This document shows, one piece after another, positions 1 to 64,000 of a stretch of DNA of 64,000 bases. The notes below the pieces were generated by a model. It saw nothing but the letters and a program-made list of their open reading frames with translations. It had not been told where the DNA came from and did not search any database. Every line of letters begins with the position of its first letter. Position 1 is the stretch's first letter. This stretch comes from Blastopirellula sediminis. Its GTDB lineage: Bacteria; Planctomycetota; Planctomycetia; Pirellulales; Pirellulaceae. The DNA lies in contig NZ_JAJKFT010000002.1 in the NCBI RefSeq assembly GCF_020966755.1, positions 558,001 through 622,000 of the forward strand, given 5' to 3'. The position numbers were made by a program, and so were the translations under genes.

Positions 1-1
1 C

Positions 2-946
2 ATCGCCGCCGTGCTGGAATCGAACGTTCAGGCCAAGACCGCCCAGGAAGTCTTCAACACCGGCGGCGACGTTCCGCTGGTCGCTGACCTTGCGCAAGTT
101 CCCGACGCCGACGCGGTTTATATCGGCATCGCTCCTCCCGGCGGCAATCTTCCCCCCGCGTGGCGGCCGATCCTGCTGGAAGCGATCCGCCGGAACATCG
201 ACGTCGTCTCGGGGCTCCACGACTTTTTGATCGACGATCCGGAACTGGTCCAAGCGGCCGAAGAAAGCGGTTCGCGGCTGATCGACGTTCGCCGCAATCG
301 CTATCGCCAGATCGCCTCCGGGCAGCCGTTCCGCAAAGGGTGCGTGCGCATTCACGCCGTCGGCCAGGACTGCAGCCTTGGCAAGATGGTCGCTTCGCTC
401 GAAGTGGACAAGGGACTGCGCGACCGCGGGCACAGCACCGCCTTCATCGCGACCGGTCAAACCGGGATCATGATCTCCGGCATCGGCGTGCCGATCGACT
501 GCGTCGTCGCCGACTTTGTGAACGGCACGATCGAACGCTTCATCCGCCAGAACGAAGAGCATGACTTCCTGCTGATCGAAGGGCAGGGGAGCATTTCGCA
601 TCCCGCCTACTCGGCCGTCACCGCCGGACTGCTGCATGGCGCGGCGCCCGACGGCTTGATCTACTGCTACGAAGCAGGCCGCGAGCACGTGAAAGGGCTG
701 CAGGACATTCCGCTCCGTACGCATCAAGAGCTGCTGAAGGCGTACGAAGTGGTCTCGAACCTGCGTCATCCCTGCCGCATCATCGGCGTCGCGGTCAACA
801 CCCGTACCCTGAGCCAAGACGAGGCGATGGCCGAACTGGAACGAGCGCGGCAGGAATTCCAACTGCCGGTCTGCGACGTCTACCGAACCGGCGCCGCCGA
901 ACTAGTCGAAGCCGCCCTGAAACTTCGCGAAGAGGTGCTGGCCTAA
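2..946 (+). CDS. dgcN: DUF1611 family D-glutamate N-acetyltransferase DgcN-like, 5' end cut off
   Basis: The open frame continues to the left edge of the window, so the GTG at 11 is not the true start. The visible protein has the DUF1611 layout: an N-terminal Rossmann-like part (AVYIGIAPPGGNLP) and a C-terminal P-loop-like part (HAVGQDCSLGKM), then FLLIEGQGSISHPAYS. DUF1611 proteins include DgcN, reported to N-acetylate D-glutamate in a D-glutamate degradation route; its partner DgcA then racemises N-acetyl-D-glutamate. The next gene is a dipeptide-epimerase-type enolase protein whose ATG overlaps this stop codon (TAATG at 944-948), which is the expected partner. Family assignment is firm. 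The substrate is inferred from the pairing. Predicted cytoplasmic. Confidence 0.85.
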   Translation: MAAVLESNVQAKTAQEVFNTGGDVPLVADLAQVPDADAVYIGIAPPGGNLPPAWRPILLEAIRRNIDVVSGLHDFLIDDPELVQAAEESGSRLIDVRRNRYRQIASGQPFRKGCVRIHAVGQDCSLGKMVASLEVDKGLRDRGHSTAFIATGQTGIMISGIGVPIDCVVADFVNGTIERFIRQNEEHDFLLIEGQGSISHPAYSAVTAGLLHGAAPDGLIYCYEAGREHVKGLQDIPLRTHQELLKAYEVVSNLRHPCRIIGVAVNTRTLSQDEAMAELERARQEFQLPVCDVYRTGAAELVEAALKLREEVLA

Positions 947-1980
947 TGAAGATGACGCTCCACCGGCTGCAGTTGCCGCTGCAGCATGAGTTCACCATTT
1001 CCCGCGGTTCGATCAACTTCCAGAACAGTATGGTGGTCGAACTGGAAGAGGATGGCGTTTCCGGCTTCGGCGAAGTGACCGAGAACAGCTTCTACGGGCA
1101 CACGATCGACGCGATGAGCGCCGCGCTGCTGGGCGCGGAAGACCTGCTCGATTTGTACGCCAACCAAACGCCGGAAGAAGTCTGGCCGCTCGCCAAGAAA
1201 CGTCTGCAGAATATGTTCGCCCTCAGTGCGATCGATATGGCGGCGCATGACCTGGCGGCTCGCAAGGCGGGTCTTCCCCTTTACAAGCAATGGGGGCTGG
1301 AGTGGAACGACGTTCCCGCCTCGAGCTACACGATCGGCATCGACACCATCGAGACGATGGTCGCCAAGTTGAACGAACGCCCCGGCTGGTCGGTCTACAA
1401 GATCAAGCTGGGCGCCAAGGACGACCTGGCGATCGTTCGCGCTCTGCGTGAACAAACCGACGCCACCTTCCGCGTCGACGCCAACTGCGGCTGGAGCGTG
1501 AAGCAGACGATCGCTTACTCCCACGAACTGGCGGAGCTGGGAGTCGAGTTCATCGAACAACCGCTACCGAACGACGCCCCCGCCGAAGATCGCCGCGACG
1601 TTTATAAACACTCGGCCCTGCCAATCTTGGCGGACGAGAACTGCCAGGTCGAGGAAGACGTCGTCCGGTGCGAAGGCTTCTTCCACGGGATCAACGTCAA
1701 GCTCTGCAAATGCGGCGGCCTGACGCCGGGGCTGCGAATGTTGCGGCTGGCCCGTCGCTTGGGACTACGAACGATGGTCGGCTGCATGATCGAAAGCTCA
1801 ATCGGCATCAGCGCCGCAGCGCACTTAGCGCCGCTGCTCGACTACGTCGATCTCGATGGGGCGGTGCTACTGAAGGAAGACCCGGCGCAAGGAGTCGTAA
1901 TCAACAAAGGGCAGATTCTCCTGGCGAACGACTTTGGCGGCGGGGCTTCGCTCAAAGCGTCTGCCAGCGTTGGATCGTAG
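946..1980 (+). CDS. dgcA: dipeptide epimerase / N-acetyl-D-glutamate racemase DgcA-like (enolase superfamily)
   Basis: This is a 344-residue enolase-superfamily protein of the muconate lactonizing/dipeptide epimerase group. Visible catalytic parts are the KxK lysines K152 and K154 (VYKIKLGAK), the metal ligands D178 (FRVDAN), E204 (EFIEQP) and D230 (ILADEN), and the opposing lysine region NVKLCKCGG near 252-255. The capping domain lies in the first ~120 residues and the barrel follows. Annotation pipelines usually call such genes dipeptide epimerase (L-Ala-D/L-Glu). Translational coupling to the DUF1611 gene makes N-acetyl-D-glutamate racemase (DgcA) the more specific reading, for use of D-Glu from peptidoglycan. 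Alternative: a muropeptide epimerase of the AEE type. Confidence 0.85.
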   Translation: MKMTLHRLQLPLQHEFTISRGSINFQNSMVVELEEDGVSGFGEVTENSFYGHTIDAMSAALLGAEDLLDLYANQTPEEVWPLAKKRLQNMFALSAIDMAAHDLAARKAGLPLYKQWGLEWNDVPASSYTIGIDTIETMVAKLNERPGWSVYKIKLGAKDDLAIVRALREQTDATFRVDANCGWSVKQTIAYSHELAELGVEFIEQPLPNDAPAEDRRDVYKHSALPILADENCQVEEDVVRCEGFFHGINVKLCKCGGLTPGLRMLRLARRLGLRTMVGCMIESSIGISAAAHLAPLLDYVDLDGAVLLKEDPAQGVVINKGQILLANDFGGGASLKASASVGS

Positions 1981-1998
1981 ACGCTCGGCTTAAACACG

Positions 1999-2034
1999 AA
2001 AAAAGGCGGTCTTCTCCCACCAAGAAGACCGCCT
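1999..2034 (-). terminator. rho-independent terminator of the RND efflux operon
   Basis: A perfect 12-bp stem (2004-2015 pairing with 2023-2034, arms AGGCGGTCTTCT and AGAAGACCGCCT) encloses a 7-nt loop. On the minus strand it is followed by six T residues (1999-2004). It lies just beyond the stop of the leftward RND gene and also between the two convergent transcripts, so it may act weakly for the rightward dgc genes, which lack a T-run on their side. Confidence 0.8.
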
Positions 2035-2067
2035 GAGGAGCGGCGGACGTGCGCCTGCTCAGAATTC

Positions 2068-5000
2068 TTAAATCGCGACCGCTTCGTCTTCCTTCTTCGG
2101 CGGACTCAGGTCGAACAGCACGCTCAAGAGGATCGGCACCAGGACCATGGTGAAGATCGTCGAGACGACCAGCCCACCGACCACCACGGCGCCAAGGCCG
2201 CGATAAAGTTCGCTGCCGGAACCCGGCATCAGCACCAGCGGCAACATGCCGCCGACCGACGTGAGCGTACTCATCAAGATCGGGCGAACGCGGCTTTCGA
2301 CGCTTTTGGCGATCGCTTCCCGCGGCGTGTAATGCGACGTGTCTTCCCCTTCTTCCGAACGTCCATTCAGAATGTTGATCGTTTGGTAAACGATCAGAAT
2401 CGCGTTGTTCACCACGACCCCAGCCAAGATCACGAAGCCGAGAATCGTCAGCACGTCCATGTTCTGAATCGGCATGTAGCGGTCGACGACGCTCCAGTGA
2501 TGGACCAGCGCCAAGCCGGCGAAACCGCCGAGCAAAGCGAGCGGCACGCTCACCATGATCACCAGCGGATAGCTCCAGCTTTGGAACAGCACCACCATCA
2601 ACAGGTAAACGATCAAAAGCGCGAGGAACAAAGAACTGCTGAGCGTACCGATCAGCGTGCCGTCTCCCATCAGCGCGGTCCGAATCTGCGCCAGCTGCCC
2701 GGCCGAACCGGCCATGTTCACCGCGACGTTCTGCGGAATCGCGCCTGACTCACGCATCCCAGCGACGATTTGATCAACTTGCTCGATCGCCGCTTGTAGC
2801 GGCACGCCGGTCGGCGGCGTGAACTGCAGCGTCACGGCGCGTTGACGGTCGGAGTGTTTGATCTGGTCGGCCGCTTCAACCCGTTCAACCTTCGCCAAAC
2901 TTTGCAGGTCGACCACGCGACCCTCTGGCGTCGCAATCGGCGAGTTGTGCAGCGCGTAGATCGGGTCGCCCAGCAGTGCGTCCTGCGTGACGATCTTCAA
3001 GTCTTTCAATTCGCCCCCGACGTCAAACGCACGGACCAGCATGATGCCGTCCCCGTTGGCGGCGACCGCCAGGCCGAGATCGCTCTGTTCCATTCCGACG
3101 TCTTGCAGACGTTCGGTGTTCGGCGTCACCCGCAATTCCGGCGTTGGGAGCGAAAAGTTCGCTGGCTCCGGCGTGACCGACATCGGACCATACTGCTGCG
3201 CAAGCGCACCGAACAGCGCGCCGGCCGAATTCGCCACTTTGTCCAAGTCGTCCCCGACCAGGTCAATCTTGATCGCCGAACCGGTCGTCCCGCCGACGCG
3301 GAAGAGCGGCATTTGAAAGGCGAAGTTGATCACGTCCGGCGCGTTCGCCCCGGCGGCCGCGGCGTTCATCAGCGGCAACGCGTCGACGACCCGTTTCTTA
3401 TCTTTCGAGATCCCTGCCTGGAAGACGCGACCATCCCACGCCACCAGGAAGTAATGATCGAGCGGCGGCGGAGTCACCATTTCCCCAGTTCCGTACAGGG
3501 GATGAGCGACGCGGTTATCTTCGCCGTTCCATTCGCTGCCGCGAACAACCGCTTCAGCGCCGAACTTGTCGCCGGCCGCTTCCCACGCCGGTTTGATCAC
3601 TTCTTCCATCCGCTCGCCCAGTTCCGACAACTGATCGACGTTGTAGCCGGGCGGGGGAATCAACAAACCGAATACGATGTTGCGATTGCCGACCGGCAAG
3701 TAGTCGAGCGGCGGAATCAACAGCCACGTGCCGACGACCGTCACCACCGCAAACACGCCGATCACCGCGAGCCGCGAGAACCAACTGCCGGTCAATCCAT
3801 AGACGATCCCACCGACAATCGCCGGCAGATCAGTCGCCATCTGGAGGAAAGCGACGAAGCCGTTTTTCTTTTTCGCTTTGTCGTTCGCTTCGGCAACCGC
3901 GGGCGATTGCTCTTTCGCTGGACGCTTGGCCGAGAGCCATTGTCCCGCCGCAGCTGGAATCACCGTAATCGAGACAATATAGCTGACGCCGACCGCCGCC
4001 ATGATGGCGATCGCGATGTCGCGGAAAAGTTGCCCCGCTTGCTCTTCAATCAGCAGGATCGGGAAGAAGACCACGATCGTCGTCAGGGTCGACGCCAACA
4101 CGGCGGTCGCCACTTCCTGCGTTCCTTCCATCGCCGCTTGCTTCGGCGGTTTCCCCATTTCCAGGTGGCGGAAGATGTTTTCGATCACCACAATCGCATT
4201 GTCGACCACCATCCCGACGGCGAACGCCATCCCGGCGAGCGAGATGATATTCATCGTTCGGCCGAGCATCACCATCACCACCACCGCGACGACGGTCGAG
4301 ATCGGAATCGCAATCGCGATCACGCCGATCGTGCGGAGCGAACGCAAGAACAACAGCAGCGTCATCACCGCCAACAAACCGCCGACGATGATGTTGCTTT
4401 GCACCAGATCGATCGCGTCGACGACGTAGGTCGAAGCGTCATAAGTCGGCACCAATTCAAACGTGCCGTTCACGCCCAGCTCTTTCGCTTCTTGTTCAAG
4501 CACGCCGCCAGGGGCGTTGAGCCGGGCGACTTCATCATTGATGGCGCCCATCGTTTCGAGCAAGTTGCCGCCGCTTTCGAGCATGAAGTTGAAGAACGGC
4601 ATCCGCTGACCGCGGGCCCGAACCCACTCGGTCATTTCCTTGTGCGTTTCAACCACTTCGGCGACGTCGCGCAGGTAGATCGGACCGCTCGCTTCGCGGC
4701 GAATCACCAGGCTTTCTACCCAACCCGGATCACGGAAACGACCGACCATACGCACGCGGATATCGCTCTTTCCATCCGGCAGTTTGCCGCCGGAGTAGTT
4801 GCCGTTGTTCATCTCCAGCGCGTGGACGAGTTCGCTGTAGGTAATGCCGCGCTGGGCGAGGGCCGTTGGATTGACGCGAACCTGAACTTCCATCTCACGG
4901 GCGCCGCGAATGCCGACCTGAGACACCCCTTTGATCCGTTCAAACCGCGGACGAAGGCGACGCTCCATAAAGTCGTACAGCGTCGTCGCGTCGAAATTGG

Positions 5001-5442
5001 GATCGGTCGAAGCGAGCCCAATCCACGAGATGTAGTCGACCGACTCCGGATCGAAGTCCTCGATCTGCGGTTGGTCGACGCCAGCGGGATAGCCAGGAAC
5101 TTCCGACAGCTTTTGATCGACTTCCGACATCGCTTCGTCGATGTTGGTGCCGGTTTGAAACTCGAGCCGGATCTGTCCGCTCCCCGGCTGGCTGGTGCTG
5201 GTCATCGAGACGAGCCCCGCCAGATCGCCGAGCCGCTTTTCCTGCTCTTCGATGACGTCGCTTTCGATCTCTTGCGCTGAAGCGTTTTCCCAAAACGTGC
5301 TGACCGAAATGACGACCGACTGGACCTCCGGCGTCATCTGAATCGGCACGCGAGAGAAGGCGATCAAGCCGGCCATGACCGACAGGATGACGCCGACCGC
5401 CACGGTAATCGGTTGTTTGACCGACATCTGAATTAAGTTCAT
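2068..5442 (-). CDS. RND-family multidrug efflux permease (AcrB-like inner-membrane pump)
   Basis: At 1124 residues it is slightly longer than AcrB (about 1050). It has the duplicated RND plan: a TM1 stretch at the N-terminus (PITVAVGVILSVMAG), a periplasmic porter loop, a TM2-6 block, a second periplasmic loop and a TM8-12 block near the C-terminus. The TM4 proton-relay segment reads VGMVVDNAIVVIEN, so the second of AcrB's two aspartates is asparagine, as in many RND subgroups. An additional hydrophilic stretch around residues 510-540 separates the halves. It follows the adaptor gene after 51 bp in one operon. No TolC-type outer-membrane gene is present here. Substrate unknown. Confidence 0.93.
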   Translation of the reverse strand: MNLIQMSVKQPITVAVGVILSVMAGLIAFSRVPIQMTPEVQSVVISVSTFWENASAQEIESDVIEEQEKRLGDLAGLVSMTSTSQPGSGQIRLEFQTGTNIDEAMSEVDQKLSEVPGYPAGVDQPQIEDFDPESVDYISWIGLASTDPNFDATTLYDFMERRLRPRFERIKGVSQVGIRGAREMEVQVRVNPTALAQRGITYSELVHALEMNNGNYSGGKLPDGKSDIRVRMVGRFRDPGWVESLVIRREASGPIYLRDVAEVVETHKEMTEWVRARGQRMPFFNFMLESGGNLLETMGAINDEVARLNAPGGVLEQEAKELGVNGTFELVPTYDASTYVVDAIDLVQSNIIVGGLLAVMTLLLFLRSLRTIGVIAIAIPISTVVAVVVMVMLGRTMNIISLAGMAFAVGMVVDNAIVVIENIFRHLEMGKPPKQAAMEGTQEVATAVLASTLTTIVVFFPILLIEEQAGQLFRDIAIAIMAAVGVSYIVSITVIPAAAGQWLSAKRPAKEQSPAVAEANDKAKKKNGFVAFLQMATDLPAIVGGIVYGLTGSWFSRLAVIGVFAVVTVVGTWLLIPPLDYLPVGNRNIVFGLLIPPPGYNVDQLSELGERMEEVIKPAWEAAGDKFGAEAVVRGSEWNGEDNRVAHPLYGTGEMVTPPPLDHYFLVAWDGRVFQAGISKDKKRVVDALPLMNAAAAGANAPDVINFAFQMPLFRVGGTTGSAIKIDLVGDDLDKVANSAGALFGALAQQYGPMSVTPEPANFSLPTPELRVTPNTERLQDVGMEQSDLGLAVAANGDGIMLVRAFDVGGELKDLKIVTQDALLGDPIYALHNSPIATPEGRVVDLQSLAKVERVEAADQIKHSDRQRAVTLQFTPPTGVPLQAAIEQVDQIVAGMRESGAIPQNVAVNMAGSAGQLAQIRTALMGDGTLIGTLSSSLFLALLIVYLLMVVLFQSWSYPLVIMVSVPLALLGGFAGLALVHHWSVVDRYMPIQNMDVLTILGFVILAGVVVNNAILIVYQTINILNGRSEEGEDTSHYTPREAIAKSVESRVRPILMSTLTSVGGMLPLVLMPGSGSELYRGLGAVVVGGLVVSTIFTMVLVPILLSVLFDLSPPKKEDEAVAI

Positions 5443-5493
5443 CGGGATCCAGCCTAGAAGTGTAGGAAGAAGTTCGTCACATTCGCCGCAACG

Positions 5494-6654
5494 TTACAGC
5501 GGCTGGCGACCCGTTTTCATTTCGGCCTGTAGGGCGGGCCCTTTCACTTCGGTCACGGCGATCGGCGTGTTCGGGAAGAGTCGCTCGTTCCCTTCGATGA
5601 TTACCATATCGCCAGGCATCAGCCCGATCGCTTCGACTACGACCCAATTGCCGGTCTCAAACTTCACCTGAATCGGCTGGCGAACGGCGGTGGCGCCTTT
5701 TTCTCCTTCGACCGCTTTGTAGACGTAGGTCGATCCGCCGGAGCGAACGACCGCATCCTTGGGAACGGTCAAGTCGTTCTGAGCCGGGCCGATCGGCAAC
5801 CAGGCGTCAACCGACATACCAGGCGAAAGCTCTCCCTCGGCGTCGTCGAGCATGACGACAAATTGGAACGTCCGCGTGCGGGGATGAACTTCATTGACCC
5901 GCTTGGCCGAGGTAGCGTTATATTGCTTGTCGCTGCCGACAATTTTCACCGCCGGTTTCTCGGCGTATTGGCTCAGGACGCCGGCGTAGCGTTCCGGGAT
6001 TTCGAGCCACGCTTCGATCTCGCCGGTCGAAACGAGCGTGACGAACGGTTCGCCTGCTTTGATCCATTCGCCGGGCTGCGCTAGACGCTCGATCACCTGG
6101 GCGTTGTAAGGAGCGCGAACCGTCGTATCGTCGAGTCGCACATGCATCAGTTCGAGCTGTCGTTCGATTTCGGCGATGCGGCGCGAATCGGTCGCCAGGC
6201 GAGCTTCGGCGACGGCGACTTCGGTTTCGTTGTGTTCATGTTCCTGCTGCGAAATCGCATTGTGACCGACCAGGCTGTGCGAACGCTGCAGGTCGAGCTT
6301 CGTTTGCCGCAATTCCGCTTCGCGCTGCGAAACGAGGGCCTGCGCCGTTTGCAGCATCGCCTGAAGTTCGCCTTGTTGGGCTTCGAGTCGCCGTGAGTCG
6401 ACGATCGCGATGACGTCCCCTTTTTCGACCGCGGCGCCTTCGCGAACGGTCACCTCCAGCACGCGGCCATCTTCCAGCGCCGCGACGCTGCCGCGAGCGA
6501 CCGCCCGGAGACTGCCGGTGAAGCGGTGATGCGGCTGAACTTGTCGCAGCTCAACTGGAACGGCACGAACCGACACCGGCGGCATTTGCGCCTGGGCCGC
6601 TGGGGCGATTCCTATCGCCAACAGGGCCAAAAGGGGGAGCGTAGAACGTTTCAT
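5494..6654 (-). CDS. RND efflux periplasmic adaptor (membrane fusion protein, HlyD/AcrA family)
   Basis: A 386-residue adaptor with a signal peptide (MKRSTLPLLALLAIGIAPAAQAQ region, cut after AQA). A lipoyl half-motif (VTVREGAAVEKGDVIAIVD) comes first, then a long heptad-rich coiled-coil hairpin (about residues 85-175), the second lipoyl half (VRAPYNAQVIERLAQPGEW) and a beta-barrel/membrane-proximal region. It bridges the pump encoded immediately downstream to an outer-membrane channel. The TetR-type operator candidate at 6677-6692 lies 23 bp upstream of its start codon, so the adaptor-pump pair probably has its own regulated promoter behind the regulator gene. Confidence 0.93.
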   Translation of the reverse strand: MKRSTLPLLALLAIGIAPAAQAQMPPVSVRAVPVELRQVQPHHRFTGSLRAVARGSVAALEDGRVLEVTVREGAAVEKGDVIAIVDSRRLEAQQGELQAMLQTAQALVSQREAELRQTKLDLQRSHSLVGHNAISQQEHEHNETEVAVAEARLATDSRRIAEIERQLELMHVRLDDTTVRAPYNAQVIERLAQPGEWIKAGEPFVTLVSTGEIEAWLEIPERYAGVLSQYAEKPAVKIVGSDKQYNATSAKRVNEVHPRTRTFQFVVMLDDAEGELSPGMSVDAWLPIGPAQNDLTVPKDAVVRSGGSTYVYKAVEGEKGATAVRQPIQVKFETGNWVVVEAIGLMPGDMVIIEGNERLFPNTPIAVTEVKGPALQAEMKTGRQPL

Positions 6655-6676
6655 ACGGGTATCTCCAGGTAATCCA

Positions 6677-6692
6677 GTAGACCAGTCGTCTC
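6677..6692 (-). promoter_or_regulatory. candidate TetR operator before the adaptor-pump genes
   Basis: The sequence GTAGACCAGTCGTCTC occurs here and again at 7348-7363 upstream of the TetR gene. Its core AGACCAGTCGTCT is an imperfect palindrome with AGAC/GTCT outer arms, the size and form of a TetR-family half-site pair. The exact repetition at both transcription units of the same efflux locus is the main evidence. Binding is inferred. Confidence 0.7.
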
Positions 6693-6721
6693 TGTTTGGA
6701 TGCAGAGGGAAATGGAAGGTT

Positions 6722-7309
6722 TCAGGTTCGCTTGGGAATTAGCACTTCGAACACGAAATGGAGGAATTCGTCGATCGGTTTGACGTCGTTGTTGACCTGG
6801 GCGCGGATCAAAACGCCCTCGAACGCCGAAATCATGAAGTCGGACAGCTTTTCGGCGTCCTGGTTCGGATCGATTTCGCCCGCTTCTTGTCCTTCACGCA
6901 CACATTGCGCAATGATCGATCGCCATTGATCCCAACCGCAGCGAACCGCCGCACGCATCGGCGGACTGAGGGCGCCGATTTCCAGGGCTAGCTTGGGAAT
7001 CAAGCATTCTCGGCGAAAACCGACGGAAGTGAGATGTTCGCGGGCCCAAAGATAGTAGCCGCGCAAGCGCTCGACCGGCGAGAGCGAACGATCGGACAAG
7101 CGTTGACGAAGCATCTGCACCGCCGCATCCGAAGAGTTCTCGACGACCGCGATCCCCAGCTCTTCCTTCGACTTAAAGAAGTGATAGAAGGAGCCTTTCG
7201 GCACGCCGGCCTCTTTGAGAATCTCGTTCAAACCGCAGCCGTTGTAGCTTTTGGCGACCATCGCCAAACTCGCGGCTTCGATAATCTTTTGCTTGGTGTC
7301 TGAAGACAT
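6722..7309 (-). CDS. TetR/AcrR-family transcriptional regulator of the efflux operon
   Basis: The start is set at 7309 (MSSDTKQKIIEAAS), giving 195 residues, the usual TetR length. A purine-rich GAAGAGAGAC precedes it. The upstream in-frame ATG at 7417 would add 36 residues without family resemblance and would run through the operator. The N-terminal helix-turn-helix is typical (CGLNEILKEAGVPKGSFYHFFKSKEELG). The C-terminal part resembles TetR proteins with a TetR_C_16-like or AcrR-like ligand domain. It lies upstream of and in the same direction as the adaptor and pump genes. With identical operator candidates before both units, autoregulated repression is the simplest model. Inducer unknown. 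Confidence 0.92.
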   Translation of the reverse strand: MSSDTKQKIIEAASLAMVAKSYNGCGLNEILKEAGVPKGSFYHFFKSKEELGIAVVENSSDAAVQMLRQRLSDRSLSPVERLRGYYLWAREHLTSVGFRRECLIPKLALEIGALSPPMRAAVRCGWDQWRSIIAQCVREGQEAGEIDPNQDAEKLSDFMISAFEGVLIRAQVNNDVKPIDEFLHFVFEVLIPKRT

Positions 7310-7347
7310 TGCGTCTCTCTTCTTCCGGACAGGGTGGCGGCTACATA

Positions 7348-7363
7348 GTAGACCAGTCGTCTC
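7348..7363 (-). promoter_or_regulatory. candidate TetR operator before the TetR gene
   Basis: Second copy of GTAGACCAGTCGTCTC, 39 bp upstream of the regulator's ATG at 7309. It is identical over 16 bases to the copy at 6677-6692. The position fits steric blocking of the regulator's own promoter. Confidence 0.7.
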
Positions 7364-7504
7364 GGAAGGGCAATCCGTATTTCCCGTAGAGTCGCCTAGG
7401 GGAGAATATGCCACCAATTGGCCCCTATAGTGCCAGCCATCAGGGCATCGGCGTCACAGGGGAGATCAAATCGGAGCCCATGAATGCATCAGAGACCAGC
7501 AGAA

Positions 7505-7657
7505 GGGTTGGGGCCGTCTAGACGCACCGCGAACCTGCCTATGCAGCCGGCTACCATTGCGTGGCAACGCAGTGACGCCGACCGATACGTTGCGTTACCA
7601 CGCAGGAAAACAATCGTCCACCGCGGCAGGTTCCTGGTGCGTCCAAACGCACCCTAC
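7505..7657. repeat. palindromic dispersed repeat, copy A (TAGGGTGCGTC family)
   Basis: A roughly 150-bp non-coding element within the 380-bp gap 7310-7689. Its ends are inverted copies of GGTGCGTC..GACGCACCCTAC (left end degenerate). Inside are a second inverted pair, GCGTGGCAAC and GTTACCACGC, and a third, ACCTGCC and GGCAGGT. The same order of blocks occurs at 58645-58792. No protein is encoded. This looks like a non-autonomous, foldback-type or REP-like repeat. Apart from this element and the operator at 7348, I see nothing clear in the gap. Confidence 0.7.
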
Positions 7658-7689
7658 AGGAAGACTGCCGCAGTCCGTCCTCTTGCGAC

Positions 7690-10600
7690 CTACTTCTTCG
7701 GCAACGGCGACTTCAAAAACTCGAGCAGGTTCGCCATGTCGGTGACGTTGATCTCTTTTTCCATTCCTTCCGGCATCAGCGACTTTTCGCTCGTTTGGAA
7801 GAGATCGATCTCGCTCCGCGGCGTCTCTTGCAGTTTGCCGTCGGCCAGTTGCAGGACGATCGACTCGCCAGACTGGCTAGCGACGATGCCGATGTACGAT
7901 TGCCCGCTGAGGGTCAGAATCTGGCTCGCCGCGTACTTCGGCTCGACTTTGCCGCTCGGGTTGAGGATGTCGTACAGGATCGCCTCCCGCGGACGATTCA
8001 GCGAGTCGGCCAGATCCGGCCCAACGCTGCGGCCTGACTCTTCGGTCGCAACATGGCACTTCGCACAGTTCTTTAAAAAGACTTCGCGACCAGCGACAGC
8101 GCTGCCGATAGTGCGAGGAGCTTCTTCGTAGGCGGCGAGAACCGCGTCACGATCGGTCGAAGCCGCTTTGCCGAAAACTTCGGCGGCCGCCTTACGGATC
8201 GCTTCGTTGCGATGTTCATGCAGCGCTCGCTGGTGATCCAAGCTGACCGCCGACGCCGAGACCTTGCCCCCTTTGATCGCGGCGAAGAGGCTTTCGACGC
8301 CGAGCTGGCTTTTCAGCAAGTGAGCCAAGACCGCTTCGTGCGACTGCGGTTCCATCTCGGTCCACGCGGTCAGCAAGACTTGGGCTCGCTTGTCGTTGAG
8401 CCCGCCGCCGAGGGCGTCGATCGCCGCCAACTGCACCTGGGGAGGAAAGCGGGGATGGAGCAAGTCGGCGAAGAAGTCGTCTCCAACCGACGAGAACCGA
8501 GCGAGCAGCAAGATCGCTTCGCGGCGATCGGCCAGCGGCTCAGCATCGCCGAGGGCGACCTCTTCGAGACGTTCGGTCAACTTTTCGGCTTGCGGGCCGC
8601 TCTGTTTCAAGAGCGTTTCAAACTTCGGATTGCTGTTGATCCCTTCCGCCAAACCGGCCAACAACACGAGTTGCTGATGGGGCGCCGGGCTACCAAGCGC
8701 GAGCTTCACGAGCGACGCCGTTTCAGCTTCGTCCTTACGAGCGCCGACGACTTTCGCCAAACGTTTTTGAATCGCATCGGCCGCGGCCGGATCGGCCAGT
8801 TTCGCCAACACTTCTCCGCTACAGGTTTCGGTCGCGGTCATGATCGCATCGGCAAAGTTGACGTCCGCGCCATCGCTGGCGACCAACTTCGCGAGCACTT
8901 CGACGCGACGCGGATCGGCGGTCGTTCCCATCGCCAAGGCCAAACGGTAACGGACAAACGGGTCCTTGTCGTCGGCCAGGGAAAGGGCAGCGGTCAGCAG
9001 TTCCGGCTTGTCGCTCCACGCTTGGCTCGCCAGATCGACGGCCGAGGCCCGGACGTGCGGATTCGCGTCGGTGAGCGCCGCTTTGATCGTCGCATCTTTC
9101 AATTGGCCAATCCCGGCCAAGGTCCAGATCGCATGCAACCGTGCGAGCGGAGATTTGCTTGCCGCGAACAGCTTTTCGATTGCCGGCGCGGCGGCGGTCA
9201 CTTGTCCTTCGACCAGCGTTTGCTGCGCCAGTCGACGGCGCCAACCGTTGCTGTCGCCGAGCATCGCGACCCACTCGTCGGTCGTTTTCGGCATGACGTA
9301 CTTGTTCACCGACTTCTTGTTGTCGGCGGTAATGCGCCAGATGCGGCCGCGGTCTTCCCCGGCCCGCCAATCGAGACGAGCGGCGATTTCCGGCGGCAGG
9401 AACTTCGGATGTTCGACCCACAAGCGATACATGTCGGCGAGGTAAAGGTTGCCGTCAGGACCGTTCGCCAGGCTCGCCGGTCGGAACCAGGTATCGGTCG
9501 CCGCCAGGAAGTCAGCGTCTTCACGCGCACGCTTCGACGTGAGTCGAGCGCCGTCGCGAGTCACAATGGCTCGCGTCACCAGGTGACCAATCGGCTCGCA
9601 GGCGAAGACGCTGTCTTCCATCGCCGGGCCCAGGGCGTCGCCGACATAGGCGGTCGTTCCGCAAGCGGAAGTGTGGGTGCCGGCATGCGAGAGCCAGTTG
9701 CTTTTCATCGCAACCAGCGGAAAGACCTTCGAGTCGCCGCCAGAGGGAGCGACGTCGTACTGCGCCGCGTAGATCGGCGAAAAGCGATTGCGGCGGAGCT
9801 CTTCCATCGTCATCGGCGCGGCGATGATCGGATTGCGATTGGTGACGAACAGACGATCGCCCCACTGGGTAATCGTGTTGCCAAACTGCCCGGTCCCGGC
9901 GGCCGGACCAAACTCGCGAGTGATCGGATGAAACCAAAATTCGGTCCGCGGCATATCGAACGGCGGCGCGTCGCTACCACCCTTCGTGATCTTGCCGACG
10001 CCGTAATTCAAGTAAATCTTGTTATCGAGACCCCAGCGCGGATTGCCGACTTGCATTTGAGCATGCGCCGGGACGAATCCGTCGAAGACGACTTCGCGCG
10101 ATTCGGCGACGCCGTCGTCGTTCTCATCCTTGAGCAGCAACACCTGCGTTTGCGCGCAAGCCAACACGCCGCCGGCGTACGGCATCAGGCTATGACAAAA
10201 GGTGAGCTTGTCGGCGAAGACCGAACGCTTGTCGAGCTTGCCGTCCCCATTGGTATCTTCCAGCAGCACGATCCGCGAAAGGGGAGCGTCCTTTTCATCG
10301 GGAGGACCGATCGGATAGTCGCTATACTCGGCGACGAACATCCGGCCGCGGGCGTCGAACGCGATCGCCACCGGATCCATCACCAGCGGCTCCGACGCGA
10401 CCAGTTCAATCTTGTAGCCCGGTTCGATTTTGAAAGCGGCGAGTTCCTCTTCCGGCGATCTCGGCGCCGGCGTCTTTTCGTCGACCCAGTGACGGCCACC
10501 CTTCGTCTTGTCTTCTTCGCTTAGCTGCGGCGTGGCAGCGACTTCGGCGCCTTTGCCAGATCCATCGGCGGAAAGAATGGCGATTTCGGCGTCGGTCAAA

Positions 10601-12669
10601 GCGCGATCGAAGACCGAGATCTCATCCAAGCGACCTTCCCAATTCGATTGGTTGTCGCTGCGACCGCCGAAGAAGGTGTGATCAAACGAGCCGACCTTCG
10701 AAGCGTCGGCAGTGATTTCCAACTTCCCGTCCAGGTAAACCTTGGCGGTGTCGCCAGACTTCACGAGCGTTACGTTGTGCCAGGTCCAGCGCTCGACCGG
10801 AGTCTTGCCGAAGACCTGCGCTTCGTCTTGGTCGCCGAGCTGCAGCACCACGCGTCCTACATTGTCACCTTTGCCGGCCAGCCCGAGCTGAATCCCTTCC
10901 GGCGTTACGCTGTCGACGTAATCGCGAGAAAACATCCAACCCGCGATCGGGCGAGCGGCGAGATCGAGCCCGTTCCAGCACCAGATGTTGACGGTGTAAT
11001 CACCCTTCAGCTCGGGAGTGCGAGTGATGATGCGGCCGCCGGCGAAGTGCGCGGCGCGATTGATCTGCTTGGCGGTCGAGAAGGCGGGGCCATCGGCGCC
11101 GGTCAGATAGAAGACGACGCCATCTTCGTAGGTCGCGTCGCGATAGCTGGCCGACGCGTCGCTGACGGTCGGACCTTCCATTTCGTCAAGCGGATAGTAA
11201 CGAACCGGCTTCAAGTTGGCGATCGCTTTGGCCATCACGCTGTCAGGCGGAGTCGCCTCACGACGCGGTTTGCCGGTCACTTTTTCCAGTAGTTTTAGAT
11301 CGGCCGAGACGATCTTCGGTTCGGCGGTCACTTCCAAACCGGCCGAGCGAGCCGCCCAGGTGTTGTACCCACCCAGGACATGCTGTTCCGGCGGCGGAAT
11401 ATAACCGTCGCCCCCGTTGGCCAGTTCAATCACAAAGGTCTTCTCAAACGGACTGCGAGCCTTCAGCTTCAAACCGGTCAGGGCGTACGTTTCGTTCGGC
11501 GTCGTCGCGATCGCGATATCGCCGATCCGGAGCGCCTGCAGCACGATTTCGGTCGATTGCCGCTCGTGCAGGATCGGCTGTTCACGCGCGTAAACTTCGG
11601 CCGGCGTTTTCGGCGAGGTGCGTTCCCCCATTTCGGCCAAGATGCCTTTGGCCCAAGTGAGTCGTTCGTTGCTCGGTACGCGATAGTTGAGTCGCATGCG
11701 CGTTTCGGCCATCGCGATCGTCGCGTCGCTATCGTACTTCATCGCGGCGAGCGCTCGTTCGGTACGATCGACCATCCCTTCGACGAAGCCGTCGTAGGTT
11801 TGATTGGTGCCGGCGCGATAATCGACGCGCCAGATGTCGCCGCTGCAACCGTGCGACATTACCGCGACGAACGGCGGCTTGTCGTCGCCTTTCTGGTCAT
11901 AATGCGCTTCGAGCGCTCGGCAGTAATCGCCAAAGTAGTCAGCCGCTCCGCCGCCCCCGAAATAGTGCATCGAGAAGTTCGCCAGCATCGCGATCGGGCG
12001 ACCTTCCGGCGACTGGAACGAAATCACCGCCAGCGACGGATCTTCCGGCCCCGATTCGCCGGTGACCTTTTCCATGCCGCTTTTGGCGGCGTGCATCTGG
12101 GCTCGCATCGACTTGTTGCCGAAGGGGTCGGTTCCCATTTGATCAGGAGCGAAGATCCACCGACGCAGGGCGGTGAACTCATTCGCATCGGCGGTCGCGT
12201 ATCCCACTTTCGCCGGCGCCAGGTTGCGCTGGGCGGTGACGATCGCTTCGGCCAACTTGATTCGCAAATAGGGAGTATACGTTTCGTCAGGTTCGGTTCC
12301 GAGCGCACCCATCGACGACGGCGCCGAGTGCGTATGCGTCGCCGACATCAAGATCCGATCGGTCGGAATCTTCGTTTGCTCTGAGGCCAATTGTTTGGCG
12401 CTGTCGATCAGATCTTTCGGCAGCATGCAGCTGTCGGTCACGACGATCGCCAATTGCGAAGCGCCGTCGCTGACCACAATCGCCCGGGCAAAGATGTTGG
12501 TCGGTTCGCCGGTACGGCTGTAGAAGCTGCCGTTGATCAGCACCGGAAATTGCTGCGGCGTGACGTCGATCGCGGCGGCGCCGACTTGCAACTGGGCAAA
12601 CGCGGCTGAAGTGAAACAAAGCGAAACTGCGACGGCGATTGCCAACGTAAAATTACGCAGCGGCTGCAT
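7690..12669 (-). CDS. secreted ceramidase-like / LamG / PVC-type dehydrogenase / cytochrome c fusion protein
   Basis: A 1659-residue exported protein with a signal peptide (ending TSAAFAQ). Residues about 25-480 resemble neutral/alkaline non-lysosomal ceramidases (VGAAAIDVTPQ, MSATHTHSAPS, MSHGCSGDIW). Residues about 490-710 form a LamG/concanavalin-like domain (DYTVNIWCWNGLD, DEISVFDRALTDAEI). From about 735 a PVC-type membrane-bound dehydrogenase/beta-propeller domain begins (GYKIELVASEPLVMDP), followed by HEAT-like repeats (about 1150-1500). The C-terminus is a cytochrome c haem-binding domain with CAKCH. Each part is known in planctomycetes, usually as separate or smaller fusions. A role in oxidative attack on lipid-linked or complex carbohydrate material is a guess. 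The gene is monocistronic, divergent from the repair gene. Confidence 0.85.
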   Translation of the reverse strand: MQPLRNFTLAIAVAVSLCFTSAAFAQLQVGAAAIDVTPQQFPVLINGSFYSRTGEPTNIFARAIVVSDGASQLAIVVTDSCMLPKDLIDSAKQLASEQTKIPTDRILMSATHTHSAPSSMGALGTEPDETYTPYLRIKLAEAIVTAQRNLAPAKVGYATADANEFTALRRWIFAPDQMGTDPFGNKSMRAQMHAAKSGMEKVTGESGPEDPSLAVISFQSPEGRPIAMLANFSMHYFGGGGAADYFGDYCRALEAHYDQKGDDKPPFVAVMSHGCSGDIWRVDYRAGTNQTYDGFVEGMVDRTERALAAMKYDSDATIAMAETRMRLNYRVPSNERLTWAKGILAEMGERTSPKTPAEVYAREQPILHERQSTEIVLQALRIGDIAIATTPNETYALTGLKLKARSPFEKTFVIELANGGDGYIPPPEQHVLGGYNTWAARSAGLEVTAEPKIVSADLKLLEKVTGKPRREATPPDSVMAKAIANLKPVRYYPLDEMEGPTVSDASASYRDATYEDGVVFYLTGADGPAFSTAKQINRAAHFAGGRIITRTPELKGDYTVNIWCWNGLDLAARPIAGWMFSRDYVDSVTPEGIQLGLAGKGDNVGRVVLQLGDQDEAQVFGKTPVERWTWHNVTLVKSGDTAKVYLDGKLEITADASKVGSFDHTFFGGRSDNQSNWEGRLDEISVFDRALTDAEIAILSADGSGKGAEVAATPQLSEEDKTKGGRHWVDEKTPAPRSPEEELAAFKIEPGYKIELVASEPLVMDPVAIAFDARGRMFVAEYSDYPIGPPDEKDAPLSRIVLLEDTNGDGKLDKRSVFADKLTFCHSLMPYAGGVLACAQTQVLLLKDENDDGVAESREVVFDGFVPAHAQMQVGNPRWGLDNKIYLNYGVGKITKGGSDAPPFDMPRTEFWFHPITREFGPAAGTGQFGNTITQWGDRLFVTNRNPIIAAPMTMEELRRNRFSPIYAAQYDVAPSGGDSKVFPLVAMKSNWLSHAGTHTSACGTTAYVGDALGPAMEDSVFACEPIGHLVTRAIVTRDGARLTSKRAREDADFLAATDTWFRPASLANGPDGNLYLADMYRLWVEHPKFLPPEIAARLDWRAGEDRGRIWRITADNKKSVNKYVMPKTTDEWVAMLGDSNGWRRRLAQQTLVEGQVTAAAPAIEKLFAASKSPLARLHAIWTLAGIGQLKDATIKAALTDANPHVRASAVDLASQAWSDKPELLTAALSLADDKDPFVRYRLALAMGTTADPRRVEVLAKLVASDGADVNFADAIMTATETCSGEVLAKLADPAAADAIQKRLAKVVGARKDEAETASLVKLALGSPAPHQQLVLLAGLAEGINSNPKFETLLKQSGPQAEKLTERLEEVALGDAEPLADRREAILLLARFSSVGDDFFADLLHPRFPPQVQLAAIDALGGGLNDKRAQVLLTAWTEMEPQSHEAVLAHLLKSQLGVESLFAAIKGGKVSASAVSLDHQRALHEHRNEAIRKAAAEVFGKAASTDRDAVLAAYEEAPRTIGSAVAGREVFLKNCAKCHVATEESGRSVGPDLADSLNRPREAILYDILNPSGKVEPKYAASQILTLSGQSYIGIVASQSGESIVLQLADGKLQETPRSEIDLFQTSEKSLMPEGMEKEINVTDMANLLEFLKSPLPKK

Positions 12670-12964
12670 CAGATCGTCTCCAGATGGAAGGGCCTCAGGC
12701 GGGGCGTTCGAGGCGTCGATTTTCAGGTGGGAGTAGGGCTCTCGGAATTTTATATAGTTCCCAGATTGAGCTCATGATATCTCGTTCCATCGAAAATTGC
12801 CAATAGTTCCTTTTCCCGCTCCCTTTTTTTCTTTCCTCCCCCCCGAAATCGCAAGGTCCCTGGGCGAAAGAGTACGCCCCAGAAATCTTGGTAGGGAAGC
12901 AGTTTCTAACCATCATGTCCGAAAACCGCGAGACGCTCTTCCGCCCCTTTTCTATATTGAACGC
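12670..12964. other. divergent intergenic region between the fusion protein and the alkA-like gene
   Basis: A 295-bp AT-richer stretch that must hold two divergent promoters. The segment around 12750-12790 (TTTTATATAGTTCC) is the most promoter-like. An in-frame extension of the alkA-like frame reaches 12797 but lacks domain resemblance. No Ada-box or other operator could be assigned with confidence. Confidence 0.4.
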
Positions 12965-14461
12965 ATGGAACTGAACCCCGAAGCCTGTTACCGTGCGGTG
13001 CTCGCTCGCGATGAGCGACATGACGGCCGATTTTTCACCTGCGTGAAGACGACGCGGATCTATTGCCGCCCCGTTTGTCCGGCCCGTCCGCCAAAGCGCG
13101 AGAACTGCCAGTTCGTTCCCTCCGCAGCAGCCGCCCAAGAAGCGGGGTTTCGTCCCTGTCTACGCTGTCGACCAGAAAAGGCGCCGGAGCTTTGGACCAC
13201 CGGGGGCACGAAAGCAGTCGCCCGCGCGCTGCGCTGGATCGACGACGGCGTACTCGATACGGAGAACGTCGCCGCCTTGGCCGAGCGACTGCAGATCAGC
13301 GAGCGACAACTTCGCCGACTCTTTCAACAGGAGCTCGGAGCCTCGCCGATTGCGGTGGCGCAAACGCGAAGGATCTTGCTCGCGCTACAACTGCTCCAAC
13401 AAACCGATCTGTCGATGATCGACGTGGCGCTGGCCAGCGGCTTTCAAAGCGTCCGGCGTTTCAACGAAGCGTTCCAAGCGATGTACGATCGCCCACCGCG
13501 AGAACTGCGCCGATTGCATCCCGAATCGACGGCGCCCAGCACGCAGCTTTCGCTGCTGTTGCCATACCGCAAGCCGTATGATTGGCTGAGCATGCTCGAA
13601 TTCTTCGGGCAGCGGGCGATTGCAGGGGTCGAGCATGTCGCCAACGGCGTCTACGCGCGCACGATTGAACTCGACGGAGCGTCCGGCACGTTGCAGGTTA
13701 CCGACCTGCCGGAGGAATCGGCCTTACGTGCCACGATATCGTTCCCGCGCCTGAAAAGTTTGCCGCAGATCATCGCGCGGGTTCGCCGGATGTTCGATCT
13801 GAGCGCCGACATCGGCGCGATCTCGCAGGTCCTGGCGCAAGATCCAACGCTCGCGCCGCTGGTCGCAGCTCGGCCGGGGCTTCGTATTCCGGGCGCTTGG
13901 GATGGCTTTGAAATTGCCGTTCGCGCGATTCTAGGGCAGCAGATCACCGTCCGAGCGGCTCGCACCATGGCGAGCCGGCTTGTTTCGCAGTACGGCGCAA
14001 GGTTCGAAGCGGATTCGCTTCCTGAGTTGACGCACCGCTTTCCAACGTCTGACGCGCTTCGCCAAATTGACATCGAAAAGTTGGGAATGCCCAAAGGGCG
14101 CGCGACGGCGATTCTTCACCTGGCGGAACAAGCGGCCAACAATCCAAGGCTCTTTGAGACCATCGGGGAACGGACCGACGCGATTGACCAGTTGTGCGAG
14201 TTTCCGGGGATTGGTCCCTGGACCGCCCAGTACATCGCGATGCGGGTGCTGCGCGAAAGCGACGCGTTCCTTGCCGCCGACGTCGGTCTGCAGCGGGCGA
14301 TGGCGAAAAACGGCGTTCGTCCGACCGCCAAGCAGTTGCTCGCTCACGCCGAAACATGGCGCCCCTGGCGATCCTACGCGGTCATGCATCTGTGGACCGG
14401 CGAGTCCGCGACAACACAATCCCCGAGCGGAAAGGAAGTCCCCCATGCAATTGCTTCTTAG
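12965..14461 (+). CDS. Ada-AlkA fusion: methyl-phosphotriester sensor domain, AraC HTH and 3-methyladenine DNA glycosylase II
   Basis: The start is set at the ATG at 12965 (MELNPEACYRAVLARDERHDG), giving 498 residues. The N-terminal Ada zinc domain keeps all four cysteines, C34 and C38 (IYCRPVC) and C65 and C68 (PCLRC). C34 is the expected methyl acceptor. An AraC-type HTH follows (about 80-175), then the AlkA N-terminal domain and a HhH-GPD glycosylase (LCEFPGIGPWTAQYIAM) with the catalytic aspartate in AADVGLQRA. It should both sense alkylated phosphotriesters and excise alkylated bases. The downstream ogt gene begins inside its 3' end, so the two repair activities are co-expressed. Confidence 0.93.
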   Translation: MELNPEACYRAVLARDERHDGRFFTCVKTTRIYCRPVCPARPPKRENCQFVPSAAAAQEAGFRPCLRCRPEKAPELWTTGGTKAVARALRWIDDGVLDTENVAALAERLQISERQLRRLFQQELGASPIAVAQTRRILLALQLLQQTDLSMIDVALASGFQSVRRFNEAFQAMYDRPPRELRRLHPESTAPSTQLSLLLPYRKPYDWLSMLEFFGQRAIAGVEHVANGVYARTIELDGASGTLQVTDLPEESALRATISFPRLKSLPQIIARVRRMFDLSADIGAISQVLAQDPTLAPLVAARPGLRIPGAWDGFEIAVRAILGQQITVRAARTMASRLVSQYGARFEADSLPELTHRFPTSDALRQIDIEKLGMPKGRATAILHLAEQAANNPRLFETIGERTDAIDQLCEFPGIGPWTAQYIAMRVLRESDAFLAADVGLQRAMAKNGVRPTAKQLLAHAETWRPWRSYAVMHLWTGESATTQSPSGKEVPHAIAS

Positions 14462-14963
14462 TCGATTGGATTCTCCTGTTGGCGAAATGCTCATCGTCAC
14501 CGACGCGGAGGGAACGCTGCGAGCGCTCGACTTTCATGATTACGAGCCGCGGATGCGCACATTGCTTGCGCGGCACTACGAAACGTACCAATTGACGACC
14601 GGGGACACGCCTGACGCGATCGCCGCGGCGCTGACGAACTACTTTGCCGGCGACCTCAACGCCGTCAACCATTTGCCGACGCAAACCGGCGGCACCGAGT
14701 TTCAGCGCACCATTTGGAAGGCGCTGCGCACGATTCCAGGCGGCGTGACTCGCAGCTATGGCGACCTTGCCAAGCAGATCAAGAAGCCGAGCGCCTCGCG
14801 AGCTGTTGGCTTGGCCAATGGCGCCAATCCGATTGCGATCGTCGTCCCCTGTCATCGCGTGATCGGCGCCAGCGGAGCGTTGACCGGATATGGCGGCGGC
14901 TTACCTCGCAAGCGCTGGCTCTTGGACCACGAACGAAAGCATGCCGGGCTGTTTGCCGCGTGA
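14445..14963 (+). CDS. ogt: methylated-DNA--[protein]-cysteine S-methyltransferase (O6-alkylguanine repair)
   Basis: The start at 14445 (MQLLLSRLDSPVGEML) has a good ribosome-binding site, AAAGGAAG at 14431-14438. It overlaps the preceding gene by 17 bp in another frame. The 172-residue protein ends in the MGMT domain with the invariant PCHRV (methyl acceptor C136) and the helix-turn-helix RAVGLANGANPI that flips out the lesion. It removes alkyl groups from O6-guanine in a single suicidal transfer. Longer upstream frames have no family support. Confidence 0.95.
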   Translation: MQLLLSRLDSPVGEMLIVTDAEGTLRALDFHDYEPRMRTLLARHYETYQLTTGDTPDAIAAALTNYFAGDLNAVNHLPTQTGGTEFQRTIWKALRTIPGGVTRSYGDLAKQIKKPSASRAVGLANGANPIAIVVPCHRVIGASGALTGYGGGLPRKRWLLDHERKHAGLFAA

Positions 14964-14964
14964 A

Positions 14965-15915
14965 TCAGGACATGAGATAGAGGAACGAATCATCCGCCTG
15001 TTTCCGCTTGTCGTCGTTTTCGATCCAGCGACGAAGCACGCCGTAGCCATAGAGCGTTTTGATGCGATGGGTGAGCCGCGCTTCGTCTCGCTTCAGCATC
15101 CCTTGCCAATAGGCGGTGCGTCGCGGATCTTCGGTCGCTTTTTCGACAGCGCCAAGTTCGCTCGAAACGTCAGGTAAGCTGCGCCAGAGCTCAATGTGAT
15201 TGTGATGTGCAGGAAGCGCCTGCTGGGCCAACTTCTTGTAGCCGAACCGATTCAGCTCCGCGATCGCGGCCGCATGATTGACGATATGCCAGAGACCGCC
15301 GAAGCCTTGCTTCTTTATCGGCGCCGTGGCGATCATTTCGTCGATCGTTACGCTGACCATTTCCTGAATCGAGCCATACGGCGCGAATTTTACGTCGTCC
15401 GGCACTTTTACCTGGTCGCCGATCAGCCAACCTTTTTCCTTTCCAAAGTAACCGCGTCCCGCATTCGCCTTTTGAAAACCTTCCGTCAGCTTGCGAATGC
15501 CGACGATCGTTTGCGGCGTGGCGAAGTCGGGGTGATCCTGCAGCGCGCGGATGCCGATCGACGCGAAGATGACGTTGTGGCCTGACTGCCGCAATTGGCC
15601 GACGTTCTTCGCCAGGGCGTCAGCGATGGAGTCAATTCCCTCCGGCGTCGCTTCTTCCTGTTCGAGCGGCGCGAAGAGATCGGCCGGTTCAATACCAGCT
15701 TGCTTGACGTTCCACCAGATCGACTCTTCGCCGGCGATCACGCGATCGAGTTCCCCTTCGATTCCCTGGTAGACCTCGTCCGGCAGATCGGCATGGTCTT
15801 CGCCATAGAAATATCCGGCGACGACCGCGGCGCCTAAGTGCCCGGCCATGGTTCCCCCCCGGTGAGCCCGAGCAAGCGCGGCAACGCCCGACTGCAGGTA
15901 GCGAAAGTCAATCAT
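14965..15915 (-). CDS. conserved-type hypothetical protein, 316 aa
   Basis: I do not recognise the family. The protein is soluble, without a signal peptide or membrane segment, and rich in aromatic and histidine residues: ARAHRGG near the N-terminus, GLWHIVNHAAAIAELN and ALPAHHNHIELW in the C-terminal third. These clusters could bind a metal or be structural. The two Trp-rich stretches suggest an alpha-helical fold. It converges on ogt with a single base between stop codons and lies 47 bp downstream of the XylR-type gene on the same strand, so the two may be co-transcribed. Codon use looks like that of its neighbours, so I judge it a real gene. Confidence 0.75.
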   Translation of the reverse strand: MIDFRYLQSGVAALARAHRGGTMAGHLGAAVVAGYFYGEDHADLPDEVYQGIEGELDRVIAGEESIWWNVKQAGIEPADLFAPLEQEEATPEGIDSIADALAKNVGQLRQSGHNVIFASIGIRALQDHPDFATPQTIVGIRKLTEGFQKANAGRGYFGKEKGWLIGDQVKVPDDVKFAPYGSIQEMVSVTIDEMIATAPIKKQGFGGLWHIVNHAAAIAELNRFGYKKLAQQALPAHHNHIELWRSLPDVSSELGAVEKATEDPRRTAYWQGMLKRDEARLTHRIKTLYGYGVLRRWIENDDKRKQADDSFLYLMS

Positions 15916-15962
15916 GATGTACCTCCCAACAATCGCTGCGAACTAATCCTAGTTTTAACGCA

Positions 15963-17129
15963 TCAGTTGGTCGCTTGGGAACGAAATTCCTTTGGCGTCA
16001 TCCCGAAATGCTGCCGAAAGACGCGGCAGAGTTGCTGCGAGGTTTCAAAGCCAGTTTCCTTCGCGATATTGACGATTTTCTCACTGGTTTGCAGCAGCAT
16101 TTTTTGCGCTCGCAACAGTCGAATTCGGCGGAGCTCTTCCATCGGTGGGCGAACGTAATGTTCGCGAAACGCTTTCTCGAGCCCGCTGCGGCTCATGGCG
16201 ACCTCGCGGACAACATCGATCATGTTGATCGGCAGATGAGCCTGCTCCTGCATATAGCGGAGCGCCGCCGCGACTTGCGGATGAGGAACCGCCATGCTGT
16301 CGGTGCTGCGGCGCTCGACCACGCGGCTCGGAGCGACATAGATCGTCTTTGCCGGCGGCGGTTCTCCAGCCATCAAGCGGGCCAAGAGCGACGCCCCTTC
16401 GTAGCCGACTTGCTCCAGGTTGTTATCAATGCTCGACAGCGGCGTTTGCAAACAGTCGCAAATCGTCTCGGTATTGTCGACTCCCAGGATCGAGATTTCG
16501 TCCGGGATCAATGCGCCGATCGCCATCGCCGCTTCAATAATCTCGACCGCTTCGATATCGCGGGGAGCGAACACCGCCAGAGGTTTCGGAAGTTTCGCCA
16601 GGTGCTGCACGAGCCAACGATGGCGCTGCTCGCGCGTATCGGCGCGTCGCCCCATCTCCTTTTGCCACGAGAGGACCTCACAGCCGAGATTGTGCTGCGC
16701 CAGCTCCGCCGCGAAGGAATCGCCGCGGCGATGACTCACCCCCAACTCCCAGCGATGAATGAACGCGAAGTTGCGGAAGCCCCGATCCAGGAAATGCTGA
16801 GCTCCCATTTTCCCAATCGCGACGTTGTCCATGGTGACGCGGGGCAGGGGAATGTCAGGGCGGCTTTCGGCCAGATCGACCATCGGGACCGAGAAGTTCT
16901 TCAGCGAGCGCCACACTTGCTGCTGGGCGCCAAGTAGCGTTATGACGCCGTCTCCCTGCCAATCGCGCGGGACCAGGTCGTCAAAGTCAAAGGTCACATG
17001 CCACTGGTGATCGCGGGCAAACCGCGCGACGCCCCGATGAATCTCGGAGTAGTACCAGCCGAGCGCCAGCAAGACATGCGCCCCTTTGCCGAGAGGGCGC
17101 TTACGGTCGACTTCGGCTTCGGTAGACAT
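15963..17129 (-). CDS. XylR-type AraC-family transcriptional regulator with LacI-like sensor domain
   Basis: A 388-residue protein. Residues about 10-285 are a periplasmic-binding-protein-like sensor (VLLALGWYYSEIHRGVARFA; DEISILGVDNTETIC; RVTMDNVAIGKMGAQHFL). The C-terminal ~100 residues are an AraC HTH (INMIDVVREVAMSRSGLEKAF; TGFETSQQLCRVFRQHFGMTPKEFR). This is the XylR architecture common in planctomycetes, where such regulators usually sense sugars. It is divergent from a sialidase and an N-acetylneuraminate lyase, so a sialic-acid-derived or host-glycan sugar ligand is a reasonable inference. Confidence 0.92.
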   Translation of the reverse strand: MSTEAEVDRKRPLGKGAHVLLALGWYYSEIHRGVARFARDHQWHVTFDFDDLVPRDWQGDGVITLLGAQQQVWRSLKNFSVPMVDLAESRPDIPLPRVTMDNVAIGKMGAQHFLDRGFRNFAFIHRWELGVSHRRGDSFAAELAQHNLGCEVLSWQKEMGRRADTREQRHRWLVQHLAKLPKPLAVFAPRDIEAVEIIEAAMAIGALIPDEISILGVDNTETICDCLQTPLSSIDNNLEQVGYEGASLLARLMAGEPPPAKTIYVAPSRVVERRSTDSMAVPHPQVAAALRYMQEQAHLPINMIDVVREVAMSRSGLEKAFREHYVRPPMEELRRIRLLRAQKMLLQTSEKIVNIAKETGFETSQQLCRVFRQHFGMTPKEFRSQATN

Positions 17130-17207
17130 CGGCGTGCGGCGGAAACGGGAAAATGGGCCGATTCCATCGTAACCGCCCGAGTAGCGAAAACGCCAACCTT
17201 TTTCCGC

Positions 17208-17221
17208 AACATGCGCATGTT
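17208..17221. promoter_or_regulatory. perfect 14-bp palindrome in the regulator/sialidase divergent region
   Basis: AACATGCGCATGTT is a perfect inverted repeat located 79 bp upstream of the regulator start and 142 bp upstream of the sialidase start, in the 233-bp divergent region. It is a candidate operator for the adjacent XylR-type protein or a second regulator. AraC-type proteins more often use direct repeats, so assignment is uncertain. Confidence 0.4.
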
Positions 17222-17362
17222 CACTAAGAAAAGATGCATTACCATTAGAGTGGCCCTTTTGGGGCGCAAGCCAAACTAAAGAGTTCCTCGAGCCTCATCT
17301 TTGACCCCTATCACTGTCCCCACCCGCCAACTTTCCTGCCGCTACAAGAGCGAGATCGCCCC

Positions 17363-18502
17363 ATGAAACGAATGTTGCAAACCGCACTGCTGGCCCTGTT
17401 GGTCGTGACGAGCGGCGCTCTCCTGACCGCCGGCGAACTTCACGAAACGGTCGTCTTCAAGTCAGGGATGAACGGTTACAACACCTACCGCATTCCGTCG
17501 GTCATCACCGCGAAGGACGGAACGCTCCTCGCGTTTATTGAAGCCCGCAAGAACAACATGTCCGACACCGGCGACATCGATCTGGTGCTCCGCCGCTCGA
17601 AAGATAACGGCGCCACCTGGAGCGACGCCGAAGTGATTTGGGATGACGAAGGAAACGTCTGCGGCAATCCTTGCCCGGTGGTCGATCAATCGACCGGCAA
17701 GATCTGGCTGCTGCTCACCTGGAATTCGGGGAAGACGCCGGAAGGGAAGATTCAGCCCGGTTTCGGCGCCGATTCGCGCCGCGTCTTCGTCGCTTCGTCG
17801 GAAGACAACGGACAGACCTGGACCGCCCCCCAGGAAATCACCGCCGACGTCAAAGACAAAGAATGGACCTGGTATGCGACCGGTCCCGGCAGCGGCATTC
17901 AAATCGAACATGGCCCGCACGCGGGACGTTTGGTCATTCCGTGCGATCACAAATGGCTGACCGGCGGCAAGCTGAAGTTTGGTTCGCACGTCATCTACTC
18001 CGACGACCATGGTAAAACGTGGCAATTGGGGGGCTCGGCGCCGGACTACCAGGTCAACGAATGCGAAGTGGTCGAGCTCAAAGATGGCAAGCTGCTGCTC
18101 AATATGCGGAACTACGACCGCAAGCAAACAGCCCGCCAGGTCTGCGTCAGCGCTGACGGCGGAAAGACCTGGACCGATCAAAAGTTTGACCCCACGCTGG
18201 TCGAGCCGATTTGCCAAGGGAGCGTCCATCGCTATCGTTGGCCCGCAGGAGACAAGCCGGGGATCGTGCTCTTCTCGAACCCGGCCAGCGCGAAAGATCG
18301 CACAGCGATGACCGTTCGCGCCAGCTACGACGACTGCCAAACCTGGCCGGTCGAGCGCCGCTTGTTTGACGGGAGCAGCGCCTATTCGTCGCTGACCGTT
18401 CTTCCCAACGGCCAGATCGGTTGTCTCTACGAGCGGAACGGATACAAAGAAGTCGTCTTCGCTCGTTTCGATCTTGATTGGCTGCGGTCAGCTGACAAGT
18501 AA
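17363..18502 (+). CDS. exported exo-alpha-sialidase (BNR-repeat neuraminidase)
   Basis: A 379-residue protein with a signal peptide (MKRMLQTALLALLVVTSGALLTAG). It carries the sialidase YRIP motif (TYRIPSVITAKDGTLLAFIEARK) followed by four Asp-box/BNR repeats: SKDNGATWSD, SEDNGQTWTAPQ, SDDHGKTWQLGG and SADGGKTWTDQ. It has the six-bladed propeller length of GH33 enzymes without additional binding domains. It should cleave terminal sialic acids from glycoconjugates in the periplasm or outside the cell. N-acetylneuraminate lyase follows after 48 bp on the same strand, which supports sialic acid use over an unrelated BNR function. Confidence 0.9.
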   Translation: MKRMLQTALLALLVVTSGALLTAGELHETVVFKSGMNGYNTYRIPSVITAKDGTLLAFIEARKNNMSDTGDIDLVLRRSKDNGATWSDAEVIWDDEGNVCGNPCPVVDQSTGKIWLLLTWNSGKTPEGKIQPGFGADSRRVFVASSEDNGQTWTAPQEITADVKDKEWTWYATGPGSGIQIEHGPHAGRLVIPCDHKWLTGGKLKFGSHVIYSDDHGKTWQLGGSAPDYQVNECEVVELKDGKLLLNMRNYDRKQTARQVCVSADGGKTWTDQKFDPTLVEPICQGSVHRYRWPAGDKPGIVLFSNPASAKDRTAMTVRASYDDCQTWPVERRLFDGSSAYSSLTVLPNGQIGCLYERNGYKEVVFARFDLDWLRSADK

Positions 18503-18550
18503 AGAGCCAGCGTCCCGTTTCCCATCCTTTCCCTTCCTGGGTCAAAACTC

Positions 18551-19495
18551 GTGATTCAGCCGCATTATGGTCGATTGCGCGGACTTGTCGCCGCGGCGTT
18601 TACTCCGTTTCATGCTGATGGCGGCATCGACATTGCCCGCGTGGCGCCGATGGTCGACTATTTGGTCGAACAGCAGATTCGCGGGCTCTACGTCCTGGGA
18701 AGCACCGGGGAAGGAATCTCGCTGACCAGCGACGAGCGCAAACAGGTCGCCGAAGCGTTCGTCGCCGCCACTCGCGGTCGAATTCCGGTGATCGTTCAGG
18801 TTGGGTGCGAAAGCCTGGCCGCAGCCCGCGATCTCGCTAGCCATGCGCAGCAAGTCGGCGCCGACGCCGTTTCGGCGGTCAGTCCGGTTTACTTCAAGCC
18901 GGACACGGTCGAGTCGCTGGTCGACTCGATGGCGCACATCGCCGCCGGCGCGCCTGACTTGCCGTTTTACTACTACCACATTCCGGCGGCGACCGGTTTG
19001 ACCCACTCGCCGCTGGCCTTTCTCGAACTCGCCAAAGTCCGCATCCCCAATCTCCGCGGCATCAAGTTCACTTCCCCGGCCGTGTTCGACTACCAGGCCT
19101 GCGTCGAATCGGCCGGCGACGACTACGAAGTGATGTGGGGTCTCGACGAGATGTTGCTCTCCGGATTGACCGCCGGCGGAACCGCCGCGGTAGGGAGCAC
19201 CTACAACTTCGCCCCGGCCGTCTATCACCACATTCTGCAGGCGGTAGAGCAGGGGAACCTGGAAGAGGCCAAGCTGTGGCAATCGCGCTCGCAACAAGTG
19301 GTCCGCGCGTTCGTTCCCTTCGGACCGCGAGCGGCGCAAAAAGCGATCATGGCGATGATCGGACAAGACTGCGGTCCCAGCCGCTTGCCGATTCGTTCGC
19401 TGACGCCGGAAGCGTACACGCAACTGCGATCCCAGCTGGAAGAAATTGGCTTCTTTCAGTGGTCGCAATTGGCGACCAGTTCCGCGAACGCGTAA
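18551..19495 (+). CDS. nanA: N-acetylneuraminate lyase (DapA/NAL family class I aldolase)
   Basis: A 314-residue cytoplasmic aldolase starting at GTG. Family marks are GSTGEGISLTSDERK (substrate carboxylate-binding GSTGE), the catalytic tyrosine Y142 in YYYHIPAATG and the Schiff-base lysine K172 in GIKFT. The YHIPA and GIKFT contexts fit NAL rather than dihydrodipicolinate synthase. It splits N-acetylneuraminate into ManNAc and pyruvate, and is placed just after the sialidase. NanK, NanE and a sialic acid transporter are not in this window, so the pathway must be completed elsewhere. Confidence 0.9.
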   Translation: MIQPHYGRLRGLVAAAFTPFHADGGIDIARVAPMVDYLVEQQIRGLYVLGSTGEGISLTSDERKQVAEAFVAATRGRIPVIVQVGCESLAAARDLASHAQQVGADAVSAVSPVYFKPDTVESLVDSMAHIAAGAPDLPFYYYHIPAATGLTHSPLAFLELAKVRIPNLRGIKFTSPAVFDYQACVESAGDDYEVMWGLDEMLLSGLTAGGTAAVGSTYNFAPAVYHHILQAVEQGNLEEAKLWQSRSQQVVRAFVPFGPRAAQKAIMAMIGQDCGPSRLPIRSLTPEAYTQLRSQLEEIGFFQWSQLATSSANA

Positions 19496-19504
19496 GCAAG
19501 TCGC

Positions 19505-20968
19505 TTACGCGAAGAGTTCCTTCACCGGCTTCCCTTTGCCGTCCTGCGTGACGTAGAAGGGGCGTTCTTCGATCGTGAAGCCGGTGCGGGGACTGATCCC
19601 CATCGCGGTCATGATCGTCGCGTGCAAATCCATCACGCTGACCGGGTTCTTCGTCGCAACCAACGGGCGTTCGTCGGCCGTTTCGCCATAGACGAAGCCC
19701 TTCTTCATGCCGCCGCCGAACATCACCACGCTCGTCCCGCCGGTGAAATGGCGATGCAGACCGTAGTGCTTCATCTCGGTCACTTTGTCGACCTTGAAGG
19801 TCGCCTGATCGTTGGCGTTGGAGCCTGGCTTCCCTTCGACGATCGCGTCGCGGCTGAATTCCGACGCGACGATCACTAGCGTCCGATCAAGCAGCCCGCG
19901 TTCTTCCAGGTCGAGCACCAGCTGCGCGATCGGGCGATCGATCTCGGAGTGCATCCGGGCGACCGTTTCGTGTCCATTGGCGTGCGTGTCAAAGTGGAGG
20001 AACGGCACGTACTCAGTCGTGACTTCGACGAACCGGGCGCCTGCTTCGACCAGACGACGCGCGAGCAAGCAGCCGCGACCAAAGCGGCTGGTGTCGTACT
20101 TCGCCAACGACGCCTTCGGCTCGAGCGAAAGATCGAACGCGGCGCGGTCTTTCGAGCTGAGCAACCGATAAGCGTTGTCGAGCGAGCGGAGCATCGACTC
20201 TTGCTGGTAGTCGCTCATGTAGTCGCGCTGCGGCGTTTGGTCGACCAGCTTGCGGAACAGTTTGTTGCGGTCGGCGAAGCGATCGGCGTTCATTCCTTGG
20301 GGAGGACGAACGGCCGCGGCCGCTTCTTCCGGGAATGGCAAATTCATCGGACCAAATTCGCTGCCGAAGAAGCCGGCCGTAGTGAACGCCTTCAGCTCTT
20401 CCTTCTCGCCAACTCCTTCCAGACGCTGCCCGATATTAACGAACGGCGGCATCACCGGGTTGTTCGGGCCGAGGACCTTCGCCATCCAGGCGCCAATATG
20501 GGGACACGCGACCGTCTGGGGCGGGACGTAACCGGTGTGCCAATGGTATTGATGACGCGAATGCAAAATGCTGCCAAGGTCGGGCTGCACCGCCGAGCGA
20601 ATCAGCGTCGCGCGGTCCATCACTTGGGCGACGTTTTCGAGCCCTTCGCAAATCTGCAGCCCGTCGACGCTGGTATCGATCGCCGGAAACGTGCTGAGCA
20701 TGCTGTCGACCGACATGCCGGTCTCAAACGGCAGGTATTTCTTCGGATCGAACGTTTCGGGCGCCGCCATGCCGCCGGCGAGCCACAACAAGATGCACGC
20801 GTCGGCGGTCGCCTTCGGCTGCTCGACCGGACCTTCTTCCGCAGCGGAGACCAACTGCGGCGCGCCGGTCATCCACGCGGCGGCGCTGGCGGCCGATAGC
20901 TTTCGCAGGAAGTCGCGGCGGATCGCCACACGATCTTGACGCATCGATTCGTCGGTATGCTCAGCCAT
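19505..20968 (-). CDS. DUF1501 domain protein with Tat-type signal
   Basis: A 487-residue DUF1501 protein, a sulfatase/alkaline-phosphatase-like fold widespread in planctomycetes and of unknown activity. The N-terminus has a twin-arginine-like signal (RRDFLRKLSAASAAAW). The C-terminus keeps the usual features PVSVMDLHATIMTAMG and FTIEERPFYVTQDGK. It is transcribed with the upstream DUF1549/DUF1553 gene, 15 bp away, the standard DUF1549-DUF1501 pairing. The pair is convergent with nanA and may belong functionally with glycan breakdown, but nothing here proves that. Confidence 0.92.
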   Translation of the reverse strand: MAEHTDESMRQDRVAIRRDFLRKLSAASAAAWMTGAPQLVSAAEEGPVEQPKATADACILLWLAGGMAAPETFDPKKYLPFETGMSVDSMLSTFPAIDTSVDGLQICEGLENVAQVMDRATLIRSAVQPDLGSILHSRHQYHWHTGYVPPQTVACPHIGAWMAKVLGPNNPVMPPFVNIGQRLEGVGEKEELKAFTTAGFFGSEFGPMNLPFPEEAAAAVRPPQGMNADRFADRNKLFRKLVDQTPQRDYMSDYQQESMLRSLDNAYRLLSSKDRAAFDLSLEPKASLAKYDTSRFGRGCLLARRLVEAGARFVEVTTEYVPFLHFDTHANGHETVARMHSEIDRPIAQLVLDLEERGLLDRTLVIVASEFSRDAIVEGKPGSNANDQATFKVDKVTEMKHYGLHRHFTGGTSVVMFGGGMKKGFVYGETADERPLVATKNPVSVMDLHATIMTAMGISPRTGFTIEERPFYVTQDGKGKPVKELFA

Positions 20969-20983
20969 GATTTTCGCTCGTCA

Positions 20984-23437
20984 CTAACGGATGATCATGA
21001 ATTCGGGAAGCATCAGCACCGTCCAGAGCATATCCTGCACGCTCTGCTGGTCCGGCTTGTCGCCGATCGCCTCGGCCAAAATCGTTTGCTCGTTGTCGGT
21101 CGCATGTCGCGACAAGAGCGACATATAAACGTGATCGACCAGTTCGCGGGAACTGGCCCAGTTTTGCGTTAGCAGTTGCTGCGCTCCCCGGGCAAGCGCG
21201 GCGTCCAGTTCCGGTCCATTGGCCAAACTGATCGCTTCCAACGTCGTCAACTCGTCCGGGCGGGAAGAGACGACCTGGTCGCGGTTCGGTCGACCCAGCG
21301 CTCGCATCAGGAAGTCTCCCTTCATCAGCGCGGCTCGCACCATCGGGGTTTCTCCCGTCAGCGACAGCTTCGTGGCGCTTTCGACGCTGGCGGTCCAAAC
21401 GTCGAGCGCCGGGACAATGGTCGCCGACTGCGCAGACTTCGCCCATTCGGCGAGCGGCTGCCGAGTAATTATTTCTTTCTTCGGCGCGGCGGTCCAATTC
21501 CACGACTCGTCGGAAGCGATCGTGACGATCTCTTTGCCGGCGAGATCGATCTTCGCCTGGAAATAAAGTCCCGCGGGATTCGGGCCGCTGCCGGCATTCT
21601 TGGCGATCACCACCACCTCGTTCGGCCCCTTTTTCAAATGGGGAGTCAGCGAGACAGATTGCAGGTCGGTCCACGTCGTGCTGGAGGCGACTTCCTTGCG
21701 ATTCACGAACAGCTGGAACTCATTGTCGCAGGTGATCGCGGCGATCGCCGACTGCGGCTGGGCGCCCAGATCGAACGTGCGGACCAGCGCGATCGTTTCA
21801 TCCGAGGGAGGAATCTTGCCGCCGGCGGCGGAGTCTCCCCAGATCCACTTCGCGACCAGCTTGACCTCGGCCGATTCCGCCGAGTCGGTCTGAAGGCGAT
21901 TCACCTTGGCGTCCATCACGCGCGGCGCGGCGCCGGAGAGTCGCCAGACGGCGTCGACGAATTGCTCGGCCGTCATCCGCTTCGCTTGCGGACCGCGATA
22001 GTCGTATTCGCCATCCTTCGAGTCATCCGAGATCACCTCGGTCTGCGATTGATACGCCTGGCTGTTGGCGATCAGACGCATCAGCTGCTTCAAGTCGTAG
22101 TTCTCGTCGGCCAGGTAAACCGCCAGGTAATCGAGCAGGTCCTCGTTCCAAGGACGCGACTGCATCGCATCGAGCGGATGGACGACGCCGCGGCCCATAA
22201 ACCGTTGCCAGACGCGATTGGCGATCGTGCGGGTAAAGCGGCCGTTCTCGGGCGCGGTCATCAACGCGGCCAATTGCTTCAGCCGTTCCGGTTGCGACGC
22301 TTCCGGGTCGATATTGCCCAGTTCCGGAAAGAGCCAGGCCGCTTTGGCGATTTCGCCGGTCGGCTTGTCGCAGCGATGCAGTTCGATCGGCTGGTCGGCG
22401 TAAACGGCGGCCAGTCCATAGGCGTCGGCCAGTTTCCAGTGATCAATAAAGCTGTTGTGGCACGAAGCGCACTTCATATTGATGCCAAGGAGCGACTGCG
22501 ACACGTTTTGCGAAAACTGAATCGCCACCGTTTGGCCGGCGCTCACTTCGCCGCGCCACTTGATGCCGTCGATGAATCCGCGGCTACCGGCGGTTGGCGG
22601 AGCGATCAGCTCGCGCGTCAAATGATCGTACGGCTTGTTCTGGCGCAGCGCGTCGTAAAGCCACGTGGTGATCTGACTGCGACCGCCGGTGATAAAACCG
22701 GTGCCGTCGTAATCATTCCGGAGCAAGTCGTTCCAGAAGCTGAGCCAATGGTCGGCGTAGTCGATATCGCGGGCCAACAACGCATCGATCGCCTTCGCCC
22801 GTTTGTTCGGAGAGGGATCGGCGAGAAACGCTTCGAGCTCTTCAATCGTCGGCGGCAGACCAACAATGTCGAGCGAAACGCGGCGAAGGAATTGTTCGTC
22901 CGAAATTGGTTCCGGACGCGCAACCATCTTTTCTGTTAAGTACGCGTCAATGATCCGGTCGATCGGGTTCTCGCGGCCGTCAACTGCGGCCGGCAGTTCA
23001 GGACGCCGCGGCAGGAGCGGGGGCTCGTAGAACTTGTCGCCAAACGAGAATCCAGCTTCCCACGGCATATCGGCTTTGACCCAGCTTTGCAGCAGCGCGA
23101 CTTCTTCCGCCGAGACGCGGGCCCGATCCTTCGGCGGCATCTGCATGTCGGGATCATCCGAAGCAATCAGCTCCAGAAAGTAGGAGCCGTCGACGTCTCC
23201 GGGGATCGCCATCTCGTCATCCAGGAACGACTCGCGATCGTTGATCGAGAATCCCCCTTCCGCTTTTCCGGCCGAGTGGCAGGCGGTGCAATGCTTTCGC
23301 AAGATCGGCACGATCTGATGCGAGAAGTCAATTTTCGCCGGGGGCTCGGCGGCTTGAAGATCTTGGTCGCTGAACGTCGATACGCCGCAAAATGCCAGGG
23401 CGCAGAACAGGACCGTCGAAGCGCGAAGAATTCTCAT
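20984..23437 (-). CDS. PSCyt1-DUF1549-DUF1553 cytochrome-type exported protein
   Basis: An 817-residue protein with a signal peptide (MRILRASTVLFCALAFCG). The order is PSCyt1 haem motif CTACH (about residue 53), DUF1549/PSCyt2 (PEPISDEQFLRRVSLDIVGLPPTI, about 180-390) and DUF1553/PSD1 (RTIANRVWQRFMGRGVVHPLD onward). A beta-sandwich-like insert of about 130 residues lies inside the DUF1553 part (ITCDNEFQLFVNRKEVAS; about 530-680), probably a carbohydrate-binding jelly roll. It is the upstream partner of the DUF1501 gene. These pairs are thought to act in periplasmic oxidative processing of complex carbohydrates; the reaction is unknown. Confidence 0.92.
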   Translation of the reverse strand: MRILRASTVLFCALAFCGVSTFSDQDLQAAEPPAKIDFSHQIVPILRKHCTACHSAGKAEGGFSINDRESFLDDEMAIPGDVDGSYFLELIASDDPDMQMPPKDRARVSAEEVALLQSWVKADMPWEAGFSFGDKFYEPPLLPRRPELPAAVDGRENPIDRIIDAYLTEKMVARPEPISDEQFLRRVSLDIVGLPPTIEELEAFLADPSPNKRAKAIDALLARDIDYADHWLSFWNDLLRNDYDGTGFITGGRSQITTWLYDALRQNKPYDHLTRELIAPPTAGSRGFIDGIKWRGEVSAGQTVAIQFSQNVSQSLLGINMKCASCHNSFIDHWKLADAYGLAAVYADQPIELHRCDKPTGEIAKAAWLFPELGNIDPEASQPERLKQLAALMTAPENGRFTRTIANRVWQRFMGRGVVHPLDAMQSRPWNEDLLDYLAVYLADENYDLKQLMRLIANSQAYQSQTEVISDDSKDGEYDYRGPQAKRMTAEQFVDAVWRLSGAAPRVMDAKVNRLQTDSAESAEVKLVAKWIWGDSAAGGKIPPSDETIALVRTFDLGAQPQSAIAAITCDNEFQLFVNRKEVASSTTWTDLQSVSLTPHLKKGPNEVVVIAKNAGSGPNPAGLYFQAKIDLAGKEIVTIASDESWNWTAAPKKEIITRQPLAEWAKSAQSATIVPALDVWTASVESATKLSLTGETPMVRAALMKGDFLMRALGRPNRDQVVSSRPDELTTLEAISLANGPELDAALARGAQQLLTQNWASSRELVDHVYMSLLSRHATDNEQTILAEAIGDKPDQQSVQDMLWTVLMLPEFMIIR

Positions 23438-23532
23438 AGGGCGGGCAGTTGCTAGGTGGGAACAGCATCGATCTGTTCACTCTAGTACACCCCAACATCG
23501 TGCACAATCACTTATTGGCTAAATGTTTGCGT

Positions 23533-24924
23533 CTAACGCGCGAGCTCGGCAGTTTGGGTAACCTTCGCTGCAAACATTTTCAAAAGATCTGTCGATTCTT
23601 GTCTCGTAAACTGGAATTGATCCTGTTTTAGCGACAAATAAATCTGATCGGCAGTCGTCGTAACGCTGAACGCCGCGGCCGTCCGCGGCCGAACCGGCGG
23701 TAGCCCGATCAAAGAGTCGTAAACCAGATTTCCGGCAACCAGACCTCCGTTGGCCATCGGCAGTTTCGTGGCGAAGCGACGCCACGAGTTGCCCAAGTTC
23801 GTCAGCACCGCGGTAGCGAAACAGAAGCGACCGTTGACGATCCAGGGATGAGCGCCGACCGACTGGATTCCAGCGAGTCCTCCGATAAAGTAGCGCGACA
23901 AGCGATCGCCACGAATGGCGCTCGTTTCCCAGGCCAAGGACTTGCGCAACTCTTCCGGCTTCTGACAGAAATCGCCGCGACGCGTTAGAAAGGCAAAGCC
24001 AACGTCGTTGGTTGTGGGCATCGCATTATCTCCCTTGCCGCGAAGATTCTGCGGCATCAGCACCCGCAACTGTCGGCGTTTGACGGGATAACCTTGCGAC
24101 TCGATCTGTTCATGCAGCGTCAGGAACAGGTCACGCAGCAGCAAGTCGTTGAGCGTCACCTTGGAGTCGGTCGAGAAGCGCCGCAGGGCAACGGTCGTCT
24201 CGTTGGACAGCGCGACCGTCACCGGACCGCTTTGCTTCCGTTCCGCTCCCGCTTCCAGCACCGGCAATCCGCTGGTCAGCGGCAAAGGGCGATCGGCAAA
24301 GAAGCGAAACGCCGATGCAATGCCGCTCGCCACGTCGCACAGTCCCTGCCAGACGCTGGGATTCTCGAGGGCCGAGTTACAACGATTCAGCAAACGTTCC
24401 GGCTCCAGCTTGCGCGGCGTCGCCGGCTTGGCGCCCGGCGTTGCGTTGTTGTATCCGGTGAGGAAGTCTTCGATGAAGGCGAAAATGCCGACGCCATCGG
24501 CGCACGCGTGATGAAAGTGAAACATCACGGTCGAGCGTTCGCTGCCGCTTCGGACGTAAATGCGCAGACCAACGTCTTTGGTCAGATCGATCAGCTCGTC
24601 ATAGCCGGTGACGTACGGCTCGCCATATTCGCCCCAATCGACGTCGGGCTTGCGATCGGACAATCGCCAGACCAGGCCCCGCTTTTTGTCCTGCTCGATG
24701 ACGCTGCGGAAGATCGGGGCGCGATCGAGGGCGAACTGGAGACCTTCTTCAAACGGACCTCGTTCGACCGTTCCCTGAAAACGGGCTTCGCCGTCGCAGA
24801 ACATCGGATACTGCGTACGCCCATCGGCGAACATGAACTTCTCTACCGGCGAAAGCGGCAGAGGAAAGATCTTGTTCAGCGTAGCGTCGTAGTCCGATTT
24901 AGGAACGTCTGCGACCTGCGACAT
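23533..24924 (-). CDS. HHxxxDG acyltransferase (condensation-domain / wax-ester-synthase superfamily)
   Basis: A 463-residue cytoplasmic protein, the last gene of the lipid operon. The catalytic motif of the CoA-dependent acyltransferase superfamily is intact: FHFHHACADG, with H138-H139 and D143-G144. Length and the two-lobed pattern match stand-alone condensation or WES/PapA-type enzymes. These join an acyl thioester (on CoA, ACP or an acyl-AMP-derived carrier) to an alcohol or amine. With an aminotransferase and a thioester-reductase-like enzyme in the same operon, amide or ester formation on a reduced chain end is the likely job. It follows the AMP ligase after 29 bp. Confidence 0.8.
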   Translation of the reverse strand: MSQVADVPKSDYDATLNKIFPLPLSPVEKFMFADGRTQYPMFCDGEARFQGTVERGPFEEGLQFALDRAPIFRSVIEQDKKRGLVWRLSDRKPDVDWGEYGEPYVTGYDELIDLTKDVGLRIYVRSGSERSTVMFHFHHACADGVGIFAFIEDFLTGYNNATPGAKPATPRKLEPERLLNRCNSALENPSVWQGLCDVASGIASAFRFFADRPLPLTSGLPVLEAGAERKQSGPVTVALSNETTVALRRFSTDSKVTLNDLLLRDLFLTLHEQIESQGYPVKRRQLRVLMPQNLRGKGDNAMPTTNDVGFAFLTRRGDFCQKPEELRKSLAWETSAIRGDRLSRYFIGGLAGIQSVGAHPWIVNGRFCFATAVLTNLGNSWRRFATKLPMANGGLVAGNLVYDSLIGLPPVRPRTAAAFSVTTTADQIYLSLKQDQFQFTRQESTDLLKMFAAKVTQTAELAR

Positions 24925-24953
24925 CGGCGGGCTCCCGACAGAATAACGTGGGA

Positions 24954-26456
24954 CTAAGGAAGTTGATCGCGAACGATCTTTCCGGCCGGCGAACGGGGCA
25001 AAGCGTCGACCAGGGCGATCGCTTGCGGACGTTTGTAATAGACCAGATGCTCTTCGCAGTAAGCGCGAATCGACAGTTCGTCGACGCCCGGCTCGACGGC
25101 GATCGCCGCTTTGACGATCTCGGCCTGCGAAGCCAGGCGACTTCCATATACTTTCACTTCACGAACGCCCGGCATGGCGGCGATCGTTTCTTCCACTTCG
25201 CAGGGAACGACCTTCAGCCCCAGGACGTTGATCATTTCGCCGGTACGACCCCGCAAATGAATCACGCCGTCTGGCGCAATCCGGGCCAGGTCGCCAGTTT
25301 CAAACCAACCGTCAGCGTCCCACGGATGGAGGATAGCGCCTTGATCGTCGAGGTAGCCGGCCATCATCGAGCTGTTTTGAATATGCAGCTTACCGACGCC
25401 CGGTTCGAGACCTTGGTCATCCGCATCCGCCGGCGGACGGACGCAAACCTTCACGCCGTTCATCGGGGGACCAACCCGCCCGTCGACATCTTCGCCGTCG
25501 GCGGTGGTCGCGACCGAGATGCCGCCGGTTTCGGTCGTTCCGTAAAGGGGGCAAACGGTAACGCCGGTCTTCTTGCGGAACTGGACCGCCGAACGCCGCG
25601 GCATCATCGAGCCCGCGGTCAGCAGCCAACGCAACCGACCAAAGTCGATCGCACCGCCGAACAGAAGCATATCGATATGCGCCGGCACCATCGGCAACAC
25701 GGTGACCGGATAGTCGCGGAGAACCTCGCCTAGCTTTTTGATGCTGAAGTTGGCGGTGGTCACGATGCTCGCGCCAGAGAGCATCGGGGTCATCACCGTC
25801 AGGCCATAGCCATAGGCATGGCTCATCGGCGGAATCGCGAACAGGCAGTCATCTTCGCAAATCGCCATCGTCGCGGCGTAGTGCCGCGCTTCTTCCATCG
25901 CCGCAAAGCCCGGCCGGAGGGCGATCTTCGGCAAACCGGTCGAACCGGAGGTCGGGTGAAGCGGCACGCCGCGCAGTTCCGGTCCCGGCACAAAGCTCGG
26001 CTCAGGAAAAGCGCCCCAGAGCAAGTTCCAACCGGCGAGCGGCTGGAGTTGCTGCGAAGCGGTCAGTACCGACGCCACTTGCGCGTCTCCACCGAAAGCA
26101 GCCAGCCACTTCACGCCGAAGCGTTTCGAGTAGCGAGCCAATTCGGCCGACGGCGTCATCACGTGCACCAGCAGCGGCGAAGCCTCGCAGGCCAGCAGCG
26201 CTGCAAGCACCGCCGGAAAGAGGGGCCCGTTGCCGATTGTGACCAAGACGCGATCGCCAGCGGCCAAACCCTGCTGGCGAAAGGCGCGCACGAGCGATTC
26301 TCGTGCGCGAGCGAACTCATCCGCCGAAATGACGCGCCCCGCGTCCAGGTCAATGATGCAGCCGCGATAGTTCTCGACGGCATCCAGGATCGGCGAGGCG
26401 CTCCAGATCGAATCGGAAATTACCGGACCAGACACTGACGTGCTCCATCTTCCCAT
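24954..26456 (-). CDS. AMP-dependent acyl/aryl ligase (ANL superfamily)
   Basis: A 500-residue adenylate-forming enzyme with the core motifs: P-loop-like HPTSGSTGLPKIALRPG, the A5 motif LYGTTETGG, ETGDLARIAPDGVIHLRGR, and the C-terminal lysine in LPRSPAGKIVRDQL. It should activate a carboxylic acid as acyl-AMP and transfer it to CoA or a carrier. The exact start is uncertain: the ATG at 26456 overlaps the aminotransferase by 37 bp, and a GTG at 26435 would overlap by 16. It probably supplies the acyl group used by the HHxxxDG enzyme encoded next, or primes the synthase. Confidence 0.87.
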   Translation of the reverse strand: MGRWSTSVSGPVISDSIWSASPILDAVENYRGCIIDLDAGRVISADEFARARESLVRAFRQQGLAAGDRVLVTIGNGPLFPAVLAALLACEASPLLVHVMTPSAELARYSKRFGVKWLAAFGGDAQVASVLTASQQLQPLAGWNLLWGAFPEPSFVPGPELRGVPLHPTSGSTGLPKIALRPGFAAMEEARHYAATMAICEDDCLFAIPPMSHAYGYGLTVMTPMLSGASIVTTANFSIKKLGEVLRDYPVTVLPMVPAHIDMLLFGGAIDFGRLRWLLTAGSMMPRRSAVQFRKKTGVTVCPLYGTTETGGISVATTADGEDVDGRVGPPMNGVKVCVRPPADADDQGLEPGVGKLHIQNSSMMAGYLDDQGAILHPWDADGWFETGDLARIAPDGVIHLRGRTGEMINVLGLKVVPCEVEETIAAMPGVREVKVYGSRLASQAEIVKAAIAVEPGVDELSIRAYCEEHLVYYKRPQAIALVDALPRSPAGKIVRDQLP

Positions 26457-27790
26457 CGTTCCAGCACTTCGTCGATGTCGGCCGAAGTGTGAGCGGTTGA
26501 CAGGAACATCGGTTCAAATTCATTCGGATGGAAGTAGACGCCGGCACGCTGCATGTGGTGCTGGAACTTGATGTAACGTTCGAAGTCGCAGTGACGGCGA
26601 ACGTCGCGGTAGTTGTACAGACCTTCGACTTCGGTCTTGGTGATCAAACCGGCCAACAGCGGGCCGAGGTGATAGACTTGGGCCGGAATGCCGAGACGGG
26701 CGTAGATCTCTTTGATGCCGCCGGCCAACTGATCGGCGATCGCGTGGAGGTGAGCGTAGATGTTCTCTTTGTCGCCCAACACCGTATCGAGAACCGCTTC
26801 CGCCGCCGACATGACGACCGCATTGCCCGAGAAGACGCCGCCGTGGAACAACGGGCCGTTGGCGATGCAGCTCATGATTTCGGCCGAGGCGCCGAACGAA
26901 CCGACCGGGTAACCGCCACCCATCGCCTTCGAGACGACGGTGATGTCGGGCGAGACCATGTAGTGCTCTTGGGCGCCGCCCGCCGAGACCCGCATGCCGG
27001 TGATGACTTCGTCGAAGATCAACAGACCGCCGCGATCGTGGATCATTTCGCGGACCGATTGCAGATAGCCGTCGCGCGGCAACAGCAAACCGGCGTTGCC
27101 GGAGATCGGCTCCATGATGACCGCGGCCGCTTCGTCGCCGTGCTCTTCCAGGCAGCGCTGCAGCGCGTCCAGGTCGTTCCACTGGCAGACGATGACGTCG
27201 GTCAGCGAGTCGCTCATGCCGGTGGTGCCGGGGATCGCCGGACCGTAGCCGCATTCCGGCAACATTTCGAGCGGAGCGTGGTACTTCGTGAAGACCGCTT
27301 CGCTCCAGCCATGATAATGGCCTTCAAACATGATCAGCTTTTTGCGGCCGGTGTAGGTGCGAGCCAGGCGAATCGCCGAGGCGCACGCTTCGGTGCCCGA
27401 GTTGGCGAAGCGGAGCAGTTCGATGCACGGGAAGAGCTGCTTCAGCTTTTCGGCGACGCGAATCGTCACTTCGGTCGGAAAGCCGAGCTGGCTGCCGTGT
27501 TCCGAGATCTGACGATAGACCGCTTCGATCACTTGCTTCGGGCGGTGGCCCAAGAGCAGCGGCCCATAGGCCATGTTCAAGTCGATGTATTCGTTGCCGT
27601 CGACGTCCCACAGGCGGGCGCCTTCGCCGCGGTCGGCGACCAGCGGAATGTGGTACGGCAGAACTCGCATCGTGCTGCTGTCGCCGCCGGCGATGCTTTT
27701 ACGTCCGCGTTCCAGCGTCTTCGCACTTTGCGCCGCTCCGCTTGAATCCGTTTTGGAAATCATTCCCGTCATGGCATTACCCCCGTTCAT
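26420..27790 (-). CDS. class III PLP-dependent aminotransferase (glutamate-1-semialdehyde aminomutase-like)
   Basis: A 456-residue fold-type I PLP enzyme. The PLP lysine is K288 (VVSKAMGGGYP) and the ring-nitrogen aspartate D260 (LLIFDEVITGMR). FANSGTEACASAIRLAR is the phosphate-binding region. Overall it resembles HemL-like aminomutases/aminotransferases found in secondary-metabolite loci. Its place between a thioester-reductase-like enzyme and an acyl ligase points to transamination of a chain aldehyde into an amine, rather than haem synthesis. It overlaps the ligase gene and lies 13 bp after the reductase gene. The start could also be the ATG at 27772 (MTGMISKTD). Confidence 0.88.
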   Translation of the reverse strand: MNGGNAMTGMISKTDSSGAAQSAKTLERGRKSIAGGDSSTMRVLPYHIPLVADRGEGARLWDVDGNEYIDLNMAYGPLLLGHRPKQVIEAVYRQISEHGSQLGFPTEVTIRVAEKLKQLFPCIELLRFANSGTEACASAIRLARTYTGRKKLIMFEGHYHGWSEAVFTKYHAPLEMLPECGYGPAIPGTTGMSDSLTDVIVCQWNDLDALQRCLEEHGDEAAAVIMEPISGNAGLLLPRDGYLQSVREMIHDRGGLLIFDEVITGMRVSAGGAQEHYMVSPDITVVSKAMGGGYPVGSFGASAEIMSCIANGPLFHGGVFSGNAVVMSAAEAVLDTVLGDKENIYAHLHAIADQLAGGIKEIYARLGIPAQVYHLGPLLAGLITKTEVEGLYNYRDVRRHCDFERYIKFQHHMQRAGVYFHPNEFEPMFLSTAHTSADIDEVLERWEDGARQCLVR

Positions 27791-27803
27791 TGCAGTGTGT
27801 CTT

Positions 27804-29300
<1,497 letters not shown>

Positions 29301-29336
29301 TCTGAAAAAACTTGCCCTACGTTTCCGAACAATCGA

Positions 29337-30101
29337 CTACACGTGAACCGCGGCGCCGCCGTCGACGACCAGCGTTTCGCCTTGAACCAGATCCGACAAT
29401 GGCGAGGCCAAAAACAGGACCGCGTCCGCAATGTCTTCGACCGACAGCATGCGATCGCCCATCATCGTCTTGTCTTTGCGATGATCGAACATCTCGCCGG
29501 CGCCCGGCAGACGCTTCGTCGAGTCGGTTTCGACCAAGCCCGACTTCACGATGTTGACGTTGACGCCCTTGTCGCCGACTTCCAGCGTCAAGTGACGAGC
29601 CAGGCTTTCCAGCGCGGCTTTCGAGCTGCCGATCAGCCCGTACCACGGCAAAGCCATGTCCGAACCGTGGCTGCTGATGCCGATCACCTTCGCGCGGCCC
29701 TTGCTCTTCACCAGCAGCGGCAGACCGGCTTGCACCAGGTAGAGCATCGCCAACACGTTGGTGTGGTAGGTGTTTTCAAAGTGTTTTTCGTTGGCGGCCA
29801 TCAGCGGACGGAAACCGCCGGTCGCCGCGTTGCTGACGATGATGTCGAGCTGCTGGATGTGCTCGCCGATGTATTCCATCATCGATTCGACGTCGTCTTT
29901 CTGGCTCACGTCGGCCTTGACCACGAAGGAGCGTCGCCCCATCGCGCGAATTTCTTTGGCCGTTTCCATCGCGGCGGTACGCGAAGTGACGTAGTTGACG
30001 ATCACGTCGGCGCCTGCTTCGGCCAGTCGCAATGCGCAAGCTCGCCCCATGCCGCGCGAACTTCCGGTAACCAGTGCGATACGTCCGGAGAGGTTAATCA
30101 T
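29337..30101 (-). CDS. FabL-like enoyl-ACP reductase (SDR with Tyr-x6-Lys)
   Basis: A 254-residue classical-size SDR with the NADP-binding TGSSRGMGR. The catalytic spacing is Y154-x6-K161 (PWYGLIGSSKAALE), the signature of FabI/FabL enoyl reductases; ketoreductases have Tyr-x3-Lys, and the residue at that position (157) is isoleucine. NAATGGFRPLM and the C-terminal GETLVVDGG also resemble FabL. The giant synthase contains KR and DH but no recognisable ER domain, so this enzyme can supply enoyl reduction in trans. Its start overlaps the Rieske gene's stop (ATGA), so the two are translationally coupled. Confidence 0.82.
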   Translation of the reverse strand: MINLSGRIALVTGSSRGMGRACALRLAEAGADVIVNYVTSRTAAMETAKEIRAMGRRSFVVKADVSQKDDVESMMEYIGEHIQQLDIIVSNAATGGFRPLMAANEKHFENTYHTNVLAMLYLVQAGLPLLVKSKGRAKVIGISSHGSDMALPWYGLIGSSKAALESLARHLTLEVGDKGVNVNIVKSGLVETDSTKRLPGAGEMFDHRKDKTMMGDRMLSVEDIADAVLFLASPLSDLVQGETLVVDGGAAVHV

Positions 30102-31261
30102 GTTGCGTTTCCTGAAAATCGATTTTGAATTACATCGCTTTCGTCTCGACAGCTCGCGACTCCGCTCGCTTTCTCGACGTATTTCTGAAAATGAAAAATG
30201 CGTTCTTCACGCGTGGAGATCAGACCGCCCATCGGCTCTTCCGGGGCGGAAATCCCCTCTTGAACCTGCACGAGCACGCCGGCGTCTTCCGCGCCGACCT
30301 TGGTCAAAAAGTCTCGCGCCCATTTCGTGATGAAATAGCGATTCCATACGCGTCGCAGACGTCCTTTTTCGCCGATGTGGCACATCAAGCGGACGACGGA
30401 CAACGACTGGCTGGGCGAAACCGGAATCACGCACTCCACCCAGCGATACAGCGACAATCGCGCCATCATCACGTTGGGGTAGTGCAGGATGTGTTCATAC
30501 GATCCGTCGCGCGGACGGCCGACCAGCAAGTGGCCGATCGCATCCATCGTAGCGCGAACCGAACGTTCTTCACTGTAATCAACGAACATCGACGTCCAAC
30601 TTTCTTCCATGGTGTGTTGGATATCTTTTTCTTCCGGAAAGGTTCCGAATGTTTGCGGATGCACGGTTGTAGTGTGGTAGCTTTCCAGCGCGTTCTCGAC
30701 CAGGCACTTCCAGTTGGCGTTGATCGTCCGCGTAACGGTGATCGCCGTATGCATTTCGGGCGTGAACCAGCTTTCGTACAGCTCGAACTTGTCGCCGAGA
30801 AACTCTCGCAGGCTCGGGCCTTCGTCGGTCAGGTTCAAAAAGATCAATTGGCCGCAGCGCTCGATCCGAAATTTGCGCAAACCAAGCATTCCCTGGGCGA
30901 GCGGACGGAACGTCTTCGCGTCGGGGATCTTGCGAACGTTGCCGGTCTCGTCGAACTCCCAGCCGTGATATTGGCAGTGGAGTCGTTCGGTCGCGCCGCA
31001 CGGTTTGCAGGTCAATTTGGCGTAGCGATGCGGGCAGACGTTCAAGAAGCCGCTGACCTCATCTCCCTTGCGCCACAGGATGATCGGACGACCGAAGATC
31101 TCCAGCGTCAGGAACGAGCCGTCTTTCGGCAGTTCGTCCATCAGCGCCACGGCATGCCACGTCGGCATCATCAGCGTTTCCATCTCCTGATCGAAGACGG
31201 ATTGATCGAAGTAGGACTGACGCGGCAGAACCTGGGGATGATGTTCCTTGCTTACAAACAT
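30098..31261 (-). CDS. Rieske non-haem iron oxygenase, alpha-subunit type
   Basis: A 387-residue protein. The Rieske [2Fe-2S] ligands are C76-P-H78 and C96-Q-Y-H99. The catalytic domain has a mononuclear iron site in ENALESYHTTTVHP (H196, H201). Length and layout match ring-hydroxylating and related Rieske oxygenases, which hydroxylate, desaturate or cyclise. No dedicated ferredoxin or reductase gene is adjacent, so electrons must come from general partners. In this operon it probably oxidises the acyl chain or head group; aromatic ring attack is less likely given the lipid context. Confidence 0.88.
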   Translation of the reverse strand: MFVSKEHHPQVLPRQSYFDQSVFDQEMETLMMPTWHAVALMDELPKDGSFLTLEIFGRPIILWRKGDEVSGFLNVCPHRYAKLTCKPCGATERLHCQYHGWEFDETGNVRKIPDAKTFRPLAQGMLGLRKFRIERCGQLIFLNLTDEGPSLREFLGDKFELYESWFTPEMHTAITVTRTINANWKCLVENALESYHTTTVHPQTFGTFPEEKDIQHTMEESWTSMFVDYSEERSVRATMDAIGHLLVGRPRDGSYEHILHYPNVMMARLSLYRWVECVIPVSPSQSLSVVRLMCHIGEKGRLRRVWNRYFITKWARDFLTKVGAEDAGVLVQVQEGISAPEEPMGGLISTREERIFHFQKYVEKASGVASCRDESDVIQNRFSGNAT

Positions 31262-31953
31262 GATGAAAGCTCCTGCTGGGGATAGGCTGGAGTATCATTG
31301 GCCGTCGCTTGCCAGACGGCCGTCGCCATTCCCCGACTCGACGGACGAGTCCACATCGCCAGGGGAGCGAGTTGGCGTCCGTACAACGTGCAGCGAACTT
31401 CATGGTCGCAATACGATTCGATTTCGACGCCGCGGGGGTTCCACGTTTGACCGGCGCCTTGCGATTTGAAAATCGCTTCTTTCAAGCCCCACAGCAGCGA
31501 GGCCGACTCGGGGCGTTCGGCGAGCCAGGCTTGCTCCCGCTCGGTAAACCAAGCGGCCGAGAAGTGCCTGTCTTGCGGAACGTCCCAAGCGAGATCGACG
31601 CCGATCGAGGTCGCGTCGGTCGTCATGCCGACCAGCAGCGCGCCGCCGGCATGCGAAACCGAAATGCGGTAGTTGGTCGGCTTGCCGTCGACGAAGACTT
31701 CCGGAGCTTTCCCCAGCCCGTCCGACGAACGCGACAAGACTTCCACGCGGCGCAGGTCGGCCGGTTCGCACGAGCGCGTAATCAAACGCTTGGCGATCCA
31801 GCGCCCGCCGAGCCATTGGCTGCGGCGGTCTGCGTGGGCGAAGAAGTCCAGTTCGTGCCGTTCGGCGGCGCTCAACCAAGCGGCCGAAGCGGAAATGGGG
31901 AGGTTGCCCGCATCGGCGACATAGCGCACCAGCCGGGCAGGAGCATACGTCAT
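31252..31953 (-). CDS. Sfp-type 4'-phosphopantetheinyl transferase
   Basis: The start is set at 31953 (MTYAPARLVRYVA), giving 233 residues, because this ATG overlaps the synthase stop (ATGA). It ends 10 bp inside the Rieske gene. The signatures are ISVSHAGG, IGVD at 117-120 and WGLKEAIFK at 155-163 (W155, K158, E159, K163). The usual third acidic residue two positions after D120 is alanine (A122), a substitution at a magnesium ligand of Sfp-like enzymes. It should convert the three apo-ACP domains of the synthase to holo form. Confidence 0.9.
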   Translation of the reverse strand: MTYAPARLVRYVADAGNLPISASAAWLSAAERHELDFFAHADRRSQWLGGRWIAKRLITRSCEPADLRRVEVLSRSSDGLGKAPEVFVDGKPTNYRISVSHAGGALLVGMTTDATSIGVDLAWDVPQDRHFSAAWFTEREQAWLAERPESASLLWGLKEAIFKSQGAGQTWNPRGVEIESYCDHEVRCTLYGRQLAPLAMWTRPSSRGMATAVWQATANDTPAYPQQELSSCL

Positions 31954-34900
31954 GCAACGCCTCCTCGGCCGAGAATGACCTTTTGATAGCCGTACGCCTT
32001 CAGGATCACCTCTCCGTTTTCGCCAAAGAGGGTCAGATCGTAGAGGGCCGACTTTTCGGCCACGTCGCGGCAAACGAAGTGGACATAGCAGTTTTCGCCG
32101 TCGCTGGGCATCCGTCCCAGTTCCAGCCGTTCAATCTTCCGCGGCAGGGAAACCGCGCCTTCGCTGTGCATGTACAACTGGCAGCCGCAAGCGTAGAGGG
32201 CCGAATCGAGGATGCACGACGGAACCCGCCATCCTTCGACTCGTTCCGGCTTCGTCAAATCGGCCAGCGGCTCGGCGACGATGTGACCCCAACCGCCGGA
32301 AGCGTCGCAGCTAAGCGCCTTCAGGCAGCGGAACGGAGTTCCATGGTAGATCGCCGCATCTTCCGGATAGGTGACCGCGCTCCACTCGGTCGGGAACGGC
32401 GGCAGTTCCGCGGTCAGCGCCGCCGGTTGGTCAGCCACTTCGACCTTCGCTTGCAGGTAGAGACGATCTTTCTGGATCAGTCCGCCGGTACGGTTGCGGA
32501 AGTCGCAAGTCCAGCGGCATTCGGCCAGGTTATCGCCGACCATCTTGGCTCGCGCCTGGGCGGTCGTCGCGTTGTCGGTATGGAAGGCCAGCCCGTCGAT
32601 CATGTCGACGTCGCAGAAGGCGACCGTCTTCTTGCCCGAGGCCAGCTCGGCCGCTTCCCGCAACGCTTCCAGGGTGACCACCACCGGCATCAGCGGTTTG
32701 CCGCGCAGACGATGGAGGGCCAGGAAGGGATCGTTGATCGGATCGAGCGGAACGTCGCCGACCAGTTCGTCTCCCTCGGTCCGCGAAGTCGCGACCAGCG
32801 GGAACGAGCCATCGACCGCTTCGCCGCTGCGCGGCTTGAATTCGCCCAGCGGGAACTGTTCGTTCGGGTAGAACATCGGGTAGAAGTCGCCGAACGTGTA
32901 GAGCGTTTCCGCCTTGTAGCCGCCGCCAGCGAGTTCTTCTTCGAGACGACGAACTCCTTCTTCCGGCAGCATGTATTTCATCTTCATCACCGAACGCGGG
33001 CCCCACGCGAACCGCGACAACGTCGCGATGCCGGCGCCTTCCCACGATTCCCAGTGAATGCAGAGCGTGGTGCAGTCGGGTCGAGCCGCGCGGAACCAGT
33101 CGAGCGCCTTCGACATCGAGTCGTTCCCCGCCGCGTAATCGCTCAGCCCATTGCCGCCGAAGCGACCGCTGATCGAACCGAAGCCGATGCAGTGGGTCAG
33201 AGGATCGTTCTTCGTCAGAGCGAACAGATGCATCAGGCCGTCGAACTTCGCCCGAATCAGTTTTTCGACGAACGGACGACGCTTGTGGTCGAAGCGACCC
33301 GGCTCGATCAAGCCGGCGCCATGCATCAGCCCGGTGATCGGACCGTCGGTCTTGCGAATTTCTTCCAGCACCGCGGCGACCGCATCGCGATCGGTGACGT
33401 CGCACTGGTGATAGGTCGCTTGCACGCCGGCGTCGGCGAACTTTTGCAGGTTGTTGAAGATCTCGCAGTCTTTCAGGACGCGGTCCCATGCCTGACCGGG
33501 CGAACCGCCCGAGGCGACCGCTTCGCGCGTGATCTGCGTCTTGTAGGTCTTCAGTTGCTCTTCGTCGAAGTTGCGCCACACGGCGTCAGCTAGCGGCGCC
33601 GGGCTCTTCCCGAGCAAATGCAGCTTCCAGCCATATTTCGCCGCTAGTTCACGAGCCGCGATCGCGGTGATGCCGCGAGCGCCGCCGGTTACCGCCCAGA
33701 CCCCGCCACGCGGAATGTTCGCGTCGGGTCCCATCGCCAGCGGAGTGCCGATCGGGCGAACCACCCGACGAACGCCGCCGATCCAACTGACTTCGACTTC
33801 CGGCTGATCGGCCGCCAGTTCGCGCATCATCGCGTCGAACAACGCCGCCGGCGATTCGGACGCGGGAGCGTCAATCACCTTGCAGCGAGCGCCGCGGTTT
33901 TCCAGCCGCGAGTCTTCAATGTGCAACGACTTCACGAAGCCGGCGACGCCGCCCCCGTCCGGAAGTTGCACGGTCGATTCAAAACCAAAGTCTCCGCCGA
34001 GCGAGATCGCCGCGACCAGGTCGCCGGTCCCCGCTTCCGGGAATTTCAGATTTCGCTTGTACCAGTTCTGCGCGACGAAGTAGGGGAAGATGATCCCTTC
34101 GTGACGGCGACGATCGATTTCGGCGGCCGAAAGGGGATCGGTCGACACGGCGTCGCGGCTGGTCATCAGGAAGAGCCGTTGGGCCGGCTTCTCCGGATGG
34201 AGCGAATCGAGCCAAGCGAGCGTTTCGTCCAAGTCGGCGCGAGCGCCAAAGCGATAGACTTCGACGCCGGCTTGCGCCAGACGTTGTTCCAGTTCGACCG
34301 CGTCGGCGTTTTCGCCCAAGATCCAGACCGGACCGGTGAAGGTCGGCGCCGCGGCGGTTCCCGTCGGCAGCGGAGCGTCAATCAGCTTCAGCTCGCAACG
34401 TTCGGTCCGCAGTTCGACCGACGCGTCGGCCGGACCAAGCGGATCGCTCGAAACAGGTTCGGCCGGTTTCGCCGGAGCGGCGGCCGGCGCTTCGGCGCGG
34501 CTTTCGGCCAACACGCCCAAGCCGTCGGCGAATCGCTGCCAGTGACGACGTTCGGTGATCAAGATTTCGCCGCGGGGGACGTCCGCTTCGATTTCGCGAA
34601 TCAGATGGCCGATCCCTTCCGCCAGCGGCATCAACTTCAGGGCGCTCTTGTCGTTCAGAACGCTCTTCGTTTCGGGGCGAGCGGCCATGCCGACTTCGTC
34701 CCAACCATGCCAGTGGAAACCGACGGCGCGAACCCACGGTCGTTGACGACGATAGGCGCCCATCAGTTTGCAGAGGAGATCGCTCGCCAAGCAGTAGTCG
34801 GCCTGACCGAAGCTGCCGAGACGACCCGCGATCGAACCGAAGCCGATGAAGTGGCGGATCGGATCGTGCTGCGTCAGCGCGGCGAGATGCACGATGCCGC

Positions 34901-37900
34901 CATCTTTGATGCCGATCGTCGCATGAACGACGTCACGGCGTTTCTTTTCCATGCGGCACGACTTGTCGATGCCGGCGCCATGCAGGATGCCGGAGATCGG
35001 ACCGTCGACCCGACGAATCTCGTCGAGCGCCTTGGCCAGCGATTCGCGGTTCGAGACGTCGCATGCGTGGTACGTGGCCGAGACGCCGTTGTCGACGAAC
35101 GCTTGCAGCGACTTGTCGATTTCCAGACTCTTCTGCACCCGTTCCCAAGCCTGCGGCGCTTGCTGTCCCGCTTTGCGGGCCGCAATCATCGTGTCGGCCT
35201 TCAGCTTGTTCAGTCCCGCTTCGTCCAGGCTACGCCAGGCCGGATCGATCGTCGGCAGTTCGCTGGAACCGATCAAGTGGAGCTTCAGCCCGTAACGTTT
35301 GCCAAGTTCCAGGGCACAAGCGGCCGTGATGCCGCGGGCGCCGCCGGTGATGACCCAAACCCCTTGCGGCAGTTGGGCCGTCGCATTGGCCACGCCAGGT
35401 CGATCCATCGCAAACGGAACGCGACGAACGCCGCCGGCGTACGAAACTTCGTAGTCTTGATTGCCCGAAGCGAGTTCAACCAGGATGTTGCTGGCGATCT
35501 GCTTCGGCGCGTCTTGCAGGCTCGTGTCGAACGCTTTGACGCGCGGGCCTTTGCCGCCACGCATGACGGTGAACTCGATGAAGAGCGCCTTCATCAGGCC
35601 GGTCAGGGCGCCACCTTCAACAGCGGTCGCACCGCGGCTGAAGCCGAAGTCGCCGCCGAGGGCGGTCACCGCCACGACGGTCGTCTTTTCGAGCCAACCG
35701 CCCGCCTCGGCGAGGGTCAACCACTTCTGACAGACGAACAGCGGAGTTTCCATCGCAGTCGGTTGCACCCCGTTCCAGCTCGCTTCGACGCCAAACTGCA
35801 GATGCTTCCGCTCGTCGCGAGCAGTCGTCATAAACAGATGAGGCGCCGGACCAGCCGCACAGATCGCTTCGATCTGAGCGACGGCGCTGTCGATATCGCT
35901 GGCGTCCGCAATCTGATAAACCGTGACGCCGGCTTGCTGCAGTTGTTCGATGAGAGCGGCGGCAGTCTCGCCGCTACCCAGAACAATCGCAGCCCCTTCG
36001 TAAACCATCGAGGTAGGTGCGGTCTGCGCCAGCGGCGAATCGCACATTTCCAGCTCAAAGCGAGCCGTCACATTGGCCGGAGCCAGCGGAGTCGCTTCGC
36101 CGCGCTGCGGAGCGGCCGGAGCCGACGAGTTACCGTCGTCCAGCAGTCCGGTGAGCGAGTAGCTCTCGATCGAGCGCGACATGGTCGTGCTCTTCAGCGA
36201 TAGTTGACCGGCGCCGAAATCGAAGAGGAACGCCAACGCGTCTCCTTCGGCCGTCAACAACAAGTTGGTGACGTCGGTGACCGAGATTTCGCCTTGTTCG
36301 GTGGCGGTCGATCCGCCTGCCAGCGCCATCAGGCGATTGCCGCAGTGGATCGTCGCTTGATCGCTGACGATTTGACGATCGCCGCCGCACGATTGAACGC
36401 TCGACAGTCGACCGGTCGCCAGTTCGCCCAGGATCACGCTGCTCGCGCTGCTGGGCGTTTTCAACGCGACGTCGATCGCCGATTCCAGGTTCACGCCGTT
36501 TTGCAGGACGGCGGCGGAAGCTTTTTCGCCGCTGAAAGTCAGTCCGGCGGCGTTCACGCCGCCCAGTACGAGTGCGGTGCCGATTGGCGCCACAGCGACG
36601 TGCGACAAGCCGCTGGTCGGCTTACGCAGGAACGCCGCCAGGCGAATCGTCTCACGCATCGGATTGATCGCAGGGGACTCCATCTGAGCGGCATGCGCCA
36701 GCGAACCGTCGCTCGCCGCGGCTTGCTCCATCGAGGCCAGCGTTTCCGCGACCGCGAAGTGATGGGCCACCACATTGCTCAGGGGAGCTTCAATCGCGTT
36801 GGCGATGCCGAGCAATTCGTCCCATTGATCGGGCGAAAGGGTTTGGATCGCATTGGCCGATTGAGTCGAGCCGGGAAGCTCGTCGATCGACTCGCCGACG
36901 TACTCCGCATAAGTGCGGAGTACGCGACGAATCTCGTCCCGATATTGGCTACCGTGACGCCACCCCATCTCGTACGGCGTACCGACGAGAGCGAGCGGCG
37001 CTGCGGCGCCATTGTCCAAAGTCTTACCAGAGAGTTCCGCAGGAGCGCCATTAATAACGCTCACCGCGGCCGGCGCATCTTCTTTAATTTCCAGAGCCGG
37101 CGCCGGAGCGGCCAGGGAAAAAGATGCTGGTTCCTCGGTGGTCGCCGAAGCGGTGCCCGAGAGGAAGTTCAAAACGTGACGCAGGGTCGGGAAGTCGTCG
37201 AGCGACAAGTCAGTCGCCGACGTGCTGATCTCGAAGTACTCCTGCAGTTCGCCGAACAGCTGAGCCTTCTTGATGCTGTCGATGCCGAGGTCCGCTTCCA
37301 TGTCAGCGTCCAGGTCGACCACTTCCGGCGGGTAACCGGTTTGTTCAACGACGAAGTTGATCAGGAACTTTTCGAGTTCCGCCGTGCTGGCTCCGCCCGA
37401 AGCCGGGGCTTCCGCAACCGGAGCAGCCGCCGGAGCCGGGACGACCGGAGCGGCAGGAGCCGGAGCAGCGACCGGGGCCGCGGCGACCGGTTGGCTTTCG
37501 CTGGCTTGGCCGTTGGCCGAGAGGAAGTTGAGCACGTGACGTAGGGTCGGGAAGTCGTCGAGCGACAGGTCGGTCGCCGACGTGCTGATCTCGAAGTATT
37601 CCTGCAGTTCGCCGAACAGCTGAGCCTTCTTGATGCTGTCGATGCCGAGGTCGGCTTCCATGTCAGCGTCAAGGTCGACCACTTCCGGCGGATAGCCGGT
37701 TTGCTCGACGACGAAGTTCACCAGGAACTTCTCCAGCTCGGCCGTGCTGGCGCCAGTCGAAGCGGCCGCGGCAGGCTGAGCCGGGGCAACCGGAGCGGCA
37801 GGAGCCGGAGGTGCGACCGCAACCGGGGCGGGAGCAACTGGAGCAGGAGCAACCGGAGCAGGAGCAGCGGCCGGAGCGGCGGCGGCGCCTTGTCCGCTGG

Positions 37901-40900
37901 CGTTCAGGAAGTTCATGACGTGACGCAGGGTCGGGAAGTCGTCGAGCGACAGGTCGGTCGCCGACGTGCTGATCTCGAAGTACTCCTGCAGTTCGCCGAA
38001 CAGCTGAGCCTTCTTGATGCTGTCGATGCCGAGGTCGGCTTCCATGTCAGCGTCCAGGTCGACCACTTCCGGCGGATAGCCGGTTTGTTCAACGACGAAG
38101 TTCACCAGGAACTTCTCCAGGTCGACGCCGTCGCTCTTGCTGGCGGCCGCCACCGGCGCAGGCGCCGCAGGGGTCGGAGCAGGAGCAGGCGGCGCTGGCA
38201 TCGGCGCCGGCGCCACCGGAGGCGCAGGTGCAGGAGCGGGCGCTGCCGCAAACGTCGGTTTCGGAACAATTGGCGCTGCGACCGGTGCCGGCGCGGGAGG
38301 CGCGACTGCGGCCGGAGCCGGAGTCGGTGGCGCTGCCGCAGGCGGAGCCTGAGCAGAGCCGCGCATCTTCGCGCGTCGACGCTCGGTAGCGTCAAAGTGC
38401 GGAATATCGTCCATCAGGTTCTTCTCGTTGGTGCTAATCGGACTACGGGAGGAAGCGACTGGCTGCGGCTTAGCTGGCGCGCGGTCGGTCGAAGAAGACA
38501 TCGTTTGGGAGACGGCGGCGGCGGCCGGCTGCGGCGGAGCGAACTTCGCACGCGACTCGGTCGCCGTCACGGCAGCGGCCGGCTTCGGCTCGCTCGCGAC
38601 TGCGGCGCTGACTCCCAGGCATTCCAGCAACGCTTCGACGCACAAGATCGGCTCAATGCCGCCGCGCTTGGGATTGTCGGAAGCGATGACGGTAGCGTCG
38701 CCGGAGAGAATCCGGCGATTTAGCTTGGTAAGCGTTTGCTGCGGCCCGACCTCGACAAAAATTGTCGGAGTTTCGAGCGCCAGTTGTTCGATCAGCGGCG
38801 CGTATTTGACCGGCGTGGTCAATTGCACGCCCAGGTTGCGGCGGATTCGCGCCGGATCGTCGGTCAAGTTGTTGTCGACGGTGCTGATGAACGGCGTTTG
38901 CGGCGAACGCAACTCGGCCGTTTCCAGCGCCTGCTGCAACATGCGGCTCGAGCCGGCCATCAGCGGCGTGTGGAACGCCGCCGGAACCGCCAAAATGCGA
39001 GCCGGATACGACTTCGCGGCGAGCGCCTTCGACAATTGCTCCAGCGCCGTCAACTTCGCGCCGATCACCGTTTGGTCCGGAGCGTTGTAGTTGGCCAGGT
39101 AGGCCTGGCAGCCGCACGCGGTAATGATCGACTTGATCTCTTCCGGCGGAGCAGTCGTCGCCAGCAAACCGGCGTTATTGAGCGAGGTCGCGTTGATCCC
39201 GTCGCAGCGAGCGCGGGTCATACGAATCACCGCGTCGAGGTTCCAGACCCCAGCGGCGTAGAGGGCCGGGAACTCGCCGTAGCTATGTCCCAGCACCACG
39301 TCGGGCTTCACGCCTCGTTCGGCGAGCGCCGCCAGACAGATCAGGTCGGCCAACAGCATGGAGATCTGCGTCTTCCAAACGTCGGCGCCCAATTGGGTCG
39401 GAGCGTTCCAGGCCAATTCGGCGAAGGTCGGGTAACCGAGACGACGCATCGCAGCGTCGGCGTCGGCCATCATCTTCGCGGCGGCCGGCGATTGGCTCAC
39501 CAGGTCGCGAAGCATTCCTTCGTACTGCGATCCCTGGCCGGGGAAGAGGAAGGCGATGCGCGGTTTGGTCGAAAGCGGTTCGCGGCAGAAAATGCCTTGT
39601 TGTTCCAAGACCTGGCGCGACGCGGCGTTGCCCAGTTGCGGCGACGCCATGGTCAGCTTCTTGGCCAGCGACTCGGCGCTGTCAGCGACAATCGCCAAAC
39701 GGATCTTGTCGCTGGGCGCGAATTTGACCGTGTCAGCGGCCGAGAAGGCATGGCTTGGGTCCGCCATCGCAGCGTTGATCATCGTCTTCAATGCCGGCAG
39801 CGAAATGGCGCCAAAGCGGACGATCTTGGCCGACGACGAAGTCGGTTTCGCGACGGCCGGAGCCGCAGCTTTCGGCTTCGGCGGAACCGGCGTGCCGTCA
39901 TCCAGAATCAGGAAGAAGGCTTGTCCCTTCGACCAGTTGGCGACGGCGCCAAGGCCGCGACCGTTGAGTTTGACGTTGAACGAAGCGGTTTGCACGCTCG
40001 ACGAAGATCCGTTGAACGCCGCAGTCGGCTGTTGCAGCTGACGCGCCGCGGCAACTTCATGGTTTTGCGCTTCGAGCGCCGCTTTCAACACGGCGATCAG
40101 AGAGCTGCCGCCCCCCATGTTGCCCAGCTGCGCGGTCGCCGAGCTCAAGTGGAGCGGCTGTTCGCGTTCGGGCGACGAGTGTTCGTGGGCGATCGTCGCC
40201 AGCGCCTGCGCGACGCTCGCATTGTTTTCATCCGTTTCAATGTCGACGAATTGGATTTCGCCGGGGGCAATGTTCGCCATTTCGGCGGCTCGCTGGACCG
40301 CCAGACGCATCGCTTCAGCCGGCGACTCGTCCGACGCGACGCCGAGTCCGCGAATCACCGCACGAATCCGATCGCCGTCGCGACGCGCGTCGGCCAATCG
40401 CTTCAGCACCACCACCGCGGCGCCTTCGCTCGGCACAACGCCGTTGTAGCCGGCGTCGAGCACGTTCTTCGGAGCCCCGTCGCGATGCAAGTGGCCCGAC
40501 TCGCTCAAGCCTTGGAACATCGTCAGCCCCATCCGGCGTTGACCGGCGGCGCAGATCATCATGTCGTTGTCGCCCGACAGCAGCGAGTCGATGCAGAGCG
40601 AGATCCCCGACATGCCGGAGGTGGTGCCGCTGTCGATCGCCACGGCGCCGCCGTTCAGGTCGAGCGTCTTGCTGATTCGCGAAGCGAGCGTGCTGCTGGT
40701 GAAGCTGCCGGTTTCGTCCACCAACGCGGGCCACTTCTTCAGCAGCACGTTGGCGAAGTCTTGGTTGATCGCTTCAATCTTCTCGGCCGACAGACCGCGT
40801 TCGGTCAGCATCCGCTTCAGCTTGTGCTGCATCTCGGGGAGACGCAGACCCATTTCGAGTTGGTCGCCAAAGTCGCCGCCAAACTCGGTGCCGATCACGA

Positions 40901-42707
40901 CGCCGCAAAGTTCGCGCTGGATCGACTCGCGCGTGTAGCCAGCGTCGGCCAGCGCCTGTTCGCTGGCGTCCAGGAACATGAACTGCAGCGGGTCGGCTTC
41001 GGTGACTTGCTTCGGCGGAACCTTGTGTTTGCGCCAATCGTAGGCGTAGTCGTTGATGAAGCCGCCGAGAACTTTGATGCCGCTCGCTTCCGCCTTCTGG
41101 CGAGCCTTGGCCGACCAACGATCCGCCGACGGTTCCCCCTTCGGATCGGTCCCGTTCTGCAGGAGATCCCAGAACTGATTGATTTCGCTGGCGCCCGGCG
41201 CGATGCAGCCGAGACCAATGATCGCCACGGCGCGATCGTCCGCCGTTTCCGTAACGGGACGCGGACCGCCGGTGATTTGCTCAGCCGTTTGACCGACGTA
41301 TTCGTCGATCACGACGTGCATGTTCAAGCCGCCGATGCCGAAGGCGTTGACCGCAGCGGAACGAGGACCGCCGTCGGCCGGGGCCGGCCATGGCGCCGAT
41401 TGCATCGGCACGAAGAAGGGCGATTCGCTCCACGGCACCTTAGTGTTCAACTCTTTGATGTTGATCGCCGCCGGGAAGCGCTGGTGCTGCATGCTGAGGA
41501 TCGTTTTGATCATCCCCGCAATGCCGGCCGCTTCGAGCGCGTGGCCGATGTTGGCTTTGGCGCTGGTGATCGGAATCTTCTTGCCGCTCGGGAACTGCGG
41601 CTCCAGCACTTCGCGGAGCGTTTCCAGTTCGGTCGCGTCCCCCAGCTGGGTCGCCGTGGCATGGCATTCGAGATATTGCAGACGCGAGACGTCGACGCCG
41701 CGGCGATAGGCGCGACGCATCGCCCGCATCTGACCTTCTTTGCGGGGCGCCCACAGGCTCTTCCCTTTACCGTCGGTCGCGACGCCGAGACCGCGGACGA
41801 CCGCTTGAATTTTGTCGCCGTCGGCGATCGCGCGTTCCAGCGTCTTCATGACGAGCGCGACGTAACCTTCCGACATGATCAGGCCGTCGGCGTTCGAATC
41901 GAACGGGCAGCTGTCATTCTTGGTCAGCGTCTGAGCGGCGGAGAAGAGGACCAGCGAGTCGGACTTGCAGTCCGAAGCGCCGCCGACCACCACCATGTCG
42001 GCGCGGCCGCGCTGCAGCGCTCGGGCGCCCATCAGCATCGCGTGGAGCGACGAAGCGCAAGCCGAGTTGAGCGCCAACCACGAGCCGGTCAAGCCAAACG
42101 CACGGGCGACGGTGCCCGAGACCATGTTGCAGTTGAGATAGCGGAACCCTTCGGCGCCGTCCGGAATCGTCGCCATCAGCTCTTGCAGCAACTGCTGTTC
42201 GACTTCCAACCGCTGCTGCGGCGGCAGATCCTGGAACTGCGGCGTCGCTTCCAGCAGATCGATCGCTTCATCGAGATAAGCGCGGAAGGTCAACTCACCC
42301 AGGCGCGAGCTTCCTTGGGCGTGACCAATAAAGACGGAACAATTGCGATCCTTGAGCTGGAACGGATCGTATCCCGCGTGACGAAACGCTTCGGCCGCCG
42401 TTTCCGTCATCAACAAGTGCGTGTTGTCGACGGAGTCAATCAGGTCTTGGGGCAACGGGCAACGATCGCGATTGAACGTACGATCCGCAAGCGTCGCCGC
42501 TTTGGTCGAGTAAGTCTTGCCGCGAACGCCTTTGTCCGGATGGTAATAGATCTCACGGTTCAGACGGTCCGCAGGGACTTCGCTGACGGCGGACCGACCT
42601 TCCGAAATCAGTTGCCAATACTCATTCAAATTGGCTGCGCCGGGGAGACGGCACGCCATGCCGACAATCGCCACCGGGATATCGGTTCGATCAGTCGAGA
42701 TTGTCAT
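31950..42707 (-). CDS. giant PUFA-synthase-like type I polyketide/secondary lipid synthase (KS-CLF-AT-ACP3-C45-KR-KR-DH)
   Basis: 3585 residues. KS: about 10-470, triad C217, H349, H389. Second KS: about 490-940, with those positions T695, E824 and N863, so it is chain-length-factor-like. AT: about 1050-1365 (GQGS; S1142 in GHSYGEF; H1246). Pro/Ala linkers carry three ACPs with LGIDSIKK serines S1563, S1691 and S1811. Residues about 1895-2185 resemble peptidase family C45/acyl-CoA:6-APA acyltransferase (VGTPYEMGWRHGSQY; LVLGGVNAAGLTFSG). Two complete KRs follow (TGGARGIT near 2454 and 3006; active Tyr in QADYCLAS and SDYAAGN). A hotdog DH ends the protein (HRLRGKPLMP near 3330, Asp in ILDSALYACG near 3500). 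It builds an acyl chain iteratively from malonyl-type units on its own ACPs. No ER or releasing thioesterase is visible. First gene of the operon; cytoplasmic. Confidence 0.92.
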   Translation of the reverse strand: MTISTDRTDIPVAIVGMACRLPGAANLNEYWQLISEGRSAVSEVPADRLNREIYYHPDKGVRGKTYSTKAATLADRTFNRDRCPLPQDLIDSVDNTHLLMTETAAEAFRHAGYDPFQLKDRNCSVFIGHAQGSSRLGELTFRAYLDEAIDLLEATPQFQDLPPQQRLEVEQQLLQELMATIPDGAEGFRYLNCNMVSGTVARAFGLTGSWLALNSACASSLHAMLMGARALQRGRADMVVVGGASDCKSDSLVLFSAAQTLTKNDSCPFDSNADGLIMSEGYVALVMKTLERAIADGDKIQAVVRGLGVATDGKGKSLWAPRKEGQMRAMRRAYRRGVDVSRLQYLECHATATQLGDATELETLREVLEPQFPSGKKIPITSAKANIGHALEAAGIAGMIKTILSMQHQRFPAAINIKELNTKVPWSESPFFVPMQSAPWPAPADGGPRSAAVNAFGIGGLNMHVVIDEYVGQTAEQITGGPRPVTETADDRAVAIIGLGCIAPGASEINQFWDLLQNGTDPKGEPSADRWSAKARQKAEASGIKVLGGFINDYAYDWRKHKVPPKQVTEADPLQFMFLDASEQALADAGYTRESIQRELCGVVIGTEFGGDFGDQLEMGLRLPEMQHKLKRMLTERGLSAEKIEAINQDFANVLLKKWPALVDETGSFTSSTLASRISKTLDLNGGAVAIDSGTTSGMSGISLCIDSLLSGDNDMMICAAGQRRMGLTMFQGLSESGHLHRDGAPKNVLDAGYNGVVPSEGAAVVVLKRLADARRDGDRIRAVIRGLGVASDESPAEAMRLAVQRAAEMANIAPGEIQFVDIETDENNASVAQALATIAHEHSSPEREQPLHLSSATAQLGNMGGGSSLIAVLKAALEAQNHEVAAARQLQQPTAAFNGSSSSVQTASFNVKLNGRGLGAVANWSKGQAFFLILDDGTPVPPKPKAAAPAVAKPTSSSAKIVRFGAISLPALKTMINAAMADPSHAFSAADTVKFAPSDKIRLAIVADSAESLAKKLTMASPQLGNAASRQVLEQQGIFCREPLSTKPRIAFLFPGQGSQYEGMLRDLVSQSPAAAKMMADADAAMRRLGYPTFAELAWNAPTQLGADVWKTQISMLLADLICLAALAERGVKPDVVLGHSYGEFPALYAAGVWNLDAVIRMTRARCDGINATSLNNAGLLATTAPPEEIKSIITACGCQAYLANYNAPDQTVIGAKLTALEQLSKALAAKSYPARILAVPAAFHTPLMAGSSRMLQQALETAELRSPQTPFISTVDNNLTDDPARIRRNLGVQLTTPVKYAPLIEQLALETPTIFVEVGPQQTLTKLNRRILSGDATVIASDNPKRGGIEPILCVEALLECLGVSAAVASEPKPAAAVTATESRAKFAPPQPAAAAVSQTMSSSTDRAPAKPQPVASSRSPISTNEKNLMDDIPHFDATERRRAKMRGSAQAPPAAAPPTPAPAAVAPPAPAPVAAPIVPKPTFAAAPAPAPAPPVAPAPMPAPPAPAPTPAAPAPVAAASKSDGVDLEKFLVNFVVEQTGYPPEVVDLDADMEADLGIDSIKKAQLFGELQEYFEISTSATDLSLDDFPTLRHVMNFLNASGQGAAAAPAAAPAPVAPAPVAPAPVAVAPPAPAAPVAPAQPAAAASTGASTAELEKFLVNFVVEQTGYPPEVVDLDADMEADLGIDSIKKAQLFGELQEYFEISTSATDLSLDDFPTLRHVLNFLSANGQASESQPVAAAPVAAPAPAAPVVPAPAAAPVAEAPASGGASTAELEKFLINFVVEQTGYPPEVVDLDADMEADLGIDSIKKAQLFGELQEYFEISTSATDLSLDDFPTLRHVLNFLSGTASATTEEPASFSLAAPAPALEIKEDAPAAVSVINGAPAELSGKTLDNGAAAPLALVGTPYEMGWRHGSQYRDEIRRVLRTYAEYVGESIDELPGSTQSANAIQTLSPDQWDELLGIANAIEAPLSNVVAHHFAVAETLASMEQAAASDGSLAHAAQMESPAINPMRETIRLAAFLRKPTSGLSHVAVAPIGTALVLGGVNAAGLTFSGEKASAAVLQNGVNLESAIDVALKTPSSASSVILGELATGRLSSVQSCGGDRQIVSDQATIHCGNRLMALAGGSTATEQGEISVTDVTNLLLTAEGDALAFLFDFGAGQLSLKSTTMSRSIESYSLTGLLDDGNSSAPAAPQRGEATPLAPANVTARFELEMCDSPLAQTAPTSMVYEGAAIVLGSGETAAALIEQLQQAGVTVYQIADASDIDSAVAQIEAICAAGPAPHLFMTTARDERKHLQFGVEASWNGVQPTAMETPLFVCQKWLTLAEAGGWLEKTTVVAVTALGGDFGFSRGATAVEGGALTGLMKALFIEFTVMRGGKGPRVKAFDTSLQDAPKQIASNILVELASGNQDYEVSYAGGVRRVPFAMDRPGVANATAQLPQGVWVITGGARGITAACALELGKRYGLKLHLIGSSELPTIDPAWRSLDEAGLNKLKADTMIAARKAGQQAPQAWERVQKSLEIDKSLQAFVDNGVSATYHACDVSNRESLAKALDEIRRVDGPISGILHGAGIDKSCRMEKKRRDVVHATIGIKDGGIVHLAALTQHDPIRHFIGFGSIAGRLGSFGQADYCLASDLLCKLMGAYRRQRPWVRAVGFHWHGWDEVGMAARPETKSVLNDKSALKLMPLAEGIGHLIREIEADVPRGEILITERRHWQRFADGLGVLAESRAEAPAAAPAKPAEPVSSDPLGPADASVELRTERCELKLIDAPLPTGTAAAPTFTGPVWILGENADAVELEQRLAQAGVEVYRFGARADLDETLAWLDSLHPEKPAQRLFLMTSRDAVSTDPLSAAEIDRRRHEGIIFPYFVAQNWYKRNLKFPEAGTGDLVAAISLGGDFGFESTVQLPDGGGVAGFVKSLHIEDSRLENRGARCKVIDAPASESPAALFDAMMRELAADQPEVEVSWIGGVRRVVRPIGTPLAMGPDANIPRGGVWAVTGGARGITAIAARELAAKYGWKLHLLGKSPAPLADAVWRNFDEEQLKTYKTQITREAVASGGSPGQAWDRVLKDCEIFNNLQKFADAGVQATYHQCDVTDRDAVAAVLEEIRKTDGPITGLMHGAGLIEPGRFDHKRRPFVEKLIRAKFDGLMHLFALTKNDPLTHCIGFGSISGRFGGNGLSDYAAGNDSMSKALDWFRAARPDCTTLCIHWESWEGAGIATLSRFAWGPRSVMKMKYMLPEEGVRRLEEELAGGGYKAETLYTFGDFYPMFYPNEQFPLGEFKPRSGEAVDGSFPLVATSRTEGDELVGDVPLDPINDPFLALHRLRGKPLMPVVVTLEALREAAELASGKKTVAFCDVDMIDGLAFHTDNATTAQARAKMVGDNLAECRWTCDFRNRTGGLIQKDRLYLQAKVEVADQPAALTAELPPFPTEWSAVTYPEDAAIYHGTPFRCLKALSCDASGGWGHIVAEPLADLTKPERVEGWRVPSCILDSALYACGCQLYMHSEGAVSLPRKIERLELGRMPSDGENCYVHFVCRDVAEKSALYDLTLFGENGEVILKAYGYQKVILGRGGVA
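37161..38122 (-). repeat. three near-identical ACP-coding repeats inside the synthase gene
   Basis: Three about 220-bp copies, 37905-38122, 37521-37740 and 37161-37380, differ at only a handful of bases, and the latter two are exactly 360 bp apart. They encode the ACP core with LGIDSIKKAQLFGELQEY. The separating 130-180 bp encode divergent Pro/Ala-rich linkers. Identity extends to silent positions, which suggests recent duplication or ongoing gene conversion. Confidence 0.9.
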
Positions 42708-43129
42708 ATTTTCCTATCCTGATTTCGTTCCATGACCTGCATGCGTTTCACAATGCGCAGTGCAGGTAAACATTGGCGATTCACAATCAAACCGTCAGCC
42801 CATCGTGGGCTGTTAGTCTGGTGAATATCGAAGTTAAGAGTTCGATTGCGAGGTGGGGCTGATGTAGGGGTTTTCCCATGCGTCACCGCATTGAAACTCC
42901 CATGATTACACAAGATGGGGTAAATGCAACATTTTGATAGAATGCGAGGGCCCATTTTTATCTACCTATGGGCCGTTTGTCTGCATCCCCCCCGAACCTC
43001 CAGAAGCAATCAATCAGGTAGGGCAATCTAAACCACCTAGTTTATGACAAGGCGGTATTTAAATTCTCTCTCAGAAAAGCGAGTTTCCGTCCTATAGTTT
43101 CGCTAGCAAATTACCCAATACCAAGAACT
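42708..43129. other. 422-bp intergenic region upstream of the synthase operon
   Basis: AT-richer than its surroundings, with stretches such as 43040-43130. It follows the stop of the leftward MBL gene and leads into the synthase, so it must hold the operon promoter and perhaps a terminator for the MBL gene. A weak hairpin (arms at 42949-42955 and 42968-42974) and a stronger leader hairpin at 42735-42767 are the only structures I could define. An 83-codon minus-strand frame reading through the region shows no coding character. Confidence 0.5.
42735..42767 (-). promoter_or_regulatory. imperfect palindrome in the leader of the synthase gene
   Basis: ACCTGCATGCG (42735-42745) faces CGCAGTGCAGGT (42756-42767). 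They form an 11-bp stem with one bulged G and a 10-nt loop, 28 nt upstream of the synthase start codon. It may be an operator for an unlinked regulator or an mRNA hairpin affecting translation of the 3585-residue protein. No regulator gene lies next to the operon. Confidence 0.4.
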
Positions 43130-43975
43130 TTAAAGATTTTCTCGGAGTTCCACCGGCACATACTCGCGCCGAAGATGCCGCTCGATCCGGCTAATCGGGT
43201 TGTAACGGTCGTGATTCCAAACAACCCAATAACCCCGGTCCGCCGCATGGCCAAACAGCTCCGATTTCACCCGTCGGGACTGGGGTAAGTCGAGGTCATA
43301 CGAGGTACACCACATCCGCCGAATATGGGCGACGGTCGGCGCGATATCCCCCAAGAACATCAGCCCTTCGCTACCTGAGGTCACTTCAACCGCCTGGTGG
43401 CCACGGGTATGTCCGCCGGTTTGAATGACTCGCAGTCCTGGGACAATTTCGTGCGAACCGTCGACCAACATAAGTCGACCTTCACTTGCGAGCGGGAGAT
43501 AGTCGTCATCCTGATATCCCCCCGAAACCTCGAGTGAATTCGAAGTCGCGTCGGCCCATTCCTGTCGTTGAACGTAGTAGGTCGCGGAAGGAAACGTCGG
43601 CCGCACGTTGCCGTCAATCCGCGACGTCGCTCCCCCGGCATGATCCCAGTGCAAGTGACTCAGCAGGACGATGTCGATATCCTCCGGCGCCACTCCAAGT
43701 CGCGCCAGATCGGTCAGCATCGGCCAACCAGGTTCGAGACTGTGCGACTTGCGGTCGAGCGGCGAAAGCTTGTCGCCGTGCCCTGCGTCAATCAACACCG
43801 TATGCGTTTGATTGCGCGCTAAGACGCAGTTCATCGCCAACGGAACGCGGTTCTGTTCATCGGCCGGGGTGATCGTCTGCCAGATCGACTTGGGGACGAC
43901 GCCGTACAGAATTCCCCCGTCGTGCAGAAACCTTCCGCCCGAGACCAGGTCCACTTGCCAATCGCCAATCCGCAT
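43130..43975 (-). CDS. metallo-beta-lactamase-fold hydrolase
   Basis: A 281-residue MBL-fold enzyme with an intact dinuclear metal motif H107-L-H109-W-D111-H112 (LLSHLHWDHAGG), a further metal histidine in TGGHTRGHQ and an aspartate in MFLGDIAPTVAH. It lacks a signal peptide. Overall it resembles the lactonase/organophosphorus-hydrolase-like MBL group. The substrate is unknown. Esters, lactones or thioesters are possible, and its place upstream of the lipid synthase on the same strand raises an editing or release role, but the 422-bp gap argues for a separate transcript. Confidence 0.85.
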   Translation of the reverse strand: MRIGDWQVDLVSGGRFLHDGGILYGVVPKSIWQTITPADEQNRVPLAMNCVLARNQTHTVLIDAGHGDKLSPLDRKSHSLEPGWPMLTDLARLGVAPEDIDIVLLSHLHWDHAGGATSRIDGNVRPTFPSATYYVQRQEWADATSNSLEVSGGYQDDDYLPLASEGRLMLVDGSHEIVPGLRVIQTGGHTRGHQAVEVTSGSEGLMFLGDIAPTVAHIRRMWCTSYDLDLPQSRRVKSELFGHAADRGYWVVWNHDRYNPISRIERHLRREYVPVELRENL

Positions 43976-44132
43976 GATTCATCGCCGCCGGTGGTGTGAG
44001 GGAAGTTCTTGATTACTATAGGTTTATCCTATTTGAAGCTCGGGCGATCTGTTATGCTCTTTCGACAAAATCGACGAGCAATCGTCCGTTTCTCCCTCAC
44101 TTCGTCGCTGTAGTCCTATTTCGTAAATCGAC

Positions 44133-46442
44133 ATGTCGTCTCCTCCTCCACGCGCCTGGCAAGACCGGTTCGGCTGGCTGATCATCGCTCTCTTTCTCGC
44201 GGTGACGCCCGTTTTGACGTATGGCGCCAAAGGAGCGTGGGACAGCATCAAGAACCGGCTAGAGGACTGGCTTCCCGATTCGTTCGAAGAGACGCAGCGG
44301 CTTCGCTGGTTTTATAATCAGTTCGGTACCGACGAGCTGCTCATGATCAGCTGGGATGGTTGCACGCTCGACGATCCGCGTCTTGAACAATACAAAGCGG
44401 AACTCACCAAGCCGGACGAAAGCGGCGATGAGCCTGTCTCCTGGTTCGGCGACGTCGTCAGCGGCAAAGACGCCCTCGAATCGCTAACCGCAGATCCGCT
44501 GGAACTTTCGCACGACGAAGCGCTCGCGCGGATGGAAGGTTGGCTGATCGGCGGCGACCATTCGCAAACCTGTCTGGTTGCGATCGTCTCGAAGGCAGGC
44601 GAAGGAAATCGGGCCGCGGCGATTGATTACGCTTATCGCTGCGCCGATCAGGTCGAGGGGGTCTCCCGCGACGAAATGATCATTGCCGGTCCGACCAGCG
44701 ACGGCGTCGCTGTCGACAACGCCAGCAAGAACTCGCTCGACTTGCTCAATGCAGGCTCCTTCTTCGTCTGCATCACGATCATGTATCTCGGTTTTCGCAG
44801 CATGCGGGCGACGATGATCGTCTTTCTGATCGCGATCTTCTGCGAACAGCTCAGCATGTCGATCATGTACTTCAGCGGTCAAGCGATCGACTCGGTGTTG
44901 ACCTTGGTCGCCAACCTGACCTACGTCCTCAGCATTTCGTCCGGCGTTCACCTGGTCAATTACTATCGCGAATCGCTCGTCGATCGTTCGCCGAAAGAAT
45001 CGGTTGGGTGGGCGCTCCGTGCGGCGCTCGTTCCTTGCTTGCTCTCCGCCGGAACGACGGCGGTCGGCATGCTCTCGCTGATGGTCAGCCAGATTCGCCC
45101 GGTCACCAACTTCGGCATGTACGCGGCGGCGTCCATCGGCGCCGGGGCGATCGTCCTGTTACTCCTCGCGCCGGCGGCGCTCTACAAGTTTCCGGTCGAT
45201 CCAAAGGGTTGGCACGATCCGAATCATGGCCCTCGCTGGTTGCACGTCGTTTGGAACAAGCTGTCGATCGGCATCGACTCGGCGCGGTGGGGAATCTTCC
45301 TCGGTTCGCTGGCGGTGATCGGTCTGTGCCTGGTCGGCGTCTCGCGCATCAAGACCTCGGCCCAACTGCACGATCTGTTCTGGCCCGAAGCTCGCATCAT
45401 CCGTGACTACAACTGGCTCGAAGACAAAGTCGGCCCCTTGGTGCCGATCGAAGTCGTATTGCGGATGCCGGCCAAGACCGATGAAGATTCGAAAGGTCTG
45501 AAGCTCGACGAAGAGTTTTTCATCCTCGACAAAGCGCAAAAGGCGATTGCCGACGTCGAAGGCATCGGCGCATCCATGTCGGCCGCCACTTTCGCGCCGG
45601 AGTTTCCCGATCCGAAGCAACGCGGGATCATCGCCATCTCCCGCCGCGCCTCGTTCCGCAAGATCCTCGAAAGCCGTCTCGATCAATATGTCGAGATGCA
45701 CTATCTCAGCACCGAAGGGGACGATCATCTCTGGCGGATCAGCGCTCGCGTCTCGGCCGGCGATCGTCTTCACTACGGCGACTTGATGGAACGGGTCAAA
45801 AAGAACGTCAATGCGACGCTGGCCGAACATCCCGAAATCGAGCCGATCTACTCCGGTTCGGTGCCGCTGGTCTTCAAGGCGCAGACCGAGATGCTCAACG
45901 ACTTGATCAAGAGCTTTGGCCTCGCCTTCGTCATGATCGCCGCCATCATGATCATCCTGCTGCGAAACCTCTTCACCGGCTTCTTCAGCATGGTCCCCAA
46001 CATCCTGCCGACGCTGATCGCCTTCGGCACCATGGGTTGGCTCGGCGTGCCGGTCGAAGTCGGCTCGCTCTTGACCGCTAGCGCCGCGCTCGGCATCGCC
46101 GTCGACGACTCGCTCCACTTCATCAGCTGGTTCAACAAGGGACTCGCCGCCGGCGCCAGTCGCCGCGAAGCGACTCGCCTGGCGTACGAACATTGCGGCG
46201 CCGCGATGATCCAGACGTCGCTCATCTGCTCGTTCGGCTTGCTCGTCTTCGCGCTTAGTCCCTTTACGCCGATCTCACGCTTCGCGTGGATGATGTTCTC
46301 ACTGCTGTTGATCGCGCTGCTGTGCGACCTGTTCATCCTGCCGGCGATTCTGCTCTGCTTTTCCAAGGACAAGCCGAAGGCGGAAGGGGAAACGATCATT
46401 GTGCCGGCTCACGAAGAGTCGCCGGCTCGGACCGAGTCGTAA
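44133..46442 (+). CDS. MMPL/RND-type (sterol-sensing-domain-like) lipid transporter
   Basis: A 769-residue membrane protein with an N-terminal TM (WLIIALFLAVTPVLTYG), a periplasmic loop and five-to-six TM bundles at about 195-350 and 590-765 in the duplicated RND/MMPL pattern. Conserved charged TM residues are in ASAALGIAVDDSLHFISWF. It is shorter than AcrB-type pumps and lacks an adaptor gene, like MMPL and hopanoid-type exporters that move lipids. It is divergent from the MBL gene and 1.4 kb from the lipid synthase operon, so export of its product is plausible but unproven. Confidence 0.85.
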   Translation: MSSPPPRAWQDRFGWLIIALFLAVTPVLTYGAKGAWDSIKNRLEDWLPDSFEETQRLRWFYNQFGTDELLMISWDGCTLDDPRLEQYKAELTKPDESGDEPVSWFGDVVSGKDALESLTADPLELSHDEALARMEGWLIGGDHSQTCLVAIVSKAGEGNRAAAIDYAYRCADQVEGVSRDEMIIAGPTSDGVAVDNASKNSLDLLNAGSFFVCITIMYLGFRSMRATMIVFLIAIFCEQLSMSIMYFSGQAIDSVLTLVANLTYVLSISSGVHLVNYYRESLVDRSPKESVGWALRAALVPCLLSAGTTAVGMLSLMVSQIRPVTNFGMYAAASIGAGAIVLLLLAPAALYKFPVDPKGWHDPNHGPRWLHVVWNKLSIGIDSARWGIFLGSLAVIGLCLVGVSRIKTSAQLHDLFWPEARIIRDYNWLEDKVGPLVPIEVVLRMPAKTDEDSKGLKLDEEFFILDKAQKAIADVEGIGASMSAATFAPEFPDPKQRGIIAISRRASFRKILESRLDQYVEMHYLSTEGDDHLWRISARVSAGDRLHYGDLMERVKKNVNATLAEHPEIEPIYSGSVPLVFKAQTEMLNDLIKSFGLAFVMIAAIMIILLRNLFTGFFSMVPNILPTLIAFGTMGWLGVPVEVGSLLTASAALGIAVDDSLHFISWFNKGLAAGASRREATRLAYEHCGAAMIQTSLICSFGLLVFALSPFTPISRFAWMMFSLLLIALLCDLFILPAILLCFSKDKPKAEGETIIVPAHEESPARTES

Positions 46443-46455
46443 GGCGGCGGATTTG

Positions 46456-47214
46456 TTACAACGGCGTTGCGATCAAGTGGGGAAAGCTGCAATCGGAAGT
46501 TTGCTGCAGATAGCGGATCGCCTGACGCATCGCTCCCGCAACGTCCCCGCGCAAATGGCTCGCCCAGGTCGGTCGACTTTCTCCCCGTGCCAGCGTATAG
46601 ATCGCCAACGTATAGCCGTAGGCATTCAAGCTGAGGCTGGAGCCCCGACTCATGCTCCACCAATAGACATTGCCGACCCGACCTGTCGATTCCTTCACCG
46701 ACTCGTTCGCCGTCAAGATTCCCAGGCCAAGAAAAACGGTCAGCATTTCCGCGAAGACCATCATCGCCCCTTGCTCTTGTTCCAACTGACAATCGTCTTT
46801 GAGCAATACGAACGCGATCTCGACGGCGAGGGACGCGACGAGCAGCAGCGGGTCTCTCGCAATCGATTCTTCCAGCCAGATTTCGATCCGGCCATCGGCC
46901 GGTCGATTCGCATCTAACGCGGTCTTACAATCGTCCACCGCATGGACCGGGTCGTTGTCGGAATAGAATTGAACGACGACGCGCCCTGGAACGACTCCCA
47001 TGTAACTAGCGACGAGATTCTTCAGATTTTCCACTTCTTCCGGCGTCTCCTCATAGCTCGCCGGAAAGAATTCGGTCGTCGGTAGAATCGTTGTGGCCGT
47101 CCGTAAACGTTCGACGCCTTGAACGCTCGCCAGCCAGGAAAAGCCTTCTTCGATTCCCCGCTTCTCGTCATTCGTGACAGGACAACTCGCGGAGGAGAAT
47201 AGCCAACCGAACAT
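46456..47214 (-). CDS. hypothetical protein, 252 aa
   Basis: I do not recognise the family. The N-terminal MFGWLFSSASCP could be a weak membrane anchor or lipobox-like start, but no clear signal follows. The C-terminal half contains LNAYGYTLAIYTLARGESRPTW and is predicted alpha-helical; a hydrophobic stretch (LLLVASLAVEIAFVLL) may be buried rather than membrane-spanning. It converges on the MMPL gene, 13 bp from its stop, and lies behind the phosphonate operon separated by two hairpins. Function unknown. Confidence 0.7.
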   Translation of the reverse strand: MFGWLFSSASCPVTNDEKRGIEEGFSWLASVQGVERLRTATTILPTTEFFPASYEETPEEVENLKNLVASYMGVVPGRVVVQFYSDNDPVHAVDDCKTALDANRPADGRIEIWLEESIARDPLLLVASLAVEIAFVLLKDDCQLEQEQGAMMVFAEMLTVFLGLGILTANESVKESTGRVGNVYWWSMSRGSSLSLNAYGYTLAIYTLARGESRPTWASHLRGDVAGAMRQAIRYLQQTSDCSFPHLIATPL

Positions 47215-47289
47215 CGCGCAGCATCCTGCTCAACGGGGAAGGGGGCGGAGTAAAAAGTTCCTCAAGCATATCGCCCCCCGATTGCGTGT

Positions 47290-47341
47290 CAATTTCGACG
47301 ACGAAATTGCCGGGACGCCGGCGCACATTGGGCGGCGTCCC
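47290..47341 (-). terminator. two hairpins behind phnX, possible terminator or attenuator
   Basis: Reading leftward, a 9-bp stem (47333-47341 with 47312-47320, GGGACGCCG/CGGCGTCCC) is followed by an 8-bp stem (47302-47309 with 47290-47297, CAATTTCG/CGAAATTG) with a 4-nt loop. No strong T-run follows, so factor-independent termination is doubtful. The position between phnX and the hypothetical gene fits an operon end. Confidence 0.4.
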
Positions 47342-47354
47342 CAATGAAAACCGC

Positions 47355-48170
47355 TTACGGCCGCTCGCCGGCGGCCAGTTTCGCGTTGATCTTCGTCAGC
47401 ACGTCCGGCAACTCCGTGACGCTGCGAACAAAGAAGTGCGGCTTGACCGACTCGAAGCGAGCGACGATCGCCGTGCGGCGTTCTTCTTTCTCCGCCTCCG
47501 ATAGGGCGTCGTATTCGGCAAGCGTCAGTCCCATTTCGTTGCCGGTATCAGTGACGGCGACGGTCCAAGTTCCCGCCGCGTGACCGGCCGCGATGCCGAC
47601 CGGCGTGTCGTCGACTTTCACGACGCACGACATCGGATAGACGTTGGTCCGCTGGGCGATTTCAAAAATCATCCACGGGGCAGGGCGCCCTTCGCGAACT
47701 TCGTCGGAGCAGATCTCCGCATCCGGGGCGTAACCTTGCTCGGCCGCCGCCGGAGTGACGACGCTCATCAGCTCGCGGGTATAGCCGGTCGTTCCGCCGA
47801 CGGCGATCTGTCGCGAGCGCAACTTCTCGACCAGTTCGGCGACGCCGGGGATCAAATCGCAATGATCCGACAGCACTTGCTTCTGCAGCGGCAAAAACTC
47901 GCGATAGAGAGCGTCGACCTCGGCGTCGGTCGGCACTTCGCCGAACTTGTCGGTCCACGCTTGATAGACTTCCGGCATCGCCAGCACGGCGGCGATGTGA
48001 GCTCGCTTCGCCAGGCCCATCGGCTCGCGGGCCTGACGCGCGGTGATTTCCAATCCCTTTTGTTCAAAGACGCGGCGAAAGACGCTGGCCGGGGCGCAAC
48101 AACCGAAGTCGATCACCGTGCCTGCCCAATCGAATACGACCGCTTTGACTCTTAGTTCGTTACCCGACAT
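47355..48170 (-). CDS. phnX: phosphonoacetaldehyde hydrolase (phosphonatase)
   Basis: The start is set at 48170 (MSGNELRVKAVVFDWAGT), giving 271 residues. This is a HAD-superfamily enzyme: the nucleophile D14 lies in VFDWAGTVIDFG, and the Schiff-base lysine K55 in MGLAKRAHI is the mark that separates PhnX from other HAD proteins. It splits phosphonoacetaldehyde into acetaldehyde and phosphate, the last step of 2-aminoethylphosphonate use. It overlaps the FAD oxidoreductase gene by 11 bp. A separate AEP transaminase (PhnW) is absent, so the oxidoreductase probably generates the aldehyde. Confidence 0.93.
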   Translation of the reverse strand: MSGNELRVKAVVFDWAGTVIDFGCCAPASVFRRVFEQKGLEITARQAREPMGLAKRAHIAAVLAMPEVYQAWTDKFGEVPTDAEVDALYREFLPLQKQVLSDHCDLIPGVAELVEKLRSRQIAVGGTTGYTRELMSVVTPAAAEQGYAPDAEICSDEVREGRPAPWMIFEIAQRTNVYPMSCVVKVDDTPVGIAAGHAAGTWTVAVTDTGNEMGLTLAEYDALSEAEKEERRTAIVARFESVKPHFFVRSVTELPDVLTKINAKLAAGERP

Positions 48171-49365
48171 GTACCGCCTCTCCTGCGTTGGCGCCAATTG
48201 CCTGCTCGCCAATCAATCGACTAATTACCTCTTCGCCGACTCCCATCGACAACGTCATGCCGGCTCCGCCGACGCCGTTGACGATCGTCACGCCGGGCTT
48301 CGGCTGTTCAAACACGATCGACTTTTTCGCACTCTTCGCATAGTACCCATGCCAACGTTGTTGCACGGTCCAGTCGGGGAGGCGAATGATCTTGTGCAAT
48401 TCTCGCAGCATCAGCCCTTCGATCTCGGCCAGGTCGAACGGTTCGATCTCGTCCCCATACTGGTGCGAATCGCCCAGCACGACTTCCCCTTCGTCGGTCT
48501 GCGAAGCCATCACATGGATGCCGTACTGATCCAGTTCCGGCGTCTCCCGCGATACGCGCTCGTTCAACGCCGCCAGCGAATCGCAGCTGCGAAACGCTTC
48601 GTAGTGCCGCAAGGTAAGTCCGCCGGCCAGGTGCGGACCGATCTTGAAATCGCCCAACGGCGCCGTTCGCAACATTTGCAGCTTGCAGTTGTAGAGTCCC
48701 GCTTCTTCATGCGTTTGCGGAAACAAGTTGGCGAAGTCGGCGCCGCTGCAAATGATCGTATGATCGGCGAGCCAGCGTCGACCGTCGGCCGCCTCCACTT
48801 CGCCGTCGCCGACCCGAATCACCGTCGTCGAAAACTCAAACTTCACATCAAACTGATCGATCAAGAAGCTCGGGATCGCCGCGACCGCGACGCGCGGATT
48901 GACCCGCATCTCGGTGTTGCTCCAGAGAGCGCCGATCAGACCTTCCGGTTTCGCGGCCGGGGTCTTTTGATGGACATCGTCGGCGCTGATCAGTTCGGTT
49001 CCGTATTGGGCGCCTTGCTTGGCTTGAAACTCTTCCAGGACCGCCCATTCGTCATCGCGAAACGCCAAGTGCAGCGATCCGCACGTGTGAATCGGAATGC
49101 CCGCCTTTTGCGCCAACTCGAGCCACAGACCGCGGCTTTTCATCGCGGTCGACCACAGCCCCGCTTGCGTCTGACCAACCGGCCAGATCATGCCGAAGTT
49201 TCGAATCGACGCGCCGCTGCCATAAGGTCGCCGATCGAGCACCAATACGCGCAGTCCGCGCTGCGCCGCGCGCCATGCGTGCGCTAGTCCGACGATGCCG
49301 GCGCCGACGACCGCCATATCGTAACGCTCGCCACCTGAGTTCTTCATTGCCTGATCTGGTTTCAC
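48160..49365 (-). CDS. FAD-dependent oxidoreductase of the TIGR03364 type (aminoethylphosphonate-associated)
   Basis: A 401-residue DAO-family flavoprotein with the dinucleotide-binding GAGIVGLAHAWRAAQRG and a conserved RNFGMIWPVGQ segment near residue 55; the C-terminal VNGVGGAGMTLSMGVGE closes the FAD fold. Such proteins (TIGR03364) recur beside phosphonatase genes and have been linked to oxidation of aminoethylphosphonate or its N-methyl form to phosphonoacetaldehyde. Here it overlaps phnX, which supports that role and replaces PhnW. The start could be the ATG at 49347 instead of 49365. Confidence 0.88.
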   Translation of the reverse strand: MKPDQAMKNSGGERYDMAVVGAGIVGLAHAWRAAQRGLRVLVLDRRPYGSGASIRNFGMIWPVGQTQAGLWSTAMKSRGLWLELAQKAGIPIHTCGSLHLAFRDDEWAVLEEFQAKQGAQYGTELISADDVHQKTPAAKPEGLIGALWSNTEMRVNPRVAVAAIPSFLIDQFDVKFEFSTTVIRVGDGEVEAADGRRWLADHTIICSGADFANLFPQTHEEAGLYNCKLQMLRTAPLGDFKIGPHLAGGLTLRHYEAFRSCDSLAALNERVSRETPELDQYGIHVMASQTDEGEVVLGDSHQYGDEIEPFDLAEIEGLMLRELHKIIRLPDWTVQQRWHGYYAKSAKKSIVFEQPKPGVTIVNGVGGAGMTLSMGVGEEVISRLIGEQAIGANAGEAVHVG

Positions 49366-49392
49366 TAGCCTACTTTCGATCCAAGAGAATCT

Positions 49393-50739
49393 TTAGACGA
49401 CTTCCGCCGCCGTGTTGTCGACAACCGACGCGTCAGCAGGCAGCGAGTTCGCCTCTTCGCTGTTGCCCGCCGCACTCGGCAGCCGCAAAAAGAAATAGCC
49501 GCTCGAAACGAGCGAAGCGACGCCGATCGTCGCCATGAGTAACGAGAACGTCGTAAAGAAGCCGACCCGCGTCGCATCGGCGGCGAAGCAGTCTTTGTAA
49601 AGCATCGCGCCAATCGAACTGATATAGCCGAACGAGTCGGCGATATAGATGCCGAAGACGGCGGTCCCAACCGATCGGGTCGAGGCCAACAATCGCTCGA
49701 ACAAAACCGCGTTATACGGGACGTAGGCGAGATAGCCTCCCAGCCCGATCGCGATCATCCAGGTCAACCCTTCGATCCAACCGAGCATAAAGGCCGTCGT
49801 CGCAGCGCCGATCAAGACGGCGCCGCCGAGCATCGAGCCGAAGATCGCCCATAGGCTGACGCGATGGTTCTTGATCATGATCAGCGCCGCCAACATGCCG
49901 GTCACGATAAACGCAATCGGCGCTTCGACTGCCGTGAAAATCCCTTTGACCTCGCCGAAGCCGATTTCGTCCAGGATCTCTTTGCCGAAGCTATCGCGAA
50001 AATCACGAAACGCCGTCAGGACCGCGTAGAAAAAGAAGAGCGGAATCAGGCCGGGCCAATACTGCCGCAAGAACGACATCCGGTCCGCTTTGCCCATCGA
50101 CTTCCGCTCGGTCCGTTCCTCCTGGTCGCCAACGCTCGGTTCCGGCAGACGTTCCAACAGCCAAACGGCGAGCAGAAACGGCGCGAAGAACGACAAGCCG
50201 GTCACGGCCGGCATCCAGAAGTCGCTCACTCCCATCCGAATCCACAGCAAGCCGGCGTCTTTCACCACGCCGCTGGAGATGATGAACGAGCAGCAAAGGG
50301 CGGCGAGCAAAAAGTCGGACGACTTTCGTCCTTCCAAGTACCGCACGACCAGGCCCCAGATCATCCCGAGCGGTAGCCCGTTCAAGAAGATCGCGGCCAC
50401 TTTCCAGTCGCCCGGCACGATCGCGAAGAGGACGAGCGCCAGCTCGGCCCAGACGATCAAGCCAATCAGCCAGAAGGCGCGCCGCTCGCGGGCGACTTCC
50501 GAACAGAACCGAACGCCAATGAATTTGGAAAGAGCGTAACCAAGCACCTGGCTGATCACCAGCGCCGACTTCAGCGCGACTGCGCCGCCGAGAAAGAACT
50601 GCGCGTCGTATTCGATCGCCGTAAACGGTTTGCGAAACGCGTACATGCAAAAGTAGGCGGTGAACGCAATTGCGGCCGCCGCCAAACTTCCTCGCCAATG
50701 CAATGCGCTGGAATTGCCGCTGCTAGTGGATGAGCTCAT
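49393..50739 (-). CDS. DUF5690 family MFS-like transporter of the phosphonate operon
   Basis: A membrane protein of about 448 residues with around 12 hydrophobic segments, MFS-like (AYFCMYAFRKPFTA in TM1; VVRYLEGRKSSDFLLAAL in the loop 4-5 region). DUF5690 proteins are related to organophosphate/glycerol-3-phosphate-type antiporters. It is the first gene of the run leading into the FAD oxidoreductase (27 bp away) and phnX, so import of aminoethylphosphonate is the likely task. I chose the ATG at 50739; the one at 50769 is possible, and neither has a strong ribosome-binding site. Confidence 0.85.
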   Translation of the reverse strand: MSSSTSSGNSSALHWRGSLAAAAIAFTAYFCMYAFRKPFTAIEYDAQFFLGGAVALKSALVISQVLGYALSKFIGVRFCSEVARERRAFWLIGLIVWAELALVLFAIVPGDWKVAAIFLNGLPLGMIWGLVVRYLEGRKSSDFLLAALCCSFIISSGVVKDAGLLWIRMGVSDFWMPAVTGLSFFAPFLLAVWLLERLPEPSVGDQEERTERKSMGKADRMSFLRQYWPGLIPLFFFYAVLTAFRDFRDSFGKEILDEIGFGEVKGIFTAVEAPIAFIVTGMLAALIMIKNHRVSLWAIFGSMLGGAVLIGAATTAFMLGWIEGLTWMIAIGLGGYLAYVPYNAVLFERLLASTRSVGTAVFGIYIADSFGYISSIGAMLYKDCFAADATRVGFFTTFSLLMATIGVASLVSSGYFFLRLPSAAGNSEEANSLPADASVVDNTAAEVV

Positions 50740-50778
50740 AGCCGCAACTACTTTCGACCCCCAATACAATTCGCCAGT

Positions 50779-51231
50779 TTACGATTTACCGGAAGTAATA
50801 TCGTACTGGAAATCGTCGATCGGAACGGTCGTTTTTACCGGGCTCTTTTTCGGATCGCGCAAAATGGCAGGCGCCAGGTCAATCGCGTCAATCTCCGATG
50901 ATTTGACGTCTGTTGGCAGATCCTTGCCATTCTTTAGCGCGGGCTTTGAGAAGGTCACCACGCACTGCCGAACGTCGCCGAGCGCAATGTTCTGAACTTC
51001 AAAGGTTCCGTCGGCCGAAGTTGCAGTCGAGAAGAGAAACTGATCGGTCTGCCCCTCATTCCAAAAGGTGACCTCCACCCCTTCGCGCGGAGCGCCATTG
51101 AGCGACACCCGCCCCCGAATCCGGGCGGTTTCCACTTCCTGGCTGCATCCCGAGCAAAGCAAAGCCGCGACGCACAGGACGCCGCTGATCCATCCTCGGA
51201 TCAGCGGCAATTCGTTCTTCGTCATCGTCAA
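50779..51231 (-). CDS. lipoprotein with carboxypeptidase-regulatory/transthyretin-like domain
   Basis: A 150-residue protein with a lipoprotein signal: hydrophobic stretch then LLCSGC, modified cysteine about residue 29. The mature part is a small beta-sandwich (RIRGRVSLNGAPREGVEVTFWN; SADGTFEVQNIALGD) of the kind planctomycetes encode beside DUF1559 genes. It follows the DUF1559 gene after 23 bp on the same strand. A cell-surface accessory role is likely; the ligand is unknown. Confidence 0.85.
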   Translation of the reverse strand: MTMTKNELPLIRGWISGVLCVAALLCSGCSQEVETARIRGRVSLNGAPREGVEVTFWNEGQTDQFLFSTATSADGTFEVQNIALGDVRQCVVTFSKPALKNGKDLPTDVKSSEIDAIDLAPAILRDPKKSPVKTTVPIDDFQYDITSGKS

Positions 51232-51254
51232 ATCTTCTCCAACTTCTATCCCTG

Positions 51255-52247
51255 TTAGTTCTCAGAAATGACTTCGCCGCCGGCGCGGGTTCCATACCCC
51301 TTACGCGTGTTCGCGTCGATCGTTTCGGCCAGAAAGCGGACCGAACCGTCGGTCAGGCAGAACATCGCGCCGCCGGGATGCAAGCTGCTATAGCCGAACT
51401 CGTAGGCGTCGAATCCGCTGGCGCCGCCGGCGACCTTCGGCGAGTTGATGGCGACTCCCAGCGTGCCGAGCATTTCCGACATGTCGCGGGTAACGTCGAT
51501 ATCGTCGCCGCCGATGTACCAGTGGTCCTTTTGGGCGCCGGAGCCGTTGTTGCGGTCTTCGGTGGCGCCGGTATCTTTCGGATCGGGAACCGCTTCGCCG
51601 AAGGCGACCGTATTCGAGGTGCCGTCGGTCACGTCCGAAAAGCCGAGCGTCTTGGAGTTCTTGAAGATGCCGTTCAGGTCGGTTCCGTTGGTCCAGTCGA
51701 TGCCGGCCGAGCTGCTGTCGGTGGTCAGCGTGCCGGAGCAATTGCCCAGGTAGCTGCCGGGGACGCGCTTCAAGGCGAACCAGTTGTCGGTCGACTTGTC
51801 GCGGACGTTCTGCGGAATCGGCGCCGAAGGACAGCGAAACGCTTCAATGACCGTTTCCAAAGCGGCGACGTTTCGTTCGGTCGTGCTGCTCGAAGAGATC
51901 GACGCGTTGCTGATTCCGCTCCCCGATCCCCAGTTGGCGCCTTCGACGTCCAGGGTCAGCGCTTCGAAGATGTTGTTCTGTTCGATGAACGGCAGGAGGT
52001 AGGCGCTCCACATCGCGCCGTAGGCTGCGCCGTTCGGTGCGCCGGCGCCACGGGGGAATTCGCCGAAGGTGTCGTGATGGTTGTGGAGGGCCAAACCGAG
52101 CTGCTTTAGATTGTTGGTGCAACTCATGCGGCGAGCCGCTTCCCGCGCTTGTTGAACGGCCGGCAACAACAAAGCGATTAACACCCCGATGATGGCGATC
52201 ACCACCAACAATTCGACCAGCGTGAACCCGCGCTTTTCACGTTTCAT
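51255..52247 (-). CDS. DUF1559 prepilin-like surface protein
   Basis: A 330-residue protein with a type IV prepilin N-terminus ([20 protein letters not shown]; cleavage before F) and the DUF1559 body ([23 protein letters not shown]). The C-terminal H-x9-DG motif ([16 protein letters not shown]) is typical. DUF1559 paralogues are strongly expanded in planctomycetes and are probably assembled or anchored through the pseudopilin system. It is upstream of the lipoprotein gene and divergent from a XylR-type regulator. Confidence 0.93.
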
Positions 52248-52564
52248 GTTCCGTCAGCTCCCAGTAGTTTCCGATTGGAAAAAGCGAATAGATGAATGAC
52301 GCCGATCAGAGCGAGACGGCGTCAAAACGCGCCGCACCCCTCGACTTCTGGACAATCGTAGCTCTGAGGGGAAAACCGACCCATGACAATACGCGCATAT
52401 CTATTGACAATATGCACGCACGGTTTACGCTCTCCTAACAGGCGTCGCGTAGATCCTTAACAGGCGAATTAAAACCGGCGATAGTCCCCCATTACCACTA
52501 GTTTGAACCGCATTTTCCGCCATTGAGCCGACTCGTTGGCGACAACCTTCTGGCTGAGCTTGTT
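52248..52564. other. 317-bp divergent region between the DUF1559 gene and the second XylR-type gene
   Basis: Holds the direct repeats and promoter candidate at 52384-52431 (described separately). The remainder, about 52250-52380, shows no clear structure or reading frame. The regulator frame is open from 52523, but the usual XylR start and the better context favour the ATG at 52565. Confidence 0.5.
52384..52431 (+). promoter_or_regulatory. direct-repeat operator overlapping a sigma-70-like promoter
   Basis: TGACAATACGCGC (52384-52396) and TGACAATATGCAC (52405-52417) are direct repeats matching at 11 of 13 bases, 21 bp apart, i.e. two helical turns, as AraC/XylR dimers use. The second copy contains TTGACA (52404-52409), spaced 16 bp from TACGCT (52426-52431), a plausible -35/-10 pair reading toward the regulator gene. 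Autoregulation by the adjacent XylR-type protein is inferred. Confidence 0.55.
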
Positions 52565-53764
52565 ATGTCGAATTCACTATTGGGCGTTCCCGCTCGTCGT
52601 TCCATCGCGTTGATCGTGCAAACCGCGACCGAATGGAGCCGAGACGTGCTGCAAGGCGTCGCCGACTATGCCCGCGAGCAAGGTGGCTGGGACTGCTTTA
52701 TCGAGCCGCACGGCTTCTGGGACGAACTTCACCTTCCCACCGACTGGAAAGGGCACGGCGTCATCGGGCGTTTGACCCACCCGACCCTCGTTCGCTCGAT
52801 CACGCGGCGAAAGATTCCCTGCGTGAACGTCTCCTGGTCGCGCGAGCATTCGGTTCGCTTTCCGAACGTCGTCTCGGATCAGCGGGCCTGCGGCGAAATG
52901 GCGGCGCGGCATTTTCTCGATCGCGGGTTCCGCAACATCGCCTATGTCGGCGCCGCGCCTCACATGGGATACAGCACGCTGATCGAAGATACGATTCGCG
53001 CCACGGTCTCGGAGGGAGGCTCCGAGCTCTACAGCTTTCAATACAGCCCGAAACAGACGATGATCCGCGAACATGGGATCCGCACTGATATCGCCGATCT
53101 GCAGCGGTGGCTGCTGGAACTTCCCAAGCCGGTCGGCGTGATCGTCTGGAGCGCCATGATCGGGCGATCGGTCATGACGATGTGCGCCAACGCGACAATC
53201 GACGTGCCGGACGATGTGGCGATTCTGTGCGTCGAGCATGACGATCTGATGTCGGCGCTGGCCCCGGTCGAACTCTCGAGTCTCGATCAGGCAGGCCGCA
53301 CCGTCGGTTACAAAGCGGCGGAACTGCTCGACCAGATGATCCAAGGAGAACCGGCGCCGGATCAGCCGATCGAAGTTCCCCCGCGCGGCGTCGTCGCGCG
53401 GCGCTCCTCCGACGCGACCGGCTTTCAGGACGAAGTGGTCACCGAAGCGATCCGCTACATTCGCGATCACGCCGACGAGCCGATTCAGATCCACGACGTC
53501 GAGAAGGCGCTCAATGTCTCGCGCCGCGTGTTAGAAAACCGCTTTGAACGATTGGTCGGTCGCTCGCCGGCTGATGTGCTACGGCGCGTGCGCGTCGAAC
53601 GCGCCGCCGTGCTGCTCCGCGATACCGAGTTGTCGATTCCCGAAATCGCGTTTCGCTGCGGGTTCAATCACCCCGAGTCCTTCATCCGCTGTTTCAAACG
53701 AATGATGGACGACGTCCCGAGTCACTACCGCCGCACCAATCGAGAAGGGGAACGCAACGGTTAA
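52565..53764 (+). CDS. second XylR-type AraC-family regulator with LacI-like sensor domain
   Basis: The start is set at 52565 (MSNSLLGVPARRSIALIVQ), giving 399 residues. The sensor domain covers about 10-285 (TEWSRDVLQGVADYAREQGG; DVAILCVEHDDL) and the AraC HTH about 295-395 (PIQIHDVEKALNVSRRVLENRF; IAFRCGFNHPESFIRCFKRM). Same architecture as the regulator at 15963-17129 but clearly divergent in sequence. Ligand and target are unknown; the divergent DUF1559-lipoprotein pair or the phosphonate genes beyond it are candidates. Its stop overlaps the convergent modC stop by 4 bp. Confidence 0.92.
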   Translation: MSNSLLGVPARRSIALIVQTATEWSRDVLQGVADYAREQGGWDCFIEPHGFWDELHLPTDWKGHGVIGRLTHPTLVRSITRRKIPCVNVSWSREHSVRFPNVVSDQRACGEMAARHFLDRGFRNIAYVGAAPHMGYSTLIEDTIRATVSEGGSELYSFQYSPKQTMIREHGIRTDIADLQRWLLELPKPVGVIVWSAMIGRSVMTMCANATIDVPDDVAILCVEHDDLMSALAPVELSSLDQAGRTVGYKAAELLDQMIQGEPAPDQPIEVPPRGVVARRSSDATGFQDEVVTEAIRYIRDHADEPIQIHDVEKALNVSRRVLENRFERLVGRSPADVLRRVRVERAAVLLRDTELSIPEIAFRCGFNHPESFIRCFKRMMDDVPSHYRRTNREGERNG

Positions 53765-54399
53765 CCGCTAACGCTCCCGTCTTTCACCCAAAACGTCCGC
53801 TCCGCCATCTGCTCGACCAGTTCCACCGAATGGCTGACCAGCACGATCGGCGTGGCGAACTCTTTGGCGACCCGTTTGACGTATTCGGCGATACGCTCTT
53901 GCAGGGAGGGCTCAACCGAAGTGAGCGGTTCGTCCAGCAGCAGTAGTTCCGGCGAACTGACGATCGCCCGGGCGAGCGCCACCCGTTGCTTTTGCCCGCC
54001 GCTCAGACTGCCGACAGGACGCTTCAAGAGATCGCCGATCTCCAGCGTTTCAACCGCTTTCGCCATCTGCGTCGCTTCGCCCCGGCGGCGTTGGAAACCG
54101 TAGTTTAAGTTTTCCTGCACGTTGAAATGCGGGAAGAGCCGCGGCTCTTGGAACATCACGCCGACGCGGCGCTGGTGGGGCGGCACAAACTTCTTTTCGG
54201 CGACGTCCACCCAGCTGGTCTCACCATAACGAATAACGCCCGACTGCGGCTGCAGCAAACCGGCGATCAGCATCAGGATCGTCGTCTTGCCGCTCCCCGA
54301 CGCCCCGCAGAGCGCCGTCACGTGCGCATCGGAGGCGAGCTCGGCGTGCAGCGAGAATCCTTGCTCGTAGCGGAAGGTGCAATTCAACGACAGCGACAT
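53761..54399 (-). CDS. modC: molybdate ABC transporter ATP-binding protein, short form
   Basis: A 212-residue ATPase with Walker A (GASGSGKTTILML), signature (VGSLSGGQKQRVALARAIV) and Walker B (LLLLDEPLTSV). Classical ModC has about 350 residues including a C-terminal Mop/TOBE molybdate-binding domain, which is absent here, so it lacks that feedback module. It follows modB after 7 bp. Assignment to molybdate (or tungstate) rests on the adjacent modB and modA. Confidence 0.9.
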   Translation of the reverse strand: MSLSLNCTFRYEQGFSLHAELASDAHVTALCGASGSGKTTILMLIAGLLQPQSGVIRYGETSWVDVAEKKFVPPHQRRVGVMFQEPRLFPHFNVQENLNYGFQRRRGEATQMAKAVETLEIGDLLKRPVGSLSGGQKQRVALARAIVSSPELLLLDEPLTSVEPSLQERIAEYVKRVAKEFATPIVLVSHSVELVEQMAERTFWVKDGSVSG

Positions 54400-54406
54400 A
54401 CGTTTC

Positions 54407-55087
54407 TCAATGCGCGGCAGGCTCGACGCGGCGTTCCAGGTACTCGCTGACGAATAATGCGGCAGCCGAAATCGCGATCGACGCCACGATCAGGGCGATA
54501 ATGTTGCGCTCTCCGCCGGGGGTTTCCAGTTCGCTATAGATCATCAGCGGAATCGTTCGCGTTTCGCCGGCGATATTCCCGGCGATCATGATCGTCGCGC
54601 CGAACTCTCCCAGCGCTCGAGCGAACGCGAGCACCGCGCCGGCGATCACCCCGCGTCGCGCCAGCGGCAACGTCACGCTGAAAAACAGATCCCACGGCGC
54701 GGCGCCCAGCGTTCGCGCCGCATCTTCCAGCCGCACATCGACGCCGGCGATTGCGGAACGAATCGAGCGGACCAGTAGCGGAAACGACACGACCGCCGCC
54801 GCCAACGCGGCGCCTTTCCAGTCGAAGACCAACTGCACGCCGAACCACTCTTGCAGCCAACTGCCGATCACCCCTTCGCGTCCAAACGCGACCAGCAGCA
54901 AGTAACCGGTCACCACCGGCGGCATCACCAGCGGCAAGTTGACGCACGTTTCCAGCAGCAACTTCCCCGGAAACCGCTTCCGCGCCAGCAGCCACCCTGC
55001 CGCGATCCCCAGCGGCAAGCTGCAGATCACCGCGACCAGCGATACCTGCAAGCTGACGGCGATGGCGCTGATCTCAGCGGGGGTCAC
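54407..55087 (-). CDS. modB: molybdate ABC transporter permease
   Basis: A 226-residue inner-membrane protein with about five TM segments, starting LQVSLVAVICSLPLGIAAG. It has the EAA-loop signature for coupling to the ATPase (LEDAARTLGAAPWDLFFSVTLPLARRG). Length and sequence are typical of ModB. Its start lies 14 bp inside modA, indicating translational coupling. Confidence 0.93.
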   Translation of the reverse strand: MTPAEISAIAVSLQVSLVAVICSLPLGIAAGWLLARKRFPGKLLLETCVNLPLVMPPVVTGYLLLVAFGREGVIGSWLQEWFGVQLVFDWKGAALAAAVVSFPLLVRSIRSAIAGVDVRLEDAARTLGAAPWDLFFSVTLPLARRGVIAGAVLAFARALGEFGATIMIAGNIAGETRTIPLMIYSELETPGGERNIIALIVASIAISAAALFVSEYLERRVEPAAH

Positions 55088-55877
55088 TGGACTCTCCGGA
55101 CTCGGCGGGCAACACGACGAAATGATGACGCGCGAAGATCTCCTGCGCCGCCGGCGATTGCAGGAATGCGAAAAACTCCTTCGCCTCCGCAGGCTCCGCC
55201 CCTTTCAACAGGATCGCGGGGTAGCGAATTGGATCATAGCTGGCCGGGTCAAGTTCGCCTAACGTCGTCACGCGGTCGGTGATCGCCGCGTCGGTCGCAT
55301 AGACGATCCCCGCGTCGACTTCTCCTTGCTCCACATAGGCGAGCGTCGTCCGCACATCGTTGCCGCGGACAATCCGCTTGGCGACCTCGTCATACAACCC
55401 GGACGCGTGCAGCGACTGATCGGCGTAGATCCCGGCCGGCACGTTTTCGCCGGCCAAGGCGATCCGCTTCGCTTTCGCAGCGATCTCACTCGGGTCGGCG
55501 ATGCCGGCGCGGTTTTCTTTCGGAACGATCCAGACCAAGCGATTCGACAACAGCGCCACTCGCTTCTCGACCCGATCCTGCTCGGCCAACGCGTCGGCCC
55601 ATTGCTCGTTCGCCGAGAGATAGATGTCGGCCGGTGCGCCTGCCAAAATCTGTTGCGCCAGCGCATTGGACGGGCCGAAGCTGATGCGGACCTTTTCCCC
55701 GGACTCTTCCTCCCAGGCGTCCGCCGCTTCCTCCACCGCATCGGTCAAACTGGCGGCGGCCAACACCAGGATCGTACGGCGAGAACGAGCCTGATCCACA
55801 ACCGGGCCGCAAAATAGCGTGGAGAACAGCACCACGCAGACCGCAGCCCCAATCGCTAGCCAGATGTTCCGCGTCAT
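55074..55877 (-). CDS. modA: molybdate ABC transporter substrate-binding protein
   Basis: A 267-residue periplasmic protein with an N-terminal membrane/signal segment (LAIGAAVCVVLFSTLFCG). The ModA ligand-contact features are visible: LAAASLTDAVEEAADAW, FGPSNALAQQILAGAPADIY and the later VDAGIVYATDA. It captures molybdate or tungstate for ModBC. Its ATG overlaps the hslU stop (ATGA), an unusual link between a protease operon and metal uptake. Confidence 0.92.
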   Translation of the reverse strand: MTRNIWLAIGAAVCVVLFSTLFCGPVVDQARSRRTILVLAAASLTDAVEEAADAWEEESGEKVRISFGPSNALAQQILAGAPADIYLSANEQWADALAEQDRVEKRVALLSNRLVWIVPKENRAGIADPSEIAAKAKRIALAGENVPAGIYADQSLHASGLYDEVAKRIVRGNDVRTTLAYVEQGEVDAGIVYATDAAITDRVTTLGELDPASYDPIRYPAILLKGAEPAEAKEFFAFLQSPAAQEIFARHHFVVLPAESGESSDPR

Positions 55878-57229
55878 AGGATAAACCTGCTCAGATCTTC
55901 ATCTTGCGAGACCTTCGTCAGACGCTCCCGCACATAGTCGGCGTCTATCGTCACCTGTTTCTCTTTCCGATCAGGCGCCTCAAAGCTCAGCTCTTCCAGC
56001 AGCCGCTCCATGATCGTGTACAGCCGGCGAGCCCCGATGTTCTGCGTCGTTTGATTCACATGAAACGCAAACGCCGCCAACTCTTCGAGCGCGTCCTCGG
56101 TAAACGAGATCTTCAGCCCTTCCGTTTCGAGCAGCGACTGGTACTGCATCGTCAGCGACGCGTTCGGCTCGGTCAGGATGCGAACGAAGTCCTCCTTCGT
56201 CAGGTCGTTCAGTTCGACCCGAATCGGGAAGCGGCCTTGCAGTTCCGGCATCAGTTCGCTGGGAGAAGTCTTGTGGAACGCCCCCGCCGCGATGAACAGC
56301 ACGTGGTCGGTCGAAACGTAACCATGCTTGGTCTGAACGTTCGTCCCTTCGACGATCGGCAGCAAGTCGCGCTGCACCCCTTGGCGAGAAACGTCGGCGC
56401 CTTTGCCGTCGGTCGCGATGATCTTGTCGATTTCGTCCAGGAAGATGATCCCCAGGTTCTCGGCCAGTTCGATCGCCGATTGGCTGATCGCTTCCTTATC
56501 GAGCAGGCTCTCGCTTTCCTGCTCCAGCAGCACGTTGCGAGCCTCGGCGATCGTCATTTCGCGGCGGGTCGAATTTTTAGGAAGGATCTTTTCGAACATT
56601 CCCTGCAGGTCGACGTCCATCTGTTCCAGTCCCATCCCGCCGATCATCATCGGGGTCGACTTTTGCTCGATCGTCAGTTCAACTTTGCGTTGCTCCAGTT
56701 CGCCGCCGCGGAGCATCCCGCGAAATCGCTCGCGGGTCCGCTCGTAGTGATCGGTCGCGTTTTCCTCTTCGCTCGCCATTTCGTACGAAACAGGGCGGGG
56801 GACCAGCAGATCGAGCAGCCGCTCTTCCACGCGAACCGCGGCGTCCTTTTCGACGTTCTTCCGTTCCCGCTCGCGGACCATCGCGATCGACGTTTCGACC
56901 AGTTCGCGAACCATGCTTTCGACGTCGCGGCCGTAGTAGCCAACTTCGGTGTACTTGGTCGCTTCCACTTTCAGAAACGGGGCGCCGGTCAGCTTCGCCA
57001 ACCGCCGCGCGATTTCGGTTTTGCCGACGCCGGTCGGGCCCATCATCAAGATGTTCTTCGGCGCAATTTCGTTTTGCAGCTCTTCCGGCAGTTGCTTGCG
57101 GCGCCAGCGATTGCGGACGGCGACGGCGACGGCTCGTTTGGCGTCGGCCTGGCCGACGATGTTTTGATCGAGCGCCGCGACGATCTCGCGCGGCGTCAGC
57201 TCTTTCGGCGCGGAACTCACGATGGGCAC
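55874..57229 (-). CDS. hslU: ATP-dependent protease ATPase subunit HslU
   Basis: A 451-residue AAA+ unfoldase with Walker A ([14 protein letters not shown]), the HslU pore region (YYGRDVES), the I-domain (about residues 110-240), Walker B ([10 protein letters not shown]) and the C-terminal tail ending LSRFIL that docks into HslV. It unfolds substrates for HslV. It overlaps hslV by 13 bp upstream and modA by 4 bp downstream. Confidence 0.97.
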
Positions 57230-57759
57230 TCCATGCTTTCGACCAGGATGTTGTCGTTCGTATATATGTCGATGCCGGCGGCGATCTCCAGCGACGACCG
57301 GACGATCTCGTCGGCCGTCAAAGTGCTATGCTTCACCAAGGCTCGCGCCGCGGCCACGGCGTAGTCGCCGCCTGATCCGATCCCCAGCACGCCGTCGGTC
57401 GGCGCGATGACGTCTCCGGTCCCGCTGATCAAAAAGGTATGCTCGCCGCTGATCACCGTCATCAGCGCTTCCAACCGCCGCATCGCCCGGTCGGTCCGCC
57501 ATTCTTTCGCTAGCTCGGTCGCCGCCTTGGGGACGTTGTTGGGATAGTCCTTCAGTTTCCCTTCAAAACGTTCTAGCAGCGAAAACGCGTCGGCGGTCGA
57601 ACCGGCGAAGCCGCAGATTACTTTGCCGCCTAACAAGGGGCGAATCTTGTGCGCATCCGATTTCATGACCGACGAATTCATGGTAACTTGACCGTCGCCG
57701 CCGATCGCGACGCGGCCGTTGTGCCGCACGGTCAAAATCGTGGTAGAACGTATTTTCAT
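57217..57759 (-). CDS. hslV: ATP-dependent protease proteolytic subunit HslV
   Basis: A 180-residue N-terminal-nucleophile peptidase. [20 protein letters not shown] matches HslV, with the catalytic threonine at the first T of TTIL after removal of MKIRS, four residues more than in E. coli. [17 protein letters not shown] and [14 protein letters not shown] are family blocks. It forms the double-ring protease with HslU. First gene of the hslVU-modABC run; the isochorismatase-like gene is divergent from it. Confidence 0.96.
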
Positions 57760-57837
57760 CGCAAAGAATTCCTGGGTTTCGATCCTTGCTATTGTGACGG
57801 ATCAACCTTCTCGCGGCTAGGACCGCTCGCCCCGCTC

Positions 57838-58431
57838 ATGAACGCCTCGTCCGACTCTTCCGGCTACTTCCGTAGCCCGCTGCTGATGTCCCGCACCGAT
57901 ACGGCGCTGCTGATGATCGATCTTCAGGAACGGCTGGTACCGGTGATCGACGACTCCGAATTGATTATCGAAAACGTCGAGCGTCTCTTCCTGACCGCTC
58001 AGATGTTCGATATGCCAATTCTCGGAACCGAACAATATCCGAAGGGACTCGGCTCAACGGTCGAGCCCCTCAAGTCGATGCTCCCGCCGCTCCCCGAGAA
58101 GCTCGCCTTCAGCGCCGGCGGCGTCGCAGGTCTACTCAAGGACCTGCCGAAGCGGGCCATCCACAAGCTGCTCCTCGTCGGCGTCGAAGCGCACGTCTGC
58201 GTGCAACAAACGGCGCTCGATCTGATCGCTGCCGGGTTTGACGTTTATATCGCCGTCGACGCCGTCGGCTCGCGATTTCCGCTCGAAAAAGAGATCGCCC
58301 TCCGCCGCATGGAAAACGCCGGCGCCGTCCTCACGACAACCGAAGCCGCAATGTTCGAATGGTGCGAAACCGCCGCCACGTCGCACTTCAAAGAACTAAG
58401 CCGCCTGGTCCGGAAAAAGCACGCCGAATAG
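57838..58431 (+). CDS. isochorismatase-family cysteine hydrolase
   Basis: The start is set at 57838 (MNASSDSSGYFRS), giving 197 residues; upstream in-frame sequence belongs to the hslV region. The catalytic triad of isochorismatase-like hydrolases is visible: D28 (LMIDLQERL), K88 (PEKLAFSA) and C121 (GVEAHVCVQQTALDL). Members hydrolyse amides or vinyl ethers; it resembles the YcaC/hydrolase subgroup more than true isochorismatase, since no siderophore genes are nearby. Divergent from hslV with 78 bp between starts. Confidence 0.9.
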   Translation: MNASSDSSGYFRSPLLMSRTDTALLMIDLQERLVPVIDDSELIIENVERLFLTAQMFDMPILGTEQYPKGLGSTVEPLKSMLPPLPEKLAFSAGGVAGLLKDLPKRAIHKLLLVGVEAHVCVQQTALDLIAAGFDVYIAVDAVGSRFPLEKEIALRRMENAGAVLTTTEAAMFEWCETAATSHFKELSRLVRKKHAE

Positions 58432-58440
58432 CGATCTAAC

Positions 58441-58600
58441 TAGCCCGCAGCGCAAGCAAGGGAATGCGTCCGAAGGAAGAATAGAACACGGAAGCCACGG
58501 ACGAGTCACGGTAAGAACACGGCAAGAATAGTAGCCCGCAGCGCAAGCGAGGGAATGCGGCCGCAAGGGAATGACGAATGACGAAGCTCGAATGACGAAC
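58441..58600. repeat. left long inverted repeat of the ATPase-gene island
   Basis: A composite of two copies of a unit TAGCCCGCAGCGCAAGC... (58441-58468 and 58532-58563), a block GAATAGAACACGGAAGCCAC... (58479-58529) and a run of ATGACGAA repeats. The same blocks occur in the same order on the opposite strand at 61055-61243. No coding capacity. Together with the elements at 58645-58792 and 58967-59054 it fills the 643 bp between the isochorismatase and ATPase genes. Confidence 0.85.
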
Positions 58601-58644
58601 AACCAACGATTCGTCATTCTGGTTTCGATATTCGTCATTTAGAG

Positions 58645-58792
58645 GTAGCGTGCGTCGAGACGCACCACGGACCTGCCGCATCGCCGGTTTCGCACCTCGC
58701 GTGGCAACCCAACTCTGCGGCGCCTTTGCGTTACCACGCGATGACAAATCGACATCGTTCGGCGCCTCTTGGTGCGTCCAGACGCACCCTAC
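58645..58792. repeat. palindromic dispersed repeat, copy B (TAGGGTGCGTC family)
   Basis: A second copy of the element at 7505-7657. Ends GTAGCGTGCGTCGAGACGCACC and GGTGCGTCCAGACGCACCCTAC are each palindromic and inverted to one another. The internal pair GCGTGGCAAC/GTTACCACGC is kept in the same order. The spacers differ from copy A while the palindromes are conserved, a sign that structure rather than sequence is maintained. Confidence 0.8.
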
Positions 58793-58966
58793 CCGGAGCA
58801 ACTTTCTCTATTGCAAAACCGGGCGACTTTTGGGACATTACACCCCTCAAGATGCGGGCGTCTGATCAACCGCTCGCACGTCCATTTTTCTACCCGCCTC
58901 AAACTCGGACTGAGGCGTTTCTCACAGCACGAAACCGCTACGACAGCAGCTCCGTGTGCGTCGCGA

Positions 58967-59054
58967 CGAAAAAGGGGTCAGGTCTCTTTTTCGCGACAAG
59001 ATTTTCTACACCACAAACTTCCAACCGCGAAAAAGAGACCTGACCCCTTTTTCG
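58967..59054. repeat. perfect 29-bp inverted repeat (GGGGTCAGGTCTC type) in the ATPase leader
   Basis: Arms 58967-58995 and 59026-59054 are exact reverse complements over 29 bp, with a 30-nt spacer. The core GGGGTCAGGTCTC is flanked by A-runs and T-runs. It ends 7 nt before the ribosome-binding site (AAGAGG, 59061-59066) of the ATPase gene, so the transcript would start in or carry a strong hairpin, or the promoter lies inside it. It resembles REP/BIME-type elements. Confidence 0.85.
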
Positions 59055-59074
59055 TTTTCGAAGAGGAACGCCAA

Positions 59075-60811
59075 ATGCGAAAGGCCCGAATCCGGCGCCT
59101 CGGCGCCCTGCTGCGCGCGAAGCAAAAGAAGAACAAACAGGCGAATAGCACCGCGGTGCACGAAGAGCTGGTCGAAGCGCAGTGGCTGGCCTGCATGATG
59201 ACGTATCCGGAGCGCTTGAGCGAAGACGCCCTCCCGCTCCAAATTTTTCAGGTGCAATATCATCGCGACATCTACTCGGCCCTCCTCACGCTCCACATCA
59301 CCGGCGACACGGACAAAGACGCGCAGCAACTCCTCGCCGACCTGCTCACTTACGGCTACGACAAGCTGACCGCGCCGGCCCTGATTCAAGCCGTAATGCA
59401 TTCCGGCGGCAACATCGACCACCTTGCCGACTACGCAGCGACCTTGCGCAAACGACTGACGCCCGAATCGGAGCCGGTCGAGTTGCCGCCCGATGGCGAA
59501 ATCGTGCGCCTCGAACTGGGCGGCGGCAGTTCGTTTCGAACGCTCACGACGGAGGAACTCTTTGCCGAACAACAGCCGCGCGAGTGGCTGCTATCGAACT
59601 TCCTCACGCGCAACGAACCGGCGGTGCTCGTCGGCCCCAGCAAAACGCTGAAGAGCTCGCTCGCGGTCGATCTATGCGCGGCGCTCGCCAGCGGCGGAAA
59701 GTTTTTGAATCATTTCGCGGCCGAAAAACCGCTGCGCGTCGGCTTCGCGTGTAGCAGTAATCAACAGCAAACGCTGACCGATCTTGCGCAGCGGTGGGGC
59801 GAAGCTCGCAAGGAAACGCCAAGTCGCAACAATCTGATGTGGCTGCTCACCACCGACGATCCAGCCGATCCCGAGACCTTGGGAAAACTCCGCGATTGGA
59901 TCACGAAGCACGAGTTAGAAGTGGTGGTGATCGACGCGATTCACTTAAGTTCGACCGGCAAACGCAAACAGGCCGAGGCGCTGCAGACGCTCGCACAGTG
60001 TTGCCTCGATTACGGCGCCACGCCGATTCTTTGCATCCAAACGCGGAAAGAAATGAAGCCTGGCAAGTTGGAAGCGTCCATCCTCGCCGGCAGTCTCGAC
60101 TTCGCCCAGCAATGGCTGTTGGTGAATCGTCGCCAAAGTTATTCGCCAGGCAGTGGAGAACATCGCCTCTGGCTCACACTCGGCGGTTACGCCGGACAAG
60201 GTGGCGAGTGGGGCGTCGATGTCGAAGAAGGAAGATTGACCAGCGTAGGGCAGGCCGTGCCTGCCGAGATGTTGGCGCTCGCAAGCAGAGCGGCAGGCAC
60301 GGCCTGCCCTACGACTACGACCGTGCGACGCTGGCAAACGATCGTGCATGAAGCGGAAGCGTTACAAGATGAAGCCGAACGCCTGAAAGACGCCGCGCTC
60401 GATCAGCGGATGCGATCCCGAATTCGCCTGGCGATCACCGACCTCGGCGAGGCGCATGCGACGAAGCTCCGCGTCCGCGAAAACTGCGGCATGAACGGCA
60501 CGAAGTTCGCTCGCGGTTGGGATCGGATGGTGGCGGCGGGGGAGATTGAAAAGATCGTTGACGAGAAACGGTTTTACGATCCGAGGTATCGATTGATCAT
60601 GCCGGCCCCAGAAAAAAATGACGCGGCCGAGTCCACTCCGTTCGTAGGGTCCGCTGTGCGGACCATGGGAAGCGATAGCAGATTGGCCACGTCGATTGAC
60701 GCCTCTGCGGTCCGCACAGCGGACCCTGCCGTAGATGCGCTACGCGACGAAAAAAAATTGGGAGCTGCGGTCCAGTCGGTTGATTCTCGTTGCGCGTCCA
60801 TCGCGAGTTGA
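59075..60811 (+). CDS. RepA/DnaB-like AAA_25 ATPase with DnaB-N-like domain
   Basis: The start is set at 59075 (MRKARIRRLGALLRAK) after AAGAGG, giving 578 residues; upstream in-frame sequence is repeat DNA. Residues about 25-130 resemble the helical N-terminal domain of replicative helicases (FQVQYHRDIYSALLTL). Residues about 165-400 are a RecA-like ATPase with Walker A GPSKTLKSS near 186-194 and Walker B LEVVVIDAIHLSS near 281-293. The C-terminal part has a winged-helix-like stretch (about 445-505). Similar proteins act in plasmid or prophage replication or are orphan genes in planctomycetes. Two palindromic repeats are embedded in its frame at 60244-60313 and 60646-60727. The C-terminal ~70 residues after the second look non-conserved. 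Confidence 0.75.
   Translation: MRKARIRRLGALLRAKQKKNKQANSTAVHEELVEAQWLACMMTYPERLSEDALPLQIFQVQYHRDIYSALLTLHITGDTDKDAQQLLADLLTYGYDKLTAPALIQAVMHSGGNIDHLADYAATLRKRLTPESEPVELPPDGEIVRLELGGGSSFRTLTTEELFAEQQPREWLLSNFLTRNEPAVLVGPSKTLKSSLAVDLCAALASGGKFLNHFAAEKPLRVGFACSSNQQQTLTDLAQRWGEARKETPSRNNLMWLLTTDDPADPETLGKLRDWITKHELEVVVIDAIHLSSTGKRKQAEALQTLAQCCLDYGATPILCIQTRKEMKPGKLEASILAGSLDFAQQWLLVNRRQSYSPGSGEHRLWLTLGGYAGQGGEWGVDVEEGRLTSVGQAVPAEMLALASRAAGTACPTTTTVRRWQTIVHEAEALQDEAERLKDAALDQRMRSRIRLAITDLGEAHATKLRVRENCGMNGTKFARGWDRMVAAGEIEKIVDEKRFYDPRYRLIMPAPEKNDAAESTPFVGSAVRTMGSDSRLATSIDASAVRTADPAVDALRDEKKLGAAVQSVDSRCASIAS
60244..60313. repeat. perfect 23-bp inverted repeat inside the ATPase coding sequence
   Basis: Arms 60244-60266 and 60291-60313 (ends CGTAGGGCAGGCC and GGCCTGCCCTACG) are exact reverse complements with a 24-nt spacer. 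Translated in frame as VGQAVPAEM...AGTACPTTT. It has the same GTAGGG...CCCTAC boundaries as the other palindromic elements here but a different inner palindrome (GGCAGGC/GCCTGCC). Confidence 0.85.
60646..60727. repeat. 19-bp inverted repeat near the 3' end of the ATPase gene
   Basis: Arms 60646-60664 (AGGGTCCGCTGTGCGGACC) and 60709-60727 are exact reverse complements with a 44-nt spacer. Each arm is itself palindromic (GGTCCGC/GCGGACC). Again bounded by GTAGGG on the left. Read through as protein (SAVRTMG...ASAVRTADPA). Confidence 0.8.
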
Positions 60812-60822
60812 CGCGCGCGGGC

Positions 60823-60879
60823 GATCTTTGGCAATTCGATCTTGGCAATTCGATCTTGGCAATTCGATCTTGGCAGTTG
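60823..60879. repeat. tandem repeat of a 14-bp unit behind the ATPase gene
   Basis: Four successive copies of GATCTTGGCAATTC (the first has one additional T, the last ends GCAGTTG). It lies 11 bp beyond the ATPase stop. It may be a replication-slippage tract, or iteron-like given the replication-type protein encoded next to it. Confidence 0.8.
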
Positions 60880-60883
60880 GCTT

Positions 60884-61243
60884 GCGGCCGCATTCCCTTG
60901 CTTGCGCTGCGGGCTAGTGTTTTGCTTCTTGGCCGCTTTCGGCTCTCCGCTTTCCGCTTTTCTTCCCGACCGCATTCCCTCGGCTTGCGCCTCGGGTTAG
61001 TGTTGGGCTAGTGTCGGGCGTTGCCCGCCTTCGTCATTGGCGAATTCGCGCTTGATTCGTCATTCGAACTTCGACATTCGTCATTGACTTGCGACCGCTT
61101 TTCCCTCGCTTGCGCTGCGGGCTACGATGGGGCGAGCATGCTGCTCGGGGGCTTACTCTGACCGTGTTCTTACCGTGACTCGTCTGTGGCTTCCGTGTTC
61201 TATTCATCTTCCCGGCCGCATTCCCTCGGCTTGCGCCTCGGGC
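60884..61243. repeat. right repeat cluster, inverted partner of the left flank
   Basis: Four copies of the GCGGCCGCATTCCC...GCTTGCGC...GGGCTA unit (60884-60916, 60968-60999, 61091-61124, 61212-61243), all inverted relative to those at 58441-58563. The segment 61055-61243 matches the left flank block by block in reverse complement: ATTCGTCATTCGAA, the unit, then ACCGTGTTCTTACCGTGACTCG and TTCCGTGTTCTATTC, with an additional ~35 bp. It makes up most of the 446-bp gap 60812-61257. No genes seen. Confidence 0.85.
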
Positions 61244-61257
61244 TGGTGTTGGGCGAT

Positions 61258-61794
61258 TTACGCGGCGAGCTTTTCGAATTGGGCCAGGATCTCGCGATCG
61301 TCGTCCCACATTTGGCGGCAGCCGTCGGGTTGTTCGAGCCAGACCGAGCGGGCTGCGTCTCGGCCGACGACGCGCCACGTTTCGCCGCCGCGGTGGACGC
61401 GGATGATTTTGCCGGAAGCGTCGAGGATCGGCAGGGAGTTGCGGAGGCGAATGCGATCGCCTGGTTCCAGAGCCGGGCAATCGGAAATGAGACCGGCCGA
61501 GCGTGCGATCAGCGCGTGCAGGGTCTCGTGCTGCAAGGCGCATTGCCAAACGGCGCGGCGGACCGCCGGCGAAGTGAGGGGCCGGAGTCCTTTCGTGCGG
61601 CTGTCGAAGAGGGCCCGATTCAAGCCGTCGCGAGCCGGGGTTCCCCGCGTCTCAAACCACCACTGAATCAGGTTTCGCGAAGCGCAATCGGCGACATACG
61701 CCTGAAGCGTTTGTAGCTCCGAATTCAGCACAGGCGACCTTTCCCAAAGTCCAAAGCGGCACGTCACTCTCCCTTCATCGACCGAAAGGAGCAT
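61258..61794 (-). CDS. hypothetical protein, 178 aa
   Basis: I do not recognise the family. A soluble 178-residue protein, Trp/Arg-rich, with LIQWWFETRGTPARDG in the first half and a probable small beta-barrel at the end (LEPGDRIRLRNSLPILDASGKIIRVHRGGETWRVVGRD). HETLHALIARSAG in the middle recalls, weakly, an HExxH-like helix but is not one. It ends at the edge of the repeat island, on the opposite strand from the ATPase gene. Confidence 0.6.
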   Translation of the reverse strand: MLLSVDEGRVTCRFGLWERSPVLNSELQTLQAYVADCASRNLIQWWFETRGTPARDGLNRALFDSRTKGLRPLTSPAVRRAVWQCALQHETLHALIARSAGLISDCPALEPGDRIRLRNSLPILDASGKIIRVHRGGETWRVVGRDAARSVWLEQPDGCRQMWDDDREILAQFEKLAA

Positions 61795-61890
61795 CGGACT
61801 GCAAGATCGACGGCGATAGCTGCCTGGAGAAGGAGTGGAACCTAGGAAGAGTTTGCCGGTAATTCCGCGTCCCGTGCGACAGGCGCACGA

Positions 61891-61914
61891 AAAAGGGCCG
61901 AATCGCTTCGGCCC
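61891..61914 (-). terminator. orphan rho-independent-like hairpin
   Basis: GGGCCGAA (61895-61902) and TTCGGCCC (61907-61914) form an 8-bp stem with a TCGC loop. Reading leftward it is followed by TTTTT (complement of the A-run just left of the stem). No leftward gene ends here, so it may terminate a small RNA starting in 61915-62299 or be a remnant. Confidence 0.45.
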
Positions 61915-62238
61915 CGATGGCGATCTGGGAGGATTTCAGAATCGCTATCGTGATTTTGGACGGTCGATCGGGGCGATCTCGGAATGGGAGCCGTCGGCGA
62001 GATTTATATCTGGGACAAGTACAACTCCAACACCGAATTGGGCGCCGGCGTCACTGCGTACGGGAAGAATCATTTCGACTTCGCTCTGCAGTCGAAGCAG
62101 GGGGGCTTTCCACCTCCCAATCGGTCGCGGGAAATAGCGGCCCCAACGCTAATTTGCGGCGATTTGATCTCAGGTGATATCTTTTTGGCCGATCCAATGC
62201 CCCTATTTTATAAAATCAGGTTGACGGCGACTATTCTC

Positions 62239-62275
62239 GTGGGGCAGACTAGGGGTTCCTACCTGGATGCCCCAC
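62239..62275 (+). promoter_or_regulatory. leader hairpin upstream of the Gfo/Idh gene
   Basis: GTGGGGCA (62239-62246) pairs with TGCCCCAC (62268-62275), with a nested AGG/CCT pair, 25 nt upstream of the start codon at 62300. Could act on translation or be an operator. No known riboswitch pattern was recognised. Confidence 0.35.
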
Positions 62276-62299
62276 CTAACTTCTCTGTTGAGAAAACTC

Positions 62300-63631
62300 A
62301 TGAATCAAAAGACAAGTCGACGTCACTTTGTGAAACAGCTCGGCCTGGCCGGCGCCGCTCTCGCACTTCCTGCCGTCTCTTATTCGCGCGTGCTTGGCGC
62401 CAACTCGAAGTTGCGCGTCGCCAGCGTCGGTACCGGCGGTAAAGGTTGGAGCGACTTGCAAGGGGTCGCCGCCAGCCCGGCCGTCGAAGTGGTCGCGCTT
62501 TGCAATATCGATAGCTCGGCCCCGCATCTCGGTCGCGCCGCCGAAACCTATCCGTCGGCTCGCACCTATGCCGACTATCGCAAGATGCTGGACAAATCGG
62601 ACGACATTGACGGCGTGATCGTCTCGACGCCTGACTTTATGCACGCCCCGGTTTCGCTCTCGGCGATGGCGCTCGGCAAACACATCTTCTGCCAGAAGCC
62701 GCTGACCCACACGGTCAAAGAAGCCCGCCAGATGAAGGAAGCGGCCGAAAAGAAAAACCTGGTGACCCAGATGGGGAACCAAATTCAATCGCATTCCGCC
62801 TATCGCACCGCGGTCGCGATTGTACATGCCGGACAGATCGGCAAAGTGCTGGAAGTTCACTCGTGGCAATCGGGTCAGCCGACCTGGCCGCGGAACATCG
62901 ATCGCCCCGCTGGTTCCGATCCGGTGCCGACGACCGTCGCGTGGGATCTGTGGCAAGGGGTCGCGCCGCATCGTCCTTACAAAGAGGGAATGTACCATCC
63001 GTTCAACTGGCGCGGTTGGCAAGCTTACGGCACCGGTCAGCTGGGGGACTTCGGCTGCCATATCCTTGACCCGGTCTTCAAGGCGTTGGAACTGACCGCG
63101 CCGCTGGAACTGACGGCTGACGCTCCGCCGATCAAAGCCGAATCGTGGACCGATAAAGCGACGGTCAAATATCTGTTCCCCGGCACCAGCCGCACCGCCG
63201 GCGATACGATCAAGGTGACGTGGTACGACGCCGCCGGCATTCGTCCGCCGGCTGAGGCGCTGACCACGCTTCCGGCCTCGGCCGAGTTGCCGGGCGCCGG
63301 TTCGATCCTGATCGGCGAAAAGGGAACGCTGATCATTCCGCACGTCGCGATGCCGAAACTGTACCTCAAAGGGGAAACGGCCGAAGCGAAGTACGACGTC
63401 GTCGCAGGGGTCGATCACTACGTGCAGTGGGCCGACGCCTGCCGCGGCGAAGGAAAGACGACCTCGAACTTCGACTATTCGGGTCCGCTGACCGAAACGG
63501 TGCTGCTAGGCACTGTCGGGATTCGCTTCCCGGGCCAAACGCTGAAATGGGACGCCGCCAAGCTGACGCTCCCCGGCTTCAGCCAGGCCGAACCGTTCCT
63601 GACCAAGCAGTACGCCAAGGGCTGGATGTAA
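62300..63631 (+). CDS. exported Gfo/Idh/MocA-family oxidoreductase
   Basis: The start is set at 62300 (MNQKTSRRHFVKQLGLAG), giving 443 residues with a twin-arginine signal (SRRHFVKQ). The earlier ATG at 62267 lies inside a leader hairpin and would extend before the Tat motif. The NAD(P)-binding domain begins RVASVGTGGKG, and the family EKP-like motif is GKHIFCQKPLTHTVKEA with its catalytic lysine. The C-terminal substrate domain includes GQLGDFGCHILDPVF. Such Tat-exported dehydrogenases are numerous in planctomycetes and act on sugars or inositols outside the cytoplasm; substrate unknown. Confidence 0.92.
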   Translation: MNQKTSRRHFVKQLGLAGAALALPAVSYSRVLGANSKLRVASVGTGGKGWSDLQGVAASPAVEVVALCNIDSSAPHLGRAAETYPSARTYADYRKMLDKSDDIDGVIVSTPDFMHAPVSLSAMALGKHIFCQKPLTHTVKEARQMKEAAEKKNLVTQMGNQIQSHSAYRTAVAIVHAGQIGKVLEVHSWQSGQPTWPRNIDRPAGSDPVPTTVAWDLWQGVAPHRPYKEGMYHPFNWRGWQAYGTGQLGDFGCHILDPVFKALELTAPLELTADAPPIKAESWTDKATVKYLFPGTSRTAGDTIKVTWYDAAGIRPPAEALTTLPASAELPGAGSILIGEKGTLIIPHVAMPKLYLKGETAEAKYDVVAGVDHYVQWADACRGEGKTTSNFDYSGPLTETVLLGTVGIRFPGQTLKWDAAKLTLPGFSQAEPFLTKQYAKGWM

Positions 63632-63672
63632 GCGCAGCTTCGCAACACGCGAAACAGGACATTCTTGCCAAG

Positions 63673-63707
63673 AAAGAGACCGCACGCTTGCACGTGCGGT
63701 CTCTTTT
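63673..63707 (+). terminator. rho-independent terminator of the Gfo/Idh gene
   Basis: A perfect 14-bp stem (63673-63686 with 63693-63706, core GAGACCGCACG/CGTGCGGTCTC) with a 6-nt loop, ending in TTTT. It lies 42 nt after the stop codon and, because of its A-run on the left side, probably also serves the convergent gene from the right. Confidence 0.85.
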
Positions 63708-63728
63708 CGTCTCTTGGCGCGATGAGTA

Positions 63729-64000
63729 CTAGCGACCGCCGCGGCCGCCGCCTCCTCCGCCAGGTCCCCCACCAAATCCACCGCCTCCGCGACCGCCGCG
63801 ATCGCTACCGCCGCCGCCGCGTTGTTGTTCCATCGCTCCGCGAATGCGGTTGAACATTTCCATCCGCTGACGCATCGCGTCGGCGTCAGCCTGGCTCGGC
63901 TGTTGCGGTTGGCTGCTGCCGCTCGGCTGGCCGCTGCTGCCGCTCGTGGGTGTGGTCGACGTCGTATTCGAGGTGACGTTCGGGCCCAGGATTGACTTCA
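63729..64000 (-). CDS. C-terminal end of an RGG/Gly-rich protein, cut by the window edge
   Basis: A leftward frame is open from the window edge to a TAG at 63729-63731 (90 codons visible). It encodes a Ser/Thr/Gln-rich stretch (TSGSSGQPSGSSQPQQPSQ), a short helical segment (DAMRQRMEMFNRIRGAMEQQ) and a Gly-rich tail with RGG repeats (DRGGRGGGGFGGG ... GRGGR). Low-complexity composition and a proper stop just before the shared terminator suggest a real gene. RGG tails often bind RNA or are flexible surface segments; the N-terminal domain is outside the window. Confidence 0.65.
   Translation of the reverse strand, partial: KSILGPNVTSNTTSTTPTSGSSGQPSGSSQPQQPSQADADAMRQRMEMFNRIRGAMEQQRGGGGSDRGGRGGGGFGGGPGGGGGGRGGR

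What the first reader, a model, noticed from the sequence alone, without database searches (positions are those of the whole stretch)
23533..42707. Eight-gene operon for an unassigned amino- or acyl-modified secondary lipid
Seen: eight leftward genes joined by overlaps or gaps of at most 36 bp, encoding an iterative synthase, PPTase, Rieske oxygenase, FabL-like reductase, thioester-reductase/SCP2 protein, aminotransferase, AMP ligase and HHxxxDG acyltransferase. Known: each family's general chemistry, and that reductive release plus transamination makes long-chain amines in some natural-product pathways. Inferred: a chain made on the synthase is saturated or left unsaturated, released as an aldehyde, aminated, oxidised by the Rieske enzyme and acylated, giving an N-acyl alkylamine or amino-lipid. 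I know of no characterised pathway with this exact set.
Basis: partly seen in the sequence, partly recalled or inferred. Interest (0 to 1): 0.9.

Follow-up and report, generated by a model that had tools for sequence, protein, structure and literature searches.

The report
Planctomycete lipid operon with acid-loading module
A marine planctomycete carries an undescribed gene cluster that probably builds a long reduced carbon chain on one giant enzyme and supplies it with an activated amino acid-like building block, rather than turning the chain end itself into an amine as first proposed.

Summary
The eight leftward genes are real, at the stated coordinates, with gaps of -37 to +36 bp and intact motifs. 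All eight, in this order, occur in 10 genomes including Blastopirellula marina DSM 3645. An MBL-fold hydrolase and a divergent MMPL transporter accompany them in all 10.

The interpretation changes. The aminotransferase (AMT) travels with the AMP ligase (same strand, -31 to +15 bp in 18 of 18 measurable loci), not with the thioester reductase (TR), which stays with synthases lacking any such AMT. In one relative the same kind of ligase and MBL follow a histidine/phenylalanine-type ammonia-lyase instead. AMT plus ligase therefore most likely make and activate a small amino-carboxylic acid that primes or caps the chain; TR releases the chain separately. The acid is unknown; 3-aminobenzoate is a lead only.

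Unreported before: the synthase contains a degenerate C45 autoproteolytic acyltransferase domain. Of 31 scorable loci, 9 keep its Gly-Cys nucleophile; all 20 MBL-bearing ones have lost it, but these are one clade.

New variant of PUFA-type 'secondary lipid' clusters; product unproven.

The parts
31950..42707 (-). Iterative synthase, 3585 aa: KS - CLF - AT - 3 ACP - C45 relic - KR - KR - DH
41280..42677 (-). KS domain with Cys (NSACASS), CHAT, NIGH
39828..41240 (-). Second KS without active Cys (DSGTTSG): chain-length-factor-like
38709..39551 (-). AT domain (GHSYG)
37158..38120 (-). Three ACP domains (GIDSI at residues 1560, 1688, 1808); ends approximate
35718..36989 (-). Degenerate C45 autoproteolytic acyltransferase-like region without nucleophile Cys; far end approximate
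   Evidence: 42 bits to NF040521 (cut-off 85); alignments
34428..35690 (-). First KR domain (approximate ends)
32928..34340 (-). Second KR domain (approximate ends)
31953..32870 (-). DH domain with HxxxGxxxxP
31252..31953 (-). PPTase (Sfp-like, ACPS family), 233 aa
30098..31261 (-). Rieske non-heme iron oxygenase, alpha-subunit type
29337..30101 (-). FabL-like SDR enoyl reductase (Y-x6-K)
27804..29300 (-). Thioester reductase (NAD_binding_4); C-terminal 130 aa unassigned
26420..27790 (-). GSA-type class III aminotransferase
24954..26456 (-). AMP ligase (acyl-CoA-ligase type), overlaps AMT by 37 bp
23533..24924 (-). Stand-alone condensation/acyltransferase protein, HHACADG
43130..43975 (-). MBL-fold hydrolase of the YtnP/AiiA lactonase kind (HLHWDH)
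44133..46442 (+). MMPL/RND transporter, divergent from MBL

Best explanation
A PUFA-synthase-like ('secondary lipid') cluster of the Blastopirellula lineage made of two joined units. Core unit: one giant KS-CLF-AT-ACP3-KR-KR-DH synthase, switched on by its own PPTase and helped by a trans-acting FabL-like enoyl reductase, builds a largely reduced chain; the thioester reductase releases it as aldehyde or alcohol. The condensation-type protein then joins it to a second group as ester or amide, and the Rieske enzyme, present in only some members, hydroxylates or desaturates the chain. Added unit: the GSA-type aminotransferase makes a small amino-carboxylic acid, the overlapping AMP ligase activates it, and it serves as starter on the synthase ACPs or as the acyl group that the condensation protein attaches; the MBL hydrolase edits or releases thioesters. 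The MMPL protein exports the product. Shown here: gene content, motifs, gene order and its conservation, AMT-ligase linkage, an ammonia-lyase in the AMT's place in one relative, decay of the C45 domain. Inferred: every chemical step; the acid (3-aminobenzoate from 3-dehydroshikimate is the best single guess, perhaps 1 in 4); starter against cap.
For: AMT and ligase on the same strand with hit ends -31 to +15 bp apart in 18 of 18 measurable loci. AMT, ligase and MBL in one row in G049, G299, G276, G180, G284 and G366, in G284 about 32 kb from TR. G290 has no such AMT in its whole genome (in the sample, not among the hits) and carries a HAL/PAL-family lyase (520 bits) before a ligase of the same 20-row clade (SH-aLRT 100; 49% to its nearest member) and an MBL. 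TR accompanies 50 of 55 synthases and is fused to the synthase in G014, G183, G194, G200 and G244, none with AMT on the stretch. The nearest models of the ligase are acyl-CoA ligases, all below cut-off. Of 149 columns invariant in 17 cluster AMTs, 24 match 4zm3 (PctV) only and 8 match all three HemL only.
Against: The lyase case is one genome, and the ligase tree carries long-branch warnings. In the window's own clade of 11, TR and AMT hit ends are 106-142 bp apart (13 bp between the genes here). MBL is not seen after the ligase in G322 and G409. Three AMT genomes (G285, G322, G409) show no synthase at E 1e-190; all are draft assemblies. 42% identity to PctV is matched by Roseomonas plasmid AMTs (40-42%), one of which lies among sugar-type genes, so it does not fix the substrate; PctV joins the cluster AMTs at only 88 support on a long branch. 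GSA-type AMT domains act on a chain in mycosubtilin and are proposed to in zeamine (PMC3870968, PMC3547906, passages). No chemistry was measured.
Confidence: 0.52

Rival explanations
1. One reading: TR releases the chain as an aldehyde, AMT turns it into a long-chain primary amine, the ligase activates a fatty acid and the condensation protein makes an N-acyl alkylamine.
For: TR and AMT adjacent in the window's clade of 11 genomes; zeamine and myxochelin B precedents for aldehyde transamination (PMC3547906, passage); tambjamine TamH makes C12 amine (PMC9594044, passages).
Against: AMT follows the ligase, not TR, in five further loci; TR lives without AMT in most synthase clusters; a lyase takes AMT's place in G290; TamH's transaminase is of another class III type.
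Confidence: 0.25
2. AMT works on beta-ketoacyl-ACP intermediates as in mycosubtilin, placing amino groups inside the chain, and the ligase loads a fatty starter.
For: Same GSA-type superfamily (PMC3870968 passages); AMT beside a KS-type synthase in many loci.
Against: The mycosubtilin AMT is a far weaker match (178 bits) than 4zm3 (337) or HemL (295); no embedded AMT domain in the synthase; lyase in AMT's place in G290.
Confidence: 0.1
3. AMT-ligase-MBL is a separate pathway that only sits next to the synthase; the synthase operon makes a plain fatty alcohol or wax-type ester.
For: In G284 the unit is about 32 kb from TR, in G276 on the other strand; AMT-ligase without a detected synthase in G322 and G409.
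Against: 15 of 18 AMT genomes of the sample have the synthase against 82 of 396 overall; the genes overlap within one operon in 10 genomes.
Confidence: 0.1

Closest known systems
Zeamine / fabclavine clusters (PUFA-like synthase, AMT, KR, TR, free condensation domain)
   Same: PUFA-like KS/CLF synthase, GSA-type AMT, TR, an SDR of about 255 aa, stand-alone condensation protein, exporter genes (PMC3547906, passages read)
   Different: AMT is a separate gene tied to a ligase, not fused to PfaD; no PfaD; no NRPS partner among the genes scanned; AMP ligase, Rieske and MBL added; single-chain synthase
Pfa-type secondary lipid synthases (Shulse and Allen 2011, PMC3098273, passages read)
   Same: KS, CLF, AT, several ACPs, KR, DH and a PPTase
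   Different: All on one chain with two KR domains and a C45 relic; no PfaD-type ER; PfaA model below cut-off; Blastopirellula not named in that paper's main text
Tambjamine TamA/TamH fatty-amine route (PMC9594044, passages read)
   Same: Adenylating enzyme, reductase and class III transaminase in one pathway
   Different: TamH is a TA-TR fusion with a YgjG/PigE/CrmG-type transaminase and an AAR-type reductase; here a separate GSA-type AMT and an NAD_binding_4 TR
Aryl-acid-primed systems (PctV of pactamycin; aryl polyene and flexirubin loading): recalled, apart from PctV's activity (PMC5879953, passage)
   Same: An enzyme that makes an amino or aryl acid next to an AMP ligase feeding an iterative synthase
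   Different: Single-chain type I synthase with TR; acid not identified
C45 / isopenicillin-N acyltransferase family (NF040521, PF03417)
   Same: Domain detected inside the synthases, above cut-off and with Gly-Cys in relatives
   Different: Embedded in a megasynthase; in the window below cut-off and without nucleophile

Membership tests
Pfa-type PUFA / secondary lipid synthase | KS with paired CLF, AT, tandem ACPs, KR, DH | tested here: met
Pfa-type PUFA / secondary lipid synthase | PfaA subfamily model TIGR02813 above cut-off | tested here: not met
   933.3 bits against 1010.1
Pfa-type PUFA / secondary lipid synthase | PfaD-type (nitropropane dioxygenase) enoyl reductase | tested here: not met
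   none among the 8 proteins or the neighbours scanned
Zeamine/fabclavine-type polyamino lipid | TR, GSA-type AMT and free condensation protein with a PUFA-like synthase | tested here: met
Zeamine/fabclavine-type polyamino lipid | AMT fused to PfaD, and a PKS-NRPS partner line | tested here: not met
   not among the genes scanned
Zeamine/fabclavine-type polyamino lipid | AMT acts on chain intermediates or the released aldehyde | not testable with these tools
   needs an assay; linkage argues against; zeamine AMT could not be brought in (error)
PctV-like 3-aminobenzoate synthase | Closer to PctV than to HemL or MycA | tested here: inconclusive
   41.9% against 36.7-37.8%, joined at SH-aLRT 88 on a long branch; 24 against 8 private columns; Roseomonas AMTs equally near
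PctV-like 3-aminobenzoate synthase | Converts 3-dehydroshikimate | not testable with these tools
   needs an enzyme assay
C45 autoproteolytic acyltransferase (window domain) | Model above cut-off and Gly-Cys nucleophile | tested here: not met
   42 bits against 85; Cys absent
C45 autoproteolytic acyltransferase (relatives G048, G101, G237) | Model above cut-off and Gly-Cys nucleophile | tested here: met
   137.5, 141.1, 105.6 bits; GC kept
SCP2 domain in the TR protein | SCP2 model above cut-off, or a confident fold | tested here: not met
   E 0.26; prediction unusable, pLDDT 42.8, so the fold itself stays open
Heterocyst glycolipid (Hgl) synthases | HglE/HglC-type KS in phylogeny | not tested
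   considered from memory only

The most novel reading that the evidence does not exclude
This family of planctomycete megasynthases carries an internal C45 Ntn domain that cuts the synthase at Gly-Cys and uses the freed Cys to offload or transfer the chain; in the Blastopirellula lineage that domain died, release passed to the thioester reductase and a free MBL hydrolase, and a portable aminotransferase-ligase unit came in that primes the chain with an amino-aryl acid, giving a new class of exported amino-aryl lipids.
Probability: 0.15. Interest if true: 0.85.

Novelty: new variant of a known kind. Interest (0 to 1): 0.55.

Why it matters
It adds an undescribed branch (82 of 396 genomes sampled in the order carry a related synthase) to the PUFA-type synthases known for omega-3 fats and zeamine antibiotics. 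It suggests that tailoring units (aminotransferase-ligase, lyase-ligase, a luciferase-methyltransferase set) are swapped around one core. It also exposes a C45 autoproteolytic acyltransferase domain inside a megasynthase, for which no report was found in the searches. Blastopirellula marina DSM 3645 carries the cluster, so the product can be sought directly.

Tried and rejected
Beta-transamination and plain aldehyde amination were considered and ranked lower (see rivals). The SCP2 label could not be confirmed. Structure models of the TR C-terminus and of the C45 relic had pLDDT 42.8 and 36.8; no fold search was made with them. The named-genome scan with the TR protein gave only two loci. Taking 42% identity to PctV as proof of 3-aminobenzoate was rejected once Roseomonas plasmid proteins proved equally near. 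The link between MBL and loss of the C45 Cys (MBL in 20 of 22 Cys-less loci and in 0 of 9 Cys-bearing ones; one fragment, G133, not scorable) lies in one clade of the tree and is not counted as independent evidence; several stretches are short contigs, and MBL was looked for only on the fetched stretches. The downstream PSCyt and DUF1501 genes are kept in the 4 genomes of the genus but not seen in the 6 fetched loci of the other genus, where one ORF family follows instead, identified by Pfam as hydantoinase/oxoprolinase in the one copy scanned (G089); they were left out of the cluster. In the AMT tree the own-genome rows other than L174 (HemL) were simply longest frames and may be non-coding; only L174 was used. 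In one search G284 was still labelled without AMT, ligase and MBL; they were found on the same contig later.

Full report
Observation. The eight genes exist as described on the minus strand from 23533 to 42707, with gaps of -4, -10, -4, +36, +13, -37 and +29 bp. Pfam supports each family. The synthase (3585 aa) reads KS, a second KS without the active Cys (DSGTTSG, chain-length-factor-like), AT, three ACPs, two KRs and a DH with HxxxGxxxxP. The Rieske, thioester reductase (TR), aminotransferase (AMT), ligase, condensation and PPTase motifs are present (motifs recalled). The SCP2 label for the reductase's tail is not supported. Just upstream lie an MBL-fold hydrolase on the same strand and a divergent MMPL transporter. 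The window lies in a 7.05-Mb genome. A genome of the same genus is Blastopirellula marina DSM 3645: its record in L067 has the contig length and place of G002.

Conservation. The order MMPL (divergent), MBL, synthase, PPTase, Rieske, ER, TR, AMT, ligase, C-domain occurs in 10 genomes: the window's, G001-G003 (same genus) and G084, G086, G087, G088, G089 and G091 (another genus, 72-74% KS-CLF identity). In G001 and G088 the PPTase rests on tblastn alone. G021 keeps the order without the Rieske gene. Downstream PSCyt and DUF1501 genes are shared within the genus but not with the six loci of the next one, which marks that end of the cluster.

The core without the amine genes. Related KS-CLF synthases (E up to 1e-190) occur in 82 of 396 genomes sampled from the order and 14 of 392 from the phylum. 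The close AMT (E up to 1e-135) occurs in 18 of the 396 order genomes (the handles show the same sample). 15 of the 18 have the synthase; G285, G322 and G409, all drafts, do not at that threshold. So 67 of 82 synthase genomes lack it. TR lies on the fetched stretch of 50 of the 55 synthases of the tree (not for G237, G366, G515, G726, G794) and is fused to the synthase in G014, G183, G194, G200 and G244. A Rieske gene sits between synthase and ER in several AMT-less clusters too. Within the window's clade of 25 rows, six genomes of the order sample (G283, G290, G303, G350, G379, G391) have the synthase and no such AMT. So synthase, ER, TR and often Rieske and a condensation-type protein are the core, and AMT-ligase-MBL is an addition.

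What the aminotransferase is coupled to. In all 18 loci where both could be measured, AMT and ligase lie on one strand with hit ends -31 to +15 bp apart. In a nineteenth, G322, the ligase follows directly but its hit is split; a twentieth, G285, is cut by a contig end. MBL follows the ligase in G049, G299, G276, G180, G284 and G366, but is not seen in G322 and G409. AMT-TR hit-end distances are 106-142 bp in the window's own clade of 11; in five other loci they are 2.6, 2.6 and 3.7 kb, 14.6 kb on opposite strands, and 32 kb. In G290 a HAL/PAL-family lyase (520 bits; MIO motif ASG; nearest solved relatives histidine ammonia-lyases) precedes a ligase of the same clade (49% to its nearest member; SH-aLRT 100, with long-branch warnings) and an MBL. 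An enzyme that makes a carboxylic acid in front of a ligase is the simplest reading of both arrangements. G303, G350 and G379 carry MBL with a different ligase; in G350 a luciferase-methyltransferase fusion and an FAD oxidoreductase lie beside it, with counterparts in G379. An enoyl-CoA hydratase-type gene recurs beside these units: identified by Pfam in G180 and G366, with homologues in G021, G290, G303, G350 and G379.

Which acid. The AMT is of the glutamate-semialdehyde type. The best solved match is 4zm3/4zm4 (337 bits; recalled as PctV, 3-aminobenzoate synthase, whose activity is described in a passage of PMC5879953), then HemL (295), with the mycosubtilin AMT far off (178). Identities are 41.9% to 4zm3 and 36.7-37.8% to two HemL chains; of 149 columns invariant in 17 cluster AMTs, 24 match 4zm3 only and 8 all three HemL only. 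But Roseomonas plasmid proteins are just as near (40-42%), one of them among sugar-type genes, and 4zm3 joins the group at only 88 support. 3-aminobenzoate is therefore a lead. Zeamine and myxochelin aminotransferases could not be brought in.

The hidden domain. Between the ACPs and the KRs many of these synthases carry a C45 autoproteolytic acyltransferase domain: 137.5, 141.1 and 105.6 bits in G048, G101 and G237 (cut-off 85), 42 bits in the window. Of 32 rows 31 can be scored: 9 keep the Gly-Cys nucleophile (G048, G092, G101, G181, G187, G237, G515, G794, G803) and 22 have lost it. MBL is present on the fetched stretches of 20 of those 22 (not G063, G660) and of none of the 9. All 20 fall in the window's clade, so this is at most a few events. 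A working copy would be expected, from the family's known behaviour (recalled), to cut the megasynthase in two and to carry acyl groups on the new N-terminal Cys; that is inference.

Literature. Full-text searches found no paper on this cluster or on a C45 domain in such synthases. Of the papers opened, passages only were seen: PMC3098273, PMC13291983, PMC3870968, PMC3547906, PMC9594044, PMC5879953, PMC12964715. Most subscription journals are not in the library.

Verdict. The reading as an N-acyl alkylamine pathway is possible but not the best supported; an acid-supplying aminotransferase-ligase module on a reductively released PUFA-type chain fits the comparative evidence better. The chemistry is unproven.

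Noticed in passing
35718-36989 (synthase residues about 1907-2330); intact in L046:3432-4844, L097:14365-15447, L099:3318-4670: C45 autoproteolytic acyltransferase domain embedded in PUFA-like megasynthases; nucleophile kept in 9 of 31 scorable loci, lost in the window.
   Followed up: partly
L122:12584-14245 (G290): HAL/PAL-family ammonia-lyase with intact ASG directly before a ligase of the window's kind and an MBL hydrolase.
   Followed up: partly
L131:119-3531 (G350), counterparts in G379: Luciferase-like monooxygenase fused to an O-methyltransferase, plus an FAD oxidoreductase, beside a related synthase with MBL and MMPL: another possible tailoring unit.
   Followed up: partly
L094/L095 (G092): Three KS-CLF pairs over two synthase genes and a Cys-bearing C45 domain, in the genus that elsewhere has the eight-gene cluster.
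   Followed up: no
L108, L109, L064, L110, L111 (G183, G194, G014, G200, G244): Thioester reductase fused to the N-terminus of the synthase, followed by Rieske and ER; a 568-601 aa ORF lies divergently beside it in all five, a B12-binding radical SAM protein in the one scanned (G014).
   Followed up: partly
19505-23437: PSCyt1/PSCyt2/PSD1 and DUF1501 genes directly downstream, kept within the genus; another ORF family (hydantoinase/oxoprolinase in L082:461-4279) stands there in the next genus.
   Followed up: yes
2068-6654: AcrB-type RND pump with an HlyD-type adaptor, minus strand, about 17 kb downstream of the operon; whether related is unknown.
   Followed up: no
15963-17129 (-) and 52523-53764 (+): Two XylR-like regulators (periplasmic-binding domain plus AraC-type HTH) flanking the region.
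   Followed up: no
7690-12669: 1659-aa protein with DUF7133, laminin-G-like and HEAT domains.
   Followed up: no
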